Below, in pieces: positions 1 through 64,000 of a stretch of DNA of 64,000 nucleotides; the first letter of the stretch is position 1, and each line of letters begins with the position of its first letter. The notes beneath the pieces are model-generated. The model was not told the origin of the DNA. It saw only the letters and a program-made list of their open reading frames with translations, and made no database searches. The DNA is from a virus. The DNA is taken from IMG/VR virus record IMGVR_UViG_3300035181_001203, positions 48,654-112,653 of that record; one strand, given 5' to 3'. The position numbers were made by a program, and so were the translations under genes.

Positions 1-2112
1 TGATATATTTATAGTTTCTATTAAATTCCATAATAAACCATCAGAAGATCCATAAATACCAAACTGCGAAATACTAGCAGAATAATATTTTAATCTAAAT
101 CTAATTCCTTGAATAATTGCTGGAGTTTTAAATTTAAATTGATAAAAAACACAATTAGGATCTGTTAAATCGTAATTCATGCTTGATGCTATATTTACAT
201 AAATTGGATAAGAATATGAACTATCATCAGCATACGTTATAAATAATTCTCTTAAGTTTGACTTAATTAAAGAACCCATATAATCTACTTTTGTTGGATC
301 AGCCACCCCATTATTAAAACCAGATGTTAATATGGGTCCAGCATATAATACTCTACCTTTAATTCGAGAATCTATATCTGGGATAGGTTCTGTTCCACTA
401 TAACTAATCTCAACACTTACATTATCTATTCGCGGTATTTCCTGTATAACCCTATTATAACCACCAGCAATATATAAATCTACAATTCCATCATGAATAT
501 ATACAGATAAATTTGCTCCATATCTTGCTCCCTTACTTAGAGGTCCATAAATAACAGTTTTGTTATTAATTATATCATAAATTTCATAATTTTCTCCACC
601 ACAAATTGCAATAAGACCAGGTTTATTAATCCCTTCAAGTTTTACACAACTTGCATGTAAATGGCCAAATTTAGTATTTCCAATACTAGATATAGAACAA
701 CTTTTTTTGTCATCACTCACAACGACTTTATATATTTTATTAGAAATAGGAGCATTCATCCAAGTTCTCGGACAAGTTGTTGCTCCACCAAAAATTAAAA
801 ATGTATTTAAATCAATTTGAATACAAGTAGATCCATATAATCCAACAGGCAAATTACCTATACTTCTCATTTCTAATGTCGTTTCATCAAACAAATGAAT
901 ACTATTAGAAATAGTTTCAGTTTTATATGGAATATACGTATAATTACTACTTGTATTTATTTTATATAATGGTGCAGATATTCCAGAAACAGCAACAAAC
1001 CAACCTTTAGCAGTTGTATATCCTCTTATGGGGGTTTCGCATGCGGGATTTGGAGTAAATGGTGGCATTCCCGGATCATTCCAATCAGTATCACCACTAC
1101 ATCTATATGTAGCATCACTCCACCCTTTAGTATCATTATCATAAGTTGCCGGATAAATTTTTACAACGCCAAAAACAGGAGTGGGTCTAGCATACTTCCA
1201 ATAAAAAGAATTATTAGTTTGATAAGGAGTAGAACCATATATTATATGACCTTGATATACAACTTGTGCATCTGCACTACCGCCACACGAATTACCTCCA
1301 CAAATATCATAATATTCGTTTTCTGTAATATCTCCATCACTTAATTGCATTTTTTGATCAACTTCAATTTCTGCTGTTTGTAATGTTGAATATGCTCCAC
1401 CTATAAATACCGTGCACGTATCTAATTTAACTTTACTTGGATTATATGGAGTATCAAAAAATTCATTATTCTTTGGCATTAACCCTTTTTTAACAAATTT
1501 GAAACCATCGTATAATTCCCAAAAATGATTTACTTTAACTATTATATCAATACTACGAATACTATTAATTAAATAAAAATTTTCACCAATAGTTGAAAAA
1601 TTACCACAAGCATTACCAAATGGATTATTATTACTTGCATCTGGTGGAAACATTATATATTGAAATCGTACCTGGTTAGAATAAATATCATATATATTAG
1701 TAGATCCATCTATAATTTTATAATCTGAAATATATGTAATATCCTGATACCCATTATTATAAGTTGAATAAATAGCTTTAATGTATTGTTCTTTAACAGT
1801 TATACTACCAAGGCTTTTACCAAAAGCTGAAAAATCTAACCAAAAACTAGCAGGCGTCGGAAGATTATTATTTTGTTGATATGGAGTCCATCCATCCCAC
1901 AACGTATAATCAGAATATGTTATTTGAAAAGTTACACTGTCACCTGGATATGTAATATTATAAGAAAAATAAAACTTTGCTAGTGCATTTGCTTCAAAAT
2001 GAACTGCTGATATATCCTGACGATAAACAATACTACTTAAAGTTCCTTTAAATCCATAAATCGCCTGGCTTGTCGAACTGATGTTATGAGATAATAAAAC
2101 ATAATTTTTCAT
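1..2112 (-). CDS. Tail adhesin with Kelch-like and discoidin-like regions (partial)
   Basis: The frame is open for 704 codons from an ATG to the window edge, so the C-terminus is missing. The middle contains Kelch-like strands (FLIFGGATTC, LIAICGGENYEIYD, LYIAGGYNRV), and the last visible ~40 residues (FRLKYY...QFGIYGSSDGLLWNLIE) look like an F5/8 type C (discoidin) carbohydrate-binding domain. Both point to a virion protein that binds the host surface; this is inference. The start overlaps the stop of the upstream 970-residue gene in a TAATG arrangement, so the two are co-translated. Tail fibre or tail-tip adhesin is the best guess. Confidence 0.6.
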   Translation of the reverse strand, partial: MKNYVLLSHNISSTSQAIYGFKGTLSSIVYRQDISAVHFEANALAKFYFSYNITYPGDSVTFQITYSDYTLWDGWTPYQQNNNLPTPASFWLDFSAFGKSLGSITVKEQYIKAIYSTYNNGYQDITYISDYKIIDGSTNIYDIYSNQVRFQYIMFPPDASNNNPFGNACGNFSTIGENFYLINSIRSIDIIVKVNHFWELYDGFKFVKKGLMPKNNEFFDTPYNPSKVKLDTCTVFIGGAYSTLQTAEIEVDQKMQLSDGDITENEYYDICGGNSCGGSADAQVVYQGHIIYGSTPYQTNNSFYWKYARPTPVFGVVKIYPATYDNDTKGWSDATYRCSGDTDWNDPGMPPFTPNPACETPIRGYTTAKGWFVAVSGISAPLYKINTSSNYTYIPYKTETISNSIHLFDETTLEMRSIGNLPVGLYGSTCIQIDLNTFLIFGGATTCPRTWMNAPISNKIYKVVVSDDKKSCSISSIGNTKFGHLHASCVKLEGINKPGLIAICGGENYEIYDIINNKTVIYGPLSKGARYGANLSVYIHDGIVDLYIAGGYNRVIQEIPRIDNVSVEISYSGTEPIPDIDSRIKGRVLYAGPILTSGFNNGVADPTKVDYMGSLIKSNLRELFITYADDSSYSYPIYVNIASSMNYDLTDPNCVFYQFKFKTPAIIQGIRFRLKYYSASISQFGIYGSSDGLLWNLIETINIS

Positions 2113-5024
2113 TAGGATAAAACCTCATATCCGGTTGTAACATTACATATCATTGGATACATAATACCATTAGAATCAAAACCATCTACGTTAGGATCAA
2201 ATCCACTATTAGGAACAAATACACGAGTATATAATATAGTTATTGAAAAATATTCTACATTTGAAACATTTGGAGTAGATATTTTAATTAAATTATAAGC
2301 ATATGGAGAGGGAGAAGCAGGATTCGTCGTAAAATCTTCACCACTTATATATAAAATATCTGAGCATGGTGGAACTAATGTTTTTGTATCTAAAATTGTT
2401 GTATATGTATTATCAGAATAAATATTAATTAATATAGAATAAAGTGAATTTGGTAAAATTATAGGTCCATTAATAGCACTTAAATTAGCTTTATAAAGAT
2501 TAGAAACCATTATATAACTACCATTTGTACTGAAAAAATATTCTTTATTTAATTCAAGAAATACATTCTCAGTAATAGCAAAAGCTGACTGATTGTTTGT
2601 TCCAGGGGTGTCATAGCCACATACAGCGTATGGATTAATCTTCATTCCATCTGATCTCATAACTATATACTCTTCTAAAACAGTAATATCAATATTAGTA
2701 TTGTAATAATAATGACATTCAATCTTATGCAATACGTTTGGATTTAATTGTACAGGTAGATCACTTAATTTAACATAATCAAAATAACCGCTTGTTATAG
2801 ACTGATATTCTCCATCATGTCCAAAATAATTAAATAACAAATTATTTGCAGTAGTATCCATTAATCGTACGTATGCAGTTTTAGGTATTTCGATACCATC
2901 AACAAAAGTTTTTGTTGTATATGTCCATAGTTGATCATTATCTCCAATTAGTGATGGACTAAGTGTTGTATCTGGCATTCTAATATATCCGGGCCATCTT
3001 AAAGGCCACGACGATAATGGTGCGCTGCTATAATTAGACTTAAATAAATATTTTAAACTATCTGAATAAGATAATTCATTATATATAAATGGAACTTTAG
3101 TAACTGGATTATCGAATCTTTTATATCCAGTTGTATATAAAGTATCTGTCGTATATAATGAATTTGTTCCAACAACTGAAGCTTCTTCAATATCTAAAGA
3201 AACAGTATATGGTGTATTGTTGATATCATAACCACTATCTAATATAAAATAAAATCCTGCATTAAAATTCAACGCAGCTTGTAACGAAGAGGATGCATCT
3301 GTTAAATTTTTAACATTATTATTAATATTTAAATTTGTCGCATTAATTATTGCTTGAATAATATATGTTCCATTAAAAAGAAAGTAATTACTATCTAAAG
3401 TTAAATCATCATTAATAACGCAATATGATAGATTGTTAAAAACTTGCTTCCCTTTCATGTAAATTATATAACCTTTAAAATTATTTAAGCTTGTTACTTT
3501 TAATTTAACTATTTTTTTATAAAAATTATCATGTTGATAATTAAACGGAGTAGATTTATTAACTTGTAAAGCTGAATCAAAAGTTGTTCCACCTAAAACG
3601 TTAGTATTTTTAATAAAATTCATTGTATATTTATGATAATAATTCTTATAAATATACCCTGAACCAAGATATTCAGTATTTATATTAAACACAAGTTGAT
3701 ATTTACCTTCTATAAACACATTCAATTTATCAAGATTTATAAATGTATTATGATAAATTCTTTCTGAAGCAACATAAAAGTTATGACTATTTATATAATT
3801 AGGAGAACCAATTGGTGCATCAACACTCAATAAAGTATAACTATCTATTCTAAAAATATATGTATTAAAACAATTTAAAATTAAATTTCCATTAAATCTT
3901 GAACTATATTTTGTGTTTCCACCATCTAAAATATTATTATGTAGCCTATAAACAACCGCAAGATAAGATTTTTCTCCACAATAAAAATTCTGGTCAACGC
4001 ATTGTATATAATTAATAGTTTCGAACAAATTTGGGCTTATTTGATTATAATAAACTTTCTTAATTGAGACTATTTCAACATAAATACAACCATTATTATC
4101 AATCATTCCATAATGCATTTCAATATTATGACTACTATTTATATAAAAACTAAGACTATCACTTATTGTATCATCCTGAATAACATTATTAACATAAATA
4201 TTTAATTTTAATGTATGTAAACTATTTATTGATAAATTAGAAATTAATGATGTTAAATCAATTTTACCTTCATAATTTGTAGAATAAACAGGAGCTACAG
4301 TTGTTGCTACACTATCTATAACAACTTCTATTTTAGTAATACTATTTTTATCTAACGTGTTAGAAAACAATCTAAGAGTTAAAATATTTAATAAATCTTT
4401 TTCTAACCAATATGATACTACGAATAAATCTGGTAGTGTTGAATCTGGGAAAGGTAATGTTACATTATCGGTATTCCTGTTTAATAAACTTACTGATGTT
4501 TTATTATTTCCTTCACTCACATCTGAAGATGATGAATTTATAGGTTGTAATTCTGAAATATCATTTGCTCCATAAAATTTTACAATGGTTGAACCATTAT
4601 CTGCTAATCGCTGATTAACTGGAACTAATTGTGGATTTAAATCTGTAGAAATAATACTTATATGACCACTATTAATATTTCCAATAACATTATAAACATA
4701 TTGATATCCATTCCATATTGTCGAACCACTTGGTAAATTAATGGCTATTGTCGCATAACATGAATTATTATTACATACAATATTATAGGCTATATCAATA
4801 TTATCTCCAACATATTGTTGGAATTTTGTAGCATAATCATTATATGATATGTTATTATTAAGATATTGAATATTATATGATGTTAAACCATTTATTACTG
4901 ATGTATATAAATCTTGATATTGATCAAATGGAGTTGAATCATCTAATGTTGTATAGAAATAGTTACCATTATTAAAATAGTTATTTGGTAATAAATACCC
5001 ATCATAAGCAATAAAAATACTCAT
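2112..5024 (-). CDS. Large beta-rich tail/adhesin protein, 970 aa
   Basis: The protein is very rich in N, Y, S, T and I, has no membrane segment and looks like one long series of beta strands. No catalytic motif was recognised. It sits between a baseplate-like gene (5347-6372) and the Kelch/discoidin adhesin and overlaps both neighbours by a few bases, so it belongs to a tail-tip operon. A receptor-binding or baseplate-peripheral structural role is inferred from context and composition only. It carries one copy of the recurring CCAGGGG motif (2602-2608). Confidence 0.55.
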   Translation of the reverse strand: MSIFIAYDGYLLPNNYFNNGNYFYTTLDDSTPFDQYQDLYTSVINGLTSYNIQYLNNNISYNDYATKFQQYVGDNIDIAYNIVCNNNSCYATIAINLPSGSTIWNGYQYVYNVIGNINSGHISIISTDLNPQLVPVNQRLADNGSTIVKFYGANDISELQPINSSSSDVSEGNNKTSVSLLNRNTDNVTLPFPDSTLPDLFVVSYWLEKDLLNILTLRLFSNTLDKNSITKIEVVIDSVATTVAPVYSTNYEGKIDLTSLISNLSINSLHTLKLNIYVNNVIQDDTISDSLSFYINSSHNIEMHYGMIDNNGCIYVEIVSIKKVYYNQISPNLFETINYIQCVDQNFYCGEKSYLAVVYRLHNNILDGGNTKYSSRFNGNLILNCFNTYIFRIDSYTLLSVDAPIGSPNYINSHNFYVASERIYHNTFINLDKLNVFIEGKYQLVFNINTEYLGSGYIYKNYYHKYTMNFIKNTNVLGGTTFDSALQVNKSTPFNYQHDNFYKKIVKLKVTSLNNFKGYIIYMKGKQVFNNLSYCVINDDLTLDSNYFLFNGTYIIQAIINATNLNINNNVKNLTDASSSLQAALNFNAGFYFILDSGYDINNTPYTVSLDIEEASVVGTNSLYTTDTLYTTGYKRFDNPVTKVPFIYNELSYSDSLKYLFKSNYSSAPLSSWPLRWPGYIRMPDTTLSPSLIGDNDQLWTYTTKTFVDGIEIPKTAYVRLMDTTANNLLFNYFGHDGEYQSITSGYFDYVKLSDLPVQLNPNVLHKIECHYYYNTNIDITVLEEYIVMRSDGMKINPYAVCGYDTPGTNNQSAFAITENVFLELNKEYFFSTNGSYIMVSNLYKANLSAINGPIILPNSLYSILINIYSDNTYTTILDTKTLVPPCSDILYISGEDFTTNPASPSPYAYNLIKISTPNVSNVEYFSITILYTRVFVPNSGFDPNVDGFDSNGIMYPMICNVTTGYEVLS

Positions 5025-5350
5025 TGTACAATAGTCCTAAAAAATGCACCTGTTATACCATTATTTAATACTAGTGTTGGTAAGACAATTGGCTTATAAG
5101 CTATAATTGGCTGTGTAATGTATATATTCGTTTCATATTGTGAAATCATGCCATTTGAATTATCTTTAACAGATAATAAAATATGTTTTACACCTAAAGA
5201 ATCAAATTTAACATAAATTTTTCTACCAGTAAGCGTAATTATATTAAGATGATCTAAATTTATTTGCCATGAATAACTATAATTTGCATTATGCTTAACT
5301 AAATCGTTAGCTATTAATAAAACTTTTGAAAATTGTGGAAAATATCTCAT
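5021..5350 (-). CDS. Small structural protein, PKD-like beta domain
   Basis: The protein has 109 residues. The central part (YSWQINLDHLNIITLTGRKIYVKFDSLGVKHILLSV, residues ~26-61, shown here by its key positions) has the tyrosine/tryptophan and glycine spacing of a PKD or Ig-like beta sandwich. It overlaps the genes on both sides by 4 bases (ATGA-type coupling), so it is translated with the baseplate and adhesin genes. A small adaptor or decoration protein of the tail tip is plausible. Confidence 0.5.
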   Translation of the reverse strand: MRYFPQFSKVLLIANDLVKHNANYSYSWQINLDHLNIITLTGRKIYVKFDSLGVKHILLSVKDNSNGMISQYETNIYITQPIIAYKPIVLPTLVLNNGITGAFFRTIVQ

Positions 5351-6372
5351 GAAATTTTAATTCCAGAAATAGGATTGGTGTCTAACTCACTGATATTAAT
5401 TCCAGCAGCTTTTCTATTTACAGAACTTGTATTGTCTATTATTTTAGCTTTTTGTCTTACTAAATTAGCGTTTCTTTCTATATCACCAGTTATATCTTCA
5501 TATAAATTACCATCAATCTGTCTTACAACATCACCTTTAATAATTTCTTTATATAATAATTGTCCACCCATTCCACCAATAGTTTTGTTGTAAATAGTGT
5601 TGTGTTGATCATCAACGATCACAGTTTCTATAATACCATTAGAAAATATATTATAAGTTATATAATTTCCACAAACTATTTGAATATCTCCAACTGGTTT
5701 TAAAATAATAGTTAAATTAGGATTTCTTTTTTTAGTTGTTGGGTCTATATCACCAACAAATACCGTTATTCCGGCTTGTGTAAAATCAATCTGATATTCA
5801 AAATTCTCAGACATAGCATCTTCATTATCGTTTGCGCCGTTAATAAAATTACGATCACTACCAGAGAAGCATAGTCTAGTAATTACTTCATCACCACTGT
5901 TAATAGAAAATACTCTAAAACCAGCCCCCATAGCATCGTAATTTTGACATACCGTGCGAATCAGACCCTCAAGACCCGAGTAAATCGTCTGACACAGGGG
6001 GCTAGACCCCATCATGCTTAATTTTCCGCGTAACAAGGATAAAAAAGCACCGTCTGGACCTGAAATCATACGGTCGCCGGGTAAATGTCTATTTAATGGC
6101 AAATTTCCACCAAAGCCTGATAAGAACTGCGTTAAGTTATTATCATCTCTAGATCTGCCGACATACCAACGAGAAATCTTTGATCCACCATCCTCGTCAG
6201 TAAAAATAACTGCTATATCACCTAATTCTGGATGGTGTAAGTCTCCAGACTGTTTTAAACTACATTCAGCATATGAAACATCTTCAGTGAAGAAATTACC
6301 ATCAATTGAGATAGTATCGCAACACAATCTGTTAACATCAACATAAATTATTCTAGCTTCATGATAACTCAT
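5347..6372 (-). CDS. Baseplate/tail-spike-like protein (gpV/gp5-like candidate)
   Basis: The protein has 341 residues. The N-terminal ~80 residues (GDIAVIFTDEDGG...WYVGRSRDD) resemble the OB-fold region of baseplate spike proteins, where a beta barrel with 'HPELGDIAVI' precedes the spike. The C-terminal half is rich in beta strands and ends in an NxxSxxNRKAAG region. It lies first among the tail-tip genes, after a 127-residue gene whose stop it overlaps. The assignment to the baseplate hub or spike is inferred from domain order and context; no enzymatic domain was seen. Confidence 0.5.
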   Translation of the reverse strand: MSYHEARIIYVDVNRLCCDTISIDGNFFTEDVSYAECSLKQSGDLHHPELGDIAVIFTDEDGGSKISRWYVGRSRDDNNLTQFLSGFGGNLPLNRHLPGDRMISGPDGAFLSLLRGKLSMMGSSPLCQTIYSGLEGLIRTVCQNYDAMGAGFRVFSINSGDEVITRLCFSGSDRNFINGANDNEDAMSENFEYQIDFTQAGITVFVGDIDPTTKKRNPNLTIILKPVGDIQIVCGNYITYNIFSNGIIETVIVDDQHNTIYNKTIGGMGGQLLYKEIIKGDVVRQIDGNLYEDITGDIERNANLVRQKAKIIDNTSSVNRKAAGINISELDTNPISGIKIS

Positions 6373-6752
6373 CTAAATTGACCTTTATCATCTATAATTT
6401 TAGGAATATCTGTTATTACTTTTGCATTAATTCTTTTATTACAGATAAGACTTGAAGGTTTTCCAATATAATTTTTAATAACTTTATCTTTTGATAATTC
6501 AAAAACTTTAAGACCCAAATCCTCATTTGAAATACCAGGGTCATTCATAATGATATCATGTATGTCAGAATCTTCATACAAAATATGAATATGTATATCT
6601 ATAAAATTATCAATATAATCACTAATCAAACTAGATAAGCTTTTCCCATATTTTTGCAAGATTCTTGTAATCAATAACCATTTTCCCATATTCATATGAA
6701 ATGAAGTTATTCTTCCCATCATTTCTGTCTTTTTAGTATTCTTAATTTTCAT
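6369..6752 (-). CDS. Hypothetical protein, first gene of the leftward tail-tip operon
   Basis: The protein has 127 residues, is charged and mostly helical, and matches no family I recognise. It starts the minus-strand operon that continues into the baseplate and adhesin genes and overlaps the next gene by 4 bases. The upstream sequence gives only a weak ribosome binding site, so an internal methionine (MMGRITSF, residue 11) is an alternative start. Confidence 0.5.
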   Translation of the reverse strand: MKIKNTKKTEMMGRITSFHMNMGKWLLITRILQKYGKSLSSLISDYIDNFIDIHIHILYEDSDIHDIIMNDPGISNEDLGLKVFELSKDKVIKNYIGKPSSLICNKRINAKVITDIPKIIDDKGQFR

Positions 6753-6908
6753 GACAGCATCTCGCGCGCTTTAAAAGCAACTACCACAAAAAGAAAAACC
6801 AGGGGTTGTTGCATATATGTTCGTATTAGCTGATATTTTATTATTCATGAGTATTAAAAAACCAATTAATGATTGTTTTAGATTTGTTAAAAGTGATAAA
6901 AATTTCTT

Positions 6909-6976
6909 TTAAAAAAAAAAAAAAAAAAAATAAAGAAAATAATAATAATAATAATATATTATTATATATAATATAC
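6909..6976. repeat. A20 homopolymer followed by AAT/AT repeats
   Basis: A run of 20 adenines (6911-6930) is followed by about five AAT units and a long AT palindrome. The tract separates a leftward and a rightward gene block. Read on the minus strand it is an AT hairpin followed by T20, which could end the structured RNA upstream of it. It would also melt easily, so a role in replication initiation is possible but unproven. Nothing else was seen between 6753 and 6908 except one CCAGGGG copy at 6799. Confidence 0.7.
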
Positions 6977-7347
6977 TCTATCGCTACTCCCATCATTAAT
7001 CGAACCGACTAGAGCACAAGTCCAATGGATCTAAGATCTACACTGTTCATACCACCGTCCTACAATCATATTTGGGATGACCCTCACACGCGAAGGTGGA
7101 AAAAGGGAGGAATCCCAAAACTCGCCTCGCGCACGTAGCCGATTTTTGAAATACGATTGTAGGGCGGGGGTATGAAGGGTCGAAATACTGATTTTCATGG
7201 ACTTGTGCTCCCCCTGGAATCCATTATCAACATGAGTGTTGGACCCTTCAAACACGAAACCCCGACATTTGCCGGGGTTTCTACCAGATACTTGTGTTAC
7301 ACTAATCACTTGAGGTCGCTCCACTTTCGTAAAACTCTCAAACTTCA
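6930..7347 (-). ncRNA. Structured RNA candidate in the strand-switch region
   Basis: A GC-rich island (about 7000-7345) in AT-rich surroundings. Inverted repeats seen directly are a perfect 12-bp pair GAGCACAAGTCC/GGACTTGTGCTC (7012-7023 with 7199-7210), a 26-bp nearly perfect pair (7049-7074 with 7147-7172), a 5-bp pair GGGAT/ATCCC (7075-7079 with 7115-7119) and a hairpin at 7257-7280 (AACCCCG/CGGGGTT). GAAGGGTC (7174-7181) pairs with GACCCTTC (7242-7249), which lies in the loop of a GTGTT/AACAC hairpin, suggesting a pseudoknot. A promoter at 7354-7382 and T20 at the other end favour minus-strand transcription. The 106-codon frame on this strand begins at a TTG and resembles no protein. No RNA family was recognised. 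Confidence 0.55.
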
Positions 7348-7353
7348 ACAATA

Positions 7354-7382
7354 AGTGTCACACAATCTTGATATAAAGTCAA
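7354..7382 (-). promoter_or_regulatory. Promoter candidate for the structured RNA
   Basis: On the minus strand TTGACT is followed after 17 bases by GACACT preceded by TGT, giving an extended -10. Transcription would start near 7347 and run into the structured region. Position and polarity fit; strength is unknown. Confidence 0.4.
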
Positions 7383-7414
7383 CTTTTTTTTAAATATTGA
7401 AACCAATAATATAT

Positions 7415-7444
7415 TAGCAAAATATTAAGTCTTTTTGTTATAAC
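7415..7444 (+). promoter_or_regulatory. Promoter of the 555-residue gene
   Basis: TAGCAA, 18 bases, then TATAAC with TGT just upstream: the same layout as the other promoters in the window. The start site would fall at about 7451, exactly on the AGGAGG ribosome binding site (7451-7456), so the messenger would have almost no leader before it. Confidence 0.6.
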
Positions 7445-7460
7445 AATATTAGGAGGAACA

Positions 7461-9128
7461 ATGAATATTGATATTGAAATTGAAAATGGAGTTGAAGAAT
7501 ATTCACTTTTTAATTATTTTTACATAAGTCAACGCTATTTTGCTTCAGGGATCAATAGAATCACTGGAGAAACTAAAAAATTTATCACAACAAAAGGTTT
7601 TGATCAAATTTTAATGTCCTCTAAAAAGGGAATTGAATATAATTTTACGAAAAAACATTTCAATCCATATTTATGTGATAAAGAGAAGCTGATTTTTAGG
7701 GAATCACAGCTTATTGAAAATCAAAAAATTATAAAAGATATAGGTCCATCTAATTTTAGTGGTAATTATGAAGTAGTTAAAAAAAATCAGCCATATAAAG
7801 ATAATTTTTATTTTGAGACAGTTCCTTTTAAGGTAGAAGGTTTTGATCTTTTTAGATATCAAAACGATGATTTGTATTTTACACAGTATCAATCAGATGC
7901 TAGAAATAAATTGCCTCAACTTGTGAATGTTTTTGATGCAAATTTGTATGAAAAAATTAATATAGTACATGCAGTTAATGATAATGGTGATGATTATTTT
8001 GATCTTAATTGTCTTATTCGTATTTGCGATGCAGAACTTGGATATCCAGATAAGAATTCATTCTATTCTATTATTAGAGCGGCAGGATTTGAAGGGGTTT
8101 TTAAACCCCATAAAATAGGTCCATTAGAATTTGTAAACTTAAAAGATATTTTACAGTTTAAAAATGATTGTGGCAACGCTTATATTCAAAAAAACATAAA
8201 TAAGAAGCTTTCTAAACGCAAATTTGCATTTAGATACTTATATGAATACTTTAAAATTATAGAATCTTTATGTTCTAAACGTAGAAAACAATCAATAGGC
8301 TCACAAACTGGGCCTAAAGAATATAAAAAGGAAGAATTTTTACCTATTTTTTACGATAATACAATTATGGATTTTAAAATTGTATATTTTAAAGATATTT
8401 TTACTATTGAACGTAAACATGAGCTTAAGAAGATTGTTCCAGGGGATCCAATCTTCTATATTGATGGTCATTATGACTTTAATACTGGAGCAGTATCCTT
8501 TTATAATTTCAAATCAACAGGTGAAATAGTTAAAAAAATAAAAGAGAAGTTAGGAACAACCACTTCAATTAGATTTGCTAAAGTTATATCTGAATGGCTT
8601 CCTAATACATTTGGATATATTCCCCTTATAGTTAAACTAAGTATGTCTCAAAAAGCAAATCCTTCTCCATTATCCGATAATCTCACTCTCTATACAATTC
8701 CGATTAGAGAAGAAGGTTCAAATGAGGTTTTTGGTGCTGAGACGTATGTAAATTTATTTGAGTATTTTGCTAACTTTGGCATACACATTCCACAAATACG
8801 TAATATGCTTAATGCAAATAGATTTAGTTCTAAGATCTTTACACTTCTCGATACAACATTTCCAGTTTATAACGTATGTAAGGATACTCGACGTAAAATA
8901 CATGAATTTGACGAGATAAATGATCAGGATAATGAGCTTATAAATCTAATGTTTCCAGTAAGTTACGGAGTCTTAGTAATTTCACACATTCTTGAAAAAG
9001 CTGGTATATCCAAAAACTCTTATTGGTATTCCAACCTTAATAGGCTCTGCCAATCCTTCCCCCCTGGAGATGCAATTTCAACCGTCTATACCCCTCCTGA
9101 ACTTCAGGAATATTTAAATGAGGAATAA
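7461..9128 (+). CDS. Hypothetical protein, 555 aa, first gene of the rightward early block
   Basis: I do not recognise the family. The protein is soluble and mixed alpha/beta, with a basic lysine/arginine-rich stretch around residues 248-290 (KKLSKRKFAFRYLYEYFK, SKRRKQS) and a preceding segment (DLNCLIRICDAELG..NSFYSIIRAAGF) that could be a helical DNA-binding unit. It has a strong AGGAGG site and a dedicated promoter and is followed 3 bases later by an AbrB-like gene. Two copies of the CCAGGGG motif lie in it (8439 and 9061). By position it is an early, highly expressed gene, possibly a regulator or host-takeover protein; this is inference. Confidence 0.7.
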   Translation: MNIDIEIENGVEEYSLFNYFYISQRYFASGINRITGETKKFITTKGFDQILMSSKKGIEYNFTKKHFNPYLCDKEKLIFRESQLIENQKIIKDIGPSNFSGNYEVVKKNQPYKDNFYFETVPFKVEGFDLFRYQNDDLYFTQYQSDARNKLPQLVNVFDANLYEKINIVHAVNDNGDDYFDLNCLIRICDAELGYPDKNSFYSIIRAAGFEGVFKPHKIGPLEFVNLKDILQFKNDCGNAYIQKNINKKLSKRKFAFRYLYEYFKIIESLCSKRRKQSIGSQTGPKEYKKEEFLPIFYDNTIMDFKIVYFKDIFTIERKHELKKIVPGDPIFYIDGHYDFNTGAVSFYNFKSTGEIVKKIKEKLGTTTSIRFAKVISEWLPNTFGYIPLIVKLSMSQKANPSPLSDNLTLYTIPIREEGSNEVFGAETYVNLFEYFANFGIHIPQIRNMLNANRFSSKIFTLLDTTFPVYNVCKDTRRKIHEFDEINDQDNELINLMFPVSYGVLVISHILEKAGISKNSYWYSNLNRLCQSFPPGDAISTVYTPPELQEYLNEE

Positions 9129-9131
9129 AAA

Positions 9132-9341
9132 ATGAAAATTTTATTAAAAACCGATAATCGTAAAAGAATTACTTTACCAAAAGAAGCTAATATTAAATCT
9201 GGTGATGTTCTTTCTTTTGAAATTTTAGAAACAGGTCAAATTATGTTGACTCCAGTTGAAATTATTCCTAAGAGGTTAATTAAAGATGGAGTTTTTACAG
9301 AAACCAATGAATCCGTTCAAATTATTATTAAGGAAGATTAA
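9132..9341 (+). CDS. AbrB/SpoVT-like DNA-binding protein
   Basis: The protein has 69 residues. The first ~45 (RKRITLPKEANIKSGDVLSF, then EILETGQIMLTPVE) follow the swapped-hairpin AbrB/MazE pattern: basic strand, LP, then GD and a hydrophobic strand pair. Family members bind DNA as dimers, as transition-state regulators or as antitoxins. No toxin partner was recognised next to it; the large upstream gene is 3 bases away and co-transcribed. A regulatory role is likely, its targets unknown. Confidence 0.7.
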   Translation: MKILLKTDNRKRITLPKEANIKSGDVLSFEILETGQIMLTPVEIIPKRLIKDGVFTETNESVQIIIKED

Positions 9342-9365
9342 AATCTGTATTTTTCAGGAGAGATC

Positions 9366-9659
9366 TTGAGTAATCCAATAATTAAAACCAATCATCAGCC
9401 TAGACCAGTAATATTTTTTAGTGAAATTCCAGAAGCTATTAGAGTTAATGAATTTAATTATTATACTGAAAAAGATTATGTAGGATGTTTTTTTAAATAT
9501 AAAGGTTGTTATTATGATGTATTACAATTTGTACGTCTTAATAAAAATTCTTCTTTTCCAGGGTGGGATGGTATTATGAATCAAAGTTTCTTTTCTGGTT
9601 TATTACTTAAATGGTGCAATAATCCTGATTATGTTGTTATTGGAAGGTATTGCTTATGA
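9366..9659 (+). CDS. Hypothetical protein, 97 aa, TTG start
   Basis: Translation probably starts at TTG after the site CAGGAGAG. The sequence contains a tract YVGCFFKYKGCYYDVLQFVR and a tryptophan-rich middle (FPGWDGIMNQ) typical of small compact domains. No family recognised. It overlaps the next gene by 4 bases. Confidence 0.55.
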   Translation: MSNPIIKTNHQPRPVIFFSEIPEAIRVNEFNYYTEKDYVGCFFKYKGCYYDVLQFVRLNKNSSFPGWDGIMNQSFFSGLLLKWCNNPDYVVIGRYCL

Positions 9660-9847
9660 AACTTTTTCTATTAGCCTACTTCGCTGTAACAACTTGCACT
9701 ACGATTTATTGTTTTGAGAAAAAGAAGGTATATTTTGATATAGACTCTGTTATTGACTGGTTTTTCTTATTTATGATGTTGTCAGGTATTTCTATTTGTA
9801 TTGCTATAACAACAAAACAATCGAGGGTTAATCGAAATGTTCTTTAA
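9656..9847 (+). CDS. Small membrane protein with two predicted helices
   Basis: The chosen ATG overlaps the previous stop (ATGA), giving 63 residues; an upstream TTG would add two. Residues ~3-20 (FLLAYFAVTTCTTIYCF) and ~34-54 (WFFLFMMLSGISICIAIT) are hydrophobic and probably span the membrane. Function unknown. Confidence 0.6.
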   Translation: MKLFLLAYFAVTTCTTIYCFEKKKVYFDIDSVIDWFFLFMMLSGISICIAITTKQSRVNRNVL

Positions 9848-10031
9848 AACCTTAAAACGCATTGCTGTAGCATTAGAGCAAAACAATATTCTTCAAGAAC
9901 GGATCTTACAAGAAGTCACTGATCTTAAATTATATACTGTTGCCAATTATAAAATGCTTAAGGAAGATTTTGAATCTACTCATACAATACCTTATTCTGA
10001 AGCCAGTGAATCTAACCCTCAAAAGGATTAA
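9837..10031 (+). CDS. Hypothetical protein, 64 aa, helical
   Basis: A short protein whose first ~45 residues are heptad-like (ALEQNNILQERILQEVTDLK) and could form a coiled coil, followed by a polar acidic tail. It overlaps the membrane-protein gene by 11 bases. Function unknown. Confidence 0.5.
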   Translation: MFFKTLKRIAVALEQNNILQERILQEVTDLKLYTVANYKMLKEDFESTHTIPYSEASESNPQKD

Positions 10032-10036
10032 TTCAG

Positions 10037-10420
10037 ATGACTTATAATGATTTAGTAGTTGAAGTATTTCCTAATGCAACAACTGAAGATTGCGAAAAGC
10101 TTCTCTGGTATTGCAAAGCATTTCCTTTCTGTGATGTTGAACACACTAAGCGTCAGCTTAAAGAGATTTATGAGCGATCCGGCGGTAACGTCAGTGTCGC
10201 AATAGCCCTTGCTCATGATGATATTGATACAGCAATAACAGAGGCTCATCAATCGGAGATCAACGCAGCTATGGATATAAATCTATCTTATGATTATAAT
10301 AAAGATATTTACCTTCTCTGGTTAAAAAATATCCCACATGGAATCAATCATTGGGAAATGAGAAGATTAAATGAATTATGCCAACAAGCATATTTAATTA
10401 AGAATAAAGAAGCTTTATGA
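10037..10420 (+). CDS. Hypothetical protein, 127 aa
   Basis: The N-terminal ~55 residues (VFPNATTEDCEKLLWYCKAF...RSGGNVSVAIALAHDDID) look like a small helical domain of the UBA/CUE type, with a helix, a glycine turn and a helix. The C-terminal part is tryptophan-containing and helical. An ordinary early gene of unknown role. Confidence 0.55.
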   Translation: MTYNDLVVEVFPNATTEDCEKLLWYCKAFPFCDVEHTKRQLKEIYERSGGNVSVAIALAHDDIDTAITEAHQSEINAAMDINLSYDYNKDIYLLWLKNIPHGINHWEMRRLNELCQQAYLIKNKEAL

Positions 10421-10473
10421 GCGTATCTTTAATGATTATTTATCATAGTTTTATTAGAAATATAGAAGAATGA
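10417..10473 (+). CDS. Possible 18-codon coupled ORF
   Basis: An ATG overlapping the previous stop (ATGA) opens 18 codons in a gap of 82 bases. Its first three residues (MSV) are also the first three of the following gene, so it may be a small duplication remnant. Weak evidence. Confidence 0.2.
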   Translation: MSVSLMIIYHSFIRNIEE

Positions 10474-10502
10474 GATAAACCTAATTCAAATGGAGCAGAA
10501 AT

Positions 10503-10880
10503 ATGAGCGTGACATATTTTGGATTTGCCGCAATTTGGGAAGATGGTGTAAATCTTGGCTACTCAACAAACTTAATGGACATAGCGACTAACGCCGCATT
10601 AGTTAATCTTGCAGGACAAGAGGAAACTAAAGTAGGTATTATAACCAATATAGAGTTGTTTGAAGAGCTATTTAATGAATCTATTTTGTCTTCAGTAGAT
10701 GAAACAGATAATTCAGAAGATTATAAGATTGATAAGCTAGATAAGATTTATAAGAGAGCTTGTTCTCTCATTGAATCACAACCTGACGATAACTTTTACC
10801 TTGCATATATTGAACGAGAGCATGTTACATTATTCTATAATGGTAACTTAATGCCTTCCACTGAACAGGATGCAAAATGA
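10503..10880 (+). CDS. Hypothetical protein, 125 aa
   Basis: The N-terminal segment (FGFAAIWEDGVNLGYSTNLM) resembles a short beta hairpin domain; the rest is acidic and helical. It ends in an ATGA overlap with the next gene. No family recognised. Confidence 0.55.
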   Translation: MSVTYFGFAAIWEDGVNLGYSTNLMDIATNAALVNLAGQEETKVGIITNIELFEELFNESILSSVDETDNSEDYKIDKLDKIYKRACSLIESQPDDNFYLAYIEREHVTLFYNGNLMPSTEQDAK

Positions 10881-11227
10881 AAAAGATTATTGACAAAGGC
10901 CGTGAACCTGTGATACACTATTTCTGTGATGGTTGTAAAAGGCAGATAGCTAATCCTCCAGAGAATCTTAGTTACTCTCTACAAGTGGTCGGTAACTTTG
11001 GATTTGGTTCAGGGCATGATGGATTAATATTTAATCATGCATACTGTGAAGATTGTGGTATAAAAGCAATCAAAGCTATTGAATCATCTTTGAAAATTGA
11101 GATTAAAGCTGGTGACAATATTCTGTTCGATTGCGATACAGAAGATTGTGATACAGACGAAGCACAATCTCAACAAAATATTGATGAAGTTGGAATTCCT
11201 AAAGATGTATTAGAAGGATGGGATTAA
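10877..11227 (+). CDS. Zinc-ribbon protein, 116 aa
   Basis: CDGCKRQI near residue 18 and CEDCG near residue 60 form two CxxC knuckles that should bind one zinc ion. The tail is very acidic (CDTEDCDTDEAQ). Such small zinc ribbons in phages often bind nucleic acid or a host protein; which one cannot be told here. Translation is coupled to the gene before it. Confidence 0.6.
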   Translation: MKKIIDKGREPVIHYFCDGCKRQIANPPENLSYSLQVVGNFGFGSGHDGLIFNHAYCEDCGIKAIKAIESSLKIEIKAGDNILFDCDTEDCDTDEAQSQQNIDEVGIPKDVLEGWD

Positions 11228-11228
11228 T

Positions 11229-11663
11229 ATGATTGGTCATTTACTTACTCCAAATCAAACAATGGAAGTTAATGTAGAACCTTTTAAAGTTACAGTTTTT
11301 GATGATACAACTTATGGGCTTCTTATTAGAGAAACTCCTGTTGAAAAACACGTTACTCACCAACTACTTCTTAAAAAAGAAAAATATATTGAGCTTATTA
11401 ATAATTTAGCTGCAAATATTAATATGTGTATTACTCCAGATCCTTCATCTAAACTGCGCGAGGATGATATTTTATCAGATCACAACTTTCTTGATTGTGA
11501 AATAGAGCTATCAAGAGCTTTAAACACAGAAGGTAAAGTTTCTTGGAATGATATGATTGCAATAGTTAAACGCCAACGAGAAACTTTACTTGCACTCGCT
11601 TGTCTTGGCAATGAAATGGCTAAAGATGGATTAAAGTGGTATCAATATGGATTAAATGCATAG
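11229..11663 (+). CDS. Hypothetical protein, 144 aa
   Basis: Mixed beta (residues 10-45) and helical (75-144) protein without a recognisable motif. It begins one base after the previous stop, in the same small-gene operon. Confidence 0.55.
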   Translation: MIGHLLTPNQTMEVNVEPFKVTVFDDTTYGLLIRETPVEKHVTHQLLLKKEKYIELINNLAANINMCITPDPSSKLREDDILSDHNFLDCEIELSRALNTEGKVSWNDMIAIVKRQRETLLALACLGNEMAKDGLKWYQYGLNA

Positions 11664-11783
11664 ATAAACTTCCTCTAATTAACAAGTATATTTTAATTGT
11701 AGATAAAGAAGATTAAATAAAACTAGTTTATTGCTTTAATATTGAATTGTCTTCATTGTCTTCATTACCTTCAAAGGATTAAT

Positions 11784-12143
11784 ATGTCCTTCCCAACCTT
11801 AAAAGAAATGCAATTACAAATGGAAGTGGATCAACTTAGAGCAGAATTACGCAGAGCAGAGTCTAAGACGGTCCACATTACAAGAGATTACCTTAATGCT
11901 GATATGATGATTCATGATAATAAACATTATAGACTAAATCCTTATATAGAAGTACAAGGTAATTCAGCAATGCAACGTGGCGAAAACTTTATTGCACGTT
12001 GGAAACGATATGATGAAGAAAGTTATCATCAGATTTTATATAAAGCAGATTTTGTAACCATTACTCCAGAGGCAGCAGATCATATATTAGAAGATATGCT
12101 TAGAAGTTGTCTTATTCATATAATTAAATCGAAAGTAAATTAA
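11784..12143 (+). CDS. Hypothetical protein, 119 aa, N-terminal coiled coil
   Basis: The ATG after AAAGGATTA is preferred over one 42 bases upstream that lacks a ribosome binding site. Residues ~4-28 (LKEMQLQMEVDQLRAELRRA) form a likely coiled coil, followed by a beta-rich part. The 120 bases before it hold no gene. Function unknown. Confidence 0.55.
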   Translation: MSFPTLKEMQLQMEVDQLRAELRRAESKTVHITRDYLNADMMIHDNKHYRLNPYIEVQGNSAMQRGENFIARWKRYDEESYHQILYKADFVTITPEAADHILEDMLRSCLIHIIKSKVN

Positions 12144-12202
12144 TGACAATAGAACGTAATATTAATATATTATTATTGGAATACTATCATCATGAAGCAT
12201 AA
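12143..12202 (+). CDS. Possible 19-codon coupled ORF
   Basis: A TAATG overlap with the previous stop opens 19 codons that end inside the start of the CYTH gene. It could simply carry ribosomes to that gene. Weak evidence. Confidence 0.25.
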   Translation: MTIERNINILLLEYYHHEA

Positions 12203-12782
12203 TAATGTAGAAATAGAACGTAAATATCTTTCTTATGCAGAAATGTATGAAGATAGTGTTCCTGATAAGATTTATTATAAAACATCGGTTTCACATGATC
12301 GTTATTATGTTACACCAAATGGACTTTTACGTTTACGTGATGATCAAGAAAAAGGTATTGAATTAACAGCTAAGACTTACAAAAATAATAATCTTCATAG
12401 AAGAGAAATTAATTTACCAATGATTGCAACAATTGATATTAAAGATTGTTTAGAATTTGCAGAGGTAGCTGGATGGACATTAAGACTTGAATTTAAGCAA
12501 GAACTACAGATTTGGATCTGTCCAACTGTCGTTGTTTCTCAAACAATTATTACAGATCTTGATGGAAAACCTTATAGATTTTCAAAAGAACTCAATTGCA
12601 TTACAGATCATTATGCTTTTAGAAAAGCTCAATTTGTAGAAATAGAAGCATTAGATTCAGCAGATGAAAAGTTTGCAATATCAGAAATTAGACGTTATCA
12701 AAAAATCTTGAATCTTAAATCTTCTGATATAATTAAATACTCTCTGGTGCAGCTCTTTGGCGCATTCCCGTTAAAAGGATAG
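12192..12782 (+). CDS. CYTH-domain (triphosphate tunnel) protein
   Basis: Residues 7-12 (EIERKY) match the ExExK signature of the CYTH/thiamine-triphosphatase fold, followed by the expected pattern of charged strands (GLLRLRDDQE, IELTAKTY, VEIEAL). Members hydrolyse or cyclise organic or inorganic triphosphates in an eight-strand tunnel with divalent metal. The length (196 aa) is normal. In a phage the substrate could be a nucleotide or polyphosphate; this cannot be decided from sequence. Confidence 0.75.
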   Translation: MKHNNVEIERKYLSYAEMYEDSVPDKIYYKTSVSHDRYYVTPNGLLRLRDDQEKGIELTAKTYKNNNLHRREINLPMIATIDIKDCLEFAEVAGWTLRLEFKQELQIWICPTVVVSQTIITDLDGKPYRFSKELNCITDHYAFRKAQFVEIEALDSADEKFAISEIRRYQKILNLKSSDIIKYSLVQLFGAFPLKG

Positions 12783-12785
12783 ATT

Positions 12786-12995
12786 ATGGTAAACGCACAC
12801 TATTTTATTAAACTTGAAACTCCTAATTCTAATGAATACTTTTTGAGTATTAATGGAGCAGATATTAAGACAGTACCTGAAATGTCTGATGCTGTTCCAT
12901 TTGATACTCTTGAGTCTGCAACAGCTTTAATTAATTATGTTCTTCCTACTCCGTTAATGGGTTCTTGGAAAGTGGTGAAGAGTGGGACTAATTAA
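12786..12995 (+). CDS. Hypothetical protein, 69 aa
   Basis: Short beta-rich protein 3 bases after the CYTH gene, overlapping the next gene by 14 bases. No family recognised. Confidence 0.5.
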   Translation: MVNAHYFIKLETPNSNEYFLSINGADIKTVPEMSDAVPFDTLESATALINYVLPTPLMGSWKVVKSGTN

Positions 12996-13479
12996 TTTAT
13001 TTATTTCTAAAAAATTATCAAAAGAAAAAAAGACCGAAATACCTTTAGAACCCTCTTCTATGGGGAGGGTTCTAAAGGAAATTTCTGAAGTAGGATTATC
13101 ACATACAGAAACTGAAATTCTTAAAAATCTTTATAAAACAGTTCTTGTAATACCTGAACAAAAAAATAGGTTGGAAATAATTCTTTATTTAAAGAAATTA
13201 ATTTTAGATGTTCCATTAACACCAGTAATAAATCCAATGGAAACTGGTGAGTTTATTTCTCATTCAAAAACAAATTTTCAATCATCACGCTGTAAATCTT
13301 TGTGGTCAATAGATGGTGGAAAAAATTGGTATGATGTAGATGGTTATATACCTTTGAAGTATAAAATTTATCGTTGGATACATAAAAATATTTTTCGCCT
13401 ATCACAGAAAACTCCTGCTTTTATAACATCACGAATGATACCTTATGTCAACTTCCCCTACATTAAAAATATCGAATAG
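12982..13479 (+). CDS. Hypothetical protein, 165 aa, GTG start
   Basis: The start appears to be GTG inside the end of the previous gene. A segment WSIDGGKNWYDVDGYIP (residues ~109-125) resembles a small beta domain with an aspartate-glycine turn. The N-terminus is lysine-rich. Function unknown. Confidence 0.5.
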   Translation: MGLINLFISKKLSKEKKTEIPLEPSSMGRVLKEISEVGLSHTETEILKNLYKTVLVIPEQKNRLEIILYLKKLILDVPLTPVINPMETGEFISHSKTNFQSSRCKSLWSIDGGKNWYDVDGYIPLKYKIYRWIHKNIFRLSQKTPAFITSRMIPYVNFPYIKNIE

Positions 13480-13543
13480 TATTATTCTAAGTAAGAACAA
13501 GCTATTTCCCTCTAAAATAGAAGGATATAAAGTTATTTATATA

Positions 13544-13675
13544 ATGAAGAAAACCCATAAAACATATTGTAATGTTTGTGCTTCTAAATTTAAAGACGAT
13601 GTATTAACTGGAAAATTAGCTTTTTTTGAAGATGATCAAAACCTTAAATGTAATTATTGCAAGAAAGGAATTTGA
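13544..13675 (+). CDS. Mini zinc-ribbon protein, 43 aa
   Basis: CNVC and CNYC frame the sequence, as in a one-zinc ribbon. The ATG at 13544 is preferred because an earlier in-frame ATG (13445) would add 33 residues overlapping the preceding gene and unlike a ribbon; the upstream start is not excluded. Probably nucleic-acid or protein binding. Confidence 0.5.
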   Translation: MKKTHKTYCNVCASKFKDDVLTGKLAFFEDDQNLKCNYCKKGI

Positions 13676-13676
13676 A

Positions 13677-14078
13677 GTGGATGAATCAAACATTGAACAT
13701 ATCGTTGAGACAGTCAAAGATCGTCAACCAGATGTAGCTGAAGAAATTGTTTCTGCATTAACATTTCCAGGGGTTGACTTTATTTTTCAAATTTCAAGAG
13801 AAGAGACTTGGGAAGGAGAATGGATTTTCCGTGTTTATAATTTTACGCTGACAGCTTTTGATGAAATTAGTGAACTTAAATATATGCATTTAAGAGAATT
13901 AATGATGAATGCATTTACTTCTTATAATGATGGTGATATGTTATCATTAAAAGTTAAAATTGACGAAATGATGGATTACTGGAAACTTCAAGAGTTTAAG
14001 ATCAAGACAGCCTATAGGTCACAGAAAGATGGTGTTAATCTAAAACCACAGAAAGATGGTGTTAATATAAAACTATAA
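13677..14078 (+). CDS. Hypothetical protein, 133 aa, GTG start, C-terminal tandem repeat
   Basis: GTG at 13677 follows AAAGGA by about 8 bases and comes right after the previous stop; the longer frame would overlap that gene by 50 bases. The body is helical and acidic. The tail carries two copies of QKDGVN from a 20-base direct repeat (14020-14039 and 14047-14066). Function unknown. Confidence 0.5.
   Translation: MDESNIEHIVETVKDRQPDVAEEIVSALTFPGVDFIFQISREETWEGEWIFRVYNFTLTAFDEISELKYMHLRELMMNAFTSYNDGDMLSLKVKIDEMMDYWKLQEFKIKTAYRSQKDGVNLKPQKDGVNIKL
14020..14066 (+). repeat. 20-base direct repeat inside a gene
   Basis: CACAGAAAGATGGTGTTAAT occurs twice, 27 bases apart, and encodes the repeated QKDGVN at the end of the 133-residue protein. 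Confidence 0.9.
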
Positions 14079-14094
14079 CAATTAAGGATATTAT

Positions 14095-14400
14095 ATGGAT
14101 CCCATAACTATACAAGAAATGCACAATCATCATATAGAAGTTTACAATAAGCTAACAAGTTTTTGTGCTCCTATGGGCTATCCTAACATCCCACAATTTG
14201 ATAATCTTGTTCAAGAATTAGCTAAAAGTCAAACAATTCTTAAGCATATCCAAAATATGCTTTGTCATGAGTTTACTTCTATTGATTCAAAATTTGATCC
14301 ATTGATTCTTTGTAATGATTTTGATAAATGGAGAGATGTAATTTTGATTCTTCAACAAAAAATTTCTGGAGCATCAACAGTAGCAAAAAGGAATAGATAA
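14095..14400 (+). CDS. Hypothetical protein, 101 aa
   Basis: Helical throughout, with several histidines at the start (EMHNHHIEVYNK). It overlaps the dUTPase start by one base, so the two are co-translated. No family recognised. Confidence 0.5.
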   Translation: MDPITIQEMHNHHIEVYNKLTSFCAPMGYPNIPQFDNLVQELAKSQTILKHIQNMLCHEFTSIDSKFDPLILCNDFDKWRDVILILQQKISGASTVAKRNR

Positions 14401-14843
14401 TGTTTGAATTTATTAAAATGTATGATGATGTAGAATTACCACAATACAAAACAATGAAATCTAGCGGTCTTGATATTAAGGCTTACATTAAAAATGATTA
14501 TAATAAAATAATTATTCCTTCAATGAGTCATGCTTTAATTTCTACTGGATTAAAATTAAAATTTAAAACAGATGTTGGGACACTAAATGTTGAAGCACAA
14601 ATTAGAGGAAGATCTGGATTAGCGTTAAATCATCAAGTTATAGTCTTAAACTCCCCTGGAACTATTGACGAAGATTATGAGGGCGAGATTAAGATTATTT
14701 TATTCAATTTATCAGAAAGTCATTATACCGTTCGTCACGGTGATAGAATTGCACAAATAGTTTTTTGTAATATTTTACGTCATCATAAATATATCCAAAA
14801 TTCTATTCGTGGTGAAGGTGGTTTTGGATCAACTGGGAAATAA
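14400..14843 (+). CDS. dut: dUTP diphosphatase (trimeric dUTPase)
   Basis: The five family motifs are in order: SSGLDIKA (motif I, residues ~20-27), RGRSGLAL (II-like, ~77-84), NSPGTIDEDYEGEI (III, ~92-105), GDRIAQIVF (IV, ~118-126) and GEGGFGSTGK (V, the C-terminal arm). The enzyme hydrolyses dUTP to dUMP and pyrophosphate, keeping uracil out of DNA and feeding dTMP synthesis. It works with the dCMP deaminase (17167-17613) and dNMP kinase (23306-23884) found further on. Length (147 aa) is typical. Confidence 0.95.
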   Translation: MFEFIKMYDDVELPQYKTMKSSGLDIKAYIKNDYNKIIIPSMSHALISTGLKLKFKTDVGTLNVEAQIRGRSGLALNHQVIVLNSPGTIDEDYEGEIKIILFNLSESHYTVRHGDRIAQIVFCNILRHHKYIQNSIRGEGGFGSTGK

Positions 14844-14882
14844 AATAACTGTAAATCATCTTATAATTAAGGAGATTGATTA

Positions 14883-15161
14883 ATGGACTTCTCACAAGCT
14901 TTAATCCTTTGTAAATCTGGCTCTAAAATTACTCGTACTGGTTGGAATGGTAAAAATATGTATGTAGTTTACCAGAAAGGCTATCCAGAAGGTATTAATA
15001 TTAATAAAAATACTGCTGAAGCTACCGGCATTCCGGAAGGAACGCTTTGCAAGTTTACCCCATATCTAATGATGAAAACCGCAGATACAGATCCCACCTT
15101 CTGCCCCTGGTTAGCTTCTCAAACTGATATTTTGGCTGAAGATTGGATTGTTTTACCATAA
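14883..15161 (+). CDS. DUF2829 protein, Tad2-like anti-Thoeris candidate
   Basis: The 92-residue protein follows the DUF2829 pattern: an N-terminal ALxxxKxGxKITRTGWNG block, a central PY..MKTAD block and a closing CPWLASQTDILAEDWIVL block. The characterised member is Tad2, a phage protein that sequesters the cyclic ADP-ribose-type signal made by the Thoeris defence system. The resemblance in length and motifs is clear; the activity itself is inferred. A good AAGGAG site precedes it. Confidence 0.75.
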   Translation: MDFSQALILCKSGSKITRTGWNGKNMYVVYQKGYPEGININKNTAEATGIPEGTLCKFTPYLMMKTADTDPTFCPWLASQTDILAEDWIVLP

Positions 15162-15592
15162 TGACTTGGGCAACCTATCAAAAAACTATTAGGACTGATT
15201 GTGGGTCCGTAAAAATTTGGTATAAACGAAAAGATGGAACGACTTTTTATTTAAATCCACATCTTATTAGAGAACGTAAAATTGGTTGGATGGCGATTAA
15301 AGGAATTGTTAAGGCTCATAAAGAAAAAGATGCAATTATTAATGCTATGATGTGCGTTCAAGTAAATCATATTAATATGATTAAGCATCTTAGACTTTTA
15401 GCTAAAGAAGTAACTAAAATTGAATATCGCTTACAGAAACTCTGGCATTTTAAAAAAGATAAAAAATTTCATCGTTTTTGGGAGTTACCTCATTGTAGTT
15501 GTCCACGCATGGATAATGAAGATCGTTATCCATCTAAGAACTACATAATTAACTATTCGTGTATTCTACATGGTAGTGTTAAAAAATGTTAA
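15161..15592 (+). CDS. Phage zinc-site protein, 143 aa
   Basis: The ATG overlaps the previous stop, and 6 codons of a longer frame upstream were discarded. The C-terminal motif CSCPRMDNEDRYP...CILHG has the Cys/His spacing of a small zinc site seen in many phage proteins of unknown role. The N-terminal half is basic (KIWYKRKDG), which suggests nucleic-acid contact. Confidence 0.6.
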   Translation: MTWATYQKTIRTDCGSVKIWYKRKDGTTFYLNPHLIRERKIGWMAIKGIVKAHKEKDAIINAMMCVQVNHINMIKHLRLLAKEVTKIEYRLQKLWHFKKDKKFHRFWELPHCSCPRMDNEDRYPSKNYIINYSCILHGSVKKC

Positions 15593-15801
15593 GAGTAAGT
15601 AATATAGACGTTCATCTTACAGATTTGTCGTGTTCTAGTTTTAATAAAGCTAAAACAAATTGCAAGTTTTTAACTTATGATTATAAAGGATCATTCTTTG
15701 TTATTATTATCCATTATGAAAATAATAGCATTCGAGAGGTAGCCTTTCCAGCCAATAAAATTGACTATATAGATTGTGTTCAAGAATATAGCAGACGTTA
15801 A
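15586..15801 (+). CDS. Hypothetical protein, 71 aa
   Basis: Small beta-rich protein overlapping the previous gene by 7 bases. No family recognised. Confidence 0.5.
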   Translation: MLRVSNIDVHLTDLSCSSFNKAKTNCKFLTYDYKGSFFVIIIHYENNSIREVAFPANKIDYIDCVQEYSRR

Positions 15802-15831
15802 TTTTTACTAAAATAGACAAAGGACAATCAA

Positions 15832-16080
15832 ATGAAAATCAGGATGTTATTAGAACGTAATTGCTCAGAGGAAATTATTTTTGAAGTAAAAGATTTAGAG
15901 CATTTAAAAGAACTTATGTTAGATAATAAGAAGTTGTCTACAATTTTTGATGAACAAGAAGCAGTATTTGAACAAATAGCAGAAGAAATAATTTGTACTA
16001 CATTTGAGAATATTGAAGGAACAGAAAGTTTTGAATTAGAAGAAAATAATTTATGTGTAGTGAAACATGAACATAATTAA
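15832..16080 (+). CDS. Hypothetical acidic protein, 82 aa
   Basis: Very acidic and mostly helical (DNKKLSTIFDEQEAVFEQIA). A DNA-mimic role is conceivable but unsupported. It overlaps the next gene by 14 bases and has a site AAAGGAC upstream. Confidence 0.5.
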   Translation: MKIRMLLERNCSEEIIFEVKDLEHLKELMLDNKKLSTIFDEQEAVFEQIAEEIICTTFENIEGTESFELEENNLCVVKHEHN

Positions 16081-16309
16081 TTATACGTTTTTACCAGAAG
16101 AATTTACTGCACATTTAAATGGTGCAAAAGATCTAATACTTGAAATACTTTTACGCGAAAATAAAATTTCAGAACAAGATTTTGAAAAATATACTCAAGA
16201 ATATGCTATTATTTTAGTAAATAAAAATAGTTTTTGGAATTTTTGCAAAAACTTATTTACAATAGAACAAGATAAAAAAACATCAATGGTTATAGTTAAA
16301 AGGGTTTAA
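16067..16309 (+). CDS. Hypothetical protein, 80 aa
   Basis: Mixed helix and strand, no recognised family. It overlaps both neighbours, and the broken SLOG gene follows in a TAATG arrangement. Confidence 0.5.
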   Translation: MNIINYTFLPEEFTAHLNGAKDLILEILLRENKISEQDFEKYTQEYAIILVNKNSFWNFCKNLFTIEQDKKTSMVIVKRV

Positions 16310-16716
16310 TGATGTTTTATTTAGGAATAGTAGGTTCTAGAGAATTTTAGAATAAAGAACTTTTATTTGATACTATTAATGAATATATTCATAATATAAA
16401 AGAACCAGTTACGATAGTTTCTTGTGGTGCGCGTGGAGCAGATTATTTTGCCGCTCTTTATGCTAAAGAACATTCATTAAACATTATTGAATATTTACCA
16501 GATTGGTCGATTGGTAAATATGCAGGGTTTATTCGTAATAGATTAATAATTGAAAAGCCAATCATATTATTACTTGTTTGGTTGAAGGTTTACCATGTAA
16601 AGGGACTAGACATTCAATTAGTCTTACTTCAGATTTAAATAAAGAAACAACTATCTTATCAACAAAACAGCATCCACCAGTAGCAAAAGGATTCTATATA
16701 TTTCTAGGGGATTACA
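16309..16716 (+). pseudogene. Broken DUF2493/SLOG-family gene
   Basis: The frame reads YLGIVGSREF, then an amber stop at 16348-16350, then continues with VSCGARGADYFAALYAKE and IGKYAGFIRNRLIIE. These blocks match the nucleotide-binding SLOG/DUF2493 family (GSRxF...SGGAxGAD...RN). After GAAAAG (16552-16557) the similarity moves to another frame (HIITCLVEGLPCKGTRHSI), so a base has been lost. TAG ends several other genes here, so stop reassignment is unlikely. The gene looks recently inactivated. Confidence 0.7.
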
Positions 16717-17163
16717 ATGTCAACTCAAATAACAGAACATTTTACAAAAGAAGATTTAGAACGAAGTGCAACAGCTTCAGCACATAAGATTGATAATTCA
16801 ATTCCTGACAATCTTTATTATAAAGCTAAACGTCTTTGTAATGAAATGGAAGATATTCGTACATTTTTAGGTGAACAAGCTGGAGAAGAAGTTTTTATTT
16901 ATATAAATAGTGGTTATCGTTGTCCTGAACTTAATAGTTTAGTTCATGGTCAACCTACTTCACAACATATGGCATTAGAAGCAGTAGATTTTCATTGCTC
17001 TCATTATACTCCTGAAGAAGCATGGACTCTTATTAAAAATTCAAAATTACCTTATGATCAACTTATTTTAGAGCATGATGCTAATTCAATTTGGTGTCAT
17101 TATTCTGTTTCTAAAGAAAATGCAGAACCACGCCATATGGCATTTAAACTTACGAAGGTATAA
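16717..17163 (+). CDS. M15-family peptidase (D-Ala-D-Ala carboxypeptidase-like)
   Basis: Residues ~68-98 carry SGYRCPELNSLV followed by PTSQHMALEAVDF, the M15 zinc signature in which the His of SQH and the Asp of VDF bind metal; a second block WCHYSV supplies the C-terminal His. Such enzymes cleave peptidoglycan stem peptides and serve phages as endolysins or virion lysins. No signal peptide is visible. It lies far from the membrane genes at 29.7-31.5 kb that may complete a lysis set. Confidence 0.8.
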   Translation: MSTQITEHFTKEDLERSATASAHKIDNSIPDNLYYKAKRLCNEMEDIRTFLGEQAGEEVFIYINSGYRCPELNSLVHGQPTSQHMALEAVDFHCSHYTPEEAWTLIKNSKLPYDQLILEHDANSIWCHYSVSKENAEPRHMAFKLTKV

Positions 17164-17166
17164 AAT

Positions 17167-17613
17167 ATGAGCGACGCAAACGATCGTTACAATCTCAAAC
17201 TGCAAACGTTTGCTAAGATGGCTCTACAAATTGCAGATCTTGGTACTTGTTGTCGCGCAAAGGTAGGAGCAGTTCTTTTGCGTCGTGATTGGTCTGTTGC
17301 AAGCTGTGGGTATAATGGTGCATTAGCTCATATGAGGCATTGCACACCAGAAACTTGTAATTCTGAAAACCGCTGTATTCATACTGTTCATGCTGAAGAA
17401 AACGCAATTTTCTTTAGTCAGGGCGATATTTATTATGCTTTTATTACTCATGAACCTTGCTTAAATTGCACTCGTATGTTAGCGAGACGCGGTGTGAAAT
17501 ATATTTATTTTGTTAAACCATATACTTCGATTCCTGAGAACGAAGCACGTGAGCGAACCGAGGTTCTTAAGTATCATGAAATTTTAATGCAGCCAGTAAT
17601 TATTACCAAATAA
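17167..17613 (+). CDS. dCMP deaminase
   Basis: HAEENAI (zinc ligand His and catalytic Glu) and EPCLNCTRML (two Cys ligands) are the cytidine/deoxycytidylate deaminase signatures; an additional Cys/His-rich loop (RHCTPETCNSENRC) before them is typical of phage dCMP deaminases. The enzyme converts dCMP to dUMP for thymidylate synthesis. Length 148 aa is normal. It starts 3 bases after the peptidase gene. Confidence 0.92.
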   Translation: MSDANDRYNLKLQTFAKMALQIADLGTCCRAKVGAVLLRRDWSVASCGYNGALAHMRHCTPETCNSENRCIHTVHAEENAIFFSQGDIYYAFITHEPCLNCTRMLARRGVKYIYFVKPYTSIPENEARERTEVLKYHEILMQPVIITK

Positions 17614-17671
17614 TATTCTTTGAATTGTTTAAAGAGTTTAATATATCATAATGTCGTCATCGGAGAATAAA

Positions 17672-17983
17672 ATGAAATTTGATAATCTGCAAGCCGAACT
17701 GATTCTTAACGATAAGCTTGATCTTCTTTCTGTGCAGCTTGAATTAAGCTTCCAGGGAGAGAATGTAGAATTGAAGAGGTTAATTGATAATTACTTCCAC
17801 GGTTGCAAAATAACCACACGTCTAGATACCCCTGAAATTAATCGTGTAGCTAATAAGGTTCCTCTTACCGATGATGGTAAGGAGTCAATCAAAATTATTG
17901 TTAAAGAACTTACTGAACTTGATAAACAATTTGCTGATCGTGCTAATTTGGTAGATGAATTCAAAAAGCTCTTAGAAGAATAA
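17672..17983 (+). CDS. Hypothetical protein, 103 aa
   Basis: The ATG preceded by CGGAGAATAAA is preferred over one 21 bases upstream. The protein is helical and amphipathic and matches no family I know. It is closed by a long perfect hairpin. Confidence 0.55.
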   Translation: MKFDNLQAELILNDKLDLLSVQLELSFQGENVELKRLIDNYFHGCKITTRLDTPEINRVANKVPLTDDGKESIKIIVKELTELDKQFADRANLVDEFKKLLEE

Positions 17984-17993
17984 ATAATGTTTT

Positions 17994-18043
17994 AGATCCC
18001 TATGCTTGGTGATAAACAATTATATACCAAGCATAGGGATCTT
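17994..18043 (+). terminator. Perfect 17-bp inverted repeat, terminator-like
   Basis: AGATCCCTATGCTTGGT (17994-18010) and its exact complement (18026-18042) enclose a 15-base loop. Only three T residues follow, so it may work as an mRNA-end stabiliser rather than a classical terminator. A new promoter follows within 20 bases. Confidence 0.55.
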
Positions 18044-18059
18044 TAAATGGTTAGAGGAA

Positions 18060-18089
18060 GTGAAAAAATCATTATTATTTTGTTATAAT
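18060..18089 (+). promoter_or_regulatory. Promoter with extended -10
   Basis: TGTTATAAT (hexamer at 18084-18089) with a weak GTGAAA 18 bases upstream. It follows the hairpin and precedes a gene with a strong AAAGGAGA site. Confidence 0.5.
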
Positions 18090-18145
18090 ATTAATGATTA
18101 GACCATTTCTCTTCAACCACAGCCATTTTCTCAAAGGAGAACTAT

Positions 18146-18517
18146 ATGGCACGTATTCAACTGCATCATTCCATGCAGGAAGCTCTCTTTAAGATGAGTG
18201 AAGGAAATCCGGGGGCGCTGACTGTTATGATAAAAATCTTGCAGGAAGCTCCTAATATTGATAAGTTGGATAATGGATTTAGCACTATCATTGGATTCGA
18301 TTTACTTGGATTATACGGATCCGAAATTTGGATGTTTTACAAAGATGTATGTAAAGAAAGTATTGTTCATACAATTGCGGCTATTCGTGGATGGCAATTA
18401 GGTCTTCTTACAGAATTGGAAGTACGAAATGGAAATTTCGTTCCTGAAGTTCTAACAAAGATAATTGAAGAGAAATTTTCGTCTCCGCAAACATCTAAAA
18501 ATTCTCCACCATCTTAG
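18146..18517 (+). CDS. Hypothetical protein, 123 aa
   Basis: Helical protein with a conserved-looking phage pattern: 'MARIQLHHSMQEALFKMSEGNPGAL' start (key residues), a GLLLYG-like core (IGFDLLGLYGSEIWMFYKD) and a C-terminal helix. Many phages carry a protein of this appearance, without known function. Its stop codon sits in the loop of the terminator that follows. Confidence 0.6.
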   Translation: MARIQLHHSMQEALFKMSEGNPGALTVMIKILQEAPNIDKLDNGFSTIIGFDLLGLYGSEIWMFYKDVCKESIVHTIAAIRGWQLGLLTELEVRNGNFVPEVLTKIIEEKFSSPQTSKNSPPS

Positions 18518-18533
18518 AATGGTGGAGTTTTTT
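18504..18533 (+). terminator. Rho-independent terminator
   Basis: CTCCACCAT pairs with ATGGTGGAG around a 6-base loop, followed by six T residues. The hairpin overlaps the end of the preceding gene. Confidence 0.85.
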
Positions 18534-18552
18534 AACTCTTAAAGGAGAGTTA

Positions 18553-18894
18553 ATGTTAATAACAGATTTAAGAGAAATCATTATAAACGAACGTCCTTGC
18601 GAGCAGGGATTAGCATGGTTCGATAAAGTTTCAAGAGGCCATGTTAATACTACAAGTTTTTTTAAATCCTTAAAAAAGATAAAACATAATAAATCGTCTT
18701 TTACACCTCACTGTTATCTTCGTTGGATCTTTTACCATTGTCTAGATTGGAGCAATTTTAAAGAATCAACCTCTCGGTCTGTTTTCGGACCTAAATACTA
18801 TAAATTTATAAAAGAAAAATTTCATGTTACTTTTTTAGTAGATCTTCCTGTCTCAAAATTGTGTGACGCATTAATTCGCGCTTTTGAGGATTAA
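18553..18894 (+). CDS. Hypothetical protein, 113 aa
   Basis: Basic, aromatic-rich protein (HCYLRWIFYHCLDWSNF) with a strong AAAGGAGAG site. No family recognised. It may be expressed by read-through of the terminator just before it. Confidence 0.5.
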   Translation: MLITDLREIIINERPCEQGLAWFDKVSRGHVNTTSFFKSLKKIKHNKSSFTPHCYLRWIFYHCLDWSNFKESTSRSVFGPKYYKFIKEKFHVTFLVDLPVSKLCDALIRAFED

Positions 18895-18897
18895 ATA

Positions 18898-19074
18898 ATG
18901 AATATAACTAGAATAGATCTTTTTCATGCACATCTTGATTTGTGTTCTCAATGCAAGAATAATCCATTCAATCTTTGTTCAATAGGAGCAACTCTTTTAC
19001 TTCAAGCGTGGAAAAACCCATCAAAGGAGATTAAAAAGAATGCGTCTAATGTGTCTAATACAAGGAGGTTGTAA
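18898..19074 (+). CDS. Small Cys-rich protein, 58 aa
   Basis: Too short for many gene callers. HAHLDLCSQCKNNPFNLC near residues 10-27 is a likely zinc site followed by a glycine turn and leucines (GATLL), a pattern found in many small phage proteins. It begins 3 bases after the previous stop and overlaps the next gene by 35 bases. Confidence 0.5.
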   Translation: MNITRIDLFHAHLDLCSQCKNNPFNLCSIGATLLLQAWKNPSKEIKKNASNVSNTRRL

Positions 19075-19270
19075 ATTAGAAACCATTCGAGAAGAATGGT
19101 TAAAACCAAAAAACAGTGATGATTATCCATCACTACTTAGATTTAGTGAATGCATTTATTGTCATGATGTGATAGCAACGATCACTCATCCAAATGATTT
19201 CAACTCTCGATGGTCCAAAGCTGGACGAGCATATCATCGAGTATCAGATCAAAAAGTAGTGAACGCCTAA
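19040..19270 (+). CDS. Small Cys/His protein, 76 aa
   Basis: CIYCHDVI and HPNDFNSRW plus a late histidine (AYHRV) could bind zinc. The ATG has a good AAAGGAGATT site inside the end of the previous gene. Function unknown. Confidence 0.5.
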   Translation: MRLMCLIQGGCKLETIREEWLKPKNSDDYPSLLRFSECIYCHDVIATITHPNDFNSRWSKAGRAYHRVSDQKVVNA

Positions 19271-19301
19271 ATATGTTTACCAAATTCTTTGTCACAGAAC
19301 A

Positions 19302-19335
19302 AAAAAATCTTTCCTTCACCGGAGAGATTTTTTTT
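19302..19335 (+). terminator. Terminator
   Basis: AAAAATCTTTCC pairs with GGAGAGATTTTT across a short loop and ends in eight T residues; it closes the preceding small genes. Confidence 0.75.
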
Positions 19336-19356
19336 AAAAATTAAAGGAAATACATA

Positions 19357-19578
19357 ATGCAACTAGCAGAACGGGAATCAACCCCTGGATGCCCAGAAAT
19401 TATTGAGTTAAGTGGAAATCATAAATTAGTACTAAGAAAAAAAAGAATATATAATTCTATTGAAGATATATATGAATTTCATTGTGGTTTAAATATAGTT
19501 TCATTTGAAATCCCAAAAACAGCAATATCTAGTTATTATCACATATGTCCGTGGTGTCATCTTTTTATAAAAAAATAG
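19357..19578 (+). CDS. Small protein with CPWC motif, 73 aa
   Basis: The C-terminal HICPWCHLFIKK holds a single CxxC; with an upstream Cys/His pair (FHCG) a metal site is possible. No family recognised. A CCCCTGG copy (19382) lies near its start. Confidence 0.45.
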   Translation: MQLAERESTPGCPEIIELSGNHKLVLRKKRIYNSIEDIYEFHCGLNIVSFEIPKTAISSYYHICPWCHLFIKK

Positions 19579-19590
19579 GAATAGATACCT

Positions 19591-19797
19591 ATGTCCATTA
19601 GCAAACGTTCAATGGGAGTTGAAGGATTTAAATCAGACCCTAGACCTGAATTAACTTTAGCCCAATTAATGAAATGGTTTTCTGATTATAGTATTACAGA
19701 AGATAAATCACACTTTATTATTAATGGCTGTAAACTTAAAAAGATTCGTATTGATGAAGCGTGTGATCGCAAACGTTATATTGAACAAAACATATAA
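19591..19797 (+). CDS. Hypothetical protein, 68 aa
   Basis: Small mixed protein in the AT-rich style of the phage, the last such gene before the GC-rich block. No family recognised. Confidence 0.45.
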   Translation: MSISKRSMGVEGFKSDPRPELTLAQLMKWFSDYSITEDKSHFIINGCKLKKIRIDEACDRKRYIEQNI

Positions 19798-19837
19798 CAA
19801 AATTAAAATTGAGAATCTTAATTCATTTAGAGGAACT

Positions 19838-20098
19838 ATGATAAATCCCTATGAAGAACTTCGTGAGTGTATTGGCAAACTACGCTATGCCAAGAACCGT
19901 AGCGAAGAAGAGGTTGTAGAACTCCACGACCGCGCCATCAATGCCATAGATGTGATCGCCGCAATCAACCAAAATCTGCCGCTCTCGATTTGTAGTTTTA
20001 TCGGCCACCGCGTTGATTCTGAGTTGCCGCCCGTAACATTGGAAGTTTTGCAGGACGGAAAGCGCATCGGTCGCATTGAGAATATCGGCATTCGGTAG
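19838..20098 (+). CDS. Hypothetical protein, 86 aa, first gene of GC-rich block
   Basis: ATG after GAGGAAC is preferred; an upstream start would run through AT-rich sequence unlike the rest. The first half is helical (ELRECIGKLRYAKNRSEEEV), the second beta-rich (VTLEVLQDGKRIGRIENIG). Base composition jumps to roughly half GC at this start, indicating recent acquisition. Family unknown. Confidence 0.55.
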   Translation: MINPYEELRECIGKLRYAKNRSEEEVVELHDRAINAIDVIAAINQNLPLSICSFIGHRVDSELPPVTLEVLQDGKRIGRIENIGIR

Positions 20099-20148
20099 CG
20101 CCCAACTACTGGTTAGGCGGCAAACACGAAAACGTAACAGGAGAAATA

Positions 20149-20394
20149 ATGAAATTCCGAAAGAAGCCAGTTGTGATTGACGCGGAACTCTATGATGGGA
20201 CAGCCGCAAGCGTGGAACGAGTGATAGAAATGGGAGGAACGCGGGGGATTAACAACAGCCCGGAAGGGCTTTACATCGTGACCCTCGAAGGGACGATGAG
20301 AGCGGATAAGGGCGATTGGATTATCAAGGGCGTGAAAGGGGAGTTGTACCCCTGCAAGCCTGACATTTTCGAGGCAACATACGAAGAAGCCTGA
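20149..20394 (+). CDS. Phage PGDYG-type conserved protein, 81 aa
   Basis: The start (MKFRKKPVVIDAELYDG) and the end (GDWIIKGVKGELYPCKPDIFEATYE, here by its key residues G-D-W-I-x-K-G-x-K-G-E-Y-P-C-K-P-x-I-F) match a small protein widespread in phages of GC-richer hosts. Its function is unknown. The high GC and codon use contrast with the surrounding genome. Confidence 0.75.
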   Translation: MKFRKKPVVIDAELYDGTAASVERVIEMGGTRGINNSPEGLYIVTLEGTMRADKGDWIIKGVKGELYPCKPDIFEATYEEA

Positions 20395-20407
20395 CGGCAT
20401 GCATAAC

Positions 20408-20428
20408 CGGCTCGATAGCCGAGCCGGA
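20408..20428. repeat. GC-rich inverted repeat
   Basis: CCGGCTCG and CGAGCCGG flank a short loop between two genes of the acquired block. There is no T run, so it is not a standard terminator. Confidence 0.5.
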
Positions 20429-20487
20429 CATTCAAATAATATGGACCACAGCGGCTATCGGGTCCGAATTGATGCAGGAGTAGGCAG

Positions 20488-20685
20488 ATGTGGATGGAGA
20501 TGGAATACCAGGGGAAGACCTATAAAACGAAGGTAAATGAGAAAATTACCCAAGACAAGATGGTGAAAGAACTCTACGATAACTTCTCGAATATGGATAT
20601 TCTTCAAATGGAGCTTGAAGACGGTTCAATCATCGTTATTGGTAAGGGCGTCCTGCAATCGGCGGTTATCAGAATCTATGCCTAA
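20488..20685 (+). CDS. Hypothetical protein, 65 aa, in GC-rich block
   Basis: Small protein with alternating strands (YQGKTYKTKVNEK; MELEDGSIIVIGKGVL). It carries one CCAGGGG copy at its start (20508). An alternative ATG lies two codons downstream. Family unknown. Confidence 0.5.
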   Translation: MWMEMEYQGKTYKTKVNEKITQDKMVKELYDNFSNMDILQMELEDGSIIVIGKGVLQSAVIRIYA

Positions 20686-20724
20686 TAACCAGCTAATCGG
20701 TCATTTGGCCAGGAGGGACGAACT

Positions 20725-21072
20725 GTGAACCAAAAAAATGAACAGGCACAAGGGTCTGAGTTAAGTAATGGATTGAGCGCATTTGGAAATGCTGGGGCGA
20801 CTTGCGAGAAACCAAAATTTTATTCCGGAGTCGGTAAAGTGAAGTTTCGATCTGAGCCTAAAAACATAGTAGTATCCTTGCCAATGAGTATTTGGCATCA
20901 GGTTGAGATCTTCGAGGATGGGACTGAGCGCCATTCAATCGAGCATCCTTTGCACGGCATTTTTATTGGTAAGACGTTATCAGAAGCACTACACAATGCA
21001 ACCACTTCAACCGTAGCGTCTAACAATATAGACAAGAACAATGAAGATTGGGTCCGAATGATAAATTCTTAA
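20725..21072 (+). CDS. Hypothetical protein, 115 aa, GTG start
   Basis: GTG follows AGGAGG by 8 bases. Residues 1-35 look disordered; the rest has a beta segment (KNIVVSLPMSIWHQVEIFEDG). Composition is intermediate between the GC-rich block and the phage, so it marks the right edge of the block. Family unknown. Confidence 0.5.
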   Translation: MNQKNEQAQGSELSNGLSAFGNAGATCEKPKFYSGVGKVKFRSEPKNIVVSLPMSIWHQVEIFEDGTERHSIEHPLHGIFIGKTLSEALHNATTSTVASNNIDKNNEDWVRMINS

Positions 21073-21138
21073 TATTTAATCCCAATTGTCGCTGCGGTTA
21101 TTCTTCATGGATGAATTTTATTAGGAATGTGATTTCAG

Positions 21139-21585
21139 ATGCTCAACCAAGAAAAAATAATCTTAACTAAAGATTGGCTAAAAGCTAAATTAAAGAAGTC
21201 AAAAAAGCAACGTATTAAAGATGAGAAAAGAAGAAAGATTAGCCATAATAAATGGGCTAAGAAACTTATTCGACGTTATCAATCTGAAAATAAAGGTCAA
21301 AATCCGCTGCCTTTAATTCCAGATAATACTCCTTATTGCTATCATTATATTTCATTCAATTATGATAAAGATACAGACAAACCAATTATCAAAACAGTTT
21401 TATGTCCTTTTTGGTATGCAATTGAAATTCCAGATGATGAATTGGATGACTGTATTGGCATTGTAGCAGAAAATCAAACTCATATCGGTGGCTGTAAGCT
21501 TTTAAAGGAAACCGATAATGATATGGGTGGATGGGGATTACTTTGGGATCAGTGTAAAGAATGTGGTCTTAAAGATGAGCGATGA
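21139..21585 (+). CDS. Phage protein with Cys-rich C-terminus, 148 aa
   Basis: The basic N-terminus (KAKLKKSKKQRIKDEKRRK) could contact nucleic acid. The C-terminal half contains GGCKLL and WDQCKECGLKD with WGLLWD, a pattern shared by several phage proteins of unknown role. Composition is again AT-rich. Confidence 0.5.
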   Translation: MLNQEKIILTKDWLKAKLKKSKKQRIKDEKRRKISHNKWAKKLIRRYQSENKGQNPLPLIPDNTPYCYHYISFNYDKDTDKPIIKTVLCPFWYAIEIPDDELDDCIGIVAENQTHIGGCKLLKETDNDMGGWGLLWDQCKECGLKDER

Positions 21586-21686
21586 AACTAACAATTAAGC
21601 ATTTAGCGGATAGAGATATTTTTATGATTCAAATTAAAGATAATAGGTTTTATGGTCCTAATATGCTTAGACCTACAAATCTTTAG
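21582..21686 (+). CDS. Small ORF, 34 aa
   Basis: ATGA overlap with the preceding stop; 34 codons with a mixed sequence (MIQIKDNRFYGPNMLR). Translational coupling supports it, nothing else does. Confidence 0.35.
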   Translation: MKLTIKHLADRDIFMIQIKDNRFYGPNMLRPTNL

Positions 21687-21724
21687 TAAAGAAAAATTAA
21701 ATCAATTTAAGGAGACTATTAGTA

Positions 21725-22096
21725 ATGTTCAAACAGATTTTTAGTCCTACAGTCACAAAAATAGATTCAGAACCAAAAAATCTTTTAATTATCTATGATG
21801 AAGATAATAAGGAAAAAGATCGTGTGCCATTACCTGCAAAATTTAATAATTTTTTAAGTGGTCACATAACAACAGAACTTTGTGAATTTATTAATTTTTG
21901 CAATAATATTATACATGAAAAACTAATTCTTATATATATTGATAAAGATGAAAATCCTAATATTATAGCTATTTTAAAAACGTTAGAATGTGTTGATACC
22001 GGAAGAAATCTTCCAATTAATACAACAAGCAAGCTTCCAGCAGGTTGTAGTTTGGTTCTTTTGTATAAAAATGATGTTGAAGTACATGTCTATTGA
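21725..22096 (+). CDS. Hypothetical protein, 123 aa
   Basis: AAGGAGAC site 9 bases upstream. Strand-helix alternation is visible but no motif is recognised. It overlaps the next gene by 11 bases. Confidence 0.5.
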   Translation: MFKQIFSPTVTKIDSEPKNLLIIYDEDNKEKDRVPLPAKFNNFLSGHITTELCEFINFCNNIIHEKLILIYIDKDENPNIIAILKTLECVDTGRNLPINTTSKLPAGCSLVLLYKNDVEVHVY

Positions 22097-22346
22097 AAAA
22101 GAACATATAAATAATATCATTAAAGAAATAACTAAAGTTATCTTACCATGCCCTAATAATATTAAGAAAATTGAAGATAAAGTTAATGAAATTCTTTTAG
22201 AAAGAATGTCTTATCATAAAAAATTTAATATTCAAGTTTCATTAGAATATCATGAAGATTGTCAGATATTGGTGACTGGTGTAAAGTTATATAAAGATGG
22301 TGTAGAAGTAGAAATTCCACAGGAGCTAAAATATGGGAAGGCATGA
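22086..22346 (+). CDS. Hypothetical protein, 86 aa
   Basis: The ATG opening MSIEKEHINN is preferred over one 96 bases upstream that lies inside the previous gene. The C-terminal tract ILVTGVKLYKDGVEVEIPQE resembles a beta hairpin. Family unknown. Confidence 0.5.
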   Translation: MSIEKEHINNIIKEITKVILPCPNNIKKIEDKVNEILLERMSYHKKFNIQVSLEYHEDCQILVTGVKLYKDGVEVEIPQELKYGKA

Positions 22347-22731
22347 AGAACTTCTTAAGTCTTTTGAAATTCTAAAAACATTCAAACCTGAACATACTTC
22401 AGTTACTATTAATGGAGTTACTGCAAATAGTAGCGAAGTTGAAGTAGAAATTCTTAATGAAGATCCAGATTTTAATGGACCTGACGAATATGCTTCTGTT
22501 GTTGAAACATTTGATTTTGATGCAGATATTAGTGTTGAGGATGTCGGTATTGGAGCTTATGAATTTTGGGGATTTAAAGGCGTTGATTCCCATCTGCAAT
22601 ATGAAGTAAATAGTTTAAAACTTACTGATGAATGGCCTGAAGAATTAAAATGGTTAGCTGAAATTATTGAAGAACAAATCTATGATAGTATTACTGAATT
22701 ACGTGTTCATGATACTAGAGATTTTTACTAG
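22333..22731 (+). CDS. Hypothetical acidic protein, 132 aa
   Basis: Strongly acidic with strand-like segments (VEVEILNEDPDF) and a middle DVGIGAYEFWGFKGVDS that is seen in other phage proteins of unknown role. It overlaps its neighbour by 14 bases. Confidence 0.5.
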   Translation: MGRHEELLKSFEILKTFKPEHTSVTINGVTANSSEVEVEILNEDPDFNGPDEYASVVETFDFDADISVEDVGIGAYEFWGFKGVDSHLQYEVNSLKLTDEWPEELKWLAEIIEEQIYDSITELRVHDTRDFY

Positions 22732-22734
22732 TTC

Positions 22735-22746
22735 TTATGTTATACT
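22735..22746 (+). promoter_or_regulatory. Extended -10 element
   Basis: TATGTTATACT just after the preceding stop, with no clear -35. The next gene starts 20 bases later, with the site AGAGGAAG between. Confidence 0.35.
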
Positions 22747-22766
22747 AGCTTAGTAGAGGAAGTTTT

Positions 22767-23309
22767 ATGGAAACTCTAAGCTTTGAAGAGTTAAAACCAG
22801 GGGATGTTCTTTTATTTGAGGATTCTCCATACTTTAGCTATTCATTATATAAGTTTTTACTAAGATCTAAATATCAAAGTTGTGCTTTAGTTGATACATT
22901 TAAATATGGTTATTACTGGATAATTGGAATGGGTGGTTTAAATTCTTGTGTTGATAATTCTTATACCTTAAAAGATATTGAGCAAAAATATAAGAAAATT
23001 CATGTAGCTAGAAATAAAAATATTAATTATAAAAGCCAAAAAACTTCTGTATTGCTTGATAAAAAATTTTCTTTAAGTATTTATTTTAATTTATTAATTA
23101 ATAAATTATTAATTAAATATGTTAATAAAAATCATAAATTCAAAAAATATTTTAATTCAAGTGATGATTGGACGGCTCCCTCGTTAGTTGCATATATCTT
23201 ATCTTTTCATTCAAATGCTAGGATAACAGAATATTATGAATTTATTGATCCAGATTATTTTTTAAATAATAAAGATTGGGAAATCTATCAATATAAGGGG
23301 CAATCTTGA
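22767..23309 (+). CDS. Hypothetical protein, possible permuted papain-like fold
   Basis: The opening FEELKPGDVLLFED resembles the first block of YiiX-type permuted papain-fold hydrolases (L-xPGD-xxL). The expected Cys-Ser block later would be near SSDDWTAPSLVAYI, where no cysteine is present, so if related it is catalytically dead. The protein has 180 residues and overlaps the kinase start by 4 bases. Low certainty. Confidence 0.45.
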   Translation: METLSFEELKPGDVLLFEDSPYFSYSLYKFLLRSKYQSCALVDTFKYGYYWIIGMGGLNSCVDNSYTLKDIEQKYKKIHVARNKNINYKSQKTSVLLDKKFSLSIYFNLLINKLLIKYVNKNHKFKKYFNSSDDWTAPSLVAYILSFHSNARITEYYEFIDPDYFLNNKDWEIYQYKGQS

Positions 23310-23884
23310 TTAACGGAATTGGTTTTATAGGTAAGATGCGTAGCGGTAAAGATGAAGCTGCTACGTATATTAAAAATGTTTATGGTGGAAGGATTTTAAA
23401 ATTTGCCGATCCTTTGTACGAAATAGAAGCAGCAATCTTTAACATTGTCGGAGTTCCTATTCCAGAAGATAAGGCTAAACGAAGGAGACTTCTCCAGTTT
23501 ATCGGTACCGAATGGGGCAGACAAACTATTGATGATAATATTTGGGCAAATATTATGGATAATAAACTATCAAATCTTGATTTATTATCATATCCAGTTT
23601 TAAACCTTGTTACTGACGTTAGATTTCCTAATGAAATAGAAGTATTACGAAAGCATAATTTTAAAATCATTCGTATTCACAGACCTGAATCATTTAGAAT
23701 TATGGCTGGTGCTACTAATATAGATCATCCATCTGAAACTAGTTTAGATAATTATAATGATTGTGATGCTGAAATTTTTAATAATGTAAATTCACTTGAA
23801 TCATACCACAAAACGGTGAATGAAGTATTTACATCTATTCAAAATGAGACTCTAGTAAAAGGAATGCGTTATGTTACAAGTTAA
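23306..23884 (+). CDS. Deoxynucleoside monophosphate kinase
   Basis: The start is TTG overlapping the previous stop (TTGA). The P-loop GKMRSGKDEAA (residues ~9-19) followed by KFADPLYEIEAAIF and DVRFPNEIEVLR matches phage dNMP kinases of the T4 gp1 type, which phosphorylate dNMPs to dNDPs. Length (192 aa) fits. It completes the nucleotide set with dUTPase and dCMP deaminase. Confidence 0.85.
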   Translation: MINGIGFIGKMRSGKDEAATYIKNVYGGRILKFADPLYEIEAAIFNIVGVPIPEDKAKRRRLLQFIGTEWGRQTIDDNIWANIMDNKLSNLDLLSYPVLNLVTDVRFPNEIEVLRKHNFKIIRIHRPESFRIMAGATNIDHPSETSLDNYNDCDAEIFNNVNSLESYHKTVNEVFTSIQNETLVKGMRYVTS

Positions 23885-24024
23885 CACGCTCTGCAAAACA
23901 ATTAATCTAGCAGGCAAAAAGATCGTAATATGAGTATATTTTATAGGTTTTATTTTCTGTAAAAAATATAATGCCATGCTATATTAACAACAAAATAATT
24001 TTTGTAGAACTGCGGAGTTTAATT

Positions 24025-24414
24025 GTGACAAACCAAATTAATTTAGATCTATACAATGAAATAAGAGAAAAATTAGCTATTGCTGTAGAAACTCAACTTT
24101 TATTATTTCTTGATGATGATCAATTAGATTTTTCAGTCAGGTCTGTATATAATGACGTAGAAAGATTAAGGGATAAATCCCCTGGATGTGATCTTAATTT
24201 TTATACTTCGATTGAAAATGGAACTTTATTCATAGCAGTTTATAGTACAATATTTGATATATCATGTTTAATAGAAGAAGAAAGGATTATAAAAAGTACA
24301 TTAGCTATTTATAATTTTATGGTAAATCAACTAGCAAGAAAGTCTAATTTAAACACTCCTATAAAAACAAAAACCTATATGCAAGATAATAAGATTATTA
24401 CAGAATTCCTGTAA
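24025..24414 (+). CDS. Hypothetical protein, 129 aa, GTG start
   Basis: GTG 24025 follows CGGAG by 7 bases and gives a better start than the upstream ATG (23971), which lacks a ribosome binding site. A TATAAT at 23967-23972 may be its -10. The protein is helical with an acidic patch (LFLDDDQLDF). A terminator follows. Confidence 0.5.
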   Translation: MTNQINLDLYNEIREKLAIAVETQLLLFLDDDQLDFSVRSVYNDVERLRDKSPGCDLNFYTSIENGTLFIAVYSTIFDISCLIEEERIIKSTLAIYNFMVNQLARKSNLNTPIKTKTYMQDNKIITEFL

Positions 24415-24436
24415 ATAATCATTCACCTGAAATTTT

Positions 24437-24461
24437 AAGCCCTCTAAATGAGGGCTTTTTT
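24437..24461 (+). terminator. Rho-independent terminator
   Basis: AAGCCCTC/GAGGGCTT with a 5-base loop and six T residues, just after a stop codon. Confidence 0.9.
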
Positions 24462-24472
24462 ATTGGTGTAAA

Positions 24473-24970
24473 ATGGCTGAGAAGTATGAAGTTGTAAACA
24501 ATAATACAAAAGAAGTTGTTCGTTATGATGATAGAGGTTTAATTATTTTTATTAAAACTGTATTTCCTGAAGGTAATACAAAATTTTGGAATTATCTTTA
24601 TACTAAACGTTTGAAAAATTCACGCATTCCATATGTTAATGGAATTTTTACAATTACTTGTTTAAACAATAAAATTAAAAAGCATAAAAATTTAAATTTT
24701 GCTTCTAAATTTAATCTTGAACCTAATGAGAATCCAAACGCTTGCAGTAAAAAACGTTATAATCAATGGACAATATTTAATAAAAATACGGGTATGTATG
24801 AAACTTTCCATAATCTTGCAGCATTAGCAAGGTCTTTAAATTTAAAGTACGCTTGGTTATATTCTAATATTAGATATAAGACTTCTTTTGAACTTAAGGA
24901 TTATATTTTTACTTTTAATACTACTTTAGAGAGTGAATATTATAAGGAAAAGTTGCAAAAGCTTGTATGA
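24473..24970 (+). CDS. Protein with NUMOD/HTH-like DNA-binding segment, 165 aa
   Basis: Residues ~108-136 (ETFHNLAALARSLNLKYAWLYSNIR by key residues) look like the helix-turn-helix modules (NUMOD/IENR type) that accompany homing endonucleases; the lysine- and tyrosine-rich N-terminal part could also bind DNA. No nuclease motif is visible. It may be a regulator or a remnant of a homing element. Confidence 0.45.
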   Translation: MAEKYEVVNNNTKEVVRYDDRGLIIFIKTVFPEGNTKFWNYLYTKRLKNSRIPYVNGIFTITCLNNKIKKHKNLNFASKFNLEPNENPNACSKKRYNQWTIFNKNTGMYETFHNLAALARSLNLKYAWLYSNIRYKTSFELKDYIFTFNTTLESEYYKEKLQKLV

Positions 24971-24982
24971 ATTCGTTATAAT
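24953..24982 (+). promoter_or_regulatory. Promoter of cassette A
   Basis: TTGCAA, 18 bases, TATAATATATATGG. It overlaps the end of the preceding gene. A 5' hairpin (GGUGGAGAG with CUUUCUAC, 24989-25011) begins at the expected start site. Confidence 0.75.
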
Positions 24983-25054
24983 ATATATGGTGGAGAGAAT
25001 AGTCTTTCTACACAACGACCCTCAAAAGAGGGCTTTCATGAAAGGAGTATTCCA

Positions 25055-25378
25055 ATGCTCATGAAGTTCAACAAGGCCGAAATCTGCTCCTTGCTTGGAA
25101 CAGAGGTGGTAAGCCTCAAAGAATTCAGAGGGATCGAATGGGCACAGGACGGTATGGTCCTACGGACCAGTCGTAACGTTTTCATGAACAGGCTCATTGT
25201 CAAAATTACTTGGCCGTGTGAATCGGCCAAGCATGCCACCAATCGGGAGCGTTTGATGATGGCAGTAACATATCTCTTCGCCCAGTGTGACGAAAGGTAT
25301 GTTAAGGCTGTCATGGCAAAGAAAGCAAAGACTTCTGCTTCTGCCGCCGCGCCCACGCCTGAACCTGCCAACGCCTAG
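25055..25378 (+). CDS. GC-rich cassette gene, 107 aa
   Basis: A promoter, a 5' hairpin, this gene with site AAAGGAG and a terminator form a self-contained unit. The protein is basic, with the core SLKEFRGIEWAQDGMVLR and an Ala/Pro-rich tail (SASAAAPTPEPANA). Base composition is well above the genome average. Family unknown; the cassette is moron-like. Confidence 0.6.
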   Translation: MLMKFNKAEICSLLGTEVVSLKEFRGIEWAQDGMVLRTSRNVFMNRLIVKITWPCESAKHATNRERLMMAVTYLFAQCDERYVKAVMAKKAKTSASAAAPTPEPANA

Positions 25379-25397
25379 CACTAACCGTTCAACATAG

Positions 25398-25432
25398 AAA
25401 AAGCCCGGATACTACATCGGGCTTTTTCTTTT
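25398..25432 (+). terminator. Terminator of cassette A
   Basis: AAAAAGCCCG/CGGGCTTTTT with a 10-base loop followed by CTTTT. Confidence 0.9.
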
Positions 25433-25518
25433 GCTATTATATTTAACCATAACCGCCTCTCTTTTTTAACTATGCAAAAATCATTAAAGCGAAATCTAAA
25501 AATCTAGCTTTTTCAGAC

Positions 25519-25550
25519 AAAAAAATGCCCCATCGTAGGGGCATTTTTTT
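25519..25550. terminator. Bidirectional terminator between converging gene blocks
   Basis: AAAAAATGCCCC and GGGGCATTTTTTT around a 6-base loop; T runs on both strands. It separates the rightward block from the leftward tagged-protein operon. Confidence 0.9.
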
Positions 25551-25568
25551 AACTTTTTCTTCTTTTAA

Positions 25569-25910
25569 CTATTCTACTTTCTTTTTAAATCCACCATATG
25601 AAATTGCGGGTTCTACTGTTGAAAGAATACCGCCATAAATAGCACCTTGCCCTAAACCATGTTTAGCGGCTTTACCAATAGCTGCCCTTGTTCCATTAGT
25701 ATTATTTTTAAATGATGATAGACCACGCTTAAATGCGCCACTTTCACCACCGCCAATTTCCCGTAATTTATTAAACGAAGCTAGGCCAGCATCAGCCGCA
25801 GCTAAACCGCCAGTCAAAGCTACACCACTAGCAATAATTGGATGACGTTTAGCCCAACCAACAATACCAGTTTTCTGTTGTTGTTCTACTGCTAATTTAA
25901 TTAAACTCAT
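25569..25910 (-). CDS. Tagged protein (MSLIKLA), Gly-rich helix, 113 aa
   Basis: The first seven residues are MSLIKLA, shared with many proteins here. Residues ~24-45 (PIIASGVALTGGLAAADAGL) form a glycine/alanine-rich hydrophobic helix, and a second weaker one (GLGQGAIYGGILSTVEPAI) lies near the end, which is basic (FKKKVE). It overlaps the upstream gene's stop by 4 bases. Predicted membrane-active or virion-internal protein; inference. Confidence 0.6.
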   Translation of the reverse strand: MSLIKLAVEQQQKTGIVGWAKRHPIIASGVALTGGLAAADAGLASFNKLREIGGGESGAFKRGLSSFKNNTNGTRAAIGKAAKHGLGQGAIYGGILSTVEPAISYGGFKKKVE

Positions 25911-26101
25911 TTTTTACGTTCCTTATGGTATAGATGAGTACCAATACCAAGGCCGGTTAATCCACCTATACCTAATAACATTTTACCTTTATGCCTATTA
26001 AGAAAACTTTTTGCTTTCATAGGCACAAATGTTGGAACAGCATTTTTAAGCCTCTCTGCGGCCTGTTCCATATCTTTACTTGCTAATTTAATGAGACTCA
26101 T
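25907..26101 (-). CDS. Tagged protein (MSLIKLA), 64 aa
   Basis: Start chosen at the MSLIKLA methionine preceded by AAGGAT; a longer frame would add 22 residues from inside the previous gene. After a polar stretch comes a hydrophobic glycine-zipper helix (MLLGIGGLTGLGIGTHLY) and the basic end HKERKK. The same tag-linker-helix-basic tail layout recurs in neighbours. Confidence 0.65.
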   Translation of the reverse strand: MSLIKLASKDMEQAAERLKNAVPTFVPMKAKSFLNRHKGKMLLGIGGLTGLGIGTHLYHKERKK

Positions 26102-26381
26102 TTTTATGATCCTTATATTTTTTAGCTGCATAAGCAGCAATGCCAGTAATAATACTACCCACTCCAATTCTTTTAACCATTTTTCTTGCTTTTTCTTTTT
26201 TTATTTTTTGAATCATACTCTTATATCTACCTTGTGCTTTTTTAGCATGTTTATTAGAATTTAATAAAGCAATAAAATCATCAGGATCTTTACCTCTCAT
26301 ATAATGCATTTGTGATCTTGCAAGCACAGCATCATCACTAAGAGGTTTTTTATTATAAGCTGCAATTTTTATTAAGCCCAT
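26088..26381 (-). CDS. Tagged protein (MGLIKIA), 97 aa
   Basis: Variant tag MGLIKIA, a long basic helical middle (YKSMIQKIKKEKARKMVKR), a hydrophobic helix (IGVGSIITGIAAYAA) and a basic/His tail (KKYKDHKNESH). It overlaps both neighbours by a few bases. Function unknown; see the tag finding. Confidence 0.65.
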   Translation of the reverse strand: MGLIKIAAYNKKPLSDDAVLARSQMHYMRGKDPDDFIALLNSNKHAKKAQGRYKSMIQKIKKEKARKMVKRIGVGSIITGIAAYAAKKYKDHKNESH

Positions 26382-27232
26382 TTTAATCTCTGCATTATCA
26401 TAGCTAATTTTTCAAACCAAGGACTATTTGAAATACTTTCCCAATCTGTAGAAAGTTTTTTAAATTTCTCAGTATTACCACCAGGCATATCTGGATGATA
26501 TTTTTTAGCTGCATCTTTATAAATTTTCTTTGCCTGAGCTTTTGTAGTAATCTTAGTATGATCTATACCGCCATATTCTTTAAAGAAAGATGCATGATCA
26601 GCAGTTGGTCTAGTTGGGGGAGGCGGGGGAGGACGATAGCCACTACCTCTTGAACTGCTATTTTCAAATCTTTTAAAGAAATCATCATAGAAATCATTGT
26701 GCTTGCTTGACCAACCATTTCCAAAACTGCTACGCTGATTAGATCTCTCACGCCGAAAGTTATTAGATTTTCTTATAAGATTTTTCAATCGCTTCTTATT
26801 TTCGTCAAATTTTCCAGCCTTAATTCCACCAACCGTTCCACCAATCGTTCCACCAACAGCAGCACCAATTAAAGATCTTTTTAACACACTTGCTCCTGGT
26901 TTTTTAACCGCTCTACCATTTTTCCATTCAATATTTCCATAAATATCTGTTTTGTATGCAGTTTTAGCACCAACACTAGCACCACTAAGAGCGCCAATAC
27001 TTGCCATAGTTCCTACAAATCCTTTATTTCTTTGAACTGGCCTAATCATTTGTTTAAAATTCATCGCAGCTAATTTAACAATGTTCTTAGCCTTTTTAAT
27101 TCCAGTAGCAATAGCTAGTCCTTCTGGTGATCCAGATTTACGCATAGCTTCAGCTATATGTATAGCCTTTTCTCTAATTTTAGGATCTAAATTTTTCATT
27201 GAATTCGGATAATCATCTTTAGACCAAGGCAT
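26372..27232 (-). CDS. J-domain protein with internal tag-like segment, 286 aa
   Basis: The N-terminus MPWSKDDYPNSMKNL...KAIHIAEAM is a short domain (DUF2188/ChaB-like in appearance). Residues ~51-60 (NIVKLAAMNF) echo the tag. A glycine-zipper stretch (GAAVGGTIGGTVGGIKAG) and a Pro/Arg-rich linker follow. The C-terminus has a J-domain: KKIYKDAAKKYHPDMPGG, with HPD at residues 246-248. J-domains stimulate Hsp70 ATPase, so host DnaK recruitment is the likely role. The start has GAGGATA upstream. Confidence 0.7.
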   Translation of the reverse strand: MPWSKDDYPNSMKNLDPKIREKAIHIAEAMRKSGSPEGLAIATGIKKAKNIVKLAAMNFKQMIRPVQRNKGFVGTMASIGALSGASVGAKTAYKTDIYGNIEWKNGRAVKKPGASVLKRSLIGAAVGGTIGGTVGGIKAGKFDENKKRLKNLIRKSNNFRRERSNQRSSFGNGWSSKHNDFYDDFFKRFENSSSRGSGYRPPPPPPTRPTADHASFFKEYGGIDHTKITTKAQAKKIYKDAAKKYHPDMPGGNTEKFKKLSTDWESISNSPWFEKLAMIMQRLKWA

Positions 27233-27233
27233 A

Positions 27234-27302
27234 TTATCCTCTTACAAATTTAGAACATTCAATATTAGATTTTAATATTTTAGCATTGCTCGTTAAACTC
27301 AT
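27234..27302 (-). CDS. Possible 22-codon coupled ORF (MSL start)
   Basis: ATGA overlap with the stop of the tagged gene upstream, and its end contains the GAGGATA ribosome binding site of the J-domain gene. Begins MSLTSNAKI, perhaps a degraded tag. Weak evidence as a protein. Confidence 0.35.
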   Translation of the reverse strand: MSLTSNAKILKSNIECSKFVRG

Positions 27303-27493
27303 TTATGTTTCCATCCTCTAGAGACTTTAGCAAAGTTAAGTTTACGACGAATAGCTGGATCGGTTACAGTTTTTAATTTTTCTTCAATAAGACTAATAGG
27401 AATGGGTTCTCCTTTAGGAATGCCTAAATATTCGTGAAGGCTTCCTTCATGAGATTTTTTAATTTCAATAGAGGCTAATTTGATTAGGTTCAT
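27299..27493 (-). CDS. Tagged protein (MNLIKLA), 64 aa
   Basis: Tag MNLIKLA, then a compact polar domain (SLHEYLGIPKGEPIPISLIEE...) without a hydrophobic helix, ending in a basic tail. The middle resembles small helical DNA-related domains, but no family can be named. The site GAGGATAATA precedes it. Confidence 0.6.
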   Translation of the reverse strand: MNLIKLASIEIKKSHEGSLHEYLGIPKGEPIPISLIEEKLKTVTDPAIRRKLNFAKVSRGWKHK

Positions 27494-27534
27494 TTATTAT
27501 CCTCGTTTTTCTTAATTCTATAAGCAATTGCAAA

Positions 27535-27655
27535 TTATTGCAGCACCATTTTAATTTTAGTGGCAATAGCCATACCTTCATCACAAGCTTCAACGATTCT
27601 ATTTGCAATTGCGATAGCTTTACGTTGAATTTTAGGATGAAGGTATTTTACAAGG
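27535..27655 (-). pseudogene. Remnant of a DUF2188/ChaB-like domain
   Basis: The minus strand encodes HPKIQRKAIAIANRIVEA...EGMAIATKIK, closely resembling the N-terminal domain of the J-domain protein (DPKIREKAIHIAEAM...GLAIATGIKK). No start codon with a ribosome binding site exists before a stop in this frame, so it looks like a leftover duplicate. Confidence 0.5.
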
Positions 27656-27659
27656 TATT

Positions 27660-28070
27660 TTAATACCTATTATTTCTAATCAATATATCATGTGGAAGTC
27701 TAGCCATTTCTCTATAGTTTTCATCTATGTAAGCTTGTTCACCAACAAAATCATTATAGCTATTTAACTCATTTACAATTTTATGATAATTAGGTTCTTC
27801 CTTTTCAGCCTTTTTATGTGCTCTATTACTATGTATTAAATTAGCAATACCTAAACCAATAATAGCGCCACCAGCACCAGCTAAAGCACTATTAGTTAAT
27901 CCAGATTTGGTTGCAGCACCTAATCCAGCACCAGCAGCTAAACCAATTAAAGCACTTTTACCATAAGGGCCATCTGTAGCATTCATATGACGTTGAATCA
28001 TATTATCATATGATTTCTTAGCTTTAAAATGTTTAGATTGAAAATCTAATGCAATCTTAATAATAGACAT
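27660..28070 (-). CDS. Tagged protein (MSIIKIA), glycine-zipper, 136 aa
   Basis: Tag MSIIKIA, a basic helix, then a long glycine/alanine-rich hydrophobic stretch (ALIGLAAGAGLGAATKSG, then AGAGGAIIGLGIANLI) typical of membrane-inserting glycine zippers, then a polar C-terminus. A good AGGAGG-like site (GGAGGTAAT) precedes it. Possibly a virion protein that enters the membrane during infection; inference. Confidence 0.65.
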   Translation of the reverse strand: MSIIKIALDFQSKHFKAKKSYDNMIQRHMNATDGPYGKSALIGLAAGAGLGAATKSGLTNSALAGAGGAIIGLGIANLIHSNRAHKKAEKEEPNYHKIVNELNSYNDFVGEQAYIDENYREMARLPHDILIRNNRY

Positions 28071-28193
28071 TATTACCTCCAGTTATTCATATTTTGGAAT
28101 TTATGTTTTTATAATATAAAGAAGCGGTTAACATATTTCTACTATCTTGATTAATGCCAGTTCCATAAATCGTAGTTGTTGATATCCAACTCT

Positions 28194-28289
28194 TTATCTA
28201 AGTAATCCACGACGTTTGTTAGCAATACCAGTTAGTGTATGATATATTAAAACATTTGAGGTTATCTTTACCAGTTTAAATAAACTCAT
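28194..28289 (-). CDS. Tagged mini-protein (MSLFKLV), 31 aa
   Basis: A short gene below usual size limits. It opens MSLFKLVKI and overlaps the upstream stop (ATGA). The rest is basic (NKRRGLLR). Coupling and the tag support it; between it and the next gene (28071-28193) I see nothing. Confidence 0.5.
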   Translation of the reverse strand: MSLFKLVKITSNVLIYHTLTGIANKRRGLLR

Positions 28290-28531
28290 ATTTTCTTCCA
28301 AGTCTGCGTGAACTCTTCTGGATTGAACAATGACCCCTGGACTCCATTATCCACTTTTTTAACCACCTTTTCAATAGTTTTCACGGCAGGAGTAATTTCA
28401 ACTCCAGATCGTCTAACTTCTCCCCAAGCCTTAGCAGCAGCATGTCCTGGTTTCATTCCACCTTTAACAAGATCATGAAATATTGCAGCTACTTGCGGTG
28501 GAAGTTTAGCCGATAGTTTAATTAAACTCAT
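28286..28531 (-). CDS. Tagged protein (MSLIKLS), 81 aa
   Basis: Tag MSLIKLS, then PPQVAAIFHDLVKGGMKPGHAAAKAWGEV (key residues), a helical segment that looks like a small DNA- or protein-binding domain, and a polar end. It contains a CCCCTGG copy (28334). Confidence 0.6.
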   Translation of the reverse strand: MSLIKLSAKLPPQVAAIFHDLVKGGMKPGHAAAKAWGEVRRSGVEITPAVKTIEKVVKKVDNGVQGSLFNPEEFTQTWKKI

Positions 28532-28656
28532 TTTTATTTTCCATTAATTTATCAATATTAATTTTATTTTTATCAATAGTTTTTGAAAGAAATTAAAGTA
28601 TTTTTATTTTGATACCTAGGCATTATTTTTGTTACCGTATAGCCCCATAAATTCAT

Positions 28657-28851
28657 TTAGCTAAAGCTTGGATTTCTCCGATTTTTTTTTGTGTCATCTT
28701 TGAGATGCTTGACAGGAATTTCAATAGCTTGTTTAAATAAACCTTTAGCAATAGGAATATTCCAATTAGGCCCCATACCTTTTTTTACCTTAAAAGCATT
28801 AGGAATATCTGTTCTCGGGCCTGATTCGATAGCTAATTTAAATAAACTCAT
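28657..28851 (-). CDS. Tagged protein (MSLFKLA), 64 aa
   Basis: Tag MSLFKLA, then a polar, Asn/Pro-rich middle and the basic end KKNRRNPSFS. No hydrophobic helix. Starts on the stop codon of the next gene upstream. The 125 bases after it hold no gene. Confidence 0.55.
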   Translation of the reverse strand: MSLFKLAIESGPRTDIPNAFKVKKGMGPNWNIPIAKGLFKQAIEIPVKHLKDDTKKNRRNPSFS

Positions 28852-29165
28852 TATTTCTTTCCTTCACTTTTCTTATGCTTTAAATGTCTATGAAGTCCAT
28901 AAGCAGCAGCAGCTAAACCAACAGCACCAATTAAGCCACCAACTTTACGACTAGTTAATAGTTTTTTAACTGATTTTTTAGTTTCAACTTTAGGAGCGGC
29001 ACTAGGAGCGGCACTAGGAGCGGCACTAGGAATTGTAACTTTAGGTTTAATACCTGATTCATCTTGAGGATGAATTTCCCAAGGTCTAGTTTTTAAAGCT
29101 TCCGCATTAGCAGCATCCATTTCCGCTTGCGTAACTCGTTTACCGGCAAGTTTGATTAAGCTCAT
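28851..29165 (-). CDS. Tagged protein (MSLIKLA) with SAAP repeats, 104 aa
   Basis: The methionine of MSLIKLAGKR is chosen; a start five codons earlier would add MGDEE. A 12-base repeat present three times encodes SAAPSAAPSAAP, a flexible linker. The C-terminal part has a hydrophobic helix (GGLIGAVGLAAAAYGL) and the tail HRHLKHKKSEGKK. Same layout as the other tagged proteins. Confidence 0.65.
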   Translation of the reverse strand: MSLIKLAGKRVTQAEMDAANAEALKTRPWEIHPQDESGIKPKVTIPSAAPSAAPSAAPKVETKKSVKKLLTSRKVGGLIGAVGLAAAAYGLHRHLKHKKSEGKK

Positions 29166-29308
29166 TTCTTCATCCCCCAATTAAGAATGGTTTTATTAGG
29201 TTTAGTTCTCATTTGTGGCTTTTGTCTTTGAGTAGCTGGCAGTAAACGTGGATCTTGATCGTTTTGAGCTATAGTAGAAACTTCTAGGGCTAATTTAATA
29301 AGGCTCAT
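29162..29308 (-). CDS. Tagged protein (MSLIKLA), 48 aa
   Basis: Shorter than most gene callers allow. It opens MSLIKLALEVST, is polar and basic after that (ATQRQKPQMRTKPNK), and overlaps both neighbours (ATGA junctions), so it is translated within the operon. Confidence 0.6.
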   Translation of the reverse strand: MSLIKLALEVSTIAQNDQDPRLLPATQRQKPQMRTKPNKTILNWGMKK

Positions 29309-29706
29309 GGCTCAATTCCTTTTAGTAACCAATCCATTGCTGGATCCATATAATTAGCATGTGTAAATGTTGATATATACCTACAATTTTTATTTATTCC
29401 ACCAGCATTAATTAAAGCTCTATTTAGTTCACTTAATTTTGCACTAGAATCATAAATTATAGCACTTCTATTTAATCCACGGCCAACTAGATAAGCATTT
29501 GCTATCGCCATTAGCTTAGCAGTATCACCACAAATATGTTCAATATTAATTAAATTTAATAGTAGCCCAAAATTCTTAGGTAATTTTTTTGTAATATTAT
29601 TTATAAATTCTTCTGGAATTGCTTCTAGGTCATGACGACAAATACGACCATGAAATTCAATACTTAATCCCCATTTATTTATATCTATTTTATAATTTTT
29701 ATTCAT
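29305..29706 (-). CDS. Hypothetical protein, possible STAS/SpoIIAA-like fold, 133 aa
   Basis: Alternating strands and helices (WGLSIEFHGRI; FGLLLNLINIEHI; NRSAIIYDSS) are reminiscent of STAS/SpoIIAA-like domains. No diagnostic residue was identified. It starts in overlap with the membrane-protein gene upstream and has no tag. Confidence 0.45.
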   Translation of the reverse strand: MNKNYKIDINKWGLSIEFHGRICRHDLEAIPEEFINNITKKLPKNFGLLLNLINIEHICGDTAKLMAIANAYLVGRGLNRSAIIYDSSAKLSELNRALINAGGINKNCRYISTFTHANYMDPAMDWLLKGIEP

Positions 29707-30410
29707 GTTAATCCTCTATTATTTTTAGAAAGATATTCAGGATCAACAGAAATTCCTTTATAAGTAATTTTATTTAATTCACCATTAAGATCAATTAGAG
29801 TTTTCTTTGCATCTGATATTGTCCAGTTAATAACAACAACAACATAATCAAAAATTATTTTAGTTTTAATTGTATTATTTGTATATATATCATCATCGCA
29901 TACATCGTTAATAACATTATATAATTGTCTTATATGATCTGAATTCCAGTAATTAAATCTATCAATTACAACTTGTGGAATTTTTTGATCTAATGCTTTT
30001 GCTTCATATCTTCTTACAATTTCATTGATACATTCTAGCATTCTTGTATGATATGCTGTTGGAGTTAATTTTTCTAGATCACCTTTTTTTAGAAAATTTT
30101 CAAACGAATGTCTAATTGATGATAATTTAAAAATTAAAAAATCTTTAAAAATTGCATCACGAAGTCTTTCTGGAATATATAAATTTTGAATTTCATAACT
30201 TAAATATGTTTTCAAACTATAGAACATATGATGATCTATTAAATCTTTCTGTTTTATTATTATACTTCTCCTTGGTTTTTTTATTTTTATCCATAAATAT
30301 TTGAAAATTAATATATTTGCAAAAACAAAAGTTATCAAAAGTACATAAACTATAATATCATACATTGTATGCCAACTTAAAAAATCAATAATTAATTTTG
30401 TTAATTCCAT
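29703..30410 (-). CDS. Membrane-anchored protein, 235 aa
   Basis: One predicted N-terminal transmembrane helix (residues ~18-40, IIVYVLLITFVFANILIF) is followed by a basic stop-transfer (KIKKPRRS) and a mostly helical soluble domain. It lies in line with two other membrane genes. A role in lysis or membrane remodelling is only contextual. Confidence 0.55.
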   Translation of the reverse strand: MELTKLIIDFLSWHTMYDIIVYVLLITFVFANILIFKYLWIKIKKPRRSIIIKQKDLIDHHMFYSLKTYLSYEIQNLYIPERLRDAIFKDFLIFKLSSIRHSFENFLKKGDLEKLTPTAYHTRMLECINEIVRRYEAKALDQKIPQVVIDRFNYWNSDHIRQLYNVINDVCDDDIYTNNTIKTKIIFDYVVVVINWTISDAKKTLIDLNGELNKITYKGISVDPEYLSKNNRGLT

Positions 30411-30411
30411 T

Positions 30412-31179
30412 TTAATGATTCCTTGATCTATCTAATACATAATAAGTTATTGCGCCAGCTATAAATGACCCAACAATTTTATAAACAGTTTTTTTATTTT
30501 CAATTACTAATGTTTTTTGTAAATTTTTGATTTCTTGATCTGAAATTTTATCTTTATCCTTTAATGAAACTATAAGTACGTCTTGATTATTCTGTATATT
30601 TTTAAGATCTTGTATAAGAGAATCTTTTAGTCCCATTCCTTCTCTTAAAGCAAAATTTGACTTAAGAAGTATATTATTATTCTCTGTAAGAATAGGCCCA
30701 TTTACGTGCCAATTTTCTGCATCATAAACGAGATTATAGGTAGTAGGAGCAGTTAATAAAAATTTATTCTCAGGTGTAAATTCAACTTGTTTATCATTAT
30801 ACATTGCATATATTTTTTCTTTTACTTGTTCAGCATTTTTAGCCATTTCAATATGTTGTGTTTTTTGTAAATTATCTACTTGCTTATTAAGTACGGCTAT
30901 TTGAGCGTCCTTAACTATAACTAACTTTTCTTTATCTAATGCATTTTTCTTGATATCCGCAATAATTGATTCTTGTGCTTTTATTTGCACATCCTTTAAA
31001 TTTCTATCTTTTTCAAGTAATTGATAATTTGCATTCAAATTTTGTAATTTTTTATTAATATAATATCCATAAGTACCAGCAACTATTACTATAAAGGCAA
31101 CTATTACAATTCCATACTCATAAATTTTATTTTTAATTTTAAAGAAGACTTCAATTAGTCCTGTCATAATTATGTCCAC
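30412..31179 (-). CDS. Coiled-coil membrane protein, 255 aa (spanin-like candidate)
   Basis: A transmembrane helix near residues 19-38 (IVIVAFIVIVAGTYGYYI), a long coiled coil, a central domain (~100-160), a second coiled coil and a hydrophobic C-terminal helix (IVGSFIAGAITYYVL). Membrane anchor plus periplasmic coiled coil is the i-spanin layout, but the C-terminal helix is unusual. Overlaps the holin-like gene by one base. Confidence 0.5.
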   Translation of the reverse strand: MDIIMTGLIEVFFKIKNKIYEYGIVIVAFIVIVAGTYGYYINKKLQNLNANYQLLEKDRNLKDVQIKAQESIIADIKKNALDKEKLVIVKDAQIAVLNKQVDNLQKTQHIEMAKNAEQVKEKIYAMYNDKQVEFTPENKFLLTAPTTYNLVYDAENWHVNGPILTENNNILLKSNFALREGMGLKDSLIQDLKNIQNNQDVLIVSLKDKDKISDQEIKNLQKTLVIENKKTVYKIVGSFIAGAITYYVLDRSRNH

Positions 31180-31553
31180 TAGGCAACTGGCGTATTTCCT
31201 GATTGATTAGAAGCAAATTTTAACTCATTAATTTTATTAACAACAGCCTGTAAACCACTGATTCCCATTCCACTACCCATCAGTACTAGAACTTCCCCTG
31301 GAATTTTTATTTCGCGTAAAGTAGTAACACAAATCAAAATAAAACCACCAATACCCCAAACCAAATTATTTATTCTAGTATGCGAATAAGCTCCATCGTT
31401 CCCAGTTAAAGCTTTATCTAATCGAGATATTATTCCTAAAAATATATTATTGATTAATCCTAAAAATTTTTCAAAATATATTCTTCCGGCACTAATATAT
31501 CCGGTGATCAATCCAATTAACAGATAAGCAACACAATATATGTATATACGCAT
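31179..31553 (-). CDS. Small membrane protein, holin candidate, 124 aa
   Basis: The ATG after GAGAGGAATT is preferred over one four codons upstream. Helix 1 spans residues ~4-23 (YIYCVAYLLIGLITGYI), helix 2 about 64-83 (LVWGIGGFILICVTTL), with a further hydrophobic patch (VLVLMGSGMGISGL). First gene of the leftward operon. Holin function is suggested by size, helices and neighbours only. Confidence 0.5.
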   Translation of the reverse strand: MRIYIYCVAYLLIGLITGYISAGRIYFEKFLGLINNIFLGIISRLDKALTGNDGAYSHTRINNLVWGIGGFILICVTTLREIKIPGEVLVLMGSGMGISGLQAVVNKINELKFASNQSGNTPVA

Positions 31554-31569
31554 AATTCCTCTCATTAAA

Positions 31570-31599
31570 ATAGTATCATAGTTTAAGCAAAAATGCTAT
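31570..31599 (-). promoter_or_regulatory. Leftward promoter of the tagged-protein operon
   Basis: On the minus strand ATAGCA and, 18 bases later, TACTAT preceded by TGA. The start site would fall at the ribosome binding site of the holin-like gene. It overlaps the rightward promoter and the palindrome AGCAAAAATGCT (31586-31597). Confidence 0.4.
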
Positions 31600-31614
31600 G
31601 AGTTTTGTTATAAT
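31585..31614 (+). promoter_or_regulatory. Rightward promoter with 5' hairpin
   Basis: AAGCAA, 18 bases, TATAAT. The transcript would begin with a hairpin of about 11 pairs (GATTAGCAAAT with ATTTGTTAATC, 31629-31652). Confidence 0.65.
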
Positions 31615-31667
31615 CTATATAAGGAAGGATTAGCAAATTTTATTTGTTAATCTAAATCCTATAAAAA

Positions 31668-31682
31668 GGAGGAGTTATGTAA
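31668..31682 (+). promoter_or_regulatory. Ribosome binding site with ATG-TAA start-stop
   Basis: AAGGAGGAG is followed 2 bases later by ATG directly followed by TAA and a second TAA: a start-stop codon pair on an excellent ribosome binding site. It resembles the lambda bar-type minigenes in organisation. Confidence 0.5.
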
Positions 31683-31729
31683 TAAAAATTTTTTTAGAAG
31701 AGTAATAAAGAATAAAAAAGGAGGAAAGT

Positions 31730-31795
31730 ATGAAACCTTTCAGTCCACAAATTCCGTGGCATCCTTTTGAACCACCACCAAAGAAAAACTTTTAA
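31730..31795 (+). CDS. Proline-rich 21-residue peptide
   Basis: AAAGGAGG lies 7 bases before the ATG. The peptide contains FSPQIPWHPFEPPPKK. The sequence after its stop (to 31871) continues in another frame with plausible coding (LHYPKWIRMWDLRLVKIIKK), so it may be the front of a broken or frameshifted gene. From 31872 to 32027 I see no gene. Confidence 0.45.
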   Translation: MKPFSPQIPWHPFEPPPKKNF

Positions 31796-32027
31796 AACTA
31801 CATTATCCAAAATGGATACGAATGTGGGATTTACGTTTAGTAAAAATAATTAAGAAAAACAAAGTAACATAAAGCATTGGCGCTATTTCTGATAGGAATT
31901 TTTCTTTAGAATCAATTTCATTAGCAAAATTTCAACAAAAATTAATCTTATACAAACATATATTTTTAGGAGTCCAATTGTAACATACGATCTAGATAAT
32001 CATAAAATTTATTAACTAGGAGTATTT

Positions 32028-32255
32028 ATGAATGCTATTCATGATTTAATTGATAAAGATCCTTTTTTTGTTTATACAGAAATTTACAATATGCGTCATA
32101 TTACAATTCGTCTTAAGCTTAAGATTATATCAGCATGTTTAAATGATCAGAAAAATATTTTCTTACATAAAATAGATTATAAAACTAGAAATTCAAAAAT
32201 TTATGACGCTGCTGAGTCTTTAGATAGAGTGATTTTGAAAAATAAAAAAGTATAG
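32028..32255 (+). CDS. Hypothetical protein, 75 aa
   Basis: Basic helical protein with a modest site (CTAGGAG). No family recognised. Confidence 0.45.
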   Translation: MNAIHDLIDKDPFFVYTEIYNMRHITIRLKLKIISACLNDQKNIFLHKIDYKTRNSKIYDAAESLDRVILKNKKV

Positions 32256-32270
32256 ACTCCCATGAAAGAT

Positions 32271-32288
32271 GTGCTACAATAATAGCAC
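32271..32288 (+). promoter_or_regulatory. Inverted repeat over a -10 element (operator candidate)
   Basis: GTGCTA and TAGCAC flank CAATAA; the -10 TACAAT (with TGC in front) lies inside the repeat. The repeat sits 16 bases before a ribbon-helix-helix gene, so autoregulation is plausible. Confidence 0.5.
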
Positions 32289-32303
32289 AGAGGGAGTTAT
32301 GAA

Positions 32304-32480
32304 ATGGAACCATCTAAAATATGCCGTAGGAAGTTTATAACCTGTAGAGTATCTAAAGAAGAGAAAGAAATTATTGATAGCAATGCGTTGAAATCTGGTA
32401 AAGATATATCAACGTTTGTTAGAGATAGGCTTCTTCTTACGGACAAAGAATTTTTAAAAGAGTTGCTACAAAAAGCGTAA
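32304..32480 (+). CDS. Ribbon-helix-helix-like regulator, 58 aa
   Basis: FITCRVSKEEKEIIDSNALK then DISTFVRDRLLL is the strand-helix-helix pattern of Arc/MobC-type ribbon-helix-helix proteins. The ATG follows AGGGAG by 7 bases; an ATG 5 bases upstream opens only 13 codons. The palindrome over its promoter would be its operator. Small genes like this are often missed. Confidence 0.6.
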   Translation: MEPSKICRRKFITCRVSKEEKEIIDSNALKSGKDISTFVRDRLLLTDKEFLKELLQKA

Positions 32481-32557
32481 GTAGATTCGCTATATAGAAA
32501 TATCTACATTACACGAATCATGTTATAAGCATGATTCTATAAGCTATGAGGCTTATT

Positions 32558-33007
32558 ATGTCAATGAATAAAATCATCATTCATGGATTTCTTGGACAAG
32601 ATCCAAAAACTAAGACTTTGGCAGACGGAAAAATCGTCTGCCAGTTTTCGGTTGCCACCACAGAGAATTGGAAGAATCAGGCTGGCGAAAAGCAAAGCAA
32701 GACTGAGTGGCACAACGTGGTGGCGTGGGGCAAGCAAGCCGAAGTTATTGGAAAGTCCTTTGTTAAAGGACAAGAAATTATTGTTGAAGGAAAAATGGAA
32801 TATAAGAAAGATAAGCAGGATGAAAAGAAGATTTGGCCTACCATCAGGCTTATTAATTTTGATTTTTGCGGAAAGAAAGGATCTAGTTCAAGCGGTTATG
32901 TTCCTGATTCTAGTGATAGTGGTCCTGATTATGGAAGCGATAATCATGATCATGGATCATCGTCAATTTCCACTCCATCAAATGATGATGATGATATCCC
33001 ATTTTGA
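32558..33007 (+). CDS. ssb: Single-stranded DNA-binding protein
   Basis: The OB-fold is clear: MNKIIIHGFLGQDPKTK, CQFSVATTENW, KTEWHNVVAWGKQAEV and IIVEGKMEYKK. A Gly/Ser/Asp-rich disordered linker leads to the acidic tip DDDDIPF, which in bacterial SSB recruits replication and repair proteins. The ATG after GAGGCTTATT is preferred; one lies 12 bases upstream. Length 149 aa is usual. It coats single strands for the DnaE polymerase encoded downstream. Confidence 0.97.
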   Translation: MSMNKIIIHGFLGQDPKTKTLADGKIVCQFSVATTENWKNQAGEKQSKTEWHNVVAWGKQAEVIGKSFVKGQEIIVEGKMEYKKDKQDEKKIWPTIRLINFDFCGKKGSSSSGYVPDSSDSGPDYGSDNHDHGSSSISTPSNDDDDIPF

Positions 33008-33023
33008 AGTAATTAATTAACTG

Positions 33024-33053
33024 AAAACGCCCCCGGTTAAGGGGGCGTTTTTT
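33024..33053 (+). terminator. Terminator after ssb
   Basis: AAAACGCCCCC/GGGGGCGTTTTTT with a 6-base loop. Confidence 0.95.
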
Positions 33054-33067
33054 ATTTTGGAGTTCCT

Positions 33068-33700
33068 ATGAATACCTCTTGGTATAACACCAGGGCAGGT
33101 AGAGAATGGCGTATCTTAATGCAAGATATGACAAATGTTTTCCCTGGAAACAACAACAAATACATTGAATCTTTTGCTACATTAATTGGAGCTTTTTGTG
33201 GCATTAGTCCTAACGTTATTCTTGGATGGATTGTTGATGGAAAAATACCATCTATTGATAACCTACAAAAGACATTAGACATATTTGTTGAAAGAATGAA
33301 ATACCGTCCACGAACTATGGAATTAATCATTGAATCTACTCGTCATTTCAAGAAGGAAATAAGAGAACAGCCTTATCTTGAAGATAAGATTGAACGTTTG
33401 AATAAATATCTTAGAAAGAATACTCTTTTATTGGATCGTCTTGTTGAAAAGTATTGTGATCCTCCAATTTTAATTACAGCTAGAATTACTGCTTTTAATA
33501 GTAATACAAATAAATATCATGTTCATTTTTATAATTTTAAAAAAAGTAATACAGCTTTCATGAGAGAAAGAATCAATACTTATAATCAAATTAAAAATCT
33601 TATTGAAAGTACTTCAGTCCGTGATCAAGTTGCAGGACATATTAAAAATAAGAACTTTGTCATTAACCTAGATCTTGAAAATTCTATAAAGGAAAAATAA
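33068..33700 (+). CDS. Hypothetical protein with HTH-like segment, 210 aa
   Basis: Residues ~43-75 (AFCGISPNVILGWIVDGKIPS) read as a helix-turn-helix. The rest is basic and helical (HFKKEIREQPYLEDKIERLNKYLRK), fitting a DNA-binding protein. Family unknown. Confidence 0.5.
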   Translation: MNTSWYNTRAGREWRILMQDMTNVFPGNNNKYIESFATLIGAFCGISPNVILGWIVDGKIPSIDNLQKTLDIFVERMKYRPRTMELIIESTRHFKKEIREQPYLEDKIERLNKYLRKNTLLLDRLVEKYCDPPILITARITAFNSNTNKYHVHFYNFKKSNTAFMRERINTYNQIKNLIESTSVRDQVAGHIKNKNFVINLDLENSIKEK

Positions 33701-33703
33701 CAA

Positions 33704-34072
33704 ATGGATATTAATCTTGCGACTTCTTTAATTAATGATAGAAAGTTAATTTTCTCATATATTCGCAATCCTACAACTAACAAAAAAGTTGGAATGTTAG
33801 TTGCATGGAAAGCTGAAGAGGTTGTACAAATCTCTTATAGTCTAGTAAATCCAGGGGATAAATTTGATAGGATGCAGGGTATTCTTGAAGCATCCAATAA
33901 GATTTTTGATGACTCATATCTATTATCAGAAAATAAGATAGTTCAGATTGATCATGAGCTTACACTTAGTTTTCTTAGAAGAACTATTCAATATTTTAAA
34001 ACATCAAATATTTGTATTCATCTTCCAATTTTAAAAAGGATTTCTCATGCTAAAGCTTCATCCGAGTCTTGA
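33704..34072 (+). CDS. Hypothetical protein, 122 aa
   Basis: Beta-rich start (LIFSYIRNP...KKVGMLVAWK) and helical end. It overlaps the next gene by 26 bases. A CCAGGGG copy at 33851 lies in it. No family recognised. Confidence 0.5.
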   Translation: MDINLATSLINDRKLIFSYIRNPTTNKKVGMLVAWKAEEVVQISYSLVNPGDKFDRMQGILEASNKIFDDSYLLSENKIVQIDHELTLSFLRRTIQYFKTSNICIHLPILKRISHAKASSES

Positions 34073-34406
34073 GAAATTCCTTAATAATAATTATAAATAC
34101 TCTAGGGTTCTAATTTCAGCTATAGAAATTAAAGGAATTTTACATCTTCTCGTACCATCACAGTGTCCTTGCTGTGATGGTATGGGAAAGTATCTTTGCG
34201 AATCTATGAGGGATCATGTTTTTACACAAGAAGATCTTCAGAAAGATCCAAATTTTCATGAAGATATGATTCGAGGAAAATATGATGTTCCTTGCGAAGT
34301 TTGTATGGCTGAAGGCTATGTAATGACATTGGCACATGATGAAATAAATAAAGATTTGTTAAATGGCTGGCATAGACAAATTCAAATAGAAATGGGAGAA
34401 TTATGA
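34047..34406 (+). CDS. DnaJ-type zinc-finger protein, 119 aa
   Basis: CPCCDGMGKY (residues ~40-49) and CEVCMAEGYV (~88-97) are a CxxCxGxG pair as in the DnaJ cysteine-rich domain; one zinc is expected. There is no J-domain here, though one is encoded at 26372-27232. Overlaps the DHH gene by 4 bases. Confidence 0.6.
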   Translation: MLKLHPSLEKFLNNNYKYSRVLISAIEIKGILHLLVPSQCPCCDGMGKYLCESMRDHVFTQEDLQKDPNFHEDMIRGKYDVPCEVCMAEGYVMTLAHDEINKDLLNGWHRQIQIEMGEL

Positions 34407-35350
34407 CTTCAATTATTTTTCATTCTAGCTGCCCTGATGGAATCGTCGCAAAAGAAATGATGCGATCTTCTGCGGATCTTTTGAACTATATCTCGATTGA
34501 ATGTGTCCCTTTTCAATATGGAGGAAAAATTGCAGATCGTCATTTAAATTTTCAAAGTATTTGGGTAGATTGCTGCCCTGAAGATGAGGAAGACTTTTAC
34601 AATGGTCTTACTCATGGCTGCATCTATATTGATCACCATGAAACAGTAAAAACCAAGTTTCAGAAATGGTATTCTAAGTTTCCTGAGCAACTTATTTTTG
34701 GCGAAACTGCATTTGGAAATAGTGGATCAAGTTTAACCTACGATTATCTCATTAAGCAGTTCCGTAAAGAAAACGTTGACAATAGAGATATCAAGGATTT
34801 TGATGAAATCTACCTTGATATTAAGAAACTTGTCGCATTAGCTGATACTTGGCAAGTTGATCATAAGGATTTCAAAAAGGCTCGGGCAATGTCATCACTT
34901 ATTGCTACGGTTGGTAATGAAATTGATATTCCTAAATGTCATCATGGTCTTTTGAACATGGCTCTTGCCTTTGAAAAGAATAAGCAACAGCAAGATGCTC
35001 GTAAAGCTGAAAATATTCATCTTCATGCTATTGGCAATTTGAATGTTGCGATTCTGAACGATAACCATATTTCAGATATTGCAGAAATTCTTAGAAATAG
35101 AGAAGAAAATCACGCTGACTTAATTGTTGGCTTTTTTTATGTCCCTGATGGGGATACTTTTAAAGTAGTTTATTCATTGCGATCAAATGATGTATTTGAT
35201 TGCAGTAAATATGCTAAATCAAACAACGGTGGCGGTCATGTTAAAGCTGCTGGTTTTTCAGTCAGAATTGGATATACTGATACTATATTTGATCCAATTA
35301 ATTATTTCAAAACTAATCTTTCAACATATTTAAAAGAGACTCTATCCTAA
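34403..35350 (+). CDS. DHH-family phosphoesterase
   Basis: FHSSCPDGIVAKEM opens the DHH domain; WVDCCPEDE and YIDHHETVK (the DHH motif, residues ~75-80) supply metal ligands; GGGHVKAAGF near residue 272 is the DHHA1 substrate motif. NrnA-type members degrade nanoRNA or cyclic dinucleotides, RecJ-type members single-stranded DNA; which applies is not decidable here. A cyclic-dinucleotide or short-RNA target would be relevant to defence or nucleotide recycling. The 114 bases after it hold only a startless 30-codon frame. Confidence 0.85.
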   Translation: MTSIIFHSSCPDGIVAKEMMRSSADLLNYISIECVPFQYGGKIADRHLNFQSIWVDCCPEDEEDFYNGLTHGCIYIDHHETVKTKFQKWYSKFPEQLIFGETAFGNSGSSLTYDYLIKQFRKENVDNRDIKDFDEIYLDIKKLVALADTWQVDHKDFKKARAMSSLIATVGNEIDIPKCHHGLLNMALAFEKNKQQQDARKAENIHLHAIGNLNVAILNDNHISDIAEILRNREENHADLIVGFFYVPDGDTFKVVYSLRSNDVFDCSKYAKSNNGGGHVKAAGFSVRIGYTDTIFDPINYFKTNLSTYLKETLS

Positions 35351-35464
35351 AAAGGAAATGTATTGAACTTTTAGAATCTGTGGGACAAGAAACAAATCAA
35401 TTAGTCTTGCGTCATTACGGCGACAAGACAATCTCTTAAACCAGCGCAATAGGGGAAATCTAAT

Positions 35465-35737
35465 ATGCAGATTTCTAGTTTAGATGCAGAAAAATTTATT
35501 AAAAATATTATGCATAGCAATAGTTTTACGACAAAGCAAATTCTAAAGATCTTGGCTACTTCAGCAGATGAATTAGAATTTCCATTTCCCTATGAACAAA
35601 TTATGATGAGTCCAACTAGTCGTAAGGATAGTTTTATACTTTATATTAAAAACGACTCATCTAAAACAGGGGATTTAAAACTGAAAAAGCTGGTTAAAGA
35701 GATACTTGAAGAGAATAATCATCCAATTTTCATCTAA
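35465..35737 (+). CDS. Hypothetical protein, 90 aa
   Basis: Helical protein with AGGGGAAAT upstream. No family recognised. Its stop lies in the first arm of a perfect hairpin. Confidence 0.5.
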   Translation: MQISSLDAEKFIKNIMHSNSFTTKQILKILATSADELEFPFPYEQIMMSPTSRKDSFILYIKNDSSKTGDLKLKKLVKEILEENNHPIFI

Positions 35738-35770
35738 ACTATTGGCTCCCGAAAGGGAGCCAATAGTTTA
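35736..35770 (+). terminator. Perfect 15-bp hairpin at gene end
   Basis: AAACTATTGGCTCCC and its complement around GAAA. Few T residues follow, so it may be a 3' stabiliser or a weak terminator. Confidence 0.6.
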
Positions 35771-35773
35771 GCT

Positions 35774-35803
35774 ATGCAATTTATTGTATTTATTTGTTAT
35801 AAT
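35774..35803 (+). promoter_or_regulatory. Promoter of the RNA cassette
   Basis: ATGCAA, 18 bases, TATAATATATATG. No gene with a ribosome binding site lies between it and the terminator at 35994-36052. Confidence 0.75.
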
Positions 35804-35809
35804 ATATAT

Positions 35810-36052
35810 GAAGAACGGTTTAGGGAATAACCGGCCTTGATTCCTGCGTTCTCAGGAATAAAGAAATTGGGTTATTGACCCAAAGGGTCAACCTAATTCC
35901 CTATAGAGTAGGCGATCTCTATAAATCCTAAAAAGGAAAAAAAGACGCAGCTTGGATTAGGCGAGTGGGATAGCTGATCACAAGTAGTTAGACGGGAACC
36001 ACCGACCCGGCCAATGGCGAAGTTTTATAAAGCGGTGTCCCATTTTTCTTTT
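35810..36052 (+). ncRNA. Autonomous structured RNA, about 240 nt
   Basis: A promoter on the left and a terminator on the right (GGGA-CACCG with CGGTG-TCCC, then ATTTTTCTTTT) enclose no supported gene. Helices seen directly: CGGTT/AACCG (35816-35833), ATTCCTG/CAGGAAT (35840-35859), TATAGAG/CTCTATA (35902-35923) and a long-range TAGGGAAT/ATTCCCTA (35821-35828 with 35896-35903). Two overlapping hairpins exclude each other: TTGGGT/ACCCAA (35867-35883) and TTGACCC/GGGTCAA (35875-35891), as in a switch. No family recognised. Confidence 0.55.
35994..36052 (+). terminator. Terminator of the RNA cassette
   Basis: Bulged 9-bp stem (35994-36004 with 36033-36041) and a T-rich tail. Confidence 0.6.
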
Positions 36053-36101
36053 AAAAAAAAGGATTAGCATTTTTTTAACCTTTTATATCTCGGGAGATAA
36101 A

Positions 36102-36548
36102 ATGGAACGTCAAACTATTATAATGTTCGATCTTGAACAAACGATTATAGATAGCTGGAATTCTGGTTGTCCACTATTTAAGAAAATAACATTTATGAAT
36201 AATTATATAAATCAGTTATCATTAGATAGCATAAAATTTGGTATCTTTTCATTTGCAATTGATCTCGAACATGAAAAACAAGAGGGAATTAATTTAGCAT
36301 CACATATAAATCGTAATATTGATCCTAAGTTTGTTACTTGCTGGAAAGAATTAGAAGATCTTTGTAAATTTAAGACTGATTCATTACAAAAATGGGAAAT
36401 TGTAAATCTATTTGGAAAAGATGGTATGTTTCTTCTTTGGAGTAATCAATTTCCTGATTTTGATTTTATTCTTTTTGATGATGCTCTCAATTTTAAAAAA
36501 CAAATTATTCAACGTGATGGGCAGACAATCACTATGATAAGAGTTTAG
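36102..36548 (+). CDS. HAD-like protein, 148 aa
   Basis: MFDLEQTIID resembles HAD motif I, with Glu in place of the usual second Asp (DxExT); FDDAL near residue 126 resembles motif IV. The substitution may change or abolish phosphatase activity. Start ATG after GGAGATAAA. A phosphatase or a dead homologue. Confidence 0.5.
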   Translation: MERQTIIMFDLEQTIIDSWNSGCPLFKKITFMNNYINQLSLDSIKFGIFSFAIDLEHEKQEGINLASHINRNIDPKFVTCWKELEDLCKFKTDSLQKWEIVNLFGKDGMFLLWSNQFPDFDFILFDDALNFKKQIIQRDGQTITMIRV

Positions 36549-36706
36549 GAGTTTTTTATGAAAAGAATTAATTTTTTTACCAACATAAAAAATCAAGAAA
36601 ACTTTAATTGTTGGTTAAAAGTAATCAATAGTTTTGTAATAAATATTTAATTCAATATTGTATGATTTATGGATATTTTATTTTTAAAAGGCCAAAGCAA
36701 TAAATA

Positions 36707-36736
36707 ATGCAAAACAACCTATCTCTTTGTTATAAT
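36707..36736 (+). promoter_or_regulatory. Promoter of cassette B
   Basis: ATGCAA, 18 bases, TATAATATATATGG, followed by the 5' hairpin GGUGGAGAG/CUUUCUACC (36743-36766). The 158 bases before it hold no gene. Confidence 0.75.
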
Positions 36737-36780
36737 ATATATGGTGGAGAGAATAGGCTTTCTACCATTATGGAGGGGAC

Positions 36781-36972
36781 ATGCACTCTCGCGCTAAGAC
36801 ATGGTGCATCGCCGGGAACGGTGTGGTCTTTGAGGTGGTGAACCTCAAGGGCTTCATCAACATGACCTTCCCCACCCTAAAAATGGGGGGATTTGTGCCG
36901 CGATTTCGCGGCACAAGCAGTACATTCTCCCGAACGGCTTTGTCGTTCGGGAGAAGAAGAATGGCTGAATAA
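36781..36972 (+). CDS. Cassette B gene, 63 aa, perhaps frameshifted
   Basis: ATG after GGAGGGGAC. The first 34 residues look coding. After CTAAAAATGGGGGG (36879-36892) a second frame gives a more protein-like end, YILPNGFVVREKKNG, so a frameshift or sequencing indel in the homopolymers is possible. Two GC hairpins lie inside the gene (TTGTGCCGCG/CGCGGCACAA; CTCCCGAACG/CGTTCGGGAG). GC content is high. Confidence 0.4.
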   Translation: MHSRAKTWCIAGNGVVFEVVNLKGFINMTFPTLKMGGFVPRFRGTSSTFSRTALSFGRRRMAE

Positions 36973-36983
36973 GCCATTTTTTT
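36960..36983 (+). terminator. Terminator of cassette B
   Basis: AATGGCT/AGCCATT around GAATA and seven T residues. Confidence 0.85.
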
Positions 36984-36994
36984 AACTATTACAT

Positions 36995-37024
36995 TTGCAA
37001 AATACTATATTTATTTGTTATAAT
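36995..37024 (+). promoter_or_regulatory. Promoter of cassette C
   Basis: TTGCAA, 18 bases, TATAATATATATGG, with 5' hairpin GGAAAG/CUUUCC (37031-37048). Confidence 0.8.
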
Positions 37025-37068
37025 ATATATGGAAAGGCTTATCTTTCCCAACCTTCATGGAGCCAAAA

Positions 37069-37461
37069 ATGGCTATTTTGAATACTATCCAACATCCCCT
37101 CACCGAAGTTCAGATATCCCAACTCGAAATGCTGGGCGAGCAAGAAACTATTATACATTTAAGGAATTCCAACCCCGAGCTTTTTAATCATATTGCAAAC
37201 TCTCCAGCCGATGAGTATTTACTCACGTTATTAGCCGATAAGTTGGTACAAGTGGTGATTAACGAAGGTTTCAGTAGTGTGATCCTTCCACTGGGATCAC
37301 CAGCCTTCATGTTTGAACTTGGCAAGATTATTGGAAAGCGTGGGCTTAACCATAAAAACTTCTTTGCTCATACGGAAAGGAGGTCAACTGAGGAAGTGCA
37401 GGATGATGGATCGGTAAAGAAAGTCTCGCTGTTTGAGCATGTAAAATGGCTGAGGCTGTAA
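37069..37461 (+). CDS. Cassette C gene, conserved phage/bacterial family, 130 aa
   Basis: The ATG 6 bases after GGAG is preferred over one 12 bases upstream. The start (ILNTIQHPLTEVQ), the middle (VILPLGSPAFMFELGKII) and the end (SVKKVSLFEHVKW) match a family I recall with the pattern 'NxTQHPxTxEQ ... GGAPFLMxxLE ... ExxxDGSVRKVxxFxH'. The function is unknown to me; the fold looks Rossmann-like. GC content is high. Confidence 0.6.
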   Translation: MAILNTIQHPLTEVQISQLEMLGEQETIIHLRNSNPELFNHIANSPADEYLLTLLADKLVQVVINEGFSSVILPLGSPAFMFELGKIIGKRGLNHKNFFAHTERRSTEEVQDDGSVKKVSLFEHVKWLRL

Positions 37462-37466
37462 GCAAC

Positions 37467-37489
37467 AGGGGCGCAAGCCCCTTTGTTTT
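37467..37489 (+). terminator. Terminator of cassette C
   Basis: AGGGGC/GCCCCT with a GCAA loop and TTGTTTT. Confidence 0.85.
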
Positions 37490-37493
37490 AGCT

Positions 37494-37523
37494 CTGCAAA
37501 AGACTTTTATATTATGTTATAAT
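37494..37523 (+). promoter_or_regulatory. Promoter of cassette D
   Basis: CTGCAA, 18 bases, TATAATATATATGG, with 5' hairpin GAAGG/CCTTC (37533-37550). Confidence 0.8.
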
Positions 37524-37641
37524 ATATATGGAGAAGGATTAGCTACCTTCCTAGTTTCGGCTCTCGATTAGCGAGGGATTTAGGCCATTCATTTCGCCTA
37601 CCGAAAAAAAGAAATGATAACCATCCCAAAAGGGAGGAAGT

Positions 37642-37932
37642 ATGTCATTGAAATTCGTTTGTAATAACCCGATCTTCGGAGAGGGGACGCAAAACCTCTT
37701 GTCCTGTGAAAAGGACTATGAGGCAACAAACTACAACGGAAACGAAAACTTTGTCGTTTCCGTCAAAGAGGGAGTCGTTTTAATCCCTCTAGGAGAAGAT
37801 CACACCAACAACGGTGTGTACTGTCACTATAGAGTTGAAAAAGAGGGGTTCATTCCCCGTATCCTTTCCCTCTACATAGACCGCTGGCAAGGCGGTCGGG
37901 ACAAATGGGAGTTGGTCCCATTAAAAAACTAA
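37642..37932 (+). CDS. Cassette D gene, 96 aa
   Basis: Site GGGAGGAAGT upstream. Beta-rich protein (FVVSVKEGVVLIPLGEDHTNN; VYCHYRVEKEGFIPR) of unknown family with high GC, enclosed by its own promoter and terminator. Confidence 0.6.
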   Translation: MSLKFVCNNPIFGEGTQNLLSCEKDYEATNYNGNENFVVSVKEGVVLIPLGEDHTNNGVYCHYRVEKEGFIPRILSLYIDRWQGGRDKWELVPLKN

Positions 37933-37939
37933 CAAACCA

Positions 37940-37973
37940 AAACCCGTCAGTTTCTTCCAGAACTGGCGGGTTT
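37940..37973 (+). terminator. Terminator-like hairpin of cassette D
   Basis: AACCCGTCAGTT pairs with AACTGGCGGGTT (one G-U), followed by TTT. Confidence 0.65.
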
Positions 37974-38052
37974 CCATTATGCTTCCCGGTAATAAATAAC
38001 GGGATATATTTCATCGTGCCCAAGATGAAATGAAAGTGTCGGGCCTCACGAA

Positions 38053-38093
38053 AGGAGGAAATGATGCTACATTGGCGTCCTCCTACTGAATAG
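38053..38093 (+). promoter_or_regulatory. 10-codon leader ORF with self-complementary ribosome binding site
   Basis: AAAGGAGG (38051-38058) precedes an ATG-ATG that opens ten codons (MMLHWRPPTE). CCTCCT inside this ORF (38079-38084) can pair with the AGGAGG, hiding it. A terminator follows within 10 bases, so an attenuator-like leader is possible. Confidence 0.4.
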
Positions 38094-38101
38094 AATGAAT
38101 A

Positions 38102-38133
38102 GAGGGGGATAAGCAGTTCCCCCTTTTTCTTTT
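38102..38133 (+). terminator. Rho-independent terminator
   Basis: AGGGGGA/TTCCCCCT with loop TAAGCAG and TTTTTCTTTT. Confidence 0.9.
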
Positions 38134-38173
38134 AACTATATTTAACTCACACTTTTTAGCTATTGGGAGGTTC

Positions 38174-38368
38174 ATGAGCTATAAAGTTGTATTAACTTAT
38201 TTAAATCTTGAACAAAGAAAAACAACCTTACATACTGGTCTTACTTTAATTGAAGCTCAAAATATTTGCGAAAATAGAGAATCTTCATGGCAAAGTTGCA
38301 CAAAGAAATATCTTAAAGAAAGAACTAGAAAGCGCGGCCCCTGGTTTTTAGTTTATACAAAGGAATAA
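38174..38368 (+). CDS. Hypothetical protein, 64 aa
   Basis: Short basic protein (VVLTYLNLEQRKTTLHTG start; RTRKRGPWFLVYTKE end) with site GGGAGG. A CCCCTGG copy lies at its end (38338). The 89 bases after it hold no gene. Confidence 0.5.
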   Translation: MSYKVVLTYLNLEQRKTTLHTGLTLIEAQNICENRESSWQSCTKKYLKERTRKRGPWFLVYTKE

Positions 38369-38457
38369 ACAGAATCATTTGAATCTAGTCACACAAAGTT
38401 TGTAGAAGCGGATAAACTTTATTTAATTTAAGTAAATTGTTCATTGAGGAATAATAA

Positions 38458-38865
38458 ATGCCAATCAAACATTGCACACATTTAATTACCCGCAAGGAAC
38501 TTAAAGATAACCCAAATGTTATCTATGTCTTTGGCGATAATATGATTCGTCAAGGATATGGTGGACAGGCTAAGGAAATGCGTGGTGAACCTAATGCAGT
38601 TGGTATTCCAACTAAATATAGTCCATCACTAGCTCCCCATGCTTTCTTTACAAACAAGTCATTAGAAGAAAAAGCAGTTAAAGATGCTATTGATGAAGCT
38701 TTTGCTAGACTTGAAGAACGATTACTTCATAAACAAATAGTAGTCATTCCTGCTGGCATTGGAACAGGATTAGCAGATCTTCCAAAACGCGCACCTTTAG
38801 TCCATCTATATATCATGAATAAGATTCAAGAATTGGAAACTAAATATGGTTGCTACAAAGTCTAA
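38458..38865 (+). CDS. DUF7831-like conserved protein, 135 aa
   Basis: VIYVFGDNMIRQGYGGQAKEMRGEPNAVGIPTK (key residues F-G-D-N-R-G-G-G-Q-A-R-G-E-P-N-G-I-P-T) is a signature found in many phage and bacterial proteins with a Rossmann/SLOG-like appearance, now grouped as DUF7831 to my knowledge. A later PAGIGTGLADLPKRAP supports a nucleotide or ADP-ribose-type ligand. Function unproven. Confidence 0.65.
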   Translation: MPIKHCTHLITRKELKDNPNVIYVFGDNMIRQGYGGQAKEMRGEPNAVGIPTKYSPSLAPHAFFTNKSLEEKAVKDAIDEAFARLEERLLHKQIVVIPAGIGTGLADLPKRAPLVHLYIMNKIQELETKYGCYKV

Positions 38866-39424
38866 AAAAGAATTAACACTTAAACAATTAGAAAAATTAA
38901 AATTATCTGAATTACATCAAAAATATTTGCAAGATCGTAAAGGTATTGTTGAAGAATTTAATATTATGAAAACTCTTGGAAAATATAAAATTATAATTTC
39001 TCATCATAGAGGAATAATTAGTTTCAGTTTTTCTGCCGATGATTTTTGGAGTAAATATGGAGGCTTTATTCCAGCAGATAAGAATCTTTTAGAAAAATTA
39101 CTTAAACTTTATCCTCCGGAACCTATTTATTATCATAAATCAACTTTTACTGGTATTCGTAGAGAAAATGATCCAGAAATCAGAAAAGATGGTAAGACAG
39201 AATTAATTTTCCCAATTTATCTTAGCACTCAAAAAAATTACCATAGTAATCTTATTGGGATTAAATGGAAAACAAAAACTCACGATATTACCATTGAACT
39301 AGAACGTAATAAAACAACTTTCAATAAAATTATTCCACAATTTTCTATCAACTATTCAGATGGATATTCTATTATTTATTTTCCATACAGAGAAGATCTA
39401 AATATTTTGGAGTATATCCAATGA
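38846..39424 (+). CDS. Hypothetical protein, 192 aa
   Basis: Lysine-rich N-terminal helix (KKELTLKQLEKLKLSELHQK), then a beta-rich region. Overlaps the previous gene by 20 bases and the next by 4. Family unknown. Confidence 0.5.
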   Translation: MVATKSKKELTLKQLEKLKLSELHQKYLQDRKGIVEEFNIMKTLGKYKIIISHHRGIISFSFSADDFWSKYGGFIPADKNLLEKLLKLYPPEPIYYHKSTFTGIRRENDPEIRKDGKTELIFPIYLSTQKNYHSNLIGIKWKTKTHDITIELERNKTTFNKIIPQFSINYSDGYSIIYFPYREDLNILEYIQ

Positions 39425-39747
39425 TGGCAGCAATTAAAAATCCAGGTATGGATTGGATTCAAGTTAAAATTGATAAAAATAAGGTTTATGAATTTATATC
39501 TGAATCTATAAATGGATTTTTTGAACTAGTTCCAAACTTTCATACTAAAGCAACTCTTTATTGTGATGAAGAAGGTAAATTAAAAAATCTTCCTATCAAT
39601 TTTCCATTATTAAATGAAGATAATAGTATTGTAGATGTTGTTGTTGGACCCGTAGTAATGTTTGGTCCTACAAATGAAGAGGGTGAGGAAACTGAATTAA
39701 CACAAGAACTTTTTGAAGAAACTAAAAAATATTTTAGTGGAGAATAA
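39421..39747 (+). CDS. Hypothetical protein (DUF3846-like), 108 aa
   Basis: The layout YCDEEGKLKNLPINFPL then VVGPVVMFGP resembles the DUF3846 family of small phage proteins, in which a 'DE.G.....N....' block precedes a 'i.G.v...G' block. Function unknown in that family. The start overlaps the preceding stop. Confidence 0.5.
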   Translation: MMAAIKNPGMDWIQVKIDKNKVYEFISESINGFFELVPNFHTKATLYCDEEGKLKNLPINFPLLNEDNSIVDVVVGPVVMFGPTNEEGEETELTQELFEETKKYFSGE

Positions 39748-39975
39748 ATGTCACAATCTATAATTCTTTATGCTTCTCATAAATGCTTGACAAGTGATTC
39801 TCAACCAATCAGAGTTGGGAAATCAGTTATTTGGATTAGAGTAGAAGATGTTGGAGAAGATACTCTTTTAGAAGCTTTAAATAAGGCTAATCCATTTCCA
39901 GAAGAAATAGTTTTAAATACGATCAATAAAACCGTAATGAAAGAAACTACAAGTCTTAAAAAAAGGAATAGATAG
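39748..39975 (+). CDS. Hypothetical protein, 75 aa
   Basis: Starts directly after the previous stop. Beta strand pair (PIRVGKSVIWIRVEDV) and a lysine-rich end. Family unknown. Confidence 0.45.
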   Translation: MSQSIILYASHKCLTSDSQPIRVGKSVIWIRVEDVGEDTLLEALNKANPFPEEIVLNTINKTVMKETTSLKKRNR

Positions 39976-39976
39976 A

Positions 39977-40159
39977 ATGACTAAAAAGCATGATCATATT
40001 GGAATTGTAGTTAATATGTATAATCCAAAGTCAGATACATCTATGATGTTTCTTCATAACGTAGATCTTATCTCTAAAAAAAATTCTATTTATGGTCCAT
40101 TTGATACATCTAGCGAACTTATGGAATTTGCTGCATTCAATAATATTAAAGTACAATGA
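39977..40159 (+). CDS. Hypothetical protein, 60 aa
   Basis: Site AAAGGAATAG in the end of the previous gene. No recognisable motif. Confidence 0.4.
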   Translation: MTKKHDHIGIVVNMYNPKSDTSMMFLHNVDLISKKNSIYGPFDTSSELMEFAAFNNIKVQ

Positions 40160-40180
40160 TTATTAATGAGGTAATGAAAA

Positions 40181-40570
40181 ATGAGCAATAGTAATTACGC
40201 AGGACGTTCAAATCGAGTAAAAGTTAAAGACTTAGAAGGTCTTAAAAAATCTTTGAAACAATTTGATTGGTTATCTCTTTTTGAGGAAGATGGTAAATAT
40301 TATATTTCCACAGAGGATTATGATCCATTCTTTCAAACTGCATATCTTGAAGATGTAGAAATTGAATTCGATCCACAAATTCATATTATTCCATATTTAG
40401 AAGATAAAGAAATTCTTATTATTATAGAAGTTTCAAACGAAAAGCTTCAATATATTTACGGAGCAGCATATGCTTATATGAAAGGCAAAACTCGCATTTG
40501 TGTTAATCTTGATCATATTCATAGAATGATTGAGCAACAGTGGAATACTAATGAATATGATTCTTTTTAA
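40181..40570 (+). CDS. Hypothetical protein, 129 aa
   Basis: An acidic, mixed alpha/beta protein (VKDLEGLKKSLKQFDWLSLFEEDG) without recognisable family. Site GAGGTAATG upstream. Confidence 0.5.
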   Translation: MSNSNYAGRSNRVKVKDLEGLKKSLKQFDWLSLFEEDGKYYISTEDYDPFFQTAYLEDVEIEFDPQIHIIPYLEDKEILIIIEVSNEKLQYIYGAAYAYMKGKTRICVNLDHIHRMIEQQWNTNEYDSF

Positions 40571-40579
40571 AGGATAACA

Positions 40580-41290
40580 ATGAGCGATCTAATTAAAGAT
40601 AAAATTAGGAAACTTCTCGCATTAGCAGCTTCTGATAGTGTAGAAGAAGCTGAATTAGCAATGGTGAAGGCTCAAGAATTAATGGATCGTTATAATCTGA
40701 ATATGGCAGAAATGAGCCAATCAGAAGCGGTCAATATTGAGCCAGTCATTGAAGATAAAGATCCATTCTACGAAGCTGGACGTATCCGTAAATGGAAAAC
40801 CAGACTTGCCCACATTCTTGCTACTCACAATAATTGTGTAATTTTAACATTTAAATCAGGCGACAGACGCACTCCAAAATCATCAATTAAAATTTTTGGT
40901 CGCCAAGCAGATATTGATAATACTCGATTTTTATTTGCTTATGCCTTAACACAGTTAACTAAGTTATCGGTATTACCTTGTATCGGTTCTGGCATTGCTT
41001 ATAAGGATAGTTGGTATACTGGAGCAGTTGCAGGTATCCATGAAAAACTTAAAGAAATGAAAGCTAAAGTTAAAGCTGAATTTTCTACATTCGCTATTGT
41101 CAAATATGATAGTTGGCTTAAAGAAACTAATGATTTTATACGCAGCAAGTATCGCGTAACTACTGCGCCACAAACCCATAAATCATTAAATTCAGAAGCT
41201 TATAATAGTGGACATAAGGCTGGTCGTGAAATAGACCTTGGTAGTAAGAGTCGGCTTGGTCAGAAATCTACGATTGGAATGATAAAATGA
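40580..41290 (+). CDS. DUF2786-domain protein, 236 aa
   Basis: Residues 5-45 (IKDKIRKLLALAASDSVEEAELAMVKAQELMDRYNL by key residues) match DUF2786, a short helical domain common in phages. The rest has a HILATHNNCVILTF block seen in the domain (DUF7168) that usually accompanies it. Function unknown. Ends with ATGA coupling to the next gene. Confidence 0.75.
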   Translation: MSDLIKDKIRKLLALAASDSVEEAELAMVKAQELMDRYNLNMAEMSQSEAVNIEPVIEDKDPFYEAGRIRKWKTRLAHILATHNNCVILTFKSGDRRTPKSSIKIFGRQADIDNTRFLFAYALTQLTKLSVLPCIGSGIAYKDSWYTGAVAGIHEKLKEMKAKVKAEFSTFAIVKYDSWLKETNDFIRSKYRVTTAPQTHKSLNSEAYNSGHKAGREIDLGSKSRLGQKSTIGMIK

Positions 41291-41511
41291 TAACTAAAGA
41301 AATAGCAGAAACCCTTCCTAACGGAACAATTCTTTATCATAAAAAAGTTAAGAATTCCAGGGGAGAACCATATAAATGTAGAGTTAATGGCAAATGCAAA
41401 GTTTGGAAAACTCGACCCCTGGACTTTAAACTTCCAATAAAGTCTGGACTTTATGAATATGGATATATTACAAATCTTAATGCTGATGAATGGAGTCTAG
41501 ATGCCAACTAA
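41287..41511 (+). CDS. Hypothetical protein, 74 aa
   Basis: A small basic SH3-like protein by appearance (LPNGTILYHKKVKNSRGEPYKCRVNGK...). It carries an inverted pair of the CCAGGGG motif 59 bases apart (41357 and 41416). Family unknown. Confidence 0.5.
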   Translation: MITKEIAETLPNGTILYHKKVKNSRGEPYKCRVNGKCKVWKTRPLDFKLPIKSGLYEYGYITNLNADEWSLDAN

Positions 41512-41776
41512 ATTAAGAAGTCTAAAAAAACAAGCAATTATGTCTTGTACAAAACGATTGCATATGATGAAGAATTTTGAAGCAGTATTAGAATTTTCTC
41601 CCCATCAATTATATCCATCTACAAATCATTTTCGTTCATATTGTAAATGTTGTAATATGTATGTTGATGTAATCCTTAAACCATTACCTAATGAAATTAA
41701 TATTAGTGGTGATGCAGTAGCAATTACTTGTCCATCAGTTCCATATGCAAGGATTAAGAATCCGATTATTTCATGA
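41501..41776 (+). CDS. Small Cys-rich protein, 91 aa
   Basis: YCKCCNMYVDVI with a later single cysteine (ITCPS) suggests a metal site or a small nucleic-acid-binding fold; basic N-terminus (KLRSLKKQ). Family unknown. Confidence 0.45.
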   Translation: MPTKLRSLKKQAIMSCTKRLHMMKNFEAVLEFSPHQLYPSTNHFRSYCKCCNMYVDVILKPLPNEINISGDAVAITCPSVPYARIKNPIIS

Positions 41777-41803
41777 GCAATTATGGATATAAAAAATTAT
41801 TTA

Positions 41804-41832
41804 GTGACACAATAGCAAAGTTGTGATACAAT
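41804..41832 (+). promoter_or_regulatory. Promoter of dnaE
   Basis: GTGACA, 17 bases, TACAAT with TGTGA in front. The leader contains a small hairpin ACACT/AGTGT before the TTAGGAG site. Confidence 0.6.
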
Positions 41833-41883
41833 TATTCTATAGTGCAACACTTGTTCTGAGTGTCTGCAACTTAGGAGATTTTA

Positions 41884-44800
41884 ATGTTATATAATAATCT
41901 TGGTATACATACTGATTTAACGCTTGGCAAATCTGCAATTCAATTTAAAGATTTAAAAGATATAAAATTTAACACTCCAATAGCTATCTGTGATAACGGA
42001 AATATCTCACAATTAGTTAAATCATTAAAACTTAATAAAAACAATATTCCAGCAGTAGAATTATTCGTTATTAAATCATATGCAGAGAAACGAACTCCGA
42101 TTTATAGAGCGCGTTTCTTTGCATTTGATTTAATAGCATATGAATCAATATGTAAAATGATTAATATAGCATCGTTGAATAAATACTATTCTCATAGGAT
42201 TGAGATTAAAGATTTAATTTTAAATGGAGATATAATAATTATTGTTGATTCTGATTTTCTTTTTATTGATCAACTTCCATATGAAAAAACCTATGTTGCG
42301 ATTAATGCAAATACAGATTTAAGTAGTGCAAATATATTAAAATATAAACCTATTTTTTATTATGACTCATATGCTATACACAAAAAGGACATTTCTAAGG
42401 TAGAATTATTGTCAGCTAGAGGTTTCAAACATAATAATAAAGTTTGGTATTATGATGATTCTCACTATCATACAGCTTCATTGATACCAGAGTCAATTAC
42501 AAATTATCTGAATCTACTTAAGAAGGCTGATCACCCTATTATTAAGTTTGAAAATAGATATCCAATCTATTGTGAAGGTTCAGAAGATTATTTTGACGTA
42601 TTAGTATATGCTGGATTTAAGCGAAAGTATCCAAATGCAACACAACAGGAGATTGAAAGATTAGATTATGAAGTCTCAATCATTAAGAAACTTGGATATC
42701 AAGATTATTTTCTCATTAATTGGGACTTTATTAATTGGAGTCGTAATAGAAATATTCCTATTGGTCCAGGTAGAGGTTCAGCCGCAGGTTCTATCGTTGC
42801 TTATTGTCTTGATATCACTAAACTTGATCCTATTGCTAACGGCCTCTATTTTGAGAGATTCTTAAATCCAGAACGAGTAAGTCCTCCAGATATTGATACA
42901 GATATAAGCGATATTGATAGAGCGGAAGTTATTGATTATATACGTCAAAGATATGGAAAAGAAAAAGTTTCTCAAATCATAACTTTTTCTGAATTAAAAT
43001 CAAAATCTGCTTTAAAAGATGCTGCGCGTTTACATGAAATGGATGCGTCAGAAGTTAATAGAATAACATCATATTTTCCACCATCAAAATTTGGTATACC
43101 TCCTACTCTTGAAGAAGCATATAATGTTGAACTTGTTCGATCTTGGGCAGATTCACATGCTAGTATTTGGAATGAAGCAAAAGCACTAGAAGGGTTCGTA
43201 AGACAAGTTGGAATCCATGCGGCTGGACTAATTATTGCTCCTAAAGAAATAAATACTCTTACTGGAATCCAGTATGCTAATGGTGAAGCTATATGCCAGT
43301 TTGATAAAGATGATGCAGAAAAATTTGGTCTACTTAAAATGGATTTCTTGGGTTTAGCAACTTTAGGTCTTATAAAAAAGACTCAAGAATTATTAGGTAA
43401 ATCATATTATGATATGGAAAAAGTTCCATTAGATGACTGGAAAGTTTATGATGCGTTTTCCAGGGGCGATACTCATGGAGTTTTTCAATTTGAATCTGAT
43501 GGAATGAGAAAATTACTTAAACGTATTAAGCCAACATCATTTGCCGATATTGCTGCTGCTACCGCTTTATATAGACCAGGCCCATTAATGTCTGGATTAA
43601 CAGAAAATTATATTCACAATAAACATTCTATTAATCCAGAATATTTAATTCCAGAATTTCAAGAGCTTCTGAGTGAAACTTATGGGATATTTGCATATCA
43701 AGAACAAGTAATGCTAGTATCACAAAAAATTGCTGGATTTACATTATCTAGAGCAGATAATTTACGAAAAGCAATTGGTAAAAAAGATAGAAATTTAATG
43801 AAAACTATGGAAGAAGAATTTATTTCTGGTTGTTTGGCTGGTGGACAGACTAGTGAGAAGGCAGAAAAATTATGGACACAGATAGTATCATTCGCAGATT
43901 ATTGTTTTAATAAATCACACTCATATGCTTATGCTTTAATTTCTTATTGGACGATGTATTTAAAATTAAATTATCCAAAAGAATTTGCAGTTTCATTATT
44001 ATCATTAGATATGAAAGATAGTTCTGCGCTCCGTTCTCATTTCTTTGCCTTCAAAGACAAAATCAACTTTATCCCTCCATATATTAATAAAGGTGGAGAG
44101 GGTTTTAAGATTTGTGATAATGGTATTATGATGGGATTTGGTTCTATTAAAGGAATGGGTAATAGTTCTTCGTCTATAGAAAATAATCAACCATATAAAA
44201 ATATCTCAGATGTAGTCATTAAAAATAATTTAGATAAAACACAATTAACTACATTAATCTATAGTGGTGCATTTGATGAAATGGAGCCTGATAAATCGGT
44301 TCTATTAGGAAATTTAGAACGTCTTTTAAAATTTGGAAAAGAAAATAAGACTTCTGAAATTTTTAATATTTTTGATCCTTCAGAAGTATTTAATTTGGAT
44401 AGAAGCAGAAAAATTAAATTACCGATTGAAGGATACATGGAGAAAGCCTGTTATGGCTTTAATATTTATCATGGATTCGTAGGAAAAAATAAATGGTTGA
44501 TTGATTCATTAGAATCAGATTCTATAATTGGAACTATCATAGAAATTAAAAGAGCCAAAACTAAAGTAAAACAACAAGATATGGCCATTCTAACAATTGA
44601 GACAGCTAAAGGTAATATGAAAGCTGTTTTATTCCCAAATATATATGATAAATTTTCAGTTCAATTAGCAAAAGAAGAAACTTATGCATTTAGAGGCGAA
44701 TTGAAATATGGTAAAAATAATGAAGGTGATGAAGAAGCATCTTTAATTGTTTCAGATATGTTAATAGAATCTGGAATTGTAATTAATGAAGTTAAACTAG

Positions 44801-45012
44801 AAAAAGAAGAAGCAATAACGCAAGGAGAATTTAACAATATCTTGGATAGATGTTATGTTGGAAATGGATATACTACAGTAAAAGTTTTTGAAATACAAAA
44901 TGATGGAGATAGTCATTTTCTTTTTAAACATGAACAATCTATTGATTATACAGAATCTATACATAAAATTCTATTAGATAATAGATTTGATATTTTAATA
45001 AAAATCTTCTAA
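41884..45012 (+). CDS. dnaE: C-family DNA polymerase (DnaE-like alpha subunit)
   Basis: GPGRGSAAGS (residues 294-303), PDIDTD (335-340, catalytic Asp 336 and 338) and KMDFLGL (third Asp 487) are the polymerase active-site motifs; the helical finger and ALYRPGPL, FAYQEQVM and FNKSHSYAYA blocks follow. The N-terminal PHP region (GIHTDLTLGKSAIQF) has lost the HxH metal motif, so its nuclease is probably inactive. A C-terminal OB-like part (IIGTIIEIKRAKTKVKQQDM) is present. Length 1042 aa is near bacterial DnaE. The phage thus has its own replicative polymerase; no beta clamp or proofreading subunit was recognised in this window. Confidence 0.93.
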   Translation: MLYNNLGIHTDLTLGKSAIQFKDLKDIKFNTPIAICDNGNISQLVKSLKLNKNNIPAVELFVIKSYAEKRTPIYRARFFAFDLIAYESICKMINIASLNKYYSHRIEIKDLILNGDIIIIVDSDFLFIDQLPYEKTYVAINANTDLSSANILKYKPIFYYDSYAIHKKDISKVELLSARGFKHNNKVWYYDDSHYHTASLIPESITNYLNLLKKADHPIIKFENRYPIYCEGSEDYFDVLVYAGFKRKYPNATQQEIERLDYEVSIIKKLGYQDYFLINWDFINWSRNRNIPIGPGRGSAAGSIVAYCLDITKLDPIANGLYFERFLNPERVSPPDIDTDISDIDRAEVIDYIRQRYGKEKVSQIITFSELKSKSALKDAARLHEMDASEVNRITSYFPPSKFGIPPTLEEAYNVELVRSWADSHASIWNEAKALEGFVRQVGIHAAGLIIAPKEINTLTGIQYANGEAICQFDKDDAEKFGLLKMDFLGLATLGLIKKTQELLGKSYYDMEKVPLDDWKVYDAFSRGDTHGVFQFESDGMRKLLKRIKPTSFADIAAATALYRPGPLMSGLTENYIHNKHSINPEYLIPEFQELLSETYGIFAYQEQVMLVSQKIAGFTLSRADNLRKAIGKKDRNLMKTMEEEFISGCLAGGQTSEKAEKLWTQIVSFADYCFNKSHSYAYALISYWTMYLKLNYPKEFAVSLLSLDMKDSSALRSHFFAFKDKINFIPPYINKGGEGFKICDNGIMMGFGSIKGMGNSSSSIENNQPYKNISDVVIKNNLDKTQLTTLIYSGAFDEMEPDKSVLLGNLERLLKFGKENKTSEIFNIFDPSEVFNLDRSRKIKLPIEGYMEKACYGFNIYHGFVGKNKWLIDSLESDSIIGTIIEIKRAKTKVKQQDMAILTIETAKGNMKAVLFPNIYDKFSVQLAKEETYAFRGELKYGKNNEGDEEASLIVSDMLIESGIVINEVKLEKEEAITQGEFNNILDRCYVGNGYTTVKVFEIQNDGDSHFLFKHEQSIDYTESIHKILLDNRFDILIKIF

Positions 45013-45017
45013 TAAGA

Positions 45018-45045
45018 GAAGCCCATTTTAAATGGGCTTTTTTTT
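45018..45045 (+). terminator. Terminator after dnaE
   Basis: AGAAGCCCAT/ATGGGCTT and eight T residues. Confidence 0.9.
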
Positions 45046-45112
45046 AGATATTCAATATTTAATTAAAACTCAATAGCTAGTGAATATTCCATCTTATTTT
45101 ATTAAGAGGTTT

Positions 45113-45543
45113 TTAAGCTTTCGCCAAAGACGCTATTCCACGTCTCAAAATATTAATAGCCGCATTAATATCTCGATCCAAAATTAAACCGCAAGAACAT
45201 TCATGGATTCTATCTGATAATTTTTTATCAATTATTTTTCCACATCTAGAACATTCTTTAGTTGTATTTTTTGGATTAATTAGAACTACTCTTTTACCGG
45301 CCCATTCTGCCTTCTATAAATTTAACAAAGATTTGAATTAGAAATTTTCCATTGCGTGAGATATGTAGATAAATCATATAAAGAAATGTTTTTCTTATCT
45401 TTTTCCAATGCATTTTTATGAAGTTCTAAAGTTTTATTATAAATATATCTACATCCTTCTAATGTAGCTTCTAACTTACTGAGTTGCAACTTCGTAGGAT
45501 ATAGTCTATATTTGAAAAATTTATGCAAGTAAGACATCAGCAT
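45113..45543 (-). pseudogene. tnpB: Internally deleted TnpB (IS200/IS605-type) remnant
   Basis: The minus strand begins with a TnpB N-terminus (FKYRLYPTKLQLSKLEATL, CRYIYNKTL) that stops after 73 residues. Directly after it another frame encodes the TnpB C-terminus: AEWAGKRVVLINPKNTTKEC, SRCGKI, HECSCGLILDRDINAAINIL, i.e. the zinc ribbon (four Cys) and the last RuvC motif (DRDINAA). The middle part with the first RuvC aspartate and the glutamate is gone, so the nuclease is dead. No TnpA was found nearby. Confidence 0.85.
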
Positions 45544-45623
45544 AACGTTATCTTAAAAATTTTCAAGGAAGATTCTCTTATATTTTTAAGCATAATATGT
45601 TAAACTACATCAAGGTAGGCCAA

Positions 45624-46523
45624 ATGGAATATTCTATTCAAGAACTTATCGAAAATGTAACAACAGCTAGTATAAATAGAATGATACCTATTCTAATAGG
45701 CCAAAGTAAATCTATCTATAAAGAAACTTTAAATTTTATTGATGTTAATAAAACTCAATTACAATTATCAAATATAAATGATTCTTTAATAGATGAAACA
45801 ACTATATCTGTAAATATAAAATCATGGAATTTAAAAACAAGTCAATTTTCTATTACTAATACGATAGTTGGGATAAATCAAATTGAAATAAATATACCAG
45901 TAATAGGAAGATTACCTAACACATCTATTTTTGTTGTAGTAGATATAAACAATAACATATTATTTTCTTCAACTATAAATAATTTTATTTACAAACAAAC
46001 TAATTTAAATCAAATTAATATAGATATTCCGCTAACATTAACAGGTACATTAATTTGTTATATTGTGAATGTAGAAACTACTACTATAACTGGTAGTTTT
46101 AATTCATTGTCTAATATTTTGACTGTTGATACAAGTTTTATATTTAAAACACCGTCTTTTAATTCTATATATAATACTTCATACGTTTCATATATAGGAT
46201 CATCTAAAATCTATTCAGTTAATACTTATACAAATATATCACAAGATATAATTGATGCTGAACAAAATATTGGAATAAAGAGTGGTTTAATTTTAGGACA
46301 AGATGCAGTAGTAATATCATATCCTAATAATACTTACATAACTTCATTATTAGAAGATTTAGATAAATTAAATACTGGATATTATATAGTTCCAATTAAT
46401 TTAGACATAGAACAAACATTAGCTTCATATATAAATAATAAATTTTATCAATTATTAATTTCACCAAGTAATTTTAATCCATTAGTTAAAGTAGTATCGG
46501 GTGAAACTTATAGATTACCATAG
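45624..46523 (+). CDS. Virion protein, 299 aa, N-terminus of the structural block
   Basis: The ATG after AAGGTAGG is preferred over one 27 bases upstream. Asn/Ile/Thr-rich beta protein; the end (LEDLDKLNTGYYIVPINLDIEQTL) resembles sheath-type domains in appearance. Tail or baseplate structural role inferred from the neighbours. Confidence 0.5.
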   Translation: MEYSIQELIENVTTASINRMIPILIGQSKSIYKETLNFIDVNKTQLQLSNINDSLIDETTISVNIKSWNLKTSQFSITNTIVGINQIEINIPVIGRLPNTSIFVVVDINNNILFSSTINNFIYKQTNLNQINIDIPLTLTGTLICYIVNVETTTITGSFNSLSNILTVDTSFIFKTPSFNSIYNTSYVSYIGSSKIYSVNTYTNISQDIIDAEQNIGIKSGLILGQDAVVISYPNNTYITSLLEDLDKLNTGYYIVPINLDIEQTLASYINNKFYQLLISPSNFNPLVKVVSGETYRLP

Positions 46524-46592
46524 GTATATAAGAGATAATATATTATTTAAAATGTTACAAAATATTATCAAAATTTATGAACTGGTGATGAT

Positions 46593-48077
46593 ATGAGTTT
46601 GATCAAATTAGCTAAAAAAGAAAAAGAAAAAGAAAAAGAAAAGCTTAAAGAACAAAAATTCAAACCCCAAAAACATCAAATAAGTGCTGTTAAAAAATTT
46701 GAAAAAAGTAAATCAGAAATATTTTTTCACGGTTTAGGAAGTGGCAAAACATTAACTAGTATTATGGCAGGTGAGAGAACCCCTGGAAATAAATTAGTGT
46801 TAACTCCAGCTTCTCTTGCTCATAATTTTAGAAAAGAATTACATAAATTTAATATATCAGATCAAAATTATAAACTTGTATCTTATGAAAAGTTTAGACG
46901 TAATCCAGATAAATTTATAGATAAATATAAACCATCTATGATTATTGCTGATGAATTCCATAGAGCAAATAATATGGATTCTCTTACTGGTGATTCATTA
47001 AGAAAAGCTAGATTGAAAACCAAAAAGTTTATAGGTTTGACTGGATCTTTAGCTCAAAATAGACCATCAGAAATTGGTGAGTTATTACATACTGCAACCG
47101 GAAAACCAGTATTAGGAAATAATCAAGAAGAGTTTGATAAAAAATTTATTAAAAATCGTATAATTAAACCTAGTTTATTTGGTCGTTTCATAGGTATAAA
47201 ACCAGGGGCTATTGAAGAACCTAAGAATTTAGATAAATTTAAAACTATTGCTGACCAGTATATTAGTACGTTTGCTGGTGATGAAGAATATAAAAAACAT
47301 TTACCTATTGTAGAAAGAGATGTTGTTAGAATAAAAATGGACAAGCCTCAACAAAAAATTTACGACTACACTTTTGGTAAGGCTCCAGCGTGGGTTAAAT
47401 TTAAAATAAGACATAATATGCCGACATCTAAGCGTGAGTCCGTTAATATTAACTCTTTTTTAATGGGTAGTAGGCAGGCGTCAACAGCTATTCAGCCATT
47501 CGGGGTACAATCTAGTACCCCAAAACTCAATGCAGTTTTGCATGACTTAGAACATGGAATAAAAACTGATAAGAATTTTAAAGGTGTAGTTTACTCAAAC
47601 TTCCTTGAAGGTGGATTACTGCCTCTTGGAGAAAAATTAAAAAAACATAATATTCCATATGGATCATTCACTGGACAACAAACGCATTCTGAACGAAATT
47701 CAATGATTCATGATTATAATAAAGGAAAATTAAAAGTATTATTGTTATCACAGGCTGGCGGTGAAGGTCTTGATCTTAAAGGTACAAAATATTTAGGTAT
47801 AATGGATCCTTCATGGAATCCTGAAAAAACTGAGCAAGTAGTAGGAAGAATAGCAAGATTTAAATCACATGAAATGCTGCCAGAAAATGAACGTAAAGTA
47901 ATAGTTAAAGAATATTTATCTGAACCAAAATTAGGATTACTAGGTAAAATCAAAAAAGTATTTAAACCAGAAACACATGCAATTGGAACTGATGAATATA
48001 TTCGTAATAGATCTCTTGAGAAAAAAAATCTAAATGATAAATTTACAAACATTCTGAAAGGAATGTCGAATGTCTGA
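46593..48077 (+). CDS. Tagged SNF2/SF2 helicase, 494 aa
   Basis: The start is MSLIKLA, then a Lys/Glu-rich linker. Helicase motifs: HQISAVKKF (Q-like), GLGSGKT (Walker A, 47-53), DEFH (Walker B, 121-124), LTGS (III, ~150-153), VVYSNFLEGG, SQAGGEGLDLK (V) and QVVGRIARF (VI). It therefore belongs to SF2, nearest to SNF2-like translocases. It lies inside the structural block and shares its tag with predicted virion proteins, so packaging into the virion is inferred. Overlaps the next gene by 8 bases. Confidence 0.85.
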   Translation: MSLIKLAKKEKEKEKEKLKEQKFKPQKHQISAVKKFEKSKSEIFFHGLGSGKTLTSIMAGERTPGNKLVLTPASLAHNFRKELHKFNISDQNYKLVSYEKFRRNPDKFIDKYKPSMIIADEFHRANNMDSLTGDSLRKARLKTKKFIGLTGSLAQNRPSEIGELLHTATGKPVLGNNQEEFDKKFIKNRIIKPSLFGRFIGIKPGAIEEPKNLDKFKTIADQYISTFAGDEEYKKHLPIVERDVVRIKMDKPQQKIYDYTFGKAPAWVKFKIRHNMPTSKRESVNINSFLMGSRQASTAIQPFGVQSSTPKLNAVLHDLEHGIKTDKNFKGVVYSNFLEGGLLPLGEKLKKHNIPYGSFTGQQTHSERNSMIHDYNKGKLKVLLLSQAGGEGLDLKGTKYLGIMDPSWNPEKTEQVVGRIARFKSHEMLPENERKVIVKEYLSEPKLGLLGKIKKVFKPETHAIGTDEYIRNRSLEKKNLNDKFTNILKGMSNV

Positions 48078-49296
48078 TTCACAATTTTTATTTAATTATC
48101 TTCCATCATTTTATCAGAACTTTATGAATGATAAAGATGGGAATAATTTAATTGCTCCAATCTTTGATATTTATTTAAATAGTATTAGCGATGCAATATT
48201 CCAGGGGCAGCAAATTGGGGCTGTTCCTTTTATAGAATTATGTGATCCTATTATTGTTGAATTATTTTCTACTATTGATGTAACAATAAATAATAAATAT
48301 TTAGATGGTTATATTATAGATAATGAAATAATTAAACTAGAAGGATTATATCTCGATGGTAATTTTACAAAACCAGTATTAGGAACATATTCAATTAAAC
48401 ATAATATTTCAAATAATATTCGTTATATAGTTTTTGATACGCAATTACCGTTAACTCAATCAAATATTTTTATTCAAAAAGTTTATAGAGATAAACAGAT
48501 TCTACAAAATATTTGGGGAAATTTAATTAATTACAAAAAACAGATTCCTGATTATAATACTTTATCAGATGGATTTATAGTAGATTTCACATCTATTCAA
48601 TCTGACTTAATTTCATATAAAAATCAGATTATAGCTTTATATTATGGTCTTATTAATGGACCTTCTATTAATTCAATGCGTAATGGATTAGGAATATTTC
48701 TTGGTTTAAAATATGCAACATTTGATGGTATTGTGACAGATTTGAGTAGTGGTGTTACTATAGAATCTTTAGATAGATTGACAACATATAACGCTCCATG
48801 TATTCCAAGAACAGATTTAATAATTGGATCATTAGTTAAAAAATATGATTTACTTGAACAGCCTACATATACTTTTTATGATATTTATAATAATCCAGCA
48901 GCATTTACACAAATTCTTTTAGAAGGACAAGCTGATAAATATTTTACCCTATTAAATATAGATACGGCTAATCAAGAACAATATGCTCATTTAACTTTTG
49001 ATTCGACTATTTCATTCGATGATGTTAATATTTATTGGGATATGGGCAATGGGACTGGACTTGTTAAAGATTTGACAGGCACTACATTGACACCAAAATA
49101 TGACCCACTAACGCCAGAAACAAGATTTGATTCATGGGTTTCACCTTTATTTAATAATGAAAAAATATATGAAATGTTTAGAAATTTATTTATAGTTAGA
49201 GTTGATTCAGCTACAAATGCTAATGCTGATTTTACATATTATCTTAATAGAATAAAACCAATTTGGACAAAATATATTACTTCAGTGTATGTTTAG
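48070..49296 (+). CDS. Tail/baseplate protein, 408 aa
   Basis: FLFNYLPSFYQNFMN at the start resembles the 'LP..Y' opening of tail protein I/baseplate wedge-type proteins. The body is beta-rich. Baseplate role inferred from position before fibres. CCAGGGG copy at 48201. Confidence 0.5.
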   Translation: MSDSQFLFNYLPSFYQNFMNDKDGNNLIAPIFDIYLNSISDAIFQGQQIGAVPFIELCDPIIVELFSTIDVTINNKYLDGYIIDNEIIKLEGLYLDGNFTKPVLGTYSIKHNISNNIRYIVFDTQLPLTQSNIFIQKVYRDKQILQNIWGNLINYKKQIPDYNTLSDGFIVDFTSIQSDLISYKNQIIALYYGLINGPSINSMRNGLGIFLGLKYATFDGIVTDLSSGVTIESLDRLTTYNAPCIPRTDLIIGSLVKKYDLLEQPTYTFYDIYNNPAAFTQILLEGQADKYFTLLNIDTANQEQYAHLTFDSTISFDDVNIYWDMGNGTGLVKDLTGTTLTPKYDPLTPETRFDSWVSPLFNNEKIYEMFRNLFIVRVDSATNANADFTYYLNRIKPIWTKYITSVYV

Positions 49297-49304
49297 GATA
49301 ATGT

Positions 49305-49526
49305 ATGTTAAAAATATCTAATTTAGGATTTGCAGCTTTTCTCATGCTGAAAGAGAAGAGACTTTTAGCTACTCCAACAAAAGATACAAATGGAAAGTTT
49401 GAATTCTATTTCGATATAGCACAAGATAATTATGATGCTTTACTTCACGAGTATGCTACAAGTGATTTTTCTAAGTTTGATAATAATCTCATAAATCTTA
49501 AAAAAATGTTATCTGGAAGAAAATAA
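49305..49526 (+). CDS. Hypothetical protein, 73 aa, in structural block
   Basis: Small mixed protein (FGFAAFLMLKEKRLLATPTKD-like start; key residues only) with site AGGATA. Resembles DUF5659-type small phage proteins in appearance. Function unknown. Confidence 0.5.
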   Translation: MLKISNLGFAAFLMLKEKRLLATPTKDTNGKFEFYFDIAQDNYDALLHEYATSDFSKFDNNLINLKKMLSGRK

Positions 49527-49527
49527 T

Positions 49528-49902
49528 ATGAGTGTCACATTAAACAAAGCTACAGATCAATTCATTATTTTTAAAATATATGATGATTATATGTCTAAAA
49601 ATCCTGTAGATTTAACTTCATATATTGATATTATTTGTGCTATAACAGAAGATGGTAGATTACTTTTAGAAAAAAAATATAGTGAAAATGCATTTCAATT
49701 TTCAACCGATTTATCTAGTGGAACTTTATATATTGCAACATTATCAATTGCAAAAAAAGATACTGAATCTCTTACCATAAATCCACAATACGAAGAAAGA
49801 ACAAGATATATAGAATTATTTGGAATTGATAAAAATAGAAAAGTTGTAAGATTTATTAAAACAGAATTCTATCTTGAAGGGTCTGGATATTATGTACATT
49901 GA
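49528..49902 (+). CDS. Virion-associated beta protein, 124 aa
   Basis: Beta-sandwich-like composition (LTSYIDIICAITEDGRLLLEKK, LSIAKKDTESLTI). Similar small proteins sit near baseplate upper proteins in other phages. Role inferred. Confidence 0.5.
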   Translation: MSVTLNKATDQFIIFKIYDDYMSKNPVDLTSYIDIICAITEDGRLLLEKKYSENAFQFSTDLSSGTLYIATLSIAKKDTESLTINPQYEERTRYIELFGIDKNRKVVRFIKTEFYLEGSGYYVH

Positions 49903-49941
49903 GATAATTGTTGGTCCTAATTTTTACGTTGAGGTAGAAGT

Positions 49942-50901
49942 ATGTTAAAATTTTTAGAGAATAATTTAAAATTTGACGCATCCGGTCTTACAATTGGACC
50001 TGGTTCAACTAGTAATCTATCTACTCACTTAACAATTGATCAAACAAGCACTATACCTACTACATTTACTATAGCAGTAAGTGGTTCTCCTTTTACTCCA
50101 GTTTTAACAAAATTAACTGATCAAGATTGTTTATTAACAATTACTTTTGATCAACCATTAACTAATTTACAATTCAATACAAATCATGTTTTAGTTATTA
50201 CTGCAAATACTGGAGATACTTTTAATCTTAATGTTGAAATTAATTATGCAAATGATTTTTCTTTATCTAATTGGACGAATTCAGCAGATGCTGTTTCTGT
50301 AAATGACATAGATTTCAAAGGCCCTTTAACTTCAATAAGCATAAACAATAAATTCAGATCAATTTTAACTAATGCAATTAATGCCTTAAATCAAGCTAGA
50401 TTAAATATGCAGTATTACTTCTTTAAAGAAAAATATCTTTCTGATATTATTGAATTTGCAATCGAAGCTGGATCTACTCTAGAAAATTCAAATGCAGTTA
50501 TAACATATAATTCTGATGGAACAATTAATTATATCATTAAAACTTACACTACTTCCAGGGGTAGAAACCAACAAGTAAAAATAACATACACTTATGGAAA
50601 TTTTAATATTATTAGAATACAAAAACGTGGGAATGTAGAAATACAGCTAGAAACAACTGTAGCAAGTTTAATTACTGGATTTAAAATTGATGCATTAAAT
50701 AATTCTGGAGCATTAATTTATTCATTAGGATCAGTAGCAATTAATAGAAGCGCATCTCCAACATTATATTCAATTCCGTATTTACATGATTATTTAGATA
50801 CTGGTAATCCTACTATTGATGCTATTAATCCAGATAATATAATGGCAGATTATAAATATTATAGAACTAATACTATTACTGGATGGACGGTAACTGTATG
50901 A
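49942..50901 (+). CDS. Tail fibre or neck protein, 319 aa
   Basis: N-terminal beta region (residues 1-115), a helical middle, then a short beta region. It overlaps the next fibre gene by 4 bases. Structural role inferred from context; CCAGGGG copy at 50555. Confidence 0.5.
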   Translation: MLKFLENNLKFDASGLTIGPGSTSNLSTHLTIDQTSTIPTTFTIAVSGSPFTPVLTKLTDQDCLLTITFDQPLTNLQFNTNHVLVITANTGDTFNLNVEINYANDFSLSNWTNSADAVSVNDIDFKGPLTSISINNKFRSILTNAINALNQARLNMQYYFFKEKYLSDIIEFAIEAGSTLENSNAVITYNSDGTINYIIKTYTTSRGRNQQVKITYTYGNFNIIRIQKRGNVEIQLETTVASLITGFKIDALNNSGALIYSLGSVAINRSASPTLYSIPYLHDYLDTGNPTIDAINPDNIMADYKYYRTNTITGWTVTV

Positions 50902-52877
50902 ACTTAGATTCATTTAATAGTCTAGAATCATTTAAGCTTTTTTTTAAATCTGTATATGATTCTATACGAAATGTAGCTTCTATAGCTCAATCTGCTGCAA
51001 ATAGTTATGCAGATTTACAAGATGCTTTTGATCGTAGAGTAGTAATATCAGAAGAGTATAATGGTAGACAATCTCAAAATATTAATATATCAACAACATT
51101 TGGTGATGATGTTGGTGGACTAAATTCAAAAGAATTTAGATTTTTATATGGATCTACTTTAAAATATGACAGAGTACTACCAATAGACCATCAAGATACA
51201 TCAGAAGTTGTAAATCTTCAAACACTTATAAATTTATTATCATCTAATCCTAACACTTATTTAAAAAATACGGGTGATACTGCAACTGGATCTTATACTT
51301 TTGGTCCAGATCCATTATTACCAAATACGACAATAACATTAAATGATGTTTTATTATCATTAAATGCGGGTGGTAATACTGCAATAGTCGGGCCAGAAGC
51401 AACGGCTATTATGAACAGATCTGCTGTGCAAGCATTAATTGCTGCAATTCCTCCTTCAAGCGTAAGCGAAAATACTATTACTATAGGTGCTGGTAGCACC
51501 GCTAATAGTGGATATGCTTCATTAGGATCAGATTTAGCTATAGCTTGGGTGACTGGTCCATCTACTTTTTTTAGTGGTTCTACAAATCCAGAAATAACTC
51601 TAAATACTCCAGTTACATTTGATACTATTTATAGTTATTCATTATCAAGTGAAAACGCTGAAACAAATTCATTAATTTCTGATAATGATGCATGGTGGCA
51701 GATGGTTGATGCACCATCTGGAAATAGTTTTAATCTTATATTACAAGCTGTTGGAGGAACCGTTTCTGGATATATGATTCCAAAATTAATTGTTATTGGA
51801 AAATTAGTATCAACAGCATTAAGTATAACTACTCAAGATAAAAGTATAATGGCCGCAAATGGTCAAGTATATCCAATGTTAGCATATTTAACATTAACAT
51901 CAAGTGGTGGAGTAGCTCCTATTACATGGACTTTATTAACTTCAGATTACTCAGCACAATTTGCCCCCGGATACTCTAACATTGTTCAAATTAGTGTTCC
52001 TAGCACCGGATTATACCCAATATCAGTAAAGGCTACAGATGCAAATGGAGAAGTAGCATCTCGTATAATTAATATAACAATTACAGATTATACAGTAGTA
52101 ACATTAGTAATTACAAATGTAGATCAATCCGTTACTGCTGATACTTATCCATTTAATATTACCACATTATTAAATTATACTGGTGGTACGGCACCTATAA
52201 CTTGGGTAATATCAAGTTATACTGCATTAACAACAGCACCAACTATTACTAGCGGTAATCAATTAAATGTAAGTTTCCCTAGTGCTGGTACATATACAAT
52301 TACAGTTCAAGCTACAGATAGTGCTAATACTCCACAGGTTGTTTCAAAAACAATAACATTTACCGTAAGTAATTATGTTACACCACCGCCACCACCATGC
52401 TTTGAATCGGATGAAACGTATATTCTTTTAGAAGATGGATCATCTAAACTTTTAAAAGATATGAGAGCTGGTGATAAAATTTTAACCATAAGTGAAGCTT
52501 GTTTAAAAACTAAACTTTTGTCTGTAACTTCATCCACCGTAACTGGAGTAACATTAATTCCTTCTAATGATCCAAAAGGCAGCATTACTTGTCATAATAT
52601 AAAGGCTACGTTAGGACATCCTTGGTCAACAATAGATGATCCTGATGGTAATTTATGGATAAGAAGTGAAGCAATTATTCCAACAACCAAATTAATAGAA
52701 GTTTTTAAAGACACAAATAGTTATCGTGGAAGAATTACAGAAGCATCAACAACAAGTAAAACTGGTGTTATTAGAGTTGCTGGTAATATGACAACTTTAG
52801 CTTCAACTTATTGCGTAAGCTCTAGTCCTATTGGACCGTGGTTTGTAGTGCATAATATGATATCCACAACGTGTTAA
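50898..52877 (+). CDS. Tail fibre with Ig-like domains and C-terminal Hint domain, 659 aa
   Basis: ATG overlapping the previous stop. A helical N-terminus is followed by a beta region and two Ig/cadherin-like repeats (GGVAPITWTLLTSDYSAQF; GGTAPITWVISSYTAL) each closed by YxITVxATDxN-type strands. After TPPPPP, residue C501 starts a Hint domain: CFESDETYILLEDGSSKLL, MRAGDKIL, ATLGHPW (block B-like) and FVVHNM (block G-like). Hint domains self-cleave at Cys. Here the C-terminal Hint could cleave or cross-link the fibre. Confidence 0.75.
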   Translation: MNLDSFNSLESFKLFFKSVYDSIRNVASIAQSAANSYADLQDAFDRRVVISEEYNGRQSQNINISTTFGDDVGGLNSKEFRFLYGSTLKYDRVLPIDHQDTSEVVNLQTLINLLSSNPNTYLKNTGDTATGSYTFGPDPLLPNTTITLNDVLLSLNAGGNTAIVGPEATAIMNRSAVQALIAAIPPSSVSENTITIGAGSTANSGYASLGSDLAIAWVTGPSTFFSGSTNPEITLNTPVTFDTIYSYSLSSENAETNSLISDNDAWWQMVDAPSGNSFNLILQAVGGTVSGYMIPKLIVIGKLVSTALSITTQDKSIMAANGQVYPMLAYLTLTSSGGVAPITWTLLTSDYSAQFAPGYSNIVQISVPSTGLYPISVKATDANGEVASRIINITITDYTVVTLVITNVDQSVTADTYPFNITTLLNYTGGTAPITWVISSYTALTTAPTITSGNQLNVSFPSAGTYTITVQATDSANTPQVVSKTITFTVSNYVTPPPPPCFESDETYILLEDGSSKLLKDMRAGDKILTISEACLKTKLLSVTSSTVTGVTLIPSNDPKGSITCHNIKATLGHPWSTIDDPDGNLWIRSEAIIPTTKLIEVFKDTNSYRGRITEASTTSKTGVIRVAGNMTTLASTYCVSSSPIGPWFVVHNMISTTC

Positions 52878-52941
52878 TGTATTATTGAAAAAATATAATT
52901 AATATGATATTCTATATATTGTCAGCTTTACTGGATTTTAA

Positions 52942-54114
52942 ATGAACCTTAGTGAACTTCAAGCTTTAGAAAAAATTCAAATTGGCGATATTAAATCTGC
53001 TATAGATCAGATTAAATATTTAATTATTCAAAATAATCAGACTCAAGCAAATTTAAATAAAATATTTCAAGAATTAGACACTAAGGTTAATTTACAATCT
53101 GAGTATTTAACTGCGTTAGATCCGATTCTTAAGATTGGATCAGGAACAGTTTCCGCTAATGGAATTAATGTTACTGGAATTGGAACATTATTTACAAGAG
53201 AAATAAGTGTTGGAAATAGTATTAAAATTGGAACTGAAACACAAGTAGTAGCAACTATTGTAGATGATTTAAATTTGACAGTAGTATCAGCTTTTACCTC
53301 AACTTCAGTTAATCAAGTTTATGGAGTATTAAAATTATTAAGTAAAGAAGTATTAACTGGCAACTTTGAATTTGGTGTTACAAACGGTACACCATTTGCA
53401 GGAGTTGTTAATCAGGGAAGTGTATTTCAGTATTATGGAAGAATGACAGATCCATATGATATAATTAATGTACAGTTTGCTCAAAGATTGTTTACTCCAG
53501 CCATGATAAGAGCAGCTAATTCAATACTAAGAACCGGCGATACTGTTGGTGATGCATCTTTAGTTTATGAATATCTTTTTAAAAATGTAAATTGGACTTT
53601 TGATACTTCTTCCAGCGTTTATTATGATGGTCCTATTACGCAGCCTAATCATTTAGCTACATTAAAGACGGTTCAAGATTATGTTACTACTGCTACTACA
53701 AAACGATATATTAAATCAATAGATAATACATTAACAGAATTAGTTGCAAATAAATTAGAGTTTTATGGTCCTGACTTCTTTCAGATTACAGGTCCAACAG
53801 AATTTACAATTCACGCGCCTGTTGGCGAATATCAACTTCTTATTGTTGTATCTGCAACGGCTGAGACAACTCATGGAGCGCATGATGACCATGTTGGAGT
53901 TGAATTAAGTGTAAGTAAAAATGGACAACAAATTGGGTATAGCTATGAAAGAATGGAAACAACTGTTCATGATAGAGATATGGAATTGTATGGTAATATG
54001 ACTGCTACAGTTACTACCACAACTACTGTCATTAATGGTGATACAATTTCTTTCAATAGAATTAATACTTGGGGAACTTTTCAACACTATAATTTAATGA
54101 TTACTACTTTATAG
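52942..54114 (+). CDS. Tail fibre protein, 390 aa
   Basis: A helical start, then a beta repeat with the pattern NGTGTLFTREISVGNSIKIGTE common in phage fibres, and a C-terminal domain (VGVELSVSKNGQQIGYSYER; HYNLMITTL) resembling a TNF/C1q-like jelly roll. Likely trimeric fibre or collar protein. Confidence 0.55.
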   Translation: MNLSELQALEKIQIGDIKSAIDQIKYLIIQNNQTQANLNKIFQELDTKVNLQSEYLTALDPILKIGSGTVSANGINVTGIGTLFTREISVGNSIKIGTETQVVATIVDDLNLTVVSAFTSTSVNQVYGVLKLLSKEVLTGNFEFGVTNGTPFAGVVNQGSVFQYYGRMTDPYDIINVQFAQRLFTPAMIRAANSILRTGDTVGDASLVYEYLFKNVNWTFDTSSSVYYDGPITQPNHLATLKTVQDYVTTATTKRYIKSIDNTLTELVANKLEFYGPDFFQITGPTEFTIHAPVGEYQLLIVVSATAETTHGAHDDHVGVELSVSKNGQQIGYSYERMETTVHDRDMELYGNMTATVTTTTTVINGDTISFNRINTWGTFQHYNLMITTL

Positions 54115-54126
54115 GGATAAGATCAT

Positions 54127-55053
54127 ATGTTCACAGACCATATTCATGATCAAATTGGAAAATATAGAGTTGGAGTTATTGTTGACTCTATGCCTGATTT
54201 TGTAAAAGAAGCAGAAGAAAAAATTGTTACAGAAGATTTAACAAAACTCCCTGATGGTGCTTTTGCTTATTCTGATGGCGTAAATAGATTTTTCCCTATT
54301 CATACTCCTGAACATACTTGGCTTAGTCATGCATATTTTGAAAAATTTGCCAGTCAAATTGATGAATCTATTAGATCCGAGATTGAAGATCGAATTGATG
54401 ATGCATATTTAGCCTTTGAACTTCCACTGAATAATTTAGTAAAATTTGCTTCTCAAGAAGATCATATTGATGCTTTACATAGTCTTTCTATTGAAATGAA
54501 TAACTTTATTGATAATTATAAAAGATTACCAGTTCGTCAAAGGCGCAATAAAGCTAAAGAAATTTTAGCAAGAGCATTTGCTTTAGGCAAAGCAGAACAT
54601 ATGCATGATCTTATTAAACAATATGCTGGACATAATTTAAATCCAAATTATTCTCAAGCTTTTGCTTCGAGGATGAAATACTTCAAAGAGAATGCTCCTG
54701 AAAGAAAAATTTTAATGCAAATGCAAGATGAAGTTCCAAATCATCTGGCAGAAAGAGTAGCAGAAGCATTACAAATTTTTGATGAAAAAACAGGATTACA
54801 TAAATATTACGATAATGAAATTATGGATCCTTACTATGAACTCCTATCCCCTGGAGAAATTTCTGAATCTCCAATATATTTTGATGGTGAAACAATCCTT
54901 CCATCAAAATTAAAAAATTTTGATCACACTTCTTTATCAGATATTCTTAATGATCATTTATTAGGTGGCTTGAAACTTGATCCAATCAATACTTTAAAAA
55001 ACATGAATCCAAACGTTAGAATTATTGTCATTAAAAGAATTAATCATGCATAA
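54127..55053 (+). CDS. Hypothetical virion-block protein, 308 aa
   Basis: Helical and acidic, with a segment LNNLVKFASQED that echoes the tag (LVKFA). Site GGGATAAG. It precedes the portal by one gene. A minor head protein is possible. Confidence 0.5.
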   Translation: MFTDHIHDQIGKYRVGVIVDSMPDFVKEAEEKIVTEDLTKLPDGAFAYSDGVNRFFPIHTPEHTWLSHAYFEKFASQIDESIRSEIEDRIDDAYLAFELPLNNLVKFASQEDHIDALHSLSIEMNNFIDNYKRLPVRQRRNKAKEILARAFALGKAEHMHDLIKQYAGHNLNPNYSQAFASRMKYFKENAPERKILMQMQDEVPNHLAERVAEALQIFDEKTGLHKYYDNEIMDPYYELLSPGEISESPIYFDGETILPSKLKNFDHTSLSDILNDHLLGGLKLDPINTLKNMNPNVRIIVIKRINHA

Positions 55054-55495
55054 CATGGATAATGAAACCATCGTTTTAATTAATGATAATAAACTTTCTG
55101 AACAAGAATTAGAAAAAGTTTTTGCATTGAAAGCATTACAAGAAAACCCTGGTATTTTAGGGAATGTTTTTGCATTTGAAAAACTTTGCTATGTATTAAA
55201 TAATTTAAAACCTAACACAACAGCACTTCAACCTCCAACCATATTACATCTTGCCAAAGCTATTCAATTTTTACAAAAAGAATATCCCGAACATCATTGG
55301 CATAGAGAAGTTAAAGAATATATTGCACAAATTGCATTAGATGAGGGATGGTATTTACTTCCGTCAATTTTAAATTTTGCTCAAAAAGAATTAGATGCAA
55401 TTTCTTACAAAAAAGAAGAATTAGATGAAGATCAAAAAAAGCTGCAAGAATTAAAACACTTAGCTGTTAATAAGTATTTAGCTTTGGATAATTAA
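55046..55495 (+). CDS. Hypothetical protein, 149 aa, before the portal
   Basis: Three starts are possible (TTG 55025, ATG 55046, ATG 55055); none has a strong site. Helical throughout. One base separates it from the portal gene. Confidence 0.5.
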   Translation: MHNMDNETIVLINDNKLSEQELEKVFALKALQENPGILGNVFAFEKLCYVLNNLKPNTTALQPPTILHLAKAIQFLQKEYPEHHWHREVKEYIAQIALDEGWYLLPSILNFAQKELDAISYKKEELDEDQKKLQELKHLAVNKYLALDN

Positions 55496-55496
55496 A

Positions 55497-57338
55497 ATGA
55501 GCAATATATCGAATACTAGCGTCGTCGCACCAGAGAATAGTAGACGCTACCCATCGAATGGCATAGATTATCCACTTAGGTTTTTCAATATGCTCCATTT
55601 TCAGCGTCCTAAAACGCTGAATGAAATATTTAAGTGGTGCATAATTTTAAATGAATCACACGGTCTTTTAGATCGTATAACAGATACTATGGCAAGATAT
55701 CCAGTTACCCATATTGTAGTAACTGGAGACACTGGAGAAAATAATTCATTTTGGTCAGATCATCTTAACGAAACTGTAAGTATTCAAAATGAATTAGTTC
55801 AAAATGGTAAAGATTATTATACATTTGGCAACTGCATAGTAACTATTGTACCTCCATTCAAAAGATATTTAGTTTGCCCAAAATGTAATACTTATAAACG
55901 TCATTGTATTAATGAAGATAATTCAGATGATAGAATTGACTGGAAATTTCATAATTTTAATTTTATTTCAAAATGTAAAAATAAAGAGTGTAAATATAAT
56001 GGTATAATGGAAGTTAAAGACGAATTGTTAACTGGTGAAGAATTTGCAAATAATGTAAAAATTCAAAGATGGCCTATTGCTCATATTAAAATTAGGGATT
56101 TAAGTATTGCTGGTAAAAAACGTATTTATTATAAAATAGAAGATAAATATCGTAAGCCAATTTTAAGTGGAGATAAGTTTGTTGTAGCTAATGTCCCATA
56201 TACATTTATATTAGCTTGTAAACAAAATAAAAATTCAGCAATTATAGAACTTCCACCTGAATTAACATTCCATTATAAATATGAATCTATTACAGAACCA
56301 GAATGGGAAGGATTATCTAAACCATTTTTCTTCTCTGCATGGAAAGATATCTTCATGAGTTTTGTTTTACGAAAAGCTCAAGAATGTATTGCTTCAGATC
56401 ATTTAATTCCAAATCGTTTTATATTTCCTACCGCTACCACTGGTGGTACAGATCCCTTAAGTAAAATTGACGGATCTGCATGGGTTCAAACAGTTACAAC
56501 GCAATTAAAGAGACAACAAAATGATCCAAATGAAATTGGAATCGTTCCCTTTCCATTAGGATATCAAGCTTTAGGTGGTCAAGGCAAAGCTATGTCTCTT
56601 AGGGAAGAAATTGAACTTCAAGATCGTAGAATTCTTACACAAATGGGTATTCCGCCAGAATTAATTTATGGTGGTATGACTTGGAGTGGAAGTAATATAT
56701 CATTAAGAATGCTTGAAAATTTATTTATGTATTACATTGGTAAGCATAATCAATTTATCAAGTTTTATACAAATTATGTATCTAGAGTTTCTGGGATTAA
56801 AGCACCAACAAAAGCTATGTTATCACCATTCAAGATGGCTGATGATATTCAACAAATGAATGCCCTTAGTGCATTAGGCGCACAAGGTAGAATAAGTGAA
56901 ACTACTGCTTTAAGTCAAGTTGGAAATGGCATTAATCTTTCTCATGAAGCAGATCAAGCTGAAAAAGATGCAGATAGTATGAAGCGTTTACTTAGAGCAA
57001 GACAAATGATGAATACTGAAGTAACTAATGAAATTAATAAAATTAATCAACTTGAGAATGTTGATTTACAAGGTGAAGCTATTTTAGAACAAGGTAAAAT
57101 TCAACAAGCAGCAGGTAGTCAATTGGTTAATGGCATTACAGCTTCGACAACTCAAGGAATTGTAAATCAATTAAATAATGTTAAAGATCCATTAGAACGA
57201 AGATCTTTACTGATAGAGCTTCAATCAAAAGACTCGCAAAAATATAATGAAATAGTATCTGCATTAAATGGCGTTTCTAATAATTCATTACCAGAAGCTA
57301 AGTTCGCTAAATCTACGCCAGAAAAGGCTAAAGTATGA
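55497..57338 (+). CDS. Portal protein, 613 aa, with zinc-finger insertion
   Basis: The core EIELQDRRILTQMGIPPELIYGG followed by SLRMLENLFMYYIGK (key residues) is the portal wing/stem pattern: a long helix, 'GIPPE(L/V)', then a long helix. The C-terminal ~130 residues are helical and Gln-rich. An insertion at about residues 125-170 has CPKCNTY...HC and CKNKECKYNG, a likely zinc site unusual for portals. The portal ring is the channel for DNA packaging. Confidence 0.75.
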   Translation: MSNISNTSVVAPENSRRYPSNGIDYPLRFFNMLHFQRPKTLNEIFKWCIILNESHGLLDRITDTMARYPVTHIVVTGDTGENNSFWSDHLNETVSIQNELVQNGKDYYTFGNCIVTIVPPFKRYLVCPKCNTYKRHCINEDNSDDRIDWKFHNFNFISKCKNKECKYNGIMEVKDELLTGEEFANNVKIQRWPIAHIKIRDLSIAGKKRIYYKIEDKYRKPILSGDKFVVANVPYTFILACKQNKNSAIIELPPELTFHYKYESITEPEWEGLSKPFFFSAWKDIFMSFVLRKAQECIASDHLIPNRFIFPTATTGGTDPLSKIDGSAWVQTVTTQLKRQQNDPNEIGIVPFPLGYQALGGQGKAMSLREEIELQDRRILTQMGIPPELIYGGMTWSGSNISLRMLENLFMYYIGKHNQFIKFYTNYVSRVSGIKAPTKAMLSPFKMADDIQQMNALSALGAQGRISETTALSQVGNGINLSHEADQAEKDADSMKRLLRARQMMNTEVTNEINKINQLENVDLQGEAILEQGKIQQAAGSQLVNGITASTTQGIVNQLNNVKDPLERRSLLIELQSKDSQKYNEIVSALNGVSNNSLPEAKFAKSTPEKAKV

Positions 57339-58255
57339 GTTTAATTAAATTAGCAGGATTACAATCTTTAATTATGCCAACCGTAGGAACTACTGCTGCT
57401 ATGAGTGGAAGTCCTTTTTCATGGTTAATGAAAAAGAGTCCTAAACAAAAGATTTTTGGATTTATTCCAAAGCCTAGTTTAAGAAGAAATGTTCAGGAAA
57501 TAAATATATCAACAATAGCAAATGCTATTAATAATATTAGAGATGGAAAAGTGCAAGATTCTACTAGATTCCTATCTGGATTAGCCGATTCTACAATAGG
57601 TCATGCTGGCAAATTAGGAATTGGAATTGCTGAGAAATTAAATAAAACTCCAGGGGTTTCTAAATTATATAAATATTTAACAAATAGAGTTATATCAAGA
57701 GATGGAAAAATACAAATAGATCAATTAGAAAAACTATTAAAAACTGGTAAAAAAATTAATGATATTAGTTCTAAAATTAGCAATAATCCATTAACATTGT
57801 ATGGAGCAGGTATTGGTTCTATAGTGGGTGGTTCTAAAACTCCAACTGATGATAATTCAAGATTAAAAAATACTTTAAAAGGATTTATGGTTGGTGGAAG
57901 TGTTGGTTTTGGAGCTAAGAAAATAGCAAATTCAGTAAAAAATAAAACAAATCCATTGGCATCTATACATAAACATTATTTTGCTGATGATTATTGGAAG
58001 GAAAGAATACAAGGAGCAAACAAAAGTGTTATTGGTCCTGTATTAGCAAATGCTTTTACATCTTCTCCAGAAAGTAGAGCAAATCGAATTAAGAGATTTA
58101 ATGCGTGGCGTGATTTTAACCAGGATGTTTTTAATAAAAATAAATTTGTAAATTTATTCAATACCACAAAAGATAGTTTTAAAACAAAAAATAAAAACAA
58201 GAGAACACTTATTGGCTCATTAGGTAATAAACTATTTGGTGAAGATGAAAAATGA
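57335..58255 (+). CDS. Tagged protein (MSLIKLA), 306 aa
   Basis: ATGA overlap with the portal stop, tag MSLIKLAGLQ, hydrophobic patches (TLYGAGIGSIVGGS; GFMVGGSVGFGAKK) like those of the leftward operon, and a basic tail. Located directly after the portal, which supports a head-interior location. Confidence 0.65.
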   Translation: MSLIKLAGLQSLIMPTVGTTAAMSGSPFSWLMKKSPKQKIFGFIPKPSLRRNVQEINISTIANAINNIRDGKVQDSTRFLSGLADSTIGHAGKLGIGIAEKLNKTPGVSKLYKYLTNRVISRDGKIQIDQLEKLLKTGKKINDISSKISNNPLTLYGAGIGSIVGGSKTPTDDNSRLKNTLKGFMVGGSVGFGAKKIANSVKNKTNPLASIHKHYFADDYWKERIQGANKSVIGPVLANAFTSSPESRANRIKRFNAWRDFNQDVFNKNKFVNLFNTTKDSFKTKNKNKRTLIGSLGNKLFGEDEK

Positions 58256-58701
58256 CTCCAAAATCTAATTTAACTTCTCATTCAAAATTTTTAAGTCTCA
58301 CTAATACTGAGAGTTTATCAGCTTATTGTTTACTTTTAGATAAAGTTATTGGAAGTCCAAATAAATACAATATTGTAAATAATGATATTGAATATGATCC
58401 ATTTGGGAATCCTTATGTAATTTTTCAGTATTATGAAAAACCCGAAGAAGAAGAACGTAAAATTAAAAAAATGTCTTTCTTCGCAGAGATTGTTGATGTT
58501 CATGATTTAGAAAGATATGATTCATTAGTAAATTCTCATCTTAAAAATGATATTAAACTTGTTTTTATTAAGAATTGCGTAGAAAAATTAAAAGATAATT
58601 TTAGAATATATTATATACTTATATATATAAAAGCTTTAGAAGGATATATTATTGATGAAGGTGAATTAAAAAAGATAGCTCCTAAAGAAAAAACCAGATA
58701 G
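58252..58701 (+). CDS. Hypothetical virion-block protein, 149 aa
   Basis: Helical, charged, overlaps the previous gene by 4 bases. No family recognised. Confidence 0.5.
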   Translation: MTPKSNLTSHSKFLSLTNTESLSAYCLLLDKVIGSPNKYNIVNNDIEYDPFGNPYVIFQYYEKPEEEERKIKKMSFFAEIVDVHDLERYDSLVNSHLKNDIKLVFIKNCVEKLKDNFRIYYILIYIKALEGYIIDEGELKKIAPKEKTR

Positions 58702-58714
58702 GAGGATAAATATA

Positions 58715-59200
58715 ATGTCGTCGCGTTTATCATCTTTAAAAGATAATTTAAATATAAATGGTGGAAAAATTACTGCCAAAGAAAAAGATCAATTATTAAA
58801 ATTTGCTTCAGATAAATTTGTGAATGAAGAAGTTCCAGAAATTCTTTCAGAAGAAATGGTATGCTTTACTTTTGAAGCCGTAATCAGACCAATGGATAAA
58901 GCTTTAGTTATACATTTGAAACATCTTCCTCCTGCACTTCGTAATCCAAAGTTCTTTGATTTTGCTACAGAATTTATTAGAGATAGAATTGGAAAATTTG
59001 AATCTTTAAACGCAAGTTTTATTGGTGAATTAGATTCTGTAAATAAATTAAATAGTCTAGACCTAATGTTCACAAAATATTTTCCAGCATTAATGGGTGA
59101 TATAGAATTTATTAAATCCCATTCTTTTAAAATTGGGAAACAATTAGATGAATTACTTGTACAAGAATTAGGACAATATGCGAATAAATCTAGAAATTAG
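58715..59200 (+). CDS. Hypothetical virion-block protein, 161 aa
   Basis: Strong GGAGGATA site. Helical, with a long C-terminal helix. Overlaps the next gene by 23 bases. Possibly a head-tail connector or tail-assembly protein; inference. Confidence 0.5.
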   Translation: MSSRLSSLKDNLNINGGKITAKEKDQLLKFASDKFVNEEVPEILSEEMVCFTFEAVIRPMDKALVIHLKHLPPALRNPKFFDFATEFIRDRIGKFESLNASFIGELDSVNKLNSLDLMFTKYFPALMGDIEFIKSHSFKIGKQLDELLVQELGQYANKSRN

Positions 59201-60002
59201 AAATGTAGATTATAATAAAACTATTCTAGCTTGGACGGTTGAATTAGATTTTAAAGAAAATCTATATAATTTTTTATATTTAGTTGAAATATCTGAATCA
59301 GAAAATGGTCCATGGATTCCTCTATTTCTAGATCCTATTTATGCCTTTGGCTTTGTAGATACTATGACTCAAAGAGGAATGATAGATCAAAGATTATATT
59401 ATCGTGTAAAAGCTATAGATTCTCAAGGTAATGAATTCTTTTCAGATAATAAATCTATTATAGAAGAAGATGATAATTATATTGCTAATTATGTAGCGAG
59501 ACAACAACAACTTCTTTTAGAAAGATATAATGGTCAAGAATTTTTGCATTATGCAAGAAAAAAATTTGGTCCACGATGTAGTAATTGTTATTTAGAAACT
59601 GAAAGAAAAACTTTTATGTCTAAATGTCCAGTATGCTTTGGGACTACATATGAAGGTGGATATTTTGCTCCAGTAAAAATATCTTTAAATAAAGACCCTC
59701 AATTAAAAGGAATAGACAAAGATGCTCATGGAGTCAATGAAGCTAAAAATGCTGTATTCTTAACATCAAATGAAGTTATTATTGAAGCAGATGACCTATT
59801 AGTTGCATTGAAAAAAACTGACCAAAGATATTTTGTAACACAAATAGTTCCAGTTAGCTTACATGATAGAACTACTAGTCAAAGAGTAATCACAGAACAA
59901 GTGAAATCTGATAACCCCGCACAATTAGTCCCTGTTGATCTAAATGCATACACTTTAGAAGAATTTAATGTCTTTCGTCGTGACTGGAAGATAATCAGAT
60001 GA
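59178..60002 (+). CDS. Virion protein with Fn3-like domain and zinc ribbon, 274 aa
   Basis: Residues 5-100 look like a fibronectin III domain (ILAWTVELDF; YLVEISESENGPWIPL; RLYYRVKAIDSQGNEFFS). CSNC and CPVC (~residues 133-155) form a zinc ribbon. A beta-rich end follows. Position between portal and sheath suggests a neck or connector protein. Confidence 0.6.
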   Translation: MRINLEIRNVDYNKTILAWTVELDFKENLYNFLYLVEISESENGPWIPLFLDPIYAFGFVDTMTQRGMIDQRLYYRVKAIDSQGNEFFSDNKSIIEEDDNYIANYVARQQQLLLERYNGQEFLHYARKKFGPRCSNCYLETERKTFMSKCPVCFGTTYEGGYFAPVKISLNKDPQLKGIDKDAHGVNEAKNAVFLTSNEVIIEADDLLVALKKTDQRYFVTQIVPVSLHDRTTSQRVITEQVKSDNPAQLVPVDLNAYTLEEFNVFRRDWKIIR

Positions 60003-60634
60003 ATCAAAAAGATTTTACATTAAGTAGAAATTTTAATACTGGACTTTATGGAGTTAGAGCAGTTGTGCTTTTCTTAAGGGAAATGTTCACAGCAAATCCA
60101 GATTTAGGTTTTAATATTTATACTGATGATCTAGCAAAAGCAGATGCATTTTTAAGTTTACATATCACCACTAAACATGACTGGGAAACTAAATACAGAG
60201 GGAAGCGTCCTATTATCTTTGTTTCCAGGGGCAATTTAATAACGGGAGTAAATAATACTCAGGGTATTGGAAGAGTTCTTTCTATAACAAATAATGGACA
60301 AGTTACCTCATATTCTGATTTGATTTCGTTCCCAATTGTGGTAGAATGTTTATCAGAGAGCGATATTGAATCGGAAACGTTATCATCCATAGTCCTAACA
60401 TTATTGACTGGTGATACAAGAGCATTAAGAAGTTTAGGATTACAGATACAAGGAAATCCTATACAAACGCCTACACAGTTATTCGAGAAAGTAAATAATT
60501 CTTTTATTTCTTCAGTAATTATTCAAGTTCAAGTCCAAAGACAAATGAGAGCAATAAGAACACCAAAAAATTTATTAGAAAGTATAGAATTTAAAATTAA
60601 TGATGGTTTAGAAGTTAACATAAAAGAGGATTAA
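59999..60634 (+). CDS. Tail completion/terminator-like protein, 211 aa
   Basis: ATGA overlap. The protein sits immediately before the tail sheath, the usual place of a tail terminator, and alternates strands and helices (FPIVVECLSESDIES; SVIIQVQVQRQ). Assignment by position. Confidence 0.5.
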   Translation: MNQKDFTLSRNFNTGLYGVRAVVLFLREMFTANPDLGFNIYTDDLAKADAFLSLHITTKHDWETKYRGKRPIIFVSRGNLITGVNNTQGIGRVLSITNNGQVTSYSDLISFPIVVECLSESDIESETLSSIVLTLLTGDTRALRSLGLQIQGNPIQTPTQLFEKVNNSFISSVIIQVQVQRQMRAIRTPKNLLESIEFKINDGLEVNIKED

Positions 60635-60636
60635 TT

Positions 60637-61602
60637 ATGTCATATTTACCGCCTCATGTTTCAGTAACTCAGATTCTTACTAGAGCTAGTCAGAATCTTG
60701 TTAATAGTGAACTATTGCCTACTTATGTAGGATCTCTTAATCAAGTTGTAAATAATACTCCAATTTCTTTGATTTATCCTGTTACAAATACTACGATTAG
60801 CTATTTAGGACTAAAGGCTGGTGCAATAGTTAACCAGTCAAGTGTTCGTATTACAGTTAATAATGCAATAGTACAAGTATCAACAAATACAATATCAGCA
60901 GGAGTTTTTACCGCTGGATCCGCAATAGTTAATCAGACTGGAGCATTTGTAAATACTAAAGCTGGAGATTTATTAGTTCTACCTAATAATGGTGGAACCT
61001 ATACAGTTCAATCAGTAACTAGTAATGATAGCTTAGTGCTAACTACCCCAACTAGTTATGCTCCAACCACGGGAAGTTATACAATACAAAGATTAATTCC
61101 TTCAGTAAATGCTGATTTTGGAACTGCTGTTTATAATAGTGGATCATTTACAATTACACAATTACAATATTCTGGAATGGATATTCTTTCCGGCTCTGCG
61201 TCATTAAGTTATGTTGCTTTAAGAAAAGATTTAACTGGATTTTATTCAGTAACAAATTATGATCAACTCGTAGCTGATATGGACATTGAACCTGAAAGTG
61301 GTATTGGTTTTTATCTTGGTCAAATTGCACTAGCAGCTAATGGCGGAACTACAGTATTAGCTTATATAACCCCAGATAATACTCTTGCAAGCTTTAACAA
61401 AGCTTGGAGCGAATTAGCAGTTAGACCTGATGTTTATTTTGTGGTTCCAATTAGTACTGATCCTACGATTAATGCTGGGGCAGCTTCTCATGCAATAGCA
61501 ATGGCCGATCCTGATATTGCTTACTTTAGAATGGCAATTGTAAACGCACCAATTACTTTAAATAAAACTTTAGTATCTAATGATTCATTTACTAAAGCTT
61601 AA
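60637..61602 (+). CDS. Tail sheath, N-terminal polypeptide, 321 aa
   Basis: Starts SYLPPHVSVTQI like sheath proteins, includes a beta insertion domain (GAFVNTKAGDLLVLPNNGGTY), and a Rossmann-like end (VYFVVPISTDPTIN) typical of the sheath core. It stops there, and the rest follows in a second gene, so the sheath appears split. The contractile sheath surrounds the tail tube. Confidence 0.6.
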   Translation: MSYLPPHVSVTQILTRASQNLVNSELLPTYVGSLNQVVNNTPISLIYPVTNTTISYLGLKAGAIVNQSSVRITVNNAIVQVSTNTISAGVFTAGSAIVNQTGAFVNTKAGDLLVLPNNGGTYTVQSVTSNDSLVLTTPTSYAPTTGSYTIQRLIPSVNADFGTAVYNSGSFTITQLQYSGMDILSGSASLSYVALRKDLTGFYSVTNYDQLVADMDIEPESGIGFYLGQIALAANGGTTVLAYITPDNTLASFNKAWSELAVRPDVYFVVPISTDPTINAGAASHAIAMADPDIAYFRMAIVNAPITLNKTLVSNDSFTKA

Positions 61603-61613
61603 TCGGAGATAAA

Positions 61614-62585
61614 ATGAGTATTTTAATTACAGTACCCGGTGAAACCTTTTTAACAAAAGGTGTAAGAATTGGAGATACTGTTAAAATATTAACAGTAAAT
61701 GGCTCAGATGTAGATTCTACTCATTATCTTTTAAAGAGTGGATCTAACCAATTAGACTATGACGCTCTTTTAGTTTCTGAAGTTGTAAGTGAAACATCTT
61801 TCAATATGGAAGCTTATAAAAATGGCGTTACTTTAGACATTGATGCCACGATGTTGAATTTAGCATCGAAACAATCCTTTACTTTTGATATTATTCATAA
61901 TCTTTCAAAAGATGAACAAGTTGATCAAATTTGTGCAATAGCACAAGGATATGCAAATAAGCGTGTAGTATTAGTTTGGCCTCCAAAAGCAGATTATATT
62001 ATTAATAGTAAAAAAGTTACAGTAGATGGATCTGCTTTAGCTGCTGCTTTAGCTGCTGCTAAATCAATTTATCCTGCTCAACAGTCAATGACTAATATGC
62101 CTTTTGCTGGCCCTTATCAACTTTACTATTCAAATAATTATTTTACACCAACACAACTAAATAGATTGAGTGATGCTGGTGTATTAGTTTTAGTTCAAGA
62201 TGCTGTTGGTGCTGATATTTATGCCAGACACCAAAAAACTACAAGCAATGTATCAATTCAAGAACAAGAAATGAGTATTACAAATGCTATTGATAAAATA
62301 TCAATTGATATAGCAGCAATAGGAAAACCCTTCATAGGTAAATTTAATATTACTCAAGATTTACTTACGCAATTACAAGATGTATTTAATACTTATTTAT
62401 TTAATGCTCAAAGTCATAAATCTCCATATTGTGGAAGTTTAATTTTAAGTTATACTGCTCCTGTACTTAGAGCAAATTTAGATGGTCAAAATACAGATTT
62501 ACCCCCTGGAAGACTTCAAGTATCCTTAACAGTTGAAATTGGTTATCCAGCTAATTATATTGATATTCTTGTTTACATTCAATAA
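61614..62585 (+). CDS. Tail sheath, C-terminal polypeptide, 323 aa
   Basis: Own site CGGAGATAAA. A beta domain (TKGVRIGDTVKILTVNGSDV) leads to RVVLVWPPKADYI and the canonical sheath C-terminal domain (AGVLVLVQDAVGADIYARHQ; INTAIDKISID-like helix; GRLQVSLTVEIGYPANYID). It forms the subunit interface of the sheath. Confidence 0.7.
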   Translation: MSILITVPGETFLTKGVRIGDTVKILTVNGSDVDSTHYLLKSGSNQLDYDALLVSEVVSETSFNMEAYKNGVTLDIDATMLNLASKQSFTFDIIHNLSKDEQVDQICAIAQGYANKRVVLVWPPKADYIINSKKVTVDGSALAAALAAAKSIYPAQQSMTNMPFAGPYQLYYSNNYFTPTQLNRLSDAGVLVLVQDAVGADIYARHQKTTSNVSIQEQEMSITNAIDKISIDIAAIGKPFIGKFNITQDLLTQLQDVFNTYLFNAQSHKSPYCGSLILSYTAPVLRANLDGQNTDLPPGRLQVSLTVEIGYPANYIDILVYIQ

Positions 62586-62598
62586 AAGGTGATTAATT

Positions 62599-63327
62599 AT
62601 GGCAAATCAACTTTCAATTAAAGATTTACTTGGCGCAAATGGTGATGGCGCAAGTAGCTGGAATTGGAGAGAGTCATTCGTTCAATTAGACGAAAATATG
62701 GCTACTCCAGGCTTATTCATTGCTTCTGAATCTACACTAATTGCTTTTGGTCCTGCTTCAGCAACCGCAGCATTTGATGTAGTGAAAGTTGGTTTGACTC
62801 CTAATATTTCTATTAGTCAGCAAATTCCACAGCAAAGATTACCTGAAATTGGATCAGTTAGAGTTCATATCTTGAATGGTGTACCTATTGGTGGTGGCAC
62901 AATATCACGCTTAGTTTATAATGGTCCATCACTTATGAGATATGCTTATGGTAATCTTTATGATGATCAAGGTAATCCAACAGCATTAGCTTTACAAGGT
63001 ATGGCAACTGGCGCCGGACCCGCACAAGACTTTACCACAAATCTCTTTAAGAGAATTATGTTAAAGCCTGATAAAATTATGCAGGGTAATAAAGATACGC
63101 AACTTTGGTTATCAGCTTGGGATACAAGATTACGAACGCCTTTCGGCATTTGTATGTATTTCCAAGATATTGCTGGTAATGCCGTTGGTGGTGTTTATGC
63201 CGAAGGTGCTAAAATTAACTCTCATAATATGTCTCAATCTGCTGGACAGTTAATCATGGTTGAAGGCATCACTTTCGCTTTTGATCGTTTAGTTCCTGTC
63301 CGTGGTATTGGTAATTCACAATTATAG
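62599..63327 (+). CDS. Tail tube protein candidate, 242 aa
   Basis: Beta-rich protein immediately after the sheath genes, the usual position of the tube. Contains repeats of Gly and Asn and a strand-rich end (QLIMVEGITFAFDRLVPV). No cysteine-rich or catalytic motifs. Confidence 0.65.
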   Translation: MANQLSIKDLLGANGDGASSWNWRESFVQLDENMATPGLFIASESTLIAFGPASATAAFDVVKVGLTPNISISQQIPQQRLPEIGSVRVHILNGVPIGGGTISRLVYNGPSLMRYAYGNLYDDQGNPTALALQGMATGAGPAQDFTTNLFKRIMLKPDKIMQGNKDTQLWLSAWDTRLRTPFGICMYFQDIAGNAVGGVYAEGAKINSHNMSQSAGQLIMVEGITFAFDRLVPVRGIGNSQL

Positions 63328-63337
63328 AGGTGAGCAG

Positions 63338-63622
63338 ATGAGTTTAATTAAAATTGCTGCAAGAGGCGATGTTTTATTTAGAAATGGAATTTTAGCTGCA
63401 ACAAAAGAAGCTGGAACCCCAGGGGTTAATGCAGCTTCTAGAATACTTAGATATTTACCAAAGTTCAAAGATTCAAATAATTTAAAAGTAATTAAAGACG
63501 TTGACAATATTGGCAATGCTGTTGATAAGTATGTAAAAAATGCAAAAATATCTAACACATCATCAATGAGTAATTTTAGAAAAGCTGTAGCAAAAAATCC
63601 GAAACTTGGTAAATTACTTTAG
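63338..63622 (+). CDS. Tagged protein (MSLIKIA), 94 aa
   Basis: Start at the MSLIKIA methionine after AGAGGTGAG; a longer frame would overlap the tube gene. Polar and basic after the tag (NAKISNTSSMSNFRKAVAK). A CCAGGGG copy lies at 63419. The tag after the tail genes extends its distribution to this operon. Confidence 0.6.
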   Translation: MSLIKIAARGDVLFRNGILAATKEAGTPGVNAASRILRYLPKFKDSNNLKVIKDVDNIGNAVDKYVKNAKISNTSSMSNFRKAVAKNPKLGKLL

Positions 63623-63647
63623 ATTAAGATTTAATTCATTAAATGAT

Positions 63648-63671
63648 AAGGCCCTTTCGGGGCCTTTTTTA
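63648..63671. terminator. Bidirectional-looking terminator
   Basis: AAGGCCC/GGGCCTT with a short loop and six T residues; it lies between converging genes. Confidence 0.85.
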
Positions 63672-63672
63672 T

Positions 63673-63993
63673 TTATAGATTTAGAGTATATTTAGCATGA
63701 CCGCAATCCCAAATTCTTATATATCCATTCAATAACATATTTGTTACTTCTGTTTTATTTGGATCAAATCTATCTCCTAATAGTTTTGGAAGATTCTGTT
63801 TCATTGCATTTCTGCGAGGAATTAAAATATCATTTTTACACCACCAATAATTTGGGTCTGTTATTTTTTCTAGTTGAAATCCATTTTTAGAATAAATATT
63901 ATTTTCTATATCAGACCAACATAAATCAGCATAAGATATAATCTGTTTTAAATATGGATGATATTTTTTTACATGATTTAATATTTTTTGCAT
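63673..63993 (-). CDS. C-terminal part of a homing-endonuclease-type protein (partial)
   Basis: KKYHPYLKQIISYADLCWSD, SKNGFQLEKITDPNYWW and GYIRIWDCGHAKYTL match the C-terminal domain that follows HNH or GIY-YIG nuclease domains in many phage homing endonucleases (SYADxRWS...GFxxxxxxxPNYWY...GYxxIWDCG). The first visible ATG is at the window edge and the frame stays open beyond it, so the nuclease part probably lies outside. Confidence 0.65.
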   Translation of the reverse strand: MQKILNHVKKYHPYLKQIISYADLCWSDIENNIYSKNGFQLEKITDPNYWWCKNDILIPRRNAMKQNLPKLLGDRFDPNKTEVTNMLLNGYIRIWDCGHAKYTLNL

Positions 63994-64000
63994 AGATCCA

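Follow-up and report, generated by a model that had tools for sequence, protein, structure and literature searches.

Tagged genes of the window

The stretch of DNA analysed here (the window, 64,000 nucleotides) corresponds to positions 48654-112653 of IMG/VR record IMGVR_UViG_3300035181_001203, which is 112,653 bases long. Its tagged genes and their neighbors are listed in Table 1. The tailed phage marks at least 12 otherwise unrelated proteins with one common N-terminal heptapeptide, MSLIKLA. All 13 starts reported in a preliminary description of the sequence are present at their positions, each with a plausible purine-rich site upstream, and the size range given there, from a 31-residue peptide to a 494-residue helicase, agrees with the feature table at both ends. 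A search of the whole record for further starts, proposed in the same description, yielded two more, C1:10433(-) and C1:10872(-). In the record 13 of the 161 ORFs of at least 45 aa open with the motif, while 0.016 are expected from shuffling within ORFs and 0.095 from shuffling columns, with a maximum of 2 in 2000 shuffles. The reversed pattern, used as a control, gave 0 (strict) and 3 (loose) hits against 9 and 14 for the forward pattern. Several hits of a DNA scan in contigs of higher G+C, such as MSLIKFA on a 754-aa protein, were rejected as chance or unrelated. In the literature searched there was no earlier report of a MSLIKLA tag or of an LxKxA motif of prohead proteases.

Table 1. Tagged genes and neighboring features, with positions in the window
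Feature	Position	Strand	Matches and relatives
Tagged protein, MSLIKLA + RHPIIASGVALTGGLAAADAGL hydrophobic Gly-rich segment, 113 aa	25569..25910	-	tagged orthologues G005 C1:112199 (55% id), G002 C1:27278 (L032)
Tagged protein MSLIKLA, 64 aa, Gly-rich helix and basic tail	25907..26101	-	
Tagged protein MGLIKIA, 97 aa	26088..26381	-	
286-aa protein: N-terminal MPWSKDDYPNSM.. domain, internal tag-like site, glycine zipper, C-terminal DnaJ-like domain	26372..27232	-	Gly-zipper match; DnaJ E 2e-5, below curated cut-off
Internal tag-core copy NIVKLAA, residues 50-56 of the 286-aa protein	27065..27085	-	
Tagged protein MNLIKLA, 64 aa	27299..27493	-	G005 relative C1:3152-3529 aligns to internal IIKLA
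Tagged protein MSIIKIA, 136 aa, Gly-rich hydrophobic segment	27660..28070	-	
Possible tagged peptide MSLFKLV, 31 aa, weakest member	28194..28289	-	
Tagged protein MSLIKLS, 81 aa	28286..28531	-	
Tagged protein MSLFKLA, 64 aa	28657..28851	-	
Tagged protein MSLIKLA, 104 aa, Gly-rich helix and basic tail	28851..29165	-	
Tagged protein MSLIKLA, 48 aa, conserved DPRLLP..RQKP..NKT..NWGMK	29162..29308	-	orthologues G005 C1:110089 (72%), L032:3561
Tagged SNF2-like DNA helicase MSLIKLA, 494 aa	46593..48077	+	phrog_62 E 2e-49; Helicase_C, SNF2-rel_dom
Tagged protein MSLIKLA, 306 aa, adjoins conserved 613-aa structural protein (portal-like by position)	57335..58255	+	
Tail sheath protein (context: contractile tail)	61614..62585	+	phrog_279 E 6e-10
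Tail-tube-like protein (by place after sheath)	62599-63327		
Tagged protein MSLIKIA, 94 aa, follows the tail-tube-like protein	63338..63622	+	tagged genes at same place: G001 (MSIIKLA), G002 (MSIVKIA)

The gene of the 286-aa protein, which carries the tag core internally, is situated inside the cluster of tagged genes. The counterpart of its NIVKLAA is GLVKLAS in G005, a syntenic 157-kb relative of the window's phage, and IVKMAS in the relative G002. The predicted structure of the 306-aa tagged protein was of low confidence (mean pLDDT 47) and was not used. Relatives of the portal-like protein were sought among genome contigs, none was detected and hence no host was found.

The tag core in head modules of relatives

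The core of the tag is φ-x-K-x-A. The preliminary description had proposed a packaging tag similar to the capsid-targeting sequence (CTS) of T4, and this proposal gains support from the relatives, where the same core marks the sites at which protease, capsid protein and scaffold-like proteins are predicted to be processed. In head modules the observed and expected numbers of φ-x-K-x-A are 38 vs 7.1 in G005, 36 vs 6.0 in G002, 34 vs 4.7 in Salmonella phage Arash, 34 vs 4.4 in Vibrio phage D69 and 10 vs 3.0 in phage G (0/500 shuffles each), while in non-virion regions the motif is not enriched (9 vs 10.6 and 7 vs 5.6). The known sites of the T4 head protease are φ-x-E. Applied to the T4 head genes, the same test gave 19 vs 5.2 for φ-x-E and 5 vs 3.7 for φ-x-K-x-A; T4-like φ-x-E sites were recovered in T4 only and are not enriched in the phages studied here. 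The enrichment in the whole proteome of the window's own record is modest (40 vs 25), because the head module is missing: the record ends just past the tail tube, shortly ahead of where the protease gene would be expected, and protease and capsid genes are not part of it.

In G005 the motif occupies homologous places in the major capsid protein, in scaffold-like proteins and on both sides of the head-maturation-protease domain, and it is common to the head modules of Arash, D69 and about 75 environmental contigs. At the capsid-protein site K23 and A25 are invariant in four capsid proteins that share only about 26% identity. Comparing the sites of G005 with those of G002, K and A are conserved in 21/25 and 22/25 cases, against 65/126 and 88/149 elsewhere. 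An unbiased count of residue pairs near about 80 protease genes placed K-x-A and L-x-K at the top after a zinc-finger-like C-x-x-C pair, and the residue following the A is S, E or A.

The head protease gene is present in both G005 and G002. In G005 it lies at C1:71248-72972 and matches a head maturation protease (phrog_18299, E 3e-11); among the BFVD structure matches are many prohead proteases and gp19 of phage G. The φ-x-K-x-A sites flank the protease domain at residues 28 and 243, and K30 and A32 are conserved without exception from G005 through to phage G. H123 and S176 are invariant in 38 relatives, and in an hhalign comparison they fall in or near register with H85 and S140 of T4 gp21, at a probability of only 0.8% (P 0.07). 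In the PDB, T4 gp21 (5jbl) was a weak structural match to the protease model; a fold search with the whole model gave no significant match, and searching PDB sequences with a profile built from the protease alignment gave none. Three tagged genes are located directly upstream of the protease gene in G005, and this adjacency in relatives likewise supports the packaging reading.

A sister lineage uses a tag of its own, MNKYLEKIA, found at 27 places in 9 records (control 0). It sits on unrelated proteins, including a helicase and a ligase, and ends in φ-x-K-φ-A like MSLIKLA. That a tag with the same core is also carried by a helicase further favors packaging: homologues of the window's helicase in two sister lineages bear MNKYLVKIA or MNKYLEKIA in place of MSLIKLA. 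The helicase is 34% identical to Gp217 of Arash, an untagged protein that is reported from mass spectrometry to be abundant in virions, with 1148 spectra (PMC10585845). There are observations that count against this picture. The helicase orthologue of a close relative, L012, is without a tag. Gp221, Gp223 and Gp224 of Arash were covered to 100% by mass spectrometry (PMC10585845), and since Gp221 and Gp223 contain several φ-x-K-x-A sites each, these two proteins are evidently not destroyed altogether.

Constraint on the peptide and its possible roles

It is likely, judging from the gene sequences, that MSLIKLA is a capsid-targeting propeptide, that its core is a site for the phage's own head protease and that the cargo is kept in the head. 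During head assembly the tag would attach unrelated cargo, such as small glycine-zipper and basic proteins, the helicase and other proteins, to the scaffold or core. The second half of the tag, φ-x-K-φ-A, would be a site for the head-maturation protease, and the tag would probably be trimmed off inside the prohead, so that the trimmed cargo could remain in the head and be ejected along with the DNA. We infer that the cargo docks on the scaffold, that a protease specific for K-x-A probably removes the propeptide by cutting after either A or K, and that the cargo is packaged and ejected. In keeping with this, φ-x-K-x-A is depleted within the bodies of the tagged proteins (2 vs 11.6); φ-x-K-x-G is depleted as well, which counts against a depletion specific for φ-x-K-x-A. 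Directly behind the tag, a second classical site was not significantly enriched (9 vs 5.6).

It might also be, although we consider this unlikely, that the peptide mimics a recognition motif of the protease or scaffold, anchors proteins in the head and stays on. Uncleaved docking would fit the hydrophobic residues at positions 4 and 6 of the tag (51/51 and 50/51 tags vs 10/68 and 16/68 internal sites) and a following residue that differs from the usual S, E or A. Both features indicate that the tag is constrained beyond the cleavage site. In 26/51 tagged proteins the tag is followed by a hydrophobic residue, while S, E, A, G, N or D takes this place in 55/68 internal sites; this counts against processing, and some proteins may be cut only slowly, or not at all, directly behind A7. 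However, K5 is invariant and A7 is found in 50/53 tagged proteins, and it is this pair of residues that defines the sites elsewhere. Moreover, a homologue of the C1:10872 protein has a longer N-terminus in place of the tag, with IDKEA/G at its end, and homology begins directly after the tag, as expected of a propeptide.

A minimal amphipathic peptide that targets small membrane proteins is very improbable. Many tagged proteins do have glycine-zipper hydrophobic segments, but the helicase is tagged too, the core recurs in the capsid protein, scaffold-like proteins and protease, and the invariance of K and A would be left unexplained.

In 53 non-redundant tagged proteins the amino-acid entropy is at most 0.8 bit at residues 1-7 and rises to 3.5-4.0 bits from residue 8. 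In the same set third positions show free variation, and so do the codons for Ser (AGY/TCN) and for Leu (TTR/CTN). Since the peptide is near-fixed through Ala7 while synonymous positions vary, selection acts on the peptide; the pattern in which only the first bases are conserved was looked for at the codon level and is not what the genes display. The translation-enhancing signal named as an alternative in the preliminary description is hence disfavored. A translation-initiation or ribosome-loading element under nucleotide-level selection would agree with the position at the start codon and with TTA, ATT and AAA codons, which are common in an AT-rich genome, but codon variation and the internal copies of the motif, also in head proteins, led us to reject a translation-start effect, and the start of the sister lineage differs; we regard such an element as extremely improbable. 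Equally remote is a functionless relic of gene duplication or 5'-end shuffling: the small genes are clustered and some are paralogous (C1:9993 and C1:10483 both match a single G005 protein), but the 53 proteins have only the tag in common, and in the family of the 306-aa protein 5 orthologues of 33-37% identity all retain MSLIKLA (7/7), while residues 8-20 behind it are hypervariable.

Comparison with known packaging signals

Capsid-targeting sequences are established for the T4 internal proteins IPI-III, which are processed by gp21 and in which the targeting residues (4, 7) are distinct from the processing residues (8, 10) (PMC9026906). As in T4, a very short N-terminal peptide sits on unrelated small basic cargo and ends in a head-protease cleavage motif, the cargo turns over between relatives and the tag is constrained beyond the site (PMC9026906). 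In contrast to the T4 sequences of 10-19 residues with φ-x-E, MSLIKLA has 7 residues and a φ-x-K-x-A core and marks over 12 putative cargo proteins in each genome, a helicase among them, whose packaging and cleavage are predicted from sequence. The ejection proteins of φKZ and SPN3US carry propeptides cut at S/A-x-E by gp175 and gp245, respectively, and in SPN3US serine is favored after the cut (PMC9026906, PMC10052503). Here, too, large contractile phages carry numerous cargo proteins in the head, the protease cleaves itself and a propeptide holds multiple sites, but the propeptides are long and individual, unlike the short shared tag with its K-x-A motif. In phage P1 the N-terminal 30 residues of DarB are enough to direct a reporter to the inside of the head (PMC9024508); there the signal is longer, belongs to a single protein and is not a shared tag. 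Arash (OQ632216) has a homologous head protease, capsid protein and helicase and the φ-x-K-x-A enrichment (34 vs 4.7), but MSLIKLA was not seen in the stretch read and no cleavage has been reported (PMC10585845).

On balance, and with less confidence than for the tag itself, we favor the existence of a large group of phages with contractile tails, most of them uncultured, that share a head protease of previously unreported φ-x-K-x-A specificity. Its lineages would have evolved their own minimal N-terminal tags (MSLIKLA, MNKYLEKIA), gained and lost by cargo genes, with the same helicase tagged independently, and the tags would reveal a phage's injected proteome without any data beyond the sequence. 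Phage proteins that are injected with the genome are usually known from mass spectrometry only. Should the tag indeed be a packaging signal, the cargo of many uncultured phages could be read straight from their sequences, and the tag would provide a cleavage rule for a widespread head protease and a handle of 7-9 residues for loading proteins into heads, and show the parallel evolution of packaging tags.

The shared N-terminus and its conservation

The preliminary description listed 13 proteins of the window that begin with the heptapeptide MSLIKLA or close variants (the tag). All 13 starts are present in the sequence; two deviate at position 2 (26381, MGLIKIA; 27493, MNLIKLA), and the 31-aa peptide starting at 28289 carries V at position 7. 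Searching the whole record for further starts added two tagged proteins of glycine-zipper type. The record, G000, comprises 112,653 bases, of which the window spans positions 48654-112653; 13 of its 161 ORFs with a length of 45 aa or more match the tag, where 0.016-0.095 would be expected. Scans of viral contigs revealed the same tag in the relatives G005 (157 kb), G002 (85 kb) and G001 (33 kb) and in several fragments.

In a non-redundant set of 53 tagged proteins, the entropy per residue does not exceed 0.8 bit over positions 1-7 and is 3.5-4.0 bits from position 8 onward. Five orthologues of the 57335 protein, at 33-37% identity, keep 7/7 tag residues, while residues 8-20 are hypervariable. 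A ribosome signal at the nucleotide level might also produce a shared start, but this is disfavoured, since the peptide is conserved while synonymous codons vary in the 53 proteins (Ser is AGT, AGC, TCT or TCA, Leu has several codons, and third positions are variable). As judged from these comparisons, the conserved unit is the peptide rather than the DNA. Furthermore, the DnaJ-like protein of the window carries the tag core φ-x-K-x-A (φ, hydrophobic) internally, downstream of a separate N-terminal domain, and the core is retained in relatives. In G005, the homologue of the C1:10872 protein carries an extended N-terminus with IDKEA/G at its end, and homology begins directly past the tag. The internal core and the replaced tag do not fit a ribosome signal, but they fit a propeptide or processing site.

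The G005 ORF L073 begins with MGLVKLSA and carries another tag-like sequence, IIKLA, at residue 62, from where it matches window protein 27493. This ORF may encode a precursor of two units, or else contain two start sites in the same frame.

Features of the window, its record G000 and related records
Feature	Record	Position	Details
Head maturation protease	G005 head module		phrog_18299, E 3e-11; sites FIKTA/S (residue 28), LEKVA/S (residue 243)
Major capsid protein	G005 head module		phrog_2522, E 7e-7; site MEKVA/A (residue 21)
Scaffold-like acidic proteins	G005 head module		scaffold-like protein sites LQKLA/S, LEKTA/N, LEKIA/E
Three tagged genes	G005 head module		upstream of protease
Tagged glycine-zipper proteins	G000	C1:10433; C1:10872	
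~580-aa protein	G000; G005	C1:1553-3319; C1:29833-31572	adjoins 1993-aa protein
DnaJ-like protein	window	26372-27232	
DNA polymerase	window	41884-45012 (+)	phrog_405 family, E 7e-234
73-aa ORF	window	45322-45543 (-)	KYRLYPTKLQLSKLEATLEGCRYIYNKTLELHK; between DNA polymerase and 308-aa gene preceding helicase
Tagged SNF2-like helicase	window	46593..48077 (+)	
L073	G005	C1:3152-3529	125 aa
L074	G005	C1:33563-35008	ORF with CVTKDTQITTTDGIKLVSEL
L177	G023	C1:46457	222 aa; YHGTSKANAEAIRKEGFK

The tag core in head proteins

G000 is syntenic with G005 through the tail tube, where the G000 record stops; no head protease gene was found in it, and its protease and capsid genes would lie beyond that end. 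G005 contains the missing head module, and the tag core recurs throughout its head proteins; the two protease sites flank the catalytic domain, one on each side. Compared with 500 within-protein shuffles, φ-x-K-x-A is in strong excess in the heads of G005 (38 vs 7.1 expected) and G002 (36 vs 6.0), in Salmonella phage Arash (OQ632216; 34 vs 4.7), Vibrio phage D69 (34 vs 4.4) and Bacillus phage G (10 vs 3.0), counts reached by 0/500 shuffles in each case. Non-virion gene regions show no excess (9 vs 10.6 and 7 vs 5.6). Applied to T4 head genes as a control, the same test recovered φ-x-E, the motif known there (19 vs 5.2), and showed no excess of φ-x-K-x-A.

The sites are also conserved. Between G005 and G002, site K is kept in 21/25 cases and other K in 65/126 (Fisher p 0.002), site A in 22/25 and other A in 88/149 (Fisher p 0.004). 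K23 and A25 are invariant in capsid proteins at ~26% identity, as are K30 and A32 in proteases out to phage G. A protease-alignment scan gave 80 loci, and in every locus scored the motif was about 2-9 times as frequent as in shuffles. In a motif-free residue-pair search at these loci, K-x-A and L-x-K were the most over-represented after C-x-x-C. The profile is [DE][DEG][LMFI][EVT]-K-[QTVEI]-A, with S, E or A as the next residue. It resembles a protease site cut after A, but the cut may instead fall after K.

Both its profile and its predicted fold relate the G005-type protease to prohead proteases. A profile alignment that is not significant (P 0.07) places its invariant His and Ser at or close to the positions of the catalytic T4 residues H85 and S140.

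Three conserved φ-x-K-x-A sites (119, 144, 175) also occur in the ~580-aa protein, though it lies outside the head module. L074 has, by eye, an intein-like N-terminal splicing motif.

Proposed targeting and cleavage

Tags are more constrained than internal sites: position 4 is hydrophobic in 51/51 tags vs 10/68 sites, position 6 is L or I in 50/51 vs 16/68, and a hydrophobic residue follows A in 26/51 vs 8/68. These extra constraints point to a second role beyond that of a protease site; docking onto the scaffold or core would be the simplest. The frequent hydrophobic residue after A7 is our main reservation about the predicted cleavage directly after it. In the bodies of the tagged proteins, beyond residue 47, φ-x-K-x-A is depleted (2 vs 11.6 expected); permuted motifs are mostly not depleted, φ-x-K-x-G being low too. 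Such avoidance would fit proteins that meet the protease. The scaffold-like proteins of Arash have high mass-spectrometry coverage and hence are not wholly lost.

In T4, internal proteins are directed to the core by N-terminal propeptides of 10-19 residues, which gp21 cleaves; positions 4 and 7 are important for targeting, 8 and 10 for processing (PMC9026906). The cleavage motif of φKZ and SPN3US is S/A-x-E (PMC9026906, PMC10052503), and P1 DarB has its packaging signal at the N-terminus (PMC9024508). The preliminary description read the tag as a packaging signal like the T4 capsid-targeting sequence, and the φ-x-K-x-A sites in relatives' head proteins argue for this reading. The literature searched contained no mention of the tag or of an LxKxA motif together with a prohead protease; subscription literature may differ.

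A second tag in the sister lineage

Related records with another shared N-terminus form a sister lineage, in which nine records hold 27 MNKY(L/I)xK(I/L/V)A starts; the pattern read backwards, as a control, gave 0. This tag, too, sits on unrelated proteins, including an ATP-dependent DNA ligase-like protein and two SNF2-like helicases. The MNKYLEKIA-tagged L177 protein is reminiscent of ADP-ribosyltransferase-like folds and has no Pfam match; T4 packages an ADP-ribosyltransferase (Alt).

Near the window helicase, the 73-aa ORF looks by eye like an N-terminal piece of a TnpB/OrfB protein, and the annotated phage proteins that the DNA polymerase matches, at ~33% identity, are alpha subunits of DnaE type.

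One tagged sister-lineage helicase is 29% identical to the window helicase and the other 42% to the Arash helicase Gp217, which itself shares 34% with the window helicase. Gp217 is reported from purified virions (38 unique peptides, 1148 spectra; PMC10585845). The G001 orthologue is untagged. Since the helicases of both lineages carry their own lineage's peptide, the same enzyme has received each lineage's own tag. The MSLIKLA system would operate like that of T4, with a different motif.

Follow-up and report, generated by a model that had tools for sequence, protein, structure and literature searches.

A phage gene that appears to encode a pseudoknotted noncoding RNA of about 240 nucleotides

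Positions 35774-36052 of the stretch analysed here are best described, on the sequence evidence, as a stand-alone gene for a structured noncoding RNA. The stretch, referred to as the window, is 64,000 nucleotides long and corresponds to positions 48,654-112,653 of a 112,653-base phage record from an uncultured bacterial virus. The RNA has its own promoter, lacks an open reading frame and has a diverged homologue in a related phage that carries the same promoter and 3' end, together with compensatory base-pair changes in a pseudoknot; this combination comes from two distinct sequences. A stand-alone RNA gene had been proposed in the preliminary description of this region, and that proposal is supported. 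The explanation we favour, held at about even confidence, is that the transcript, some 240 nt in length, acts in trans by virtue of its fold, the likeliest partner being a protein of the host or of the phage. The features referred to below are as follows, all on the + strand.

35774-35803, promoter: ATGCAA (35774-35779), 18-base spacer, TATAAT (35798-35803; TATAATATATATG), then ATATATG
35810-36052, noncoding RNA of about 240 nt: predicted start G35810, predicted end in a T-rich run, no ORF of at least 30 aa, homologue found
35816-35833, P1 hairpin CGGUU-UAGGGAAU-AACCG: stem invariant, loop changed in the homologue
35834-35962, helix P4, a long-range pairing of 35834-35850 with 35944-35962 that would enclose the core, predicted by the energy model only
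35867-35883, alternative hairpin UUGGGU..ACCCAA, probably not formed: unstable, and not part of the fold predicted for the homologue
35876-35890, hairpin UGACCC-AAA-GGGUCA: the conserved one of an overlapping pair, with the homologue equivalent UGGCUA-GUA-UAGCUA
35896-35903, pseudoknot 3' strand AUUCCCUA, pairing with loop 35821-35828
35902-35923, P2 hairpin UAUAGAG..CUCUAUA: stem identical, loop length different in the homologue
35994-36041, conserved 3' element GGGAACCACCGACCCGGCC..GGCGAA..CGGUGUCCC: a 19-base block is identical in the homologue, and GGCGAA/CGGUG are common to both
36042-36052, T-rich run, terminator-like: follows the 3' stem, as TTTTTT follows the same stem in the homologue

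The promoter belongs to a class that recurs in this phage and its relatives. The 14-base core of its -10 region, TTATAATATATATG, occurs six times on the forward strand of the phage record and never on the reverse, and a reversed control pattern is absent from the record. Five of the six exact cores lie inside the window, at 24975, 35796, 36729, 37017 and 37516, and the sixth is at contig position 20284, with a near-copy at contig 16127. When up to two mismatches are allowed, GTTATAATATATATG has eight sites in the window, against 1.5 expected. TGCAA stands at a constant distance upstream of each core (TGCAA-N16-GTTATAAT), and the arrangement TGCAA-N16-GTTATAATATATATG recurs at five sites of the window as well as in related phages. 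A consensus promoter at 35774 had been claimed earlier, and the strand bias of its core and the repetition of that core at other units bear this out. A scan of IMG/VR with the promoter pattern, also written TGCAA-N16-GTTATAATATANATG, returned 20 stretches, among them the 157-kb contig of a related phage (G005) and contigs syntenic with the window. In G005, 18 promoter sites are present at no more than one mismatch, all on one strand. Two stretches from the first promoter scan, L007 and L009, differ in spacing and fall outside the class. In bacterial genomes the pattern gave only seven scattered matches, with no RNA homologue behind them. Many of the promoter units share a plan in which the promoter is followed by a hairpin at the extreme 5' end, a ribosome-binding site, a short ORF and often then a terminator.

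Two further observations concern the transcriptional setting. A perfect 17-bp inverted repeat (35734-35771) lies immediately upstream of the RNA promoter and overlaps the stop of the upstream gene; it is probably the terminator of that gene, abutting the next promoter. Elsewhere in the same phage, on the minus strand at L016:13786-14454, a 222-aa protein matches sigma-70 region 3 (Pfam E 1.6e-6), so that this phage may have a sigma factor of its own.

Behind the promoter, the + strand contains no ORF of at least 30 aa between 35738 and 36101, in agreement with the earlier statement that about 240 bases here hold no credible gene. The homologous RNA has at most a four-codon ORF near its start. 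Towards the 3' end, CACCG (36000-36004) pairs with CGGTG (36033-36037), and GGGA with TCCC, across a long loop, and a T-rich run follows at 36043-36052; the homologue has the same stem, then TTTTTT. The terminator that had been described at this point is present to the extent that a stem precedes a T-rich run in both RNAs, but it is not of the canonical short-loop kind. A simple terminator scan listed none on the + strand at the RNA 3' end, owing to the long loop of that stem. This element also bears on whether the transcript could be a messenger for a very short peptide, since ATGGCGAA.., which would open a 17-codon frame at 36014 and a 7-codon frame in the homologue, is common to both RNAs. 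These shared letters, however, belong to the conserved 3' stem, no ribosome-binding site accompanies them, and the lengths and residues of the two peptides are wholly different, making this reading very unlikely.

The homologue was identified at L020:8732-8957, behind a promoter at L020:8697, and is identical in G005. With the window sequence alone as query, nhmmer finds it at 6.6e-8, and the local alignment of the two RNAs scores 320, whereas none of 500 shuffles exceeds 181. The phages themselves are well diverged: DnaE is 59% identical over the available part, SSB 54%, and other proteins 25-72%. The 5' hairpin, the second hairpin and the 3' element are common to both RNAs, and each phage has the RNA somewhere between SSB and DnaE, though the genes next to it differ. 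When a covariance model was run over 17 related records, it matched only in the window, G004 and G005. G001 and G008 are contigs that cover the SSB-DnaE interval, yet the model found nothing in either, and the RNA thus looks like an accessory gene. Scans with the 3' motif and the P2 motif found only the L020/G005 homologue, plus matches judged by their context to lie in unrelated sequence. A 12.7-bit covariance-model match in Vibrio phage D181 was noise. Searches of IMG/VR proteins with the products of 34403-35347 and 36102-36545 returned no relatives, and a DHH protein search with an alignment of the window and L008 sequences returned only L008's own contig.

The surroundings of the homologue are informative on whether the RNA might be a 5' leader, or an attenuator, of gene 36102-36548 just downstream, its terminator-like 3' end serving as the regulated step. 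That gene begins about 50 bases past the T-rich run, and read-through would transcribe it. In the other phage, however, the RNA precedes a different gene, L020:8978-9166, which has no match to the 36102 product at E 1e-5. The homologue of gene 36102-36548 (44% identical) is at about 137 kb in G005 and the RNA, for which the model finds a single copy there, at 102.7-102.9 kb, some 34 kb away. The two phages thus show no conserved link between the RNA and the same downstream gene, and this separation, with the differing neighbours, argues that the RNA is not the leader of 36102. The leader reading is accordingly considered unlikely.

Evidence for a fold comes from the P1 loop. The eight bases at 35821-35828 form the 5' strand of a predicted pseudoknot with the downstream strand at 35896-35903. 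In the homologue the loop reads UAGAGGUU and the aligned downstream strand AACCUCUA, so that all eight pairs are kept in both RNAs, three of them having changed on both sides. When the partner strands are slid by 1-3 bases, pairing over the four named helices falls from 100% to 30-46%. When either sequence is shuffled, about 1% of the shuffles contain a perfect partner for the P1 loop; this figure does not demand the homologous place and concerns a pairing spotted after both RNAs had been compared. In a column-shuffle control, 77 of 500 shuffles reached the observed value; with only two distinct sequences known, this control is powerless, and the covariation amounts to three pairs of one helix. 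In this model the P1 loop would be paired along its entire length, with no linkers, and the end pairs of the pseudoknot may therefore not all form. When the pseudoknot does form, five pairs of P2 are left (35904-35908 with 35917-35921; UAGAG/CUCUA), and in the model these would stack on the abutting pseudoknot helix. Enclosing this core, P4 has a counterpart predicted by energy rules only at the equivalent place in the homologue, in unrelated sequence. A second 8-bp loop pairing, UUCUAUGC/GCAUAGAA, is seen in L020 but not in the window and may be due to chance.

Folding energy contributes less to this picture. The window RNA folds moderately better than its shuffles (z -2.31 and -2.41), and the values for the homologue (z -0.87 and -1.08) are not significant; by folding energy alone the observation of an RNA would be weak. 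It is the matching paired mutations in the related phage that make the fold probably real.

The position of P1 at the start of the transcript also raises the possibility of an RNA anti-CRISPR, or Racr, in which a mimic of a CRISPR repeat titrates Cas proteins. The window RNA does start with a small hairpin and follows a strong promoter, but it is far more complex than a solitary repeat and the loop of its 5' hairpin is engaged in the pseudoknot, so this identity must be judged extremely improbable.

Several perfect hairpins had been reported between promoter and terminator, and these were recovered at 35816-35833, 35841-35860, 35867-35883, 35876-35890 and 35902-35923. It was further correct that two of them share a segment, at about 35877-35883. 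The suggestion built on this overlap, of mutually exclusive hairpins at 35867-35883 and 35876-35890 between which the RNA would switch, fared less well. Although both hairpins exist and overlap, hairpin 35867-35883 alone reaches only -6.6 kcal/mol. The best fold of that stretch, at -14.7 kcal/mol, is about 8 kcal/mol more stable; there the 5' arm of 35867-35883 is paired with downstream sequence and stacked on hairpin 35876-35890. In the homologue, the predicted fold has a single hairpin here, the equivalent of 35876-35890. A pair of helices of similar stability, both conserved, as in a riboswitch-type element, was not found, and on these grounds a two-state switch is not supported and is highly doubtful.

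The distribution of conserved sequence provides some indication of how the RNA might work. The best-kept sequence falls in two places, the core made of pseudoknot and P2 and the 3' element with its largely unpaired ACCCG and GAA, whereas the middle of the RNA varies freely. This pattern suggests an RNA recognised by its shape, most simply by a protein; an antisense RNA that relies on a free seed would account for it less well. The main rival to this explanation is a trans-acting base-pairing sRNA, an unpaired segment of which would pair with a host or phage mRNA and alter its translation or decay. Most characterised phage sRNAs do act by base pairing, often with Hfq (PMC12197685), and the dedicated promoter and T-rich 3' end would suit such a role. 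No free conserved seed is evident in the RNA, however, and the best-kept blocks lie in helices, the pseudoknot or the 3' stem; this reading is regarded as possible, if rather unlikely.

Under the favoured explanation, a promoter of the class used throughout the phage group would drive an RNA of about 240 nt free of reading frames, in which the covarying pseudoknot would join the loop of the 5' hairpin to a downstream strand, and the invariant 3' element could double as the terminator. The RNA would accumulate during infection as a compact molecule whose fold would let it act in trans; the likeliest mode is that it binds a protein of the host or the phage, either as a decoy or as part of an RNP. 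The earlier idea of a small regulatory or decoy RNA is plausible in this light. A bolder proposal, to be entertained only tentatively, is that a new family of phage RNAs, of which these two are the first members, consists of folded effectors acting on a host protein or complex within an RNA arsenal under one promoter. According to this proposal, a single stereotyped promoter would drive unrelated structured RNAs (the RNA at 35774, that at 36743-36985 and one of about 820 nt) together with many short genes.

Other candidate structured transcripts were noticed behind promoters of the same class. The next promoter unit in the window (36743-36985) is a string of very stable hairpins, with an MFE of -120.3 kcal/mol over 243 nt (z -9.15). 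It overlaps a doubtful 63-aa ORF (36781-36972), gave no match in a phage blastn search and is possibly a second structured RNA. Outside the window but in the same phage, contig positions 16161-17049 (L016:16161-17049) hold a region of about 820-890 nt that is flanked by tRNA-Arg and tRNA-Leu, follows a near-copy of this promoter and has no ORF in the sense direction. Its fold is far more stable than those of shuffles (z -8.6 and -8.1), it has no Rfam match even at a relaxed threshold and no phage blastn match, and it is a candidate new large ornate RNA. In G005, near 18650 (L095, minus strand, from 1663), a like promoter precedes about 480 nt of apparently noncoding sequence that runs up to a tRNA gene (z -4.2). 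Two short structured transcripts are predicted behind the same promoter in other contigs, at L101 from 7060 (equivalent to L023:7773, contig G007; z -3.6) and at L100:5641-5900 (contig G008; z -4.4). Both are unrelated in sequence to the window RNA; the one in G008, immediately upstream of DnaE, may code for a peptide of 25 aa.

Most studied phage genes of unknown function make proteins, and the gene described here would instead yield a folded RNA. The retention of a pseudoknotted RNA with a dedicated promoter across phages whose replication proteins are 54-59% identical points to a selected function of the RNA during infection. The promoter signature is specific enough that more such transcripts could be collected from metagenomes, and one odd intergenic region would thereby become a class that can be searched for.

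Database searches place the RNA outside the families with which it was compared. Rfam 15 at the gathering threshold gave no match in the window, and a relaxed Rfam search with the RNA and its homologue gave only sub-threshold chance matches. ARAGORN found no tRNA or tmRNA genes in the window, and blastn against phages and plasmids returned nothing credible for the RNA, the single 29-base phage match lying inside a protein gene. Judged by its sequence, the RNA belongs to the broad kind of phage structured noncoding RNAs and to no described family among those tested.

GOLLD RNAs are associated with tRNA genes. GOLLD and ROOL, large ornate RNAs linked to phages and prophages (PMC12286853), are highly structured, as the window RNA appears to be, and the RNA of about 820 nt in this phage is similar to them in size and in its position among tRNA genes. 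The window RNA, by contrast, is only about 240 nt long, and neither it nor the larger RNA matches any Rfam family. Phage sRNAs offer precedents for base pairing and for competition for RNA chaperones (PMC12197685). Among them, VpdS, PreS, OOP and others are likewise small phage-encoded noncoding RNAs with their own promoters, but they act mainly by base pairing, several of them via Hfq, whereas the window RNA is predicted to be pseudoknotted, is without a known target and has no sequence relative among the records searched. RNA anti-CRISPRs are also small noncoding phage RNAs, often situated directly downstream of a promoter (PMC10651486), a placement shared by the window RNA, the predicted fold of which is far more elaborate.
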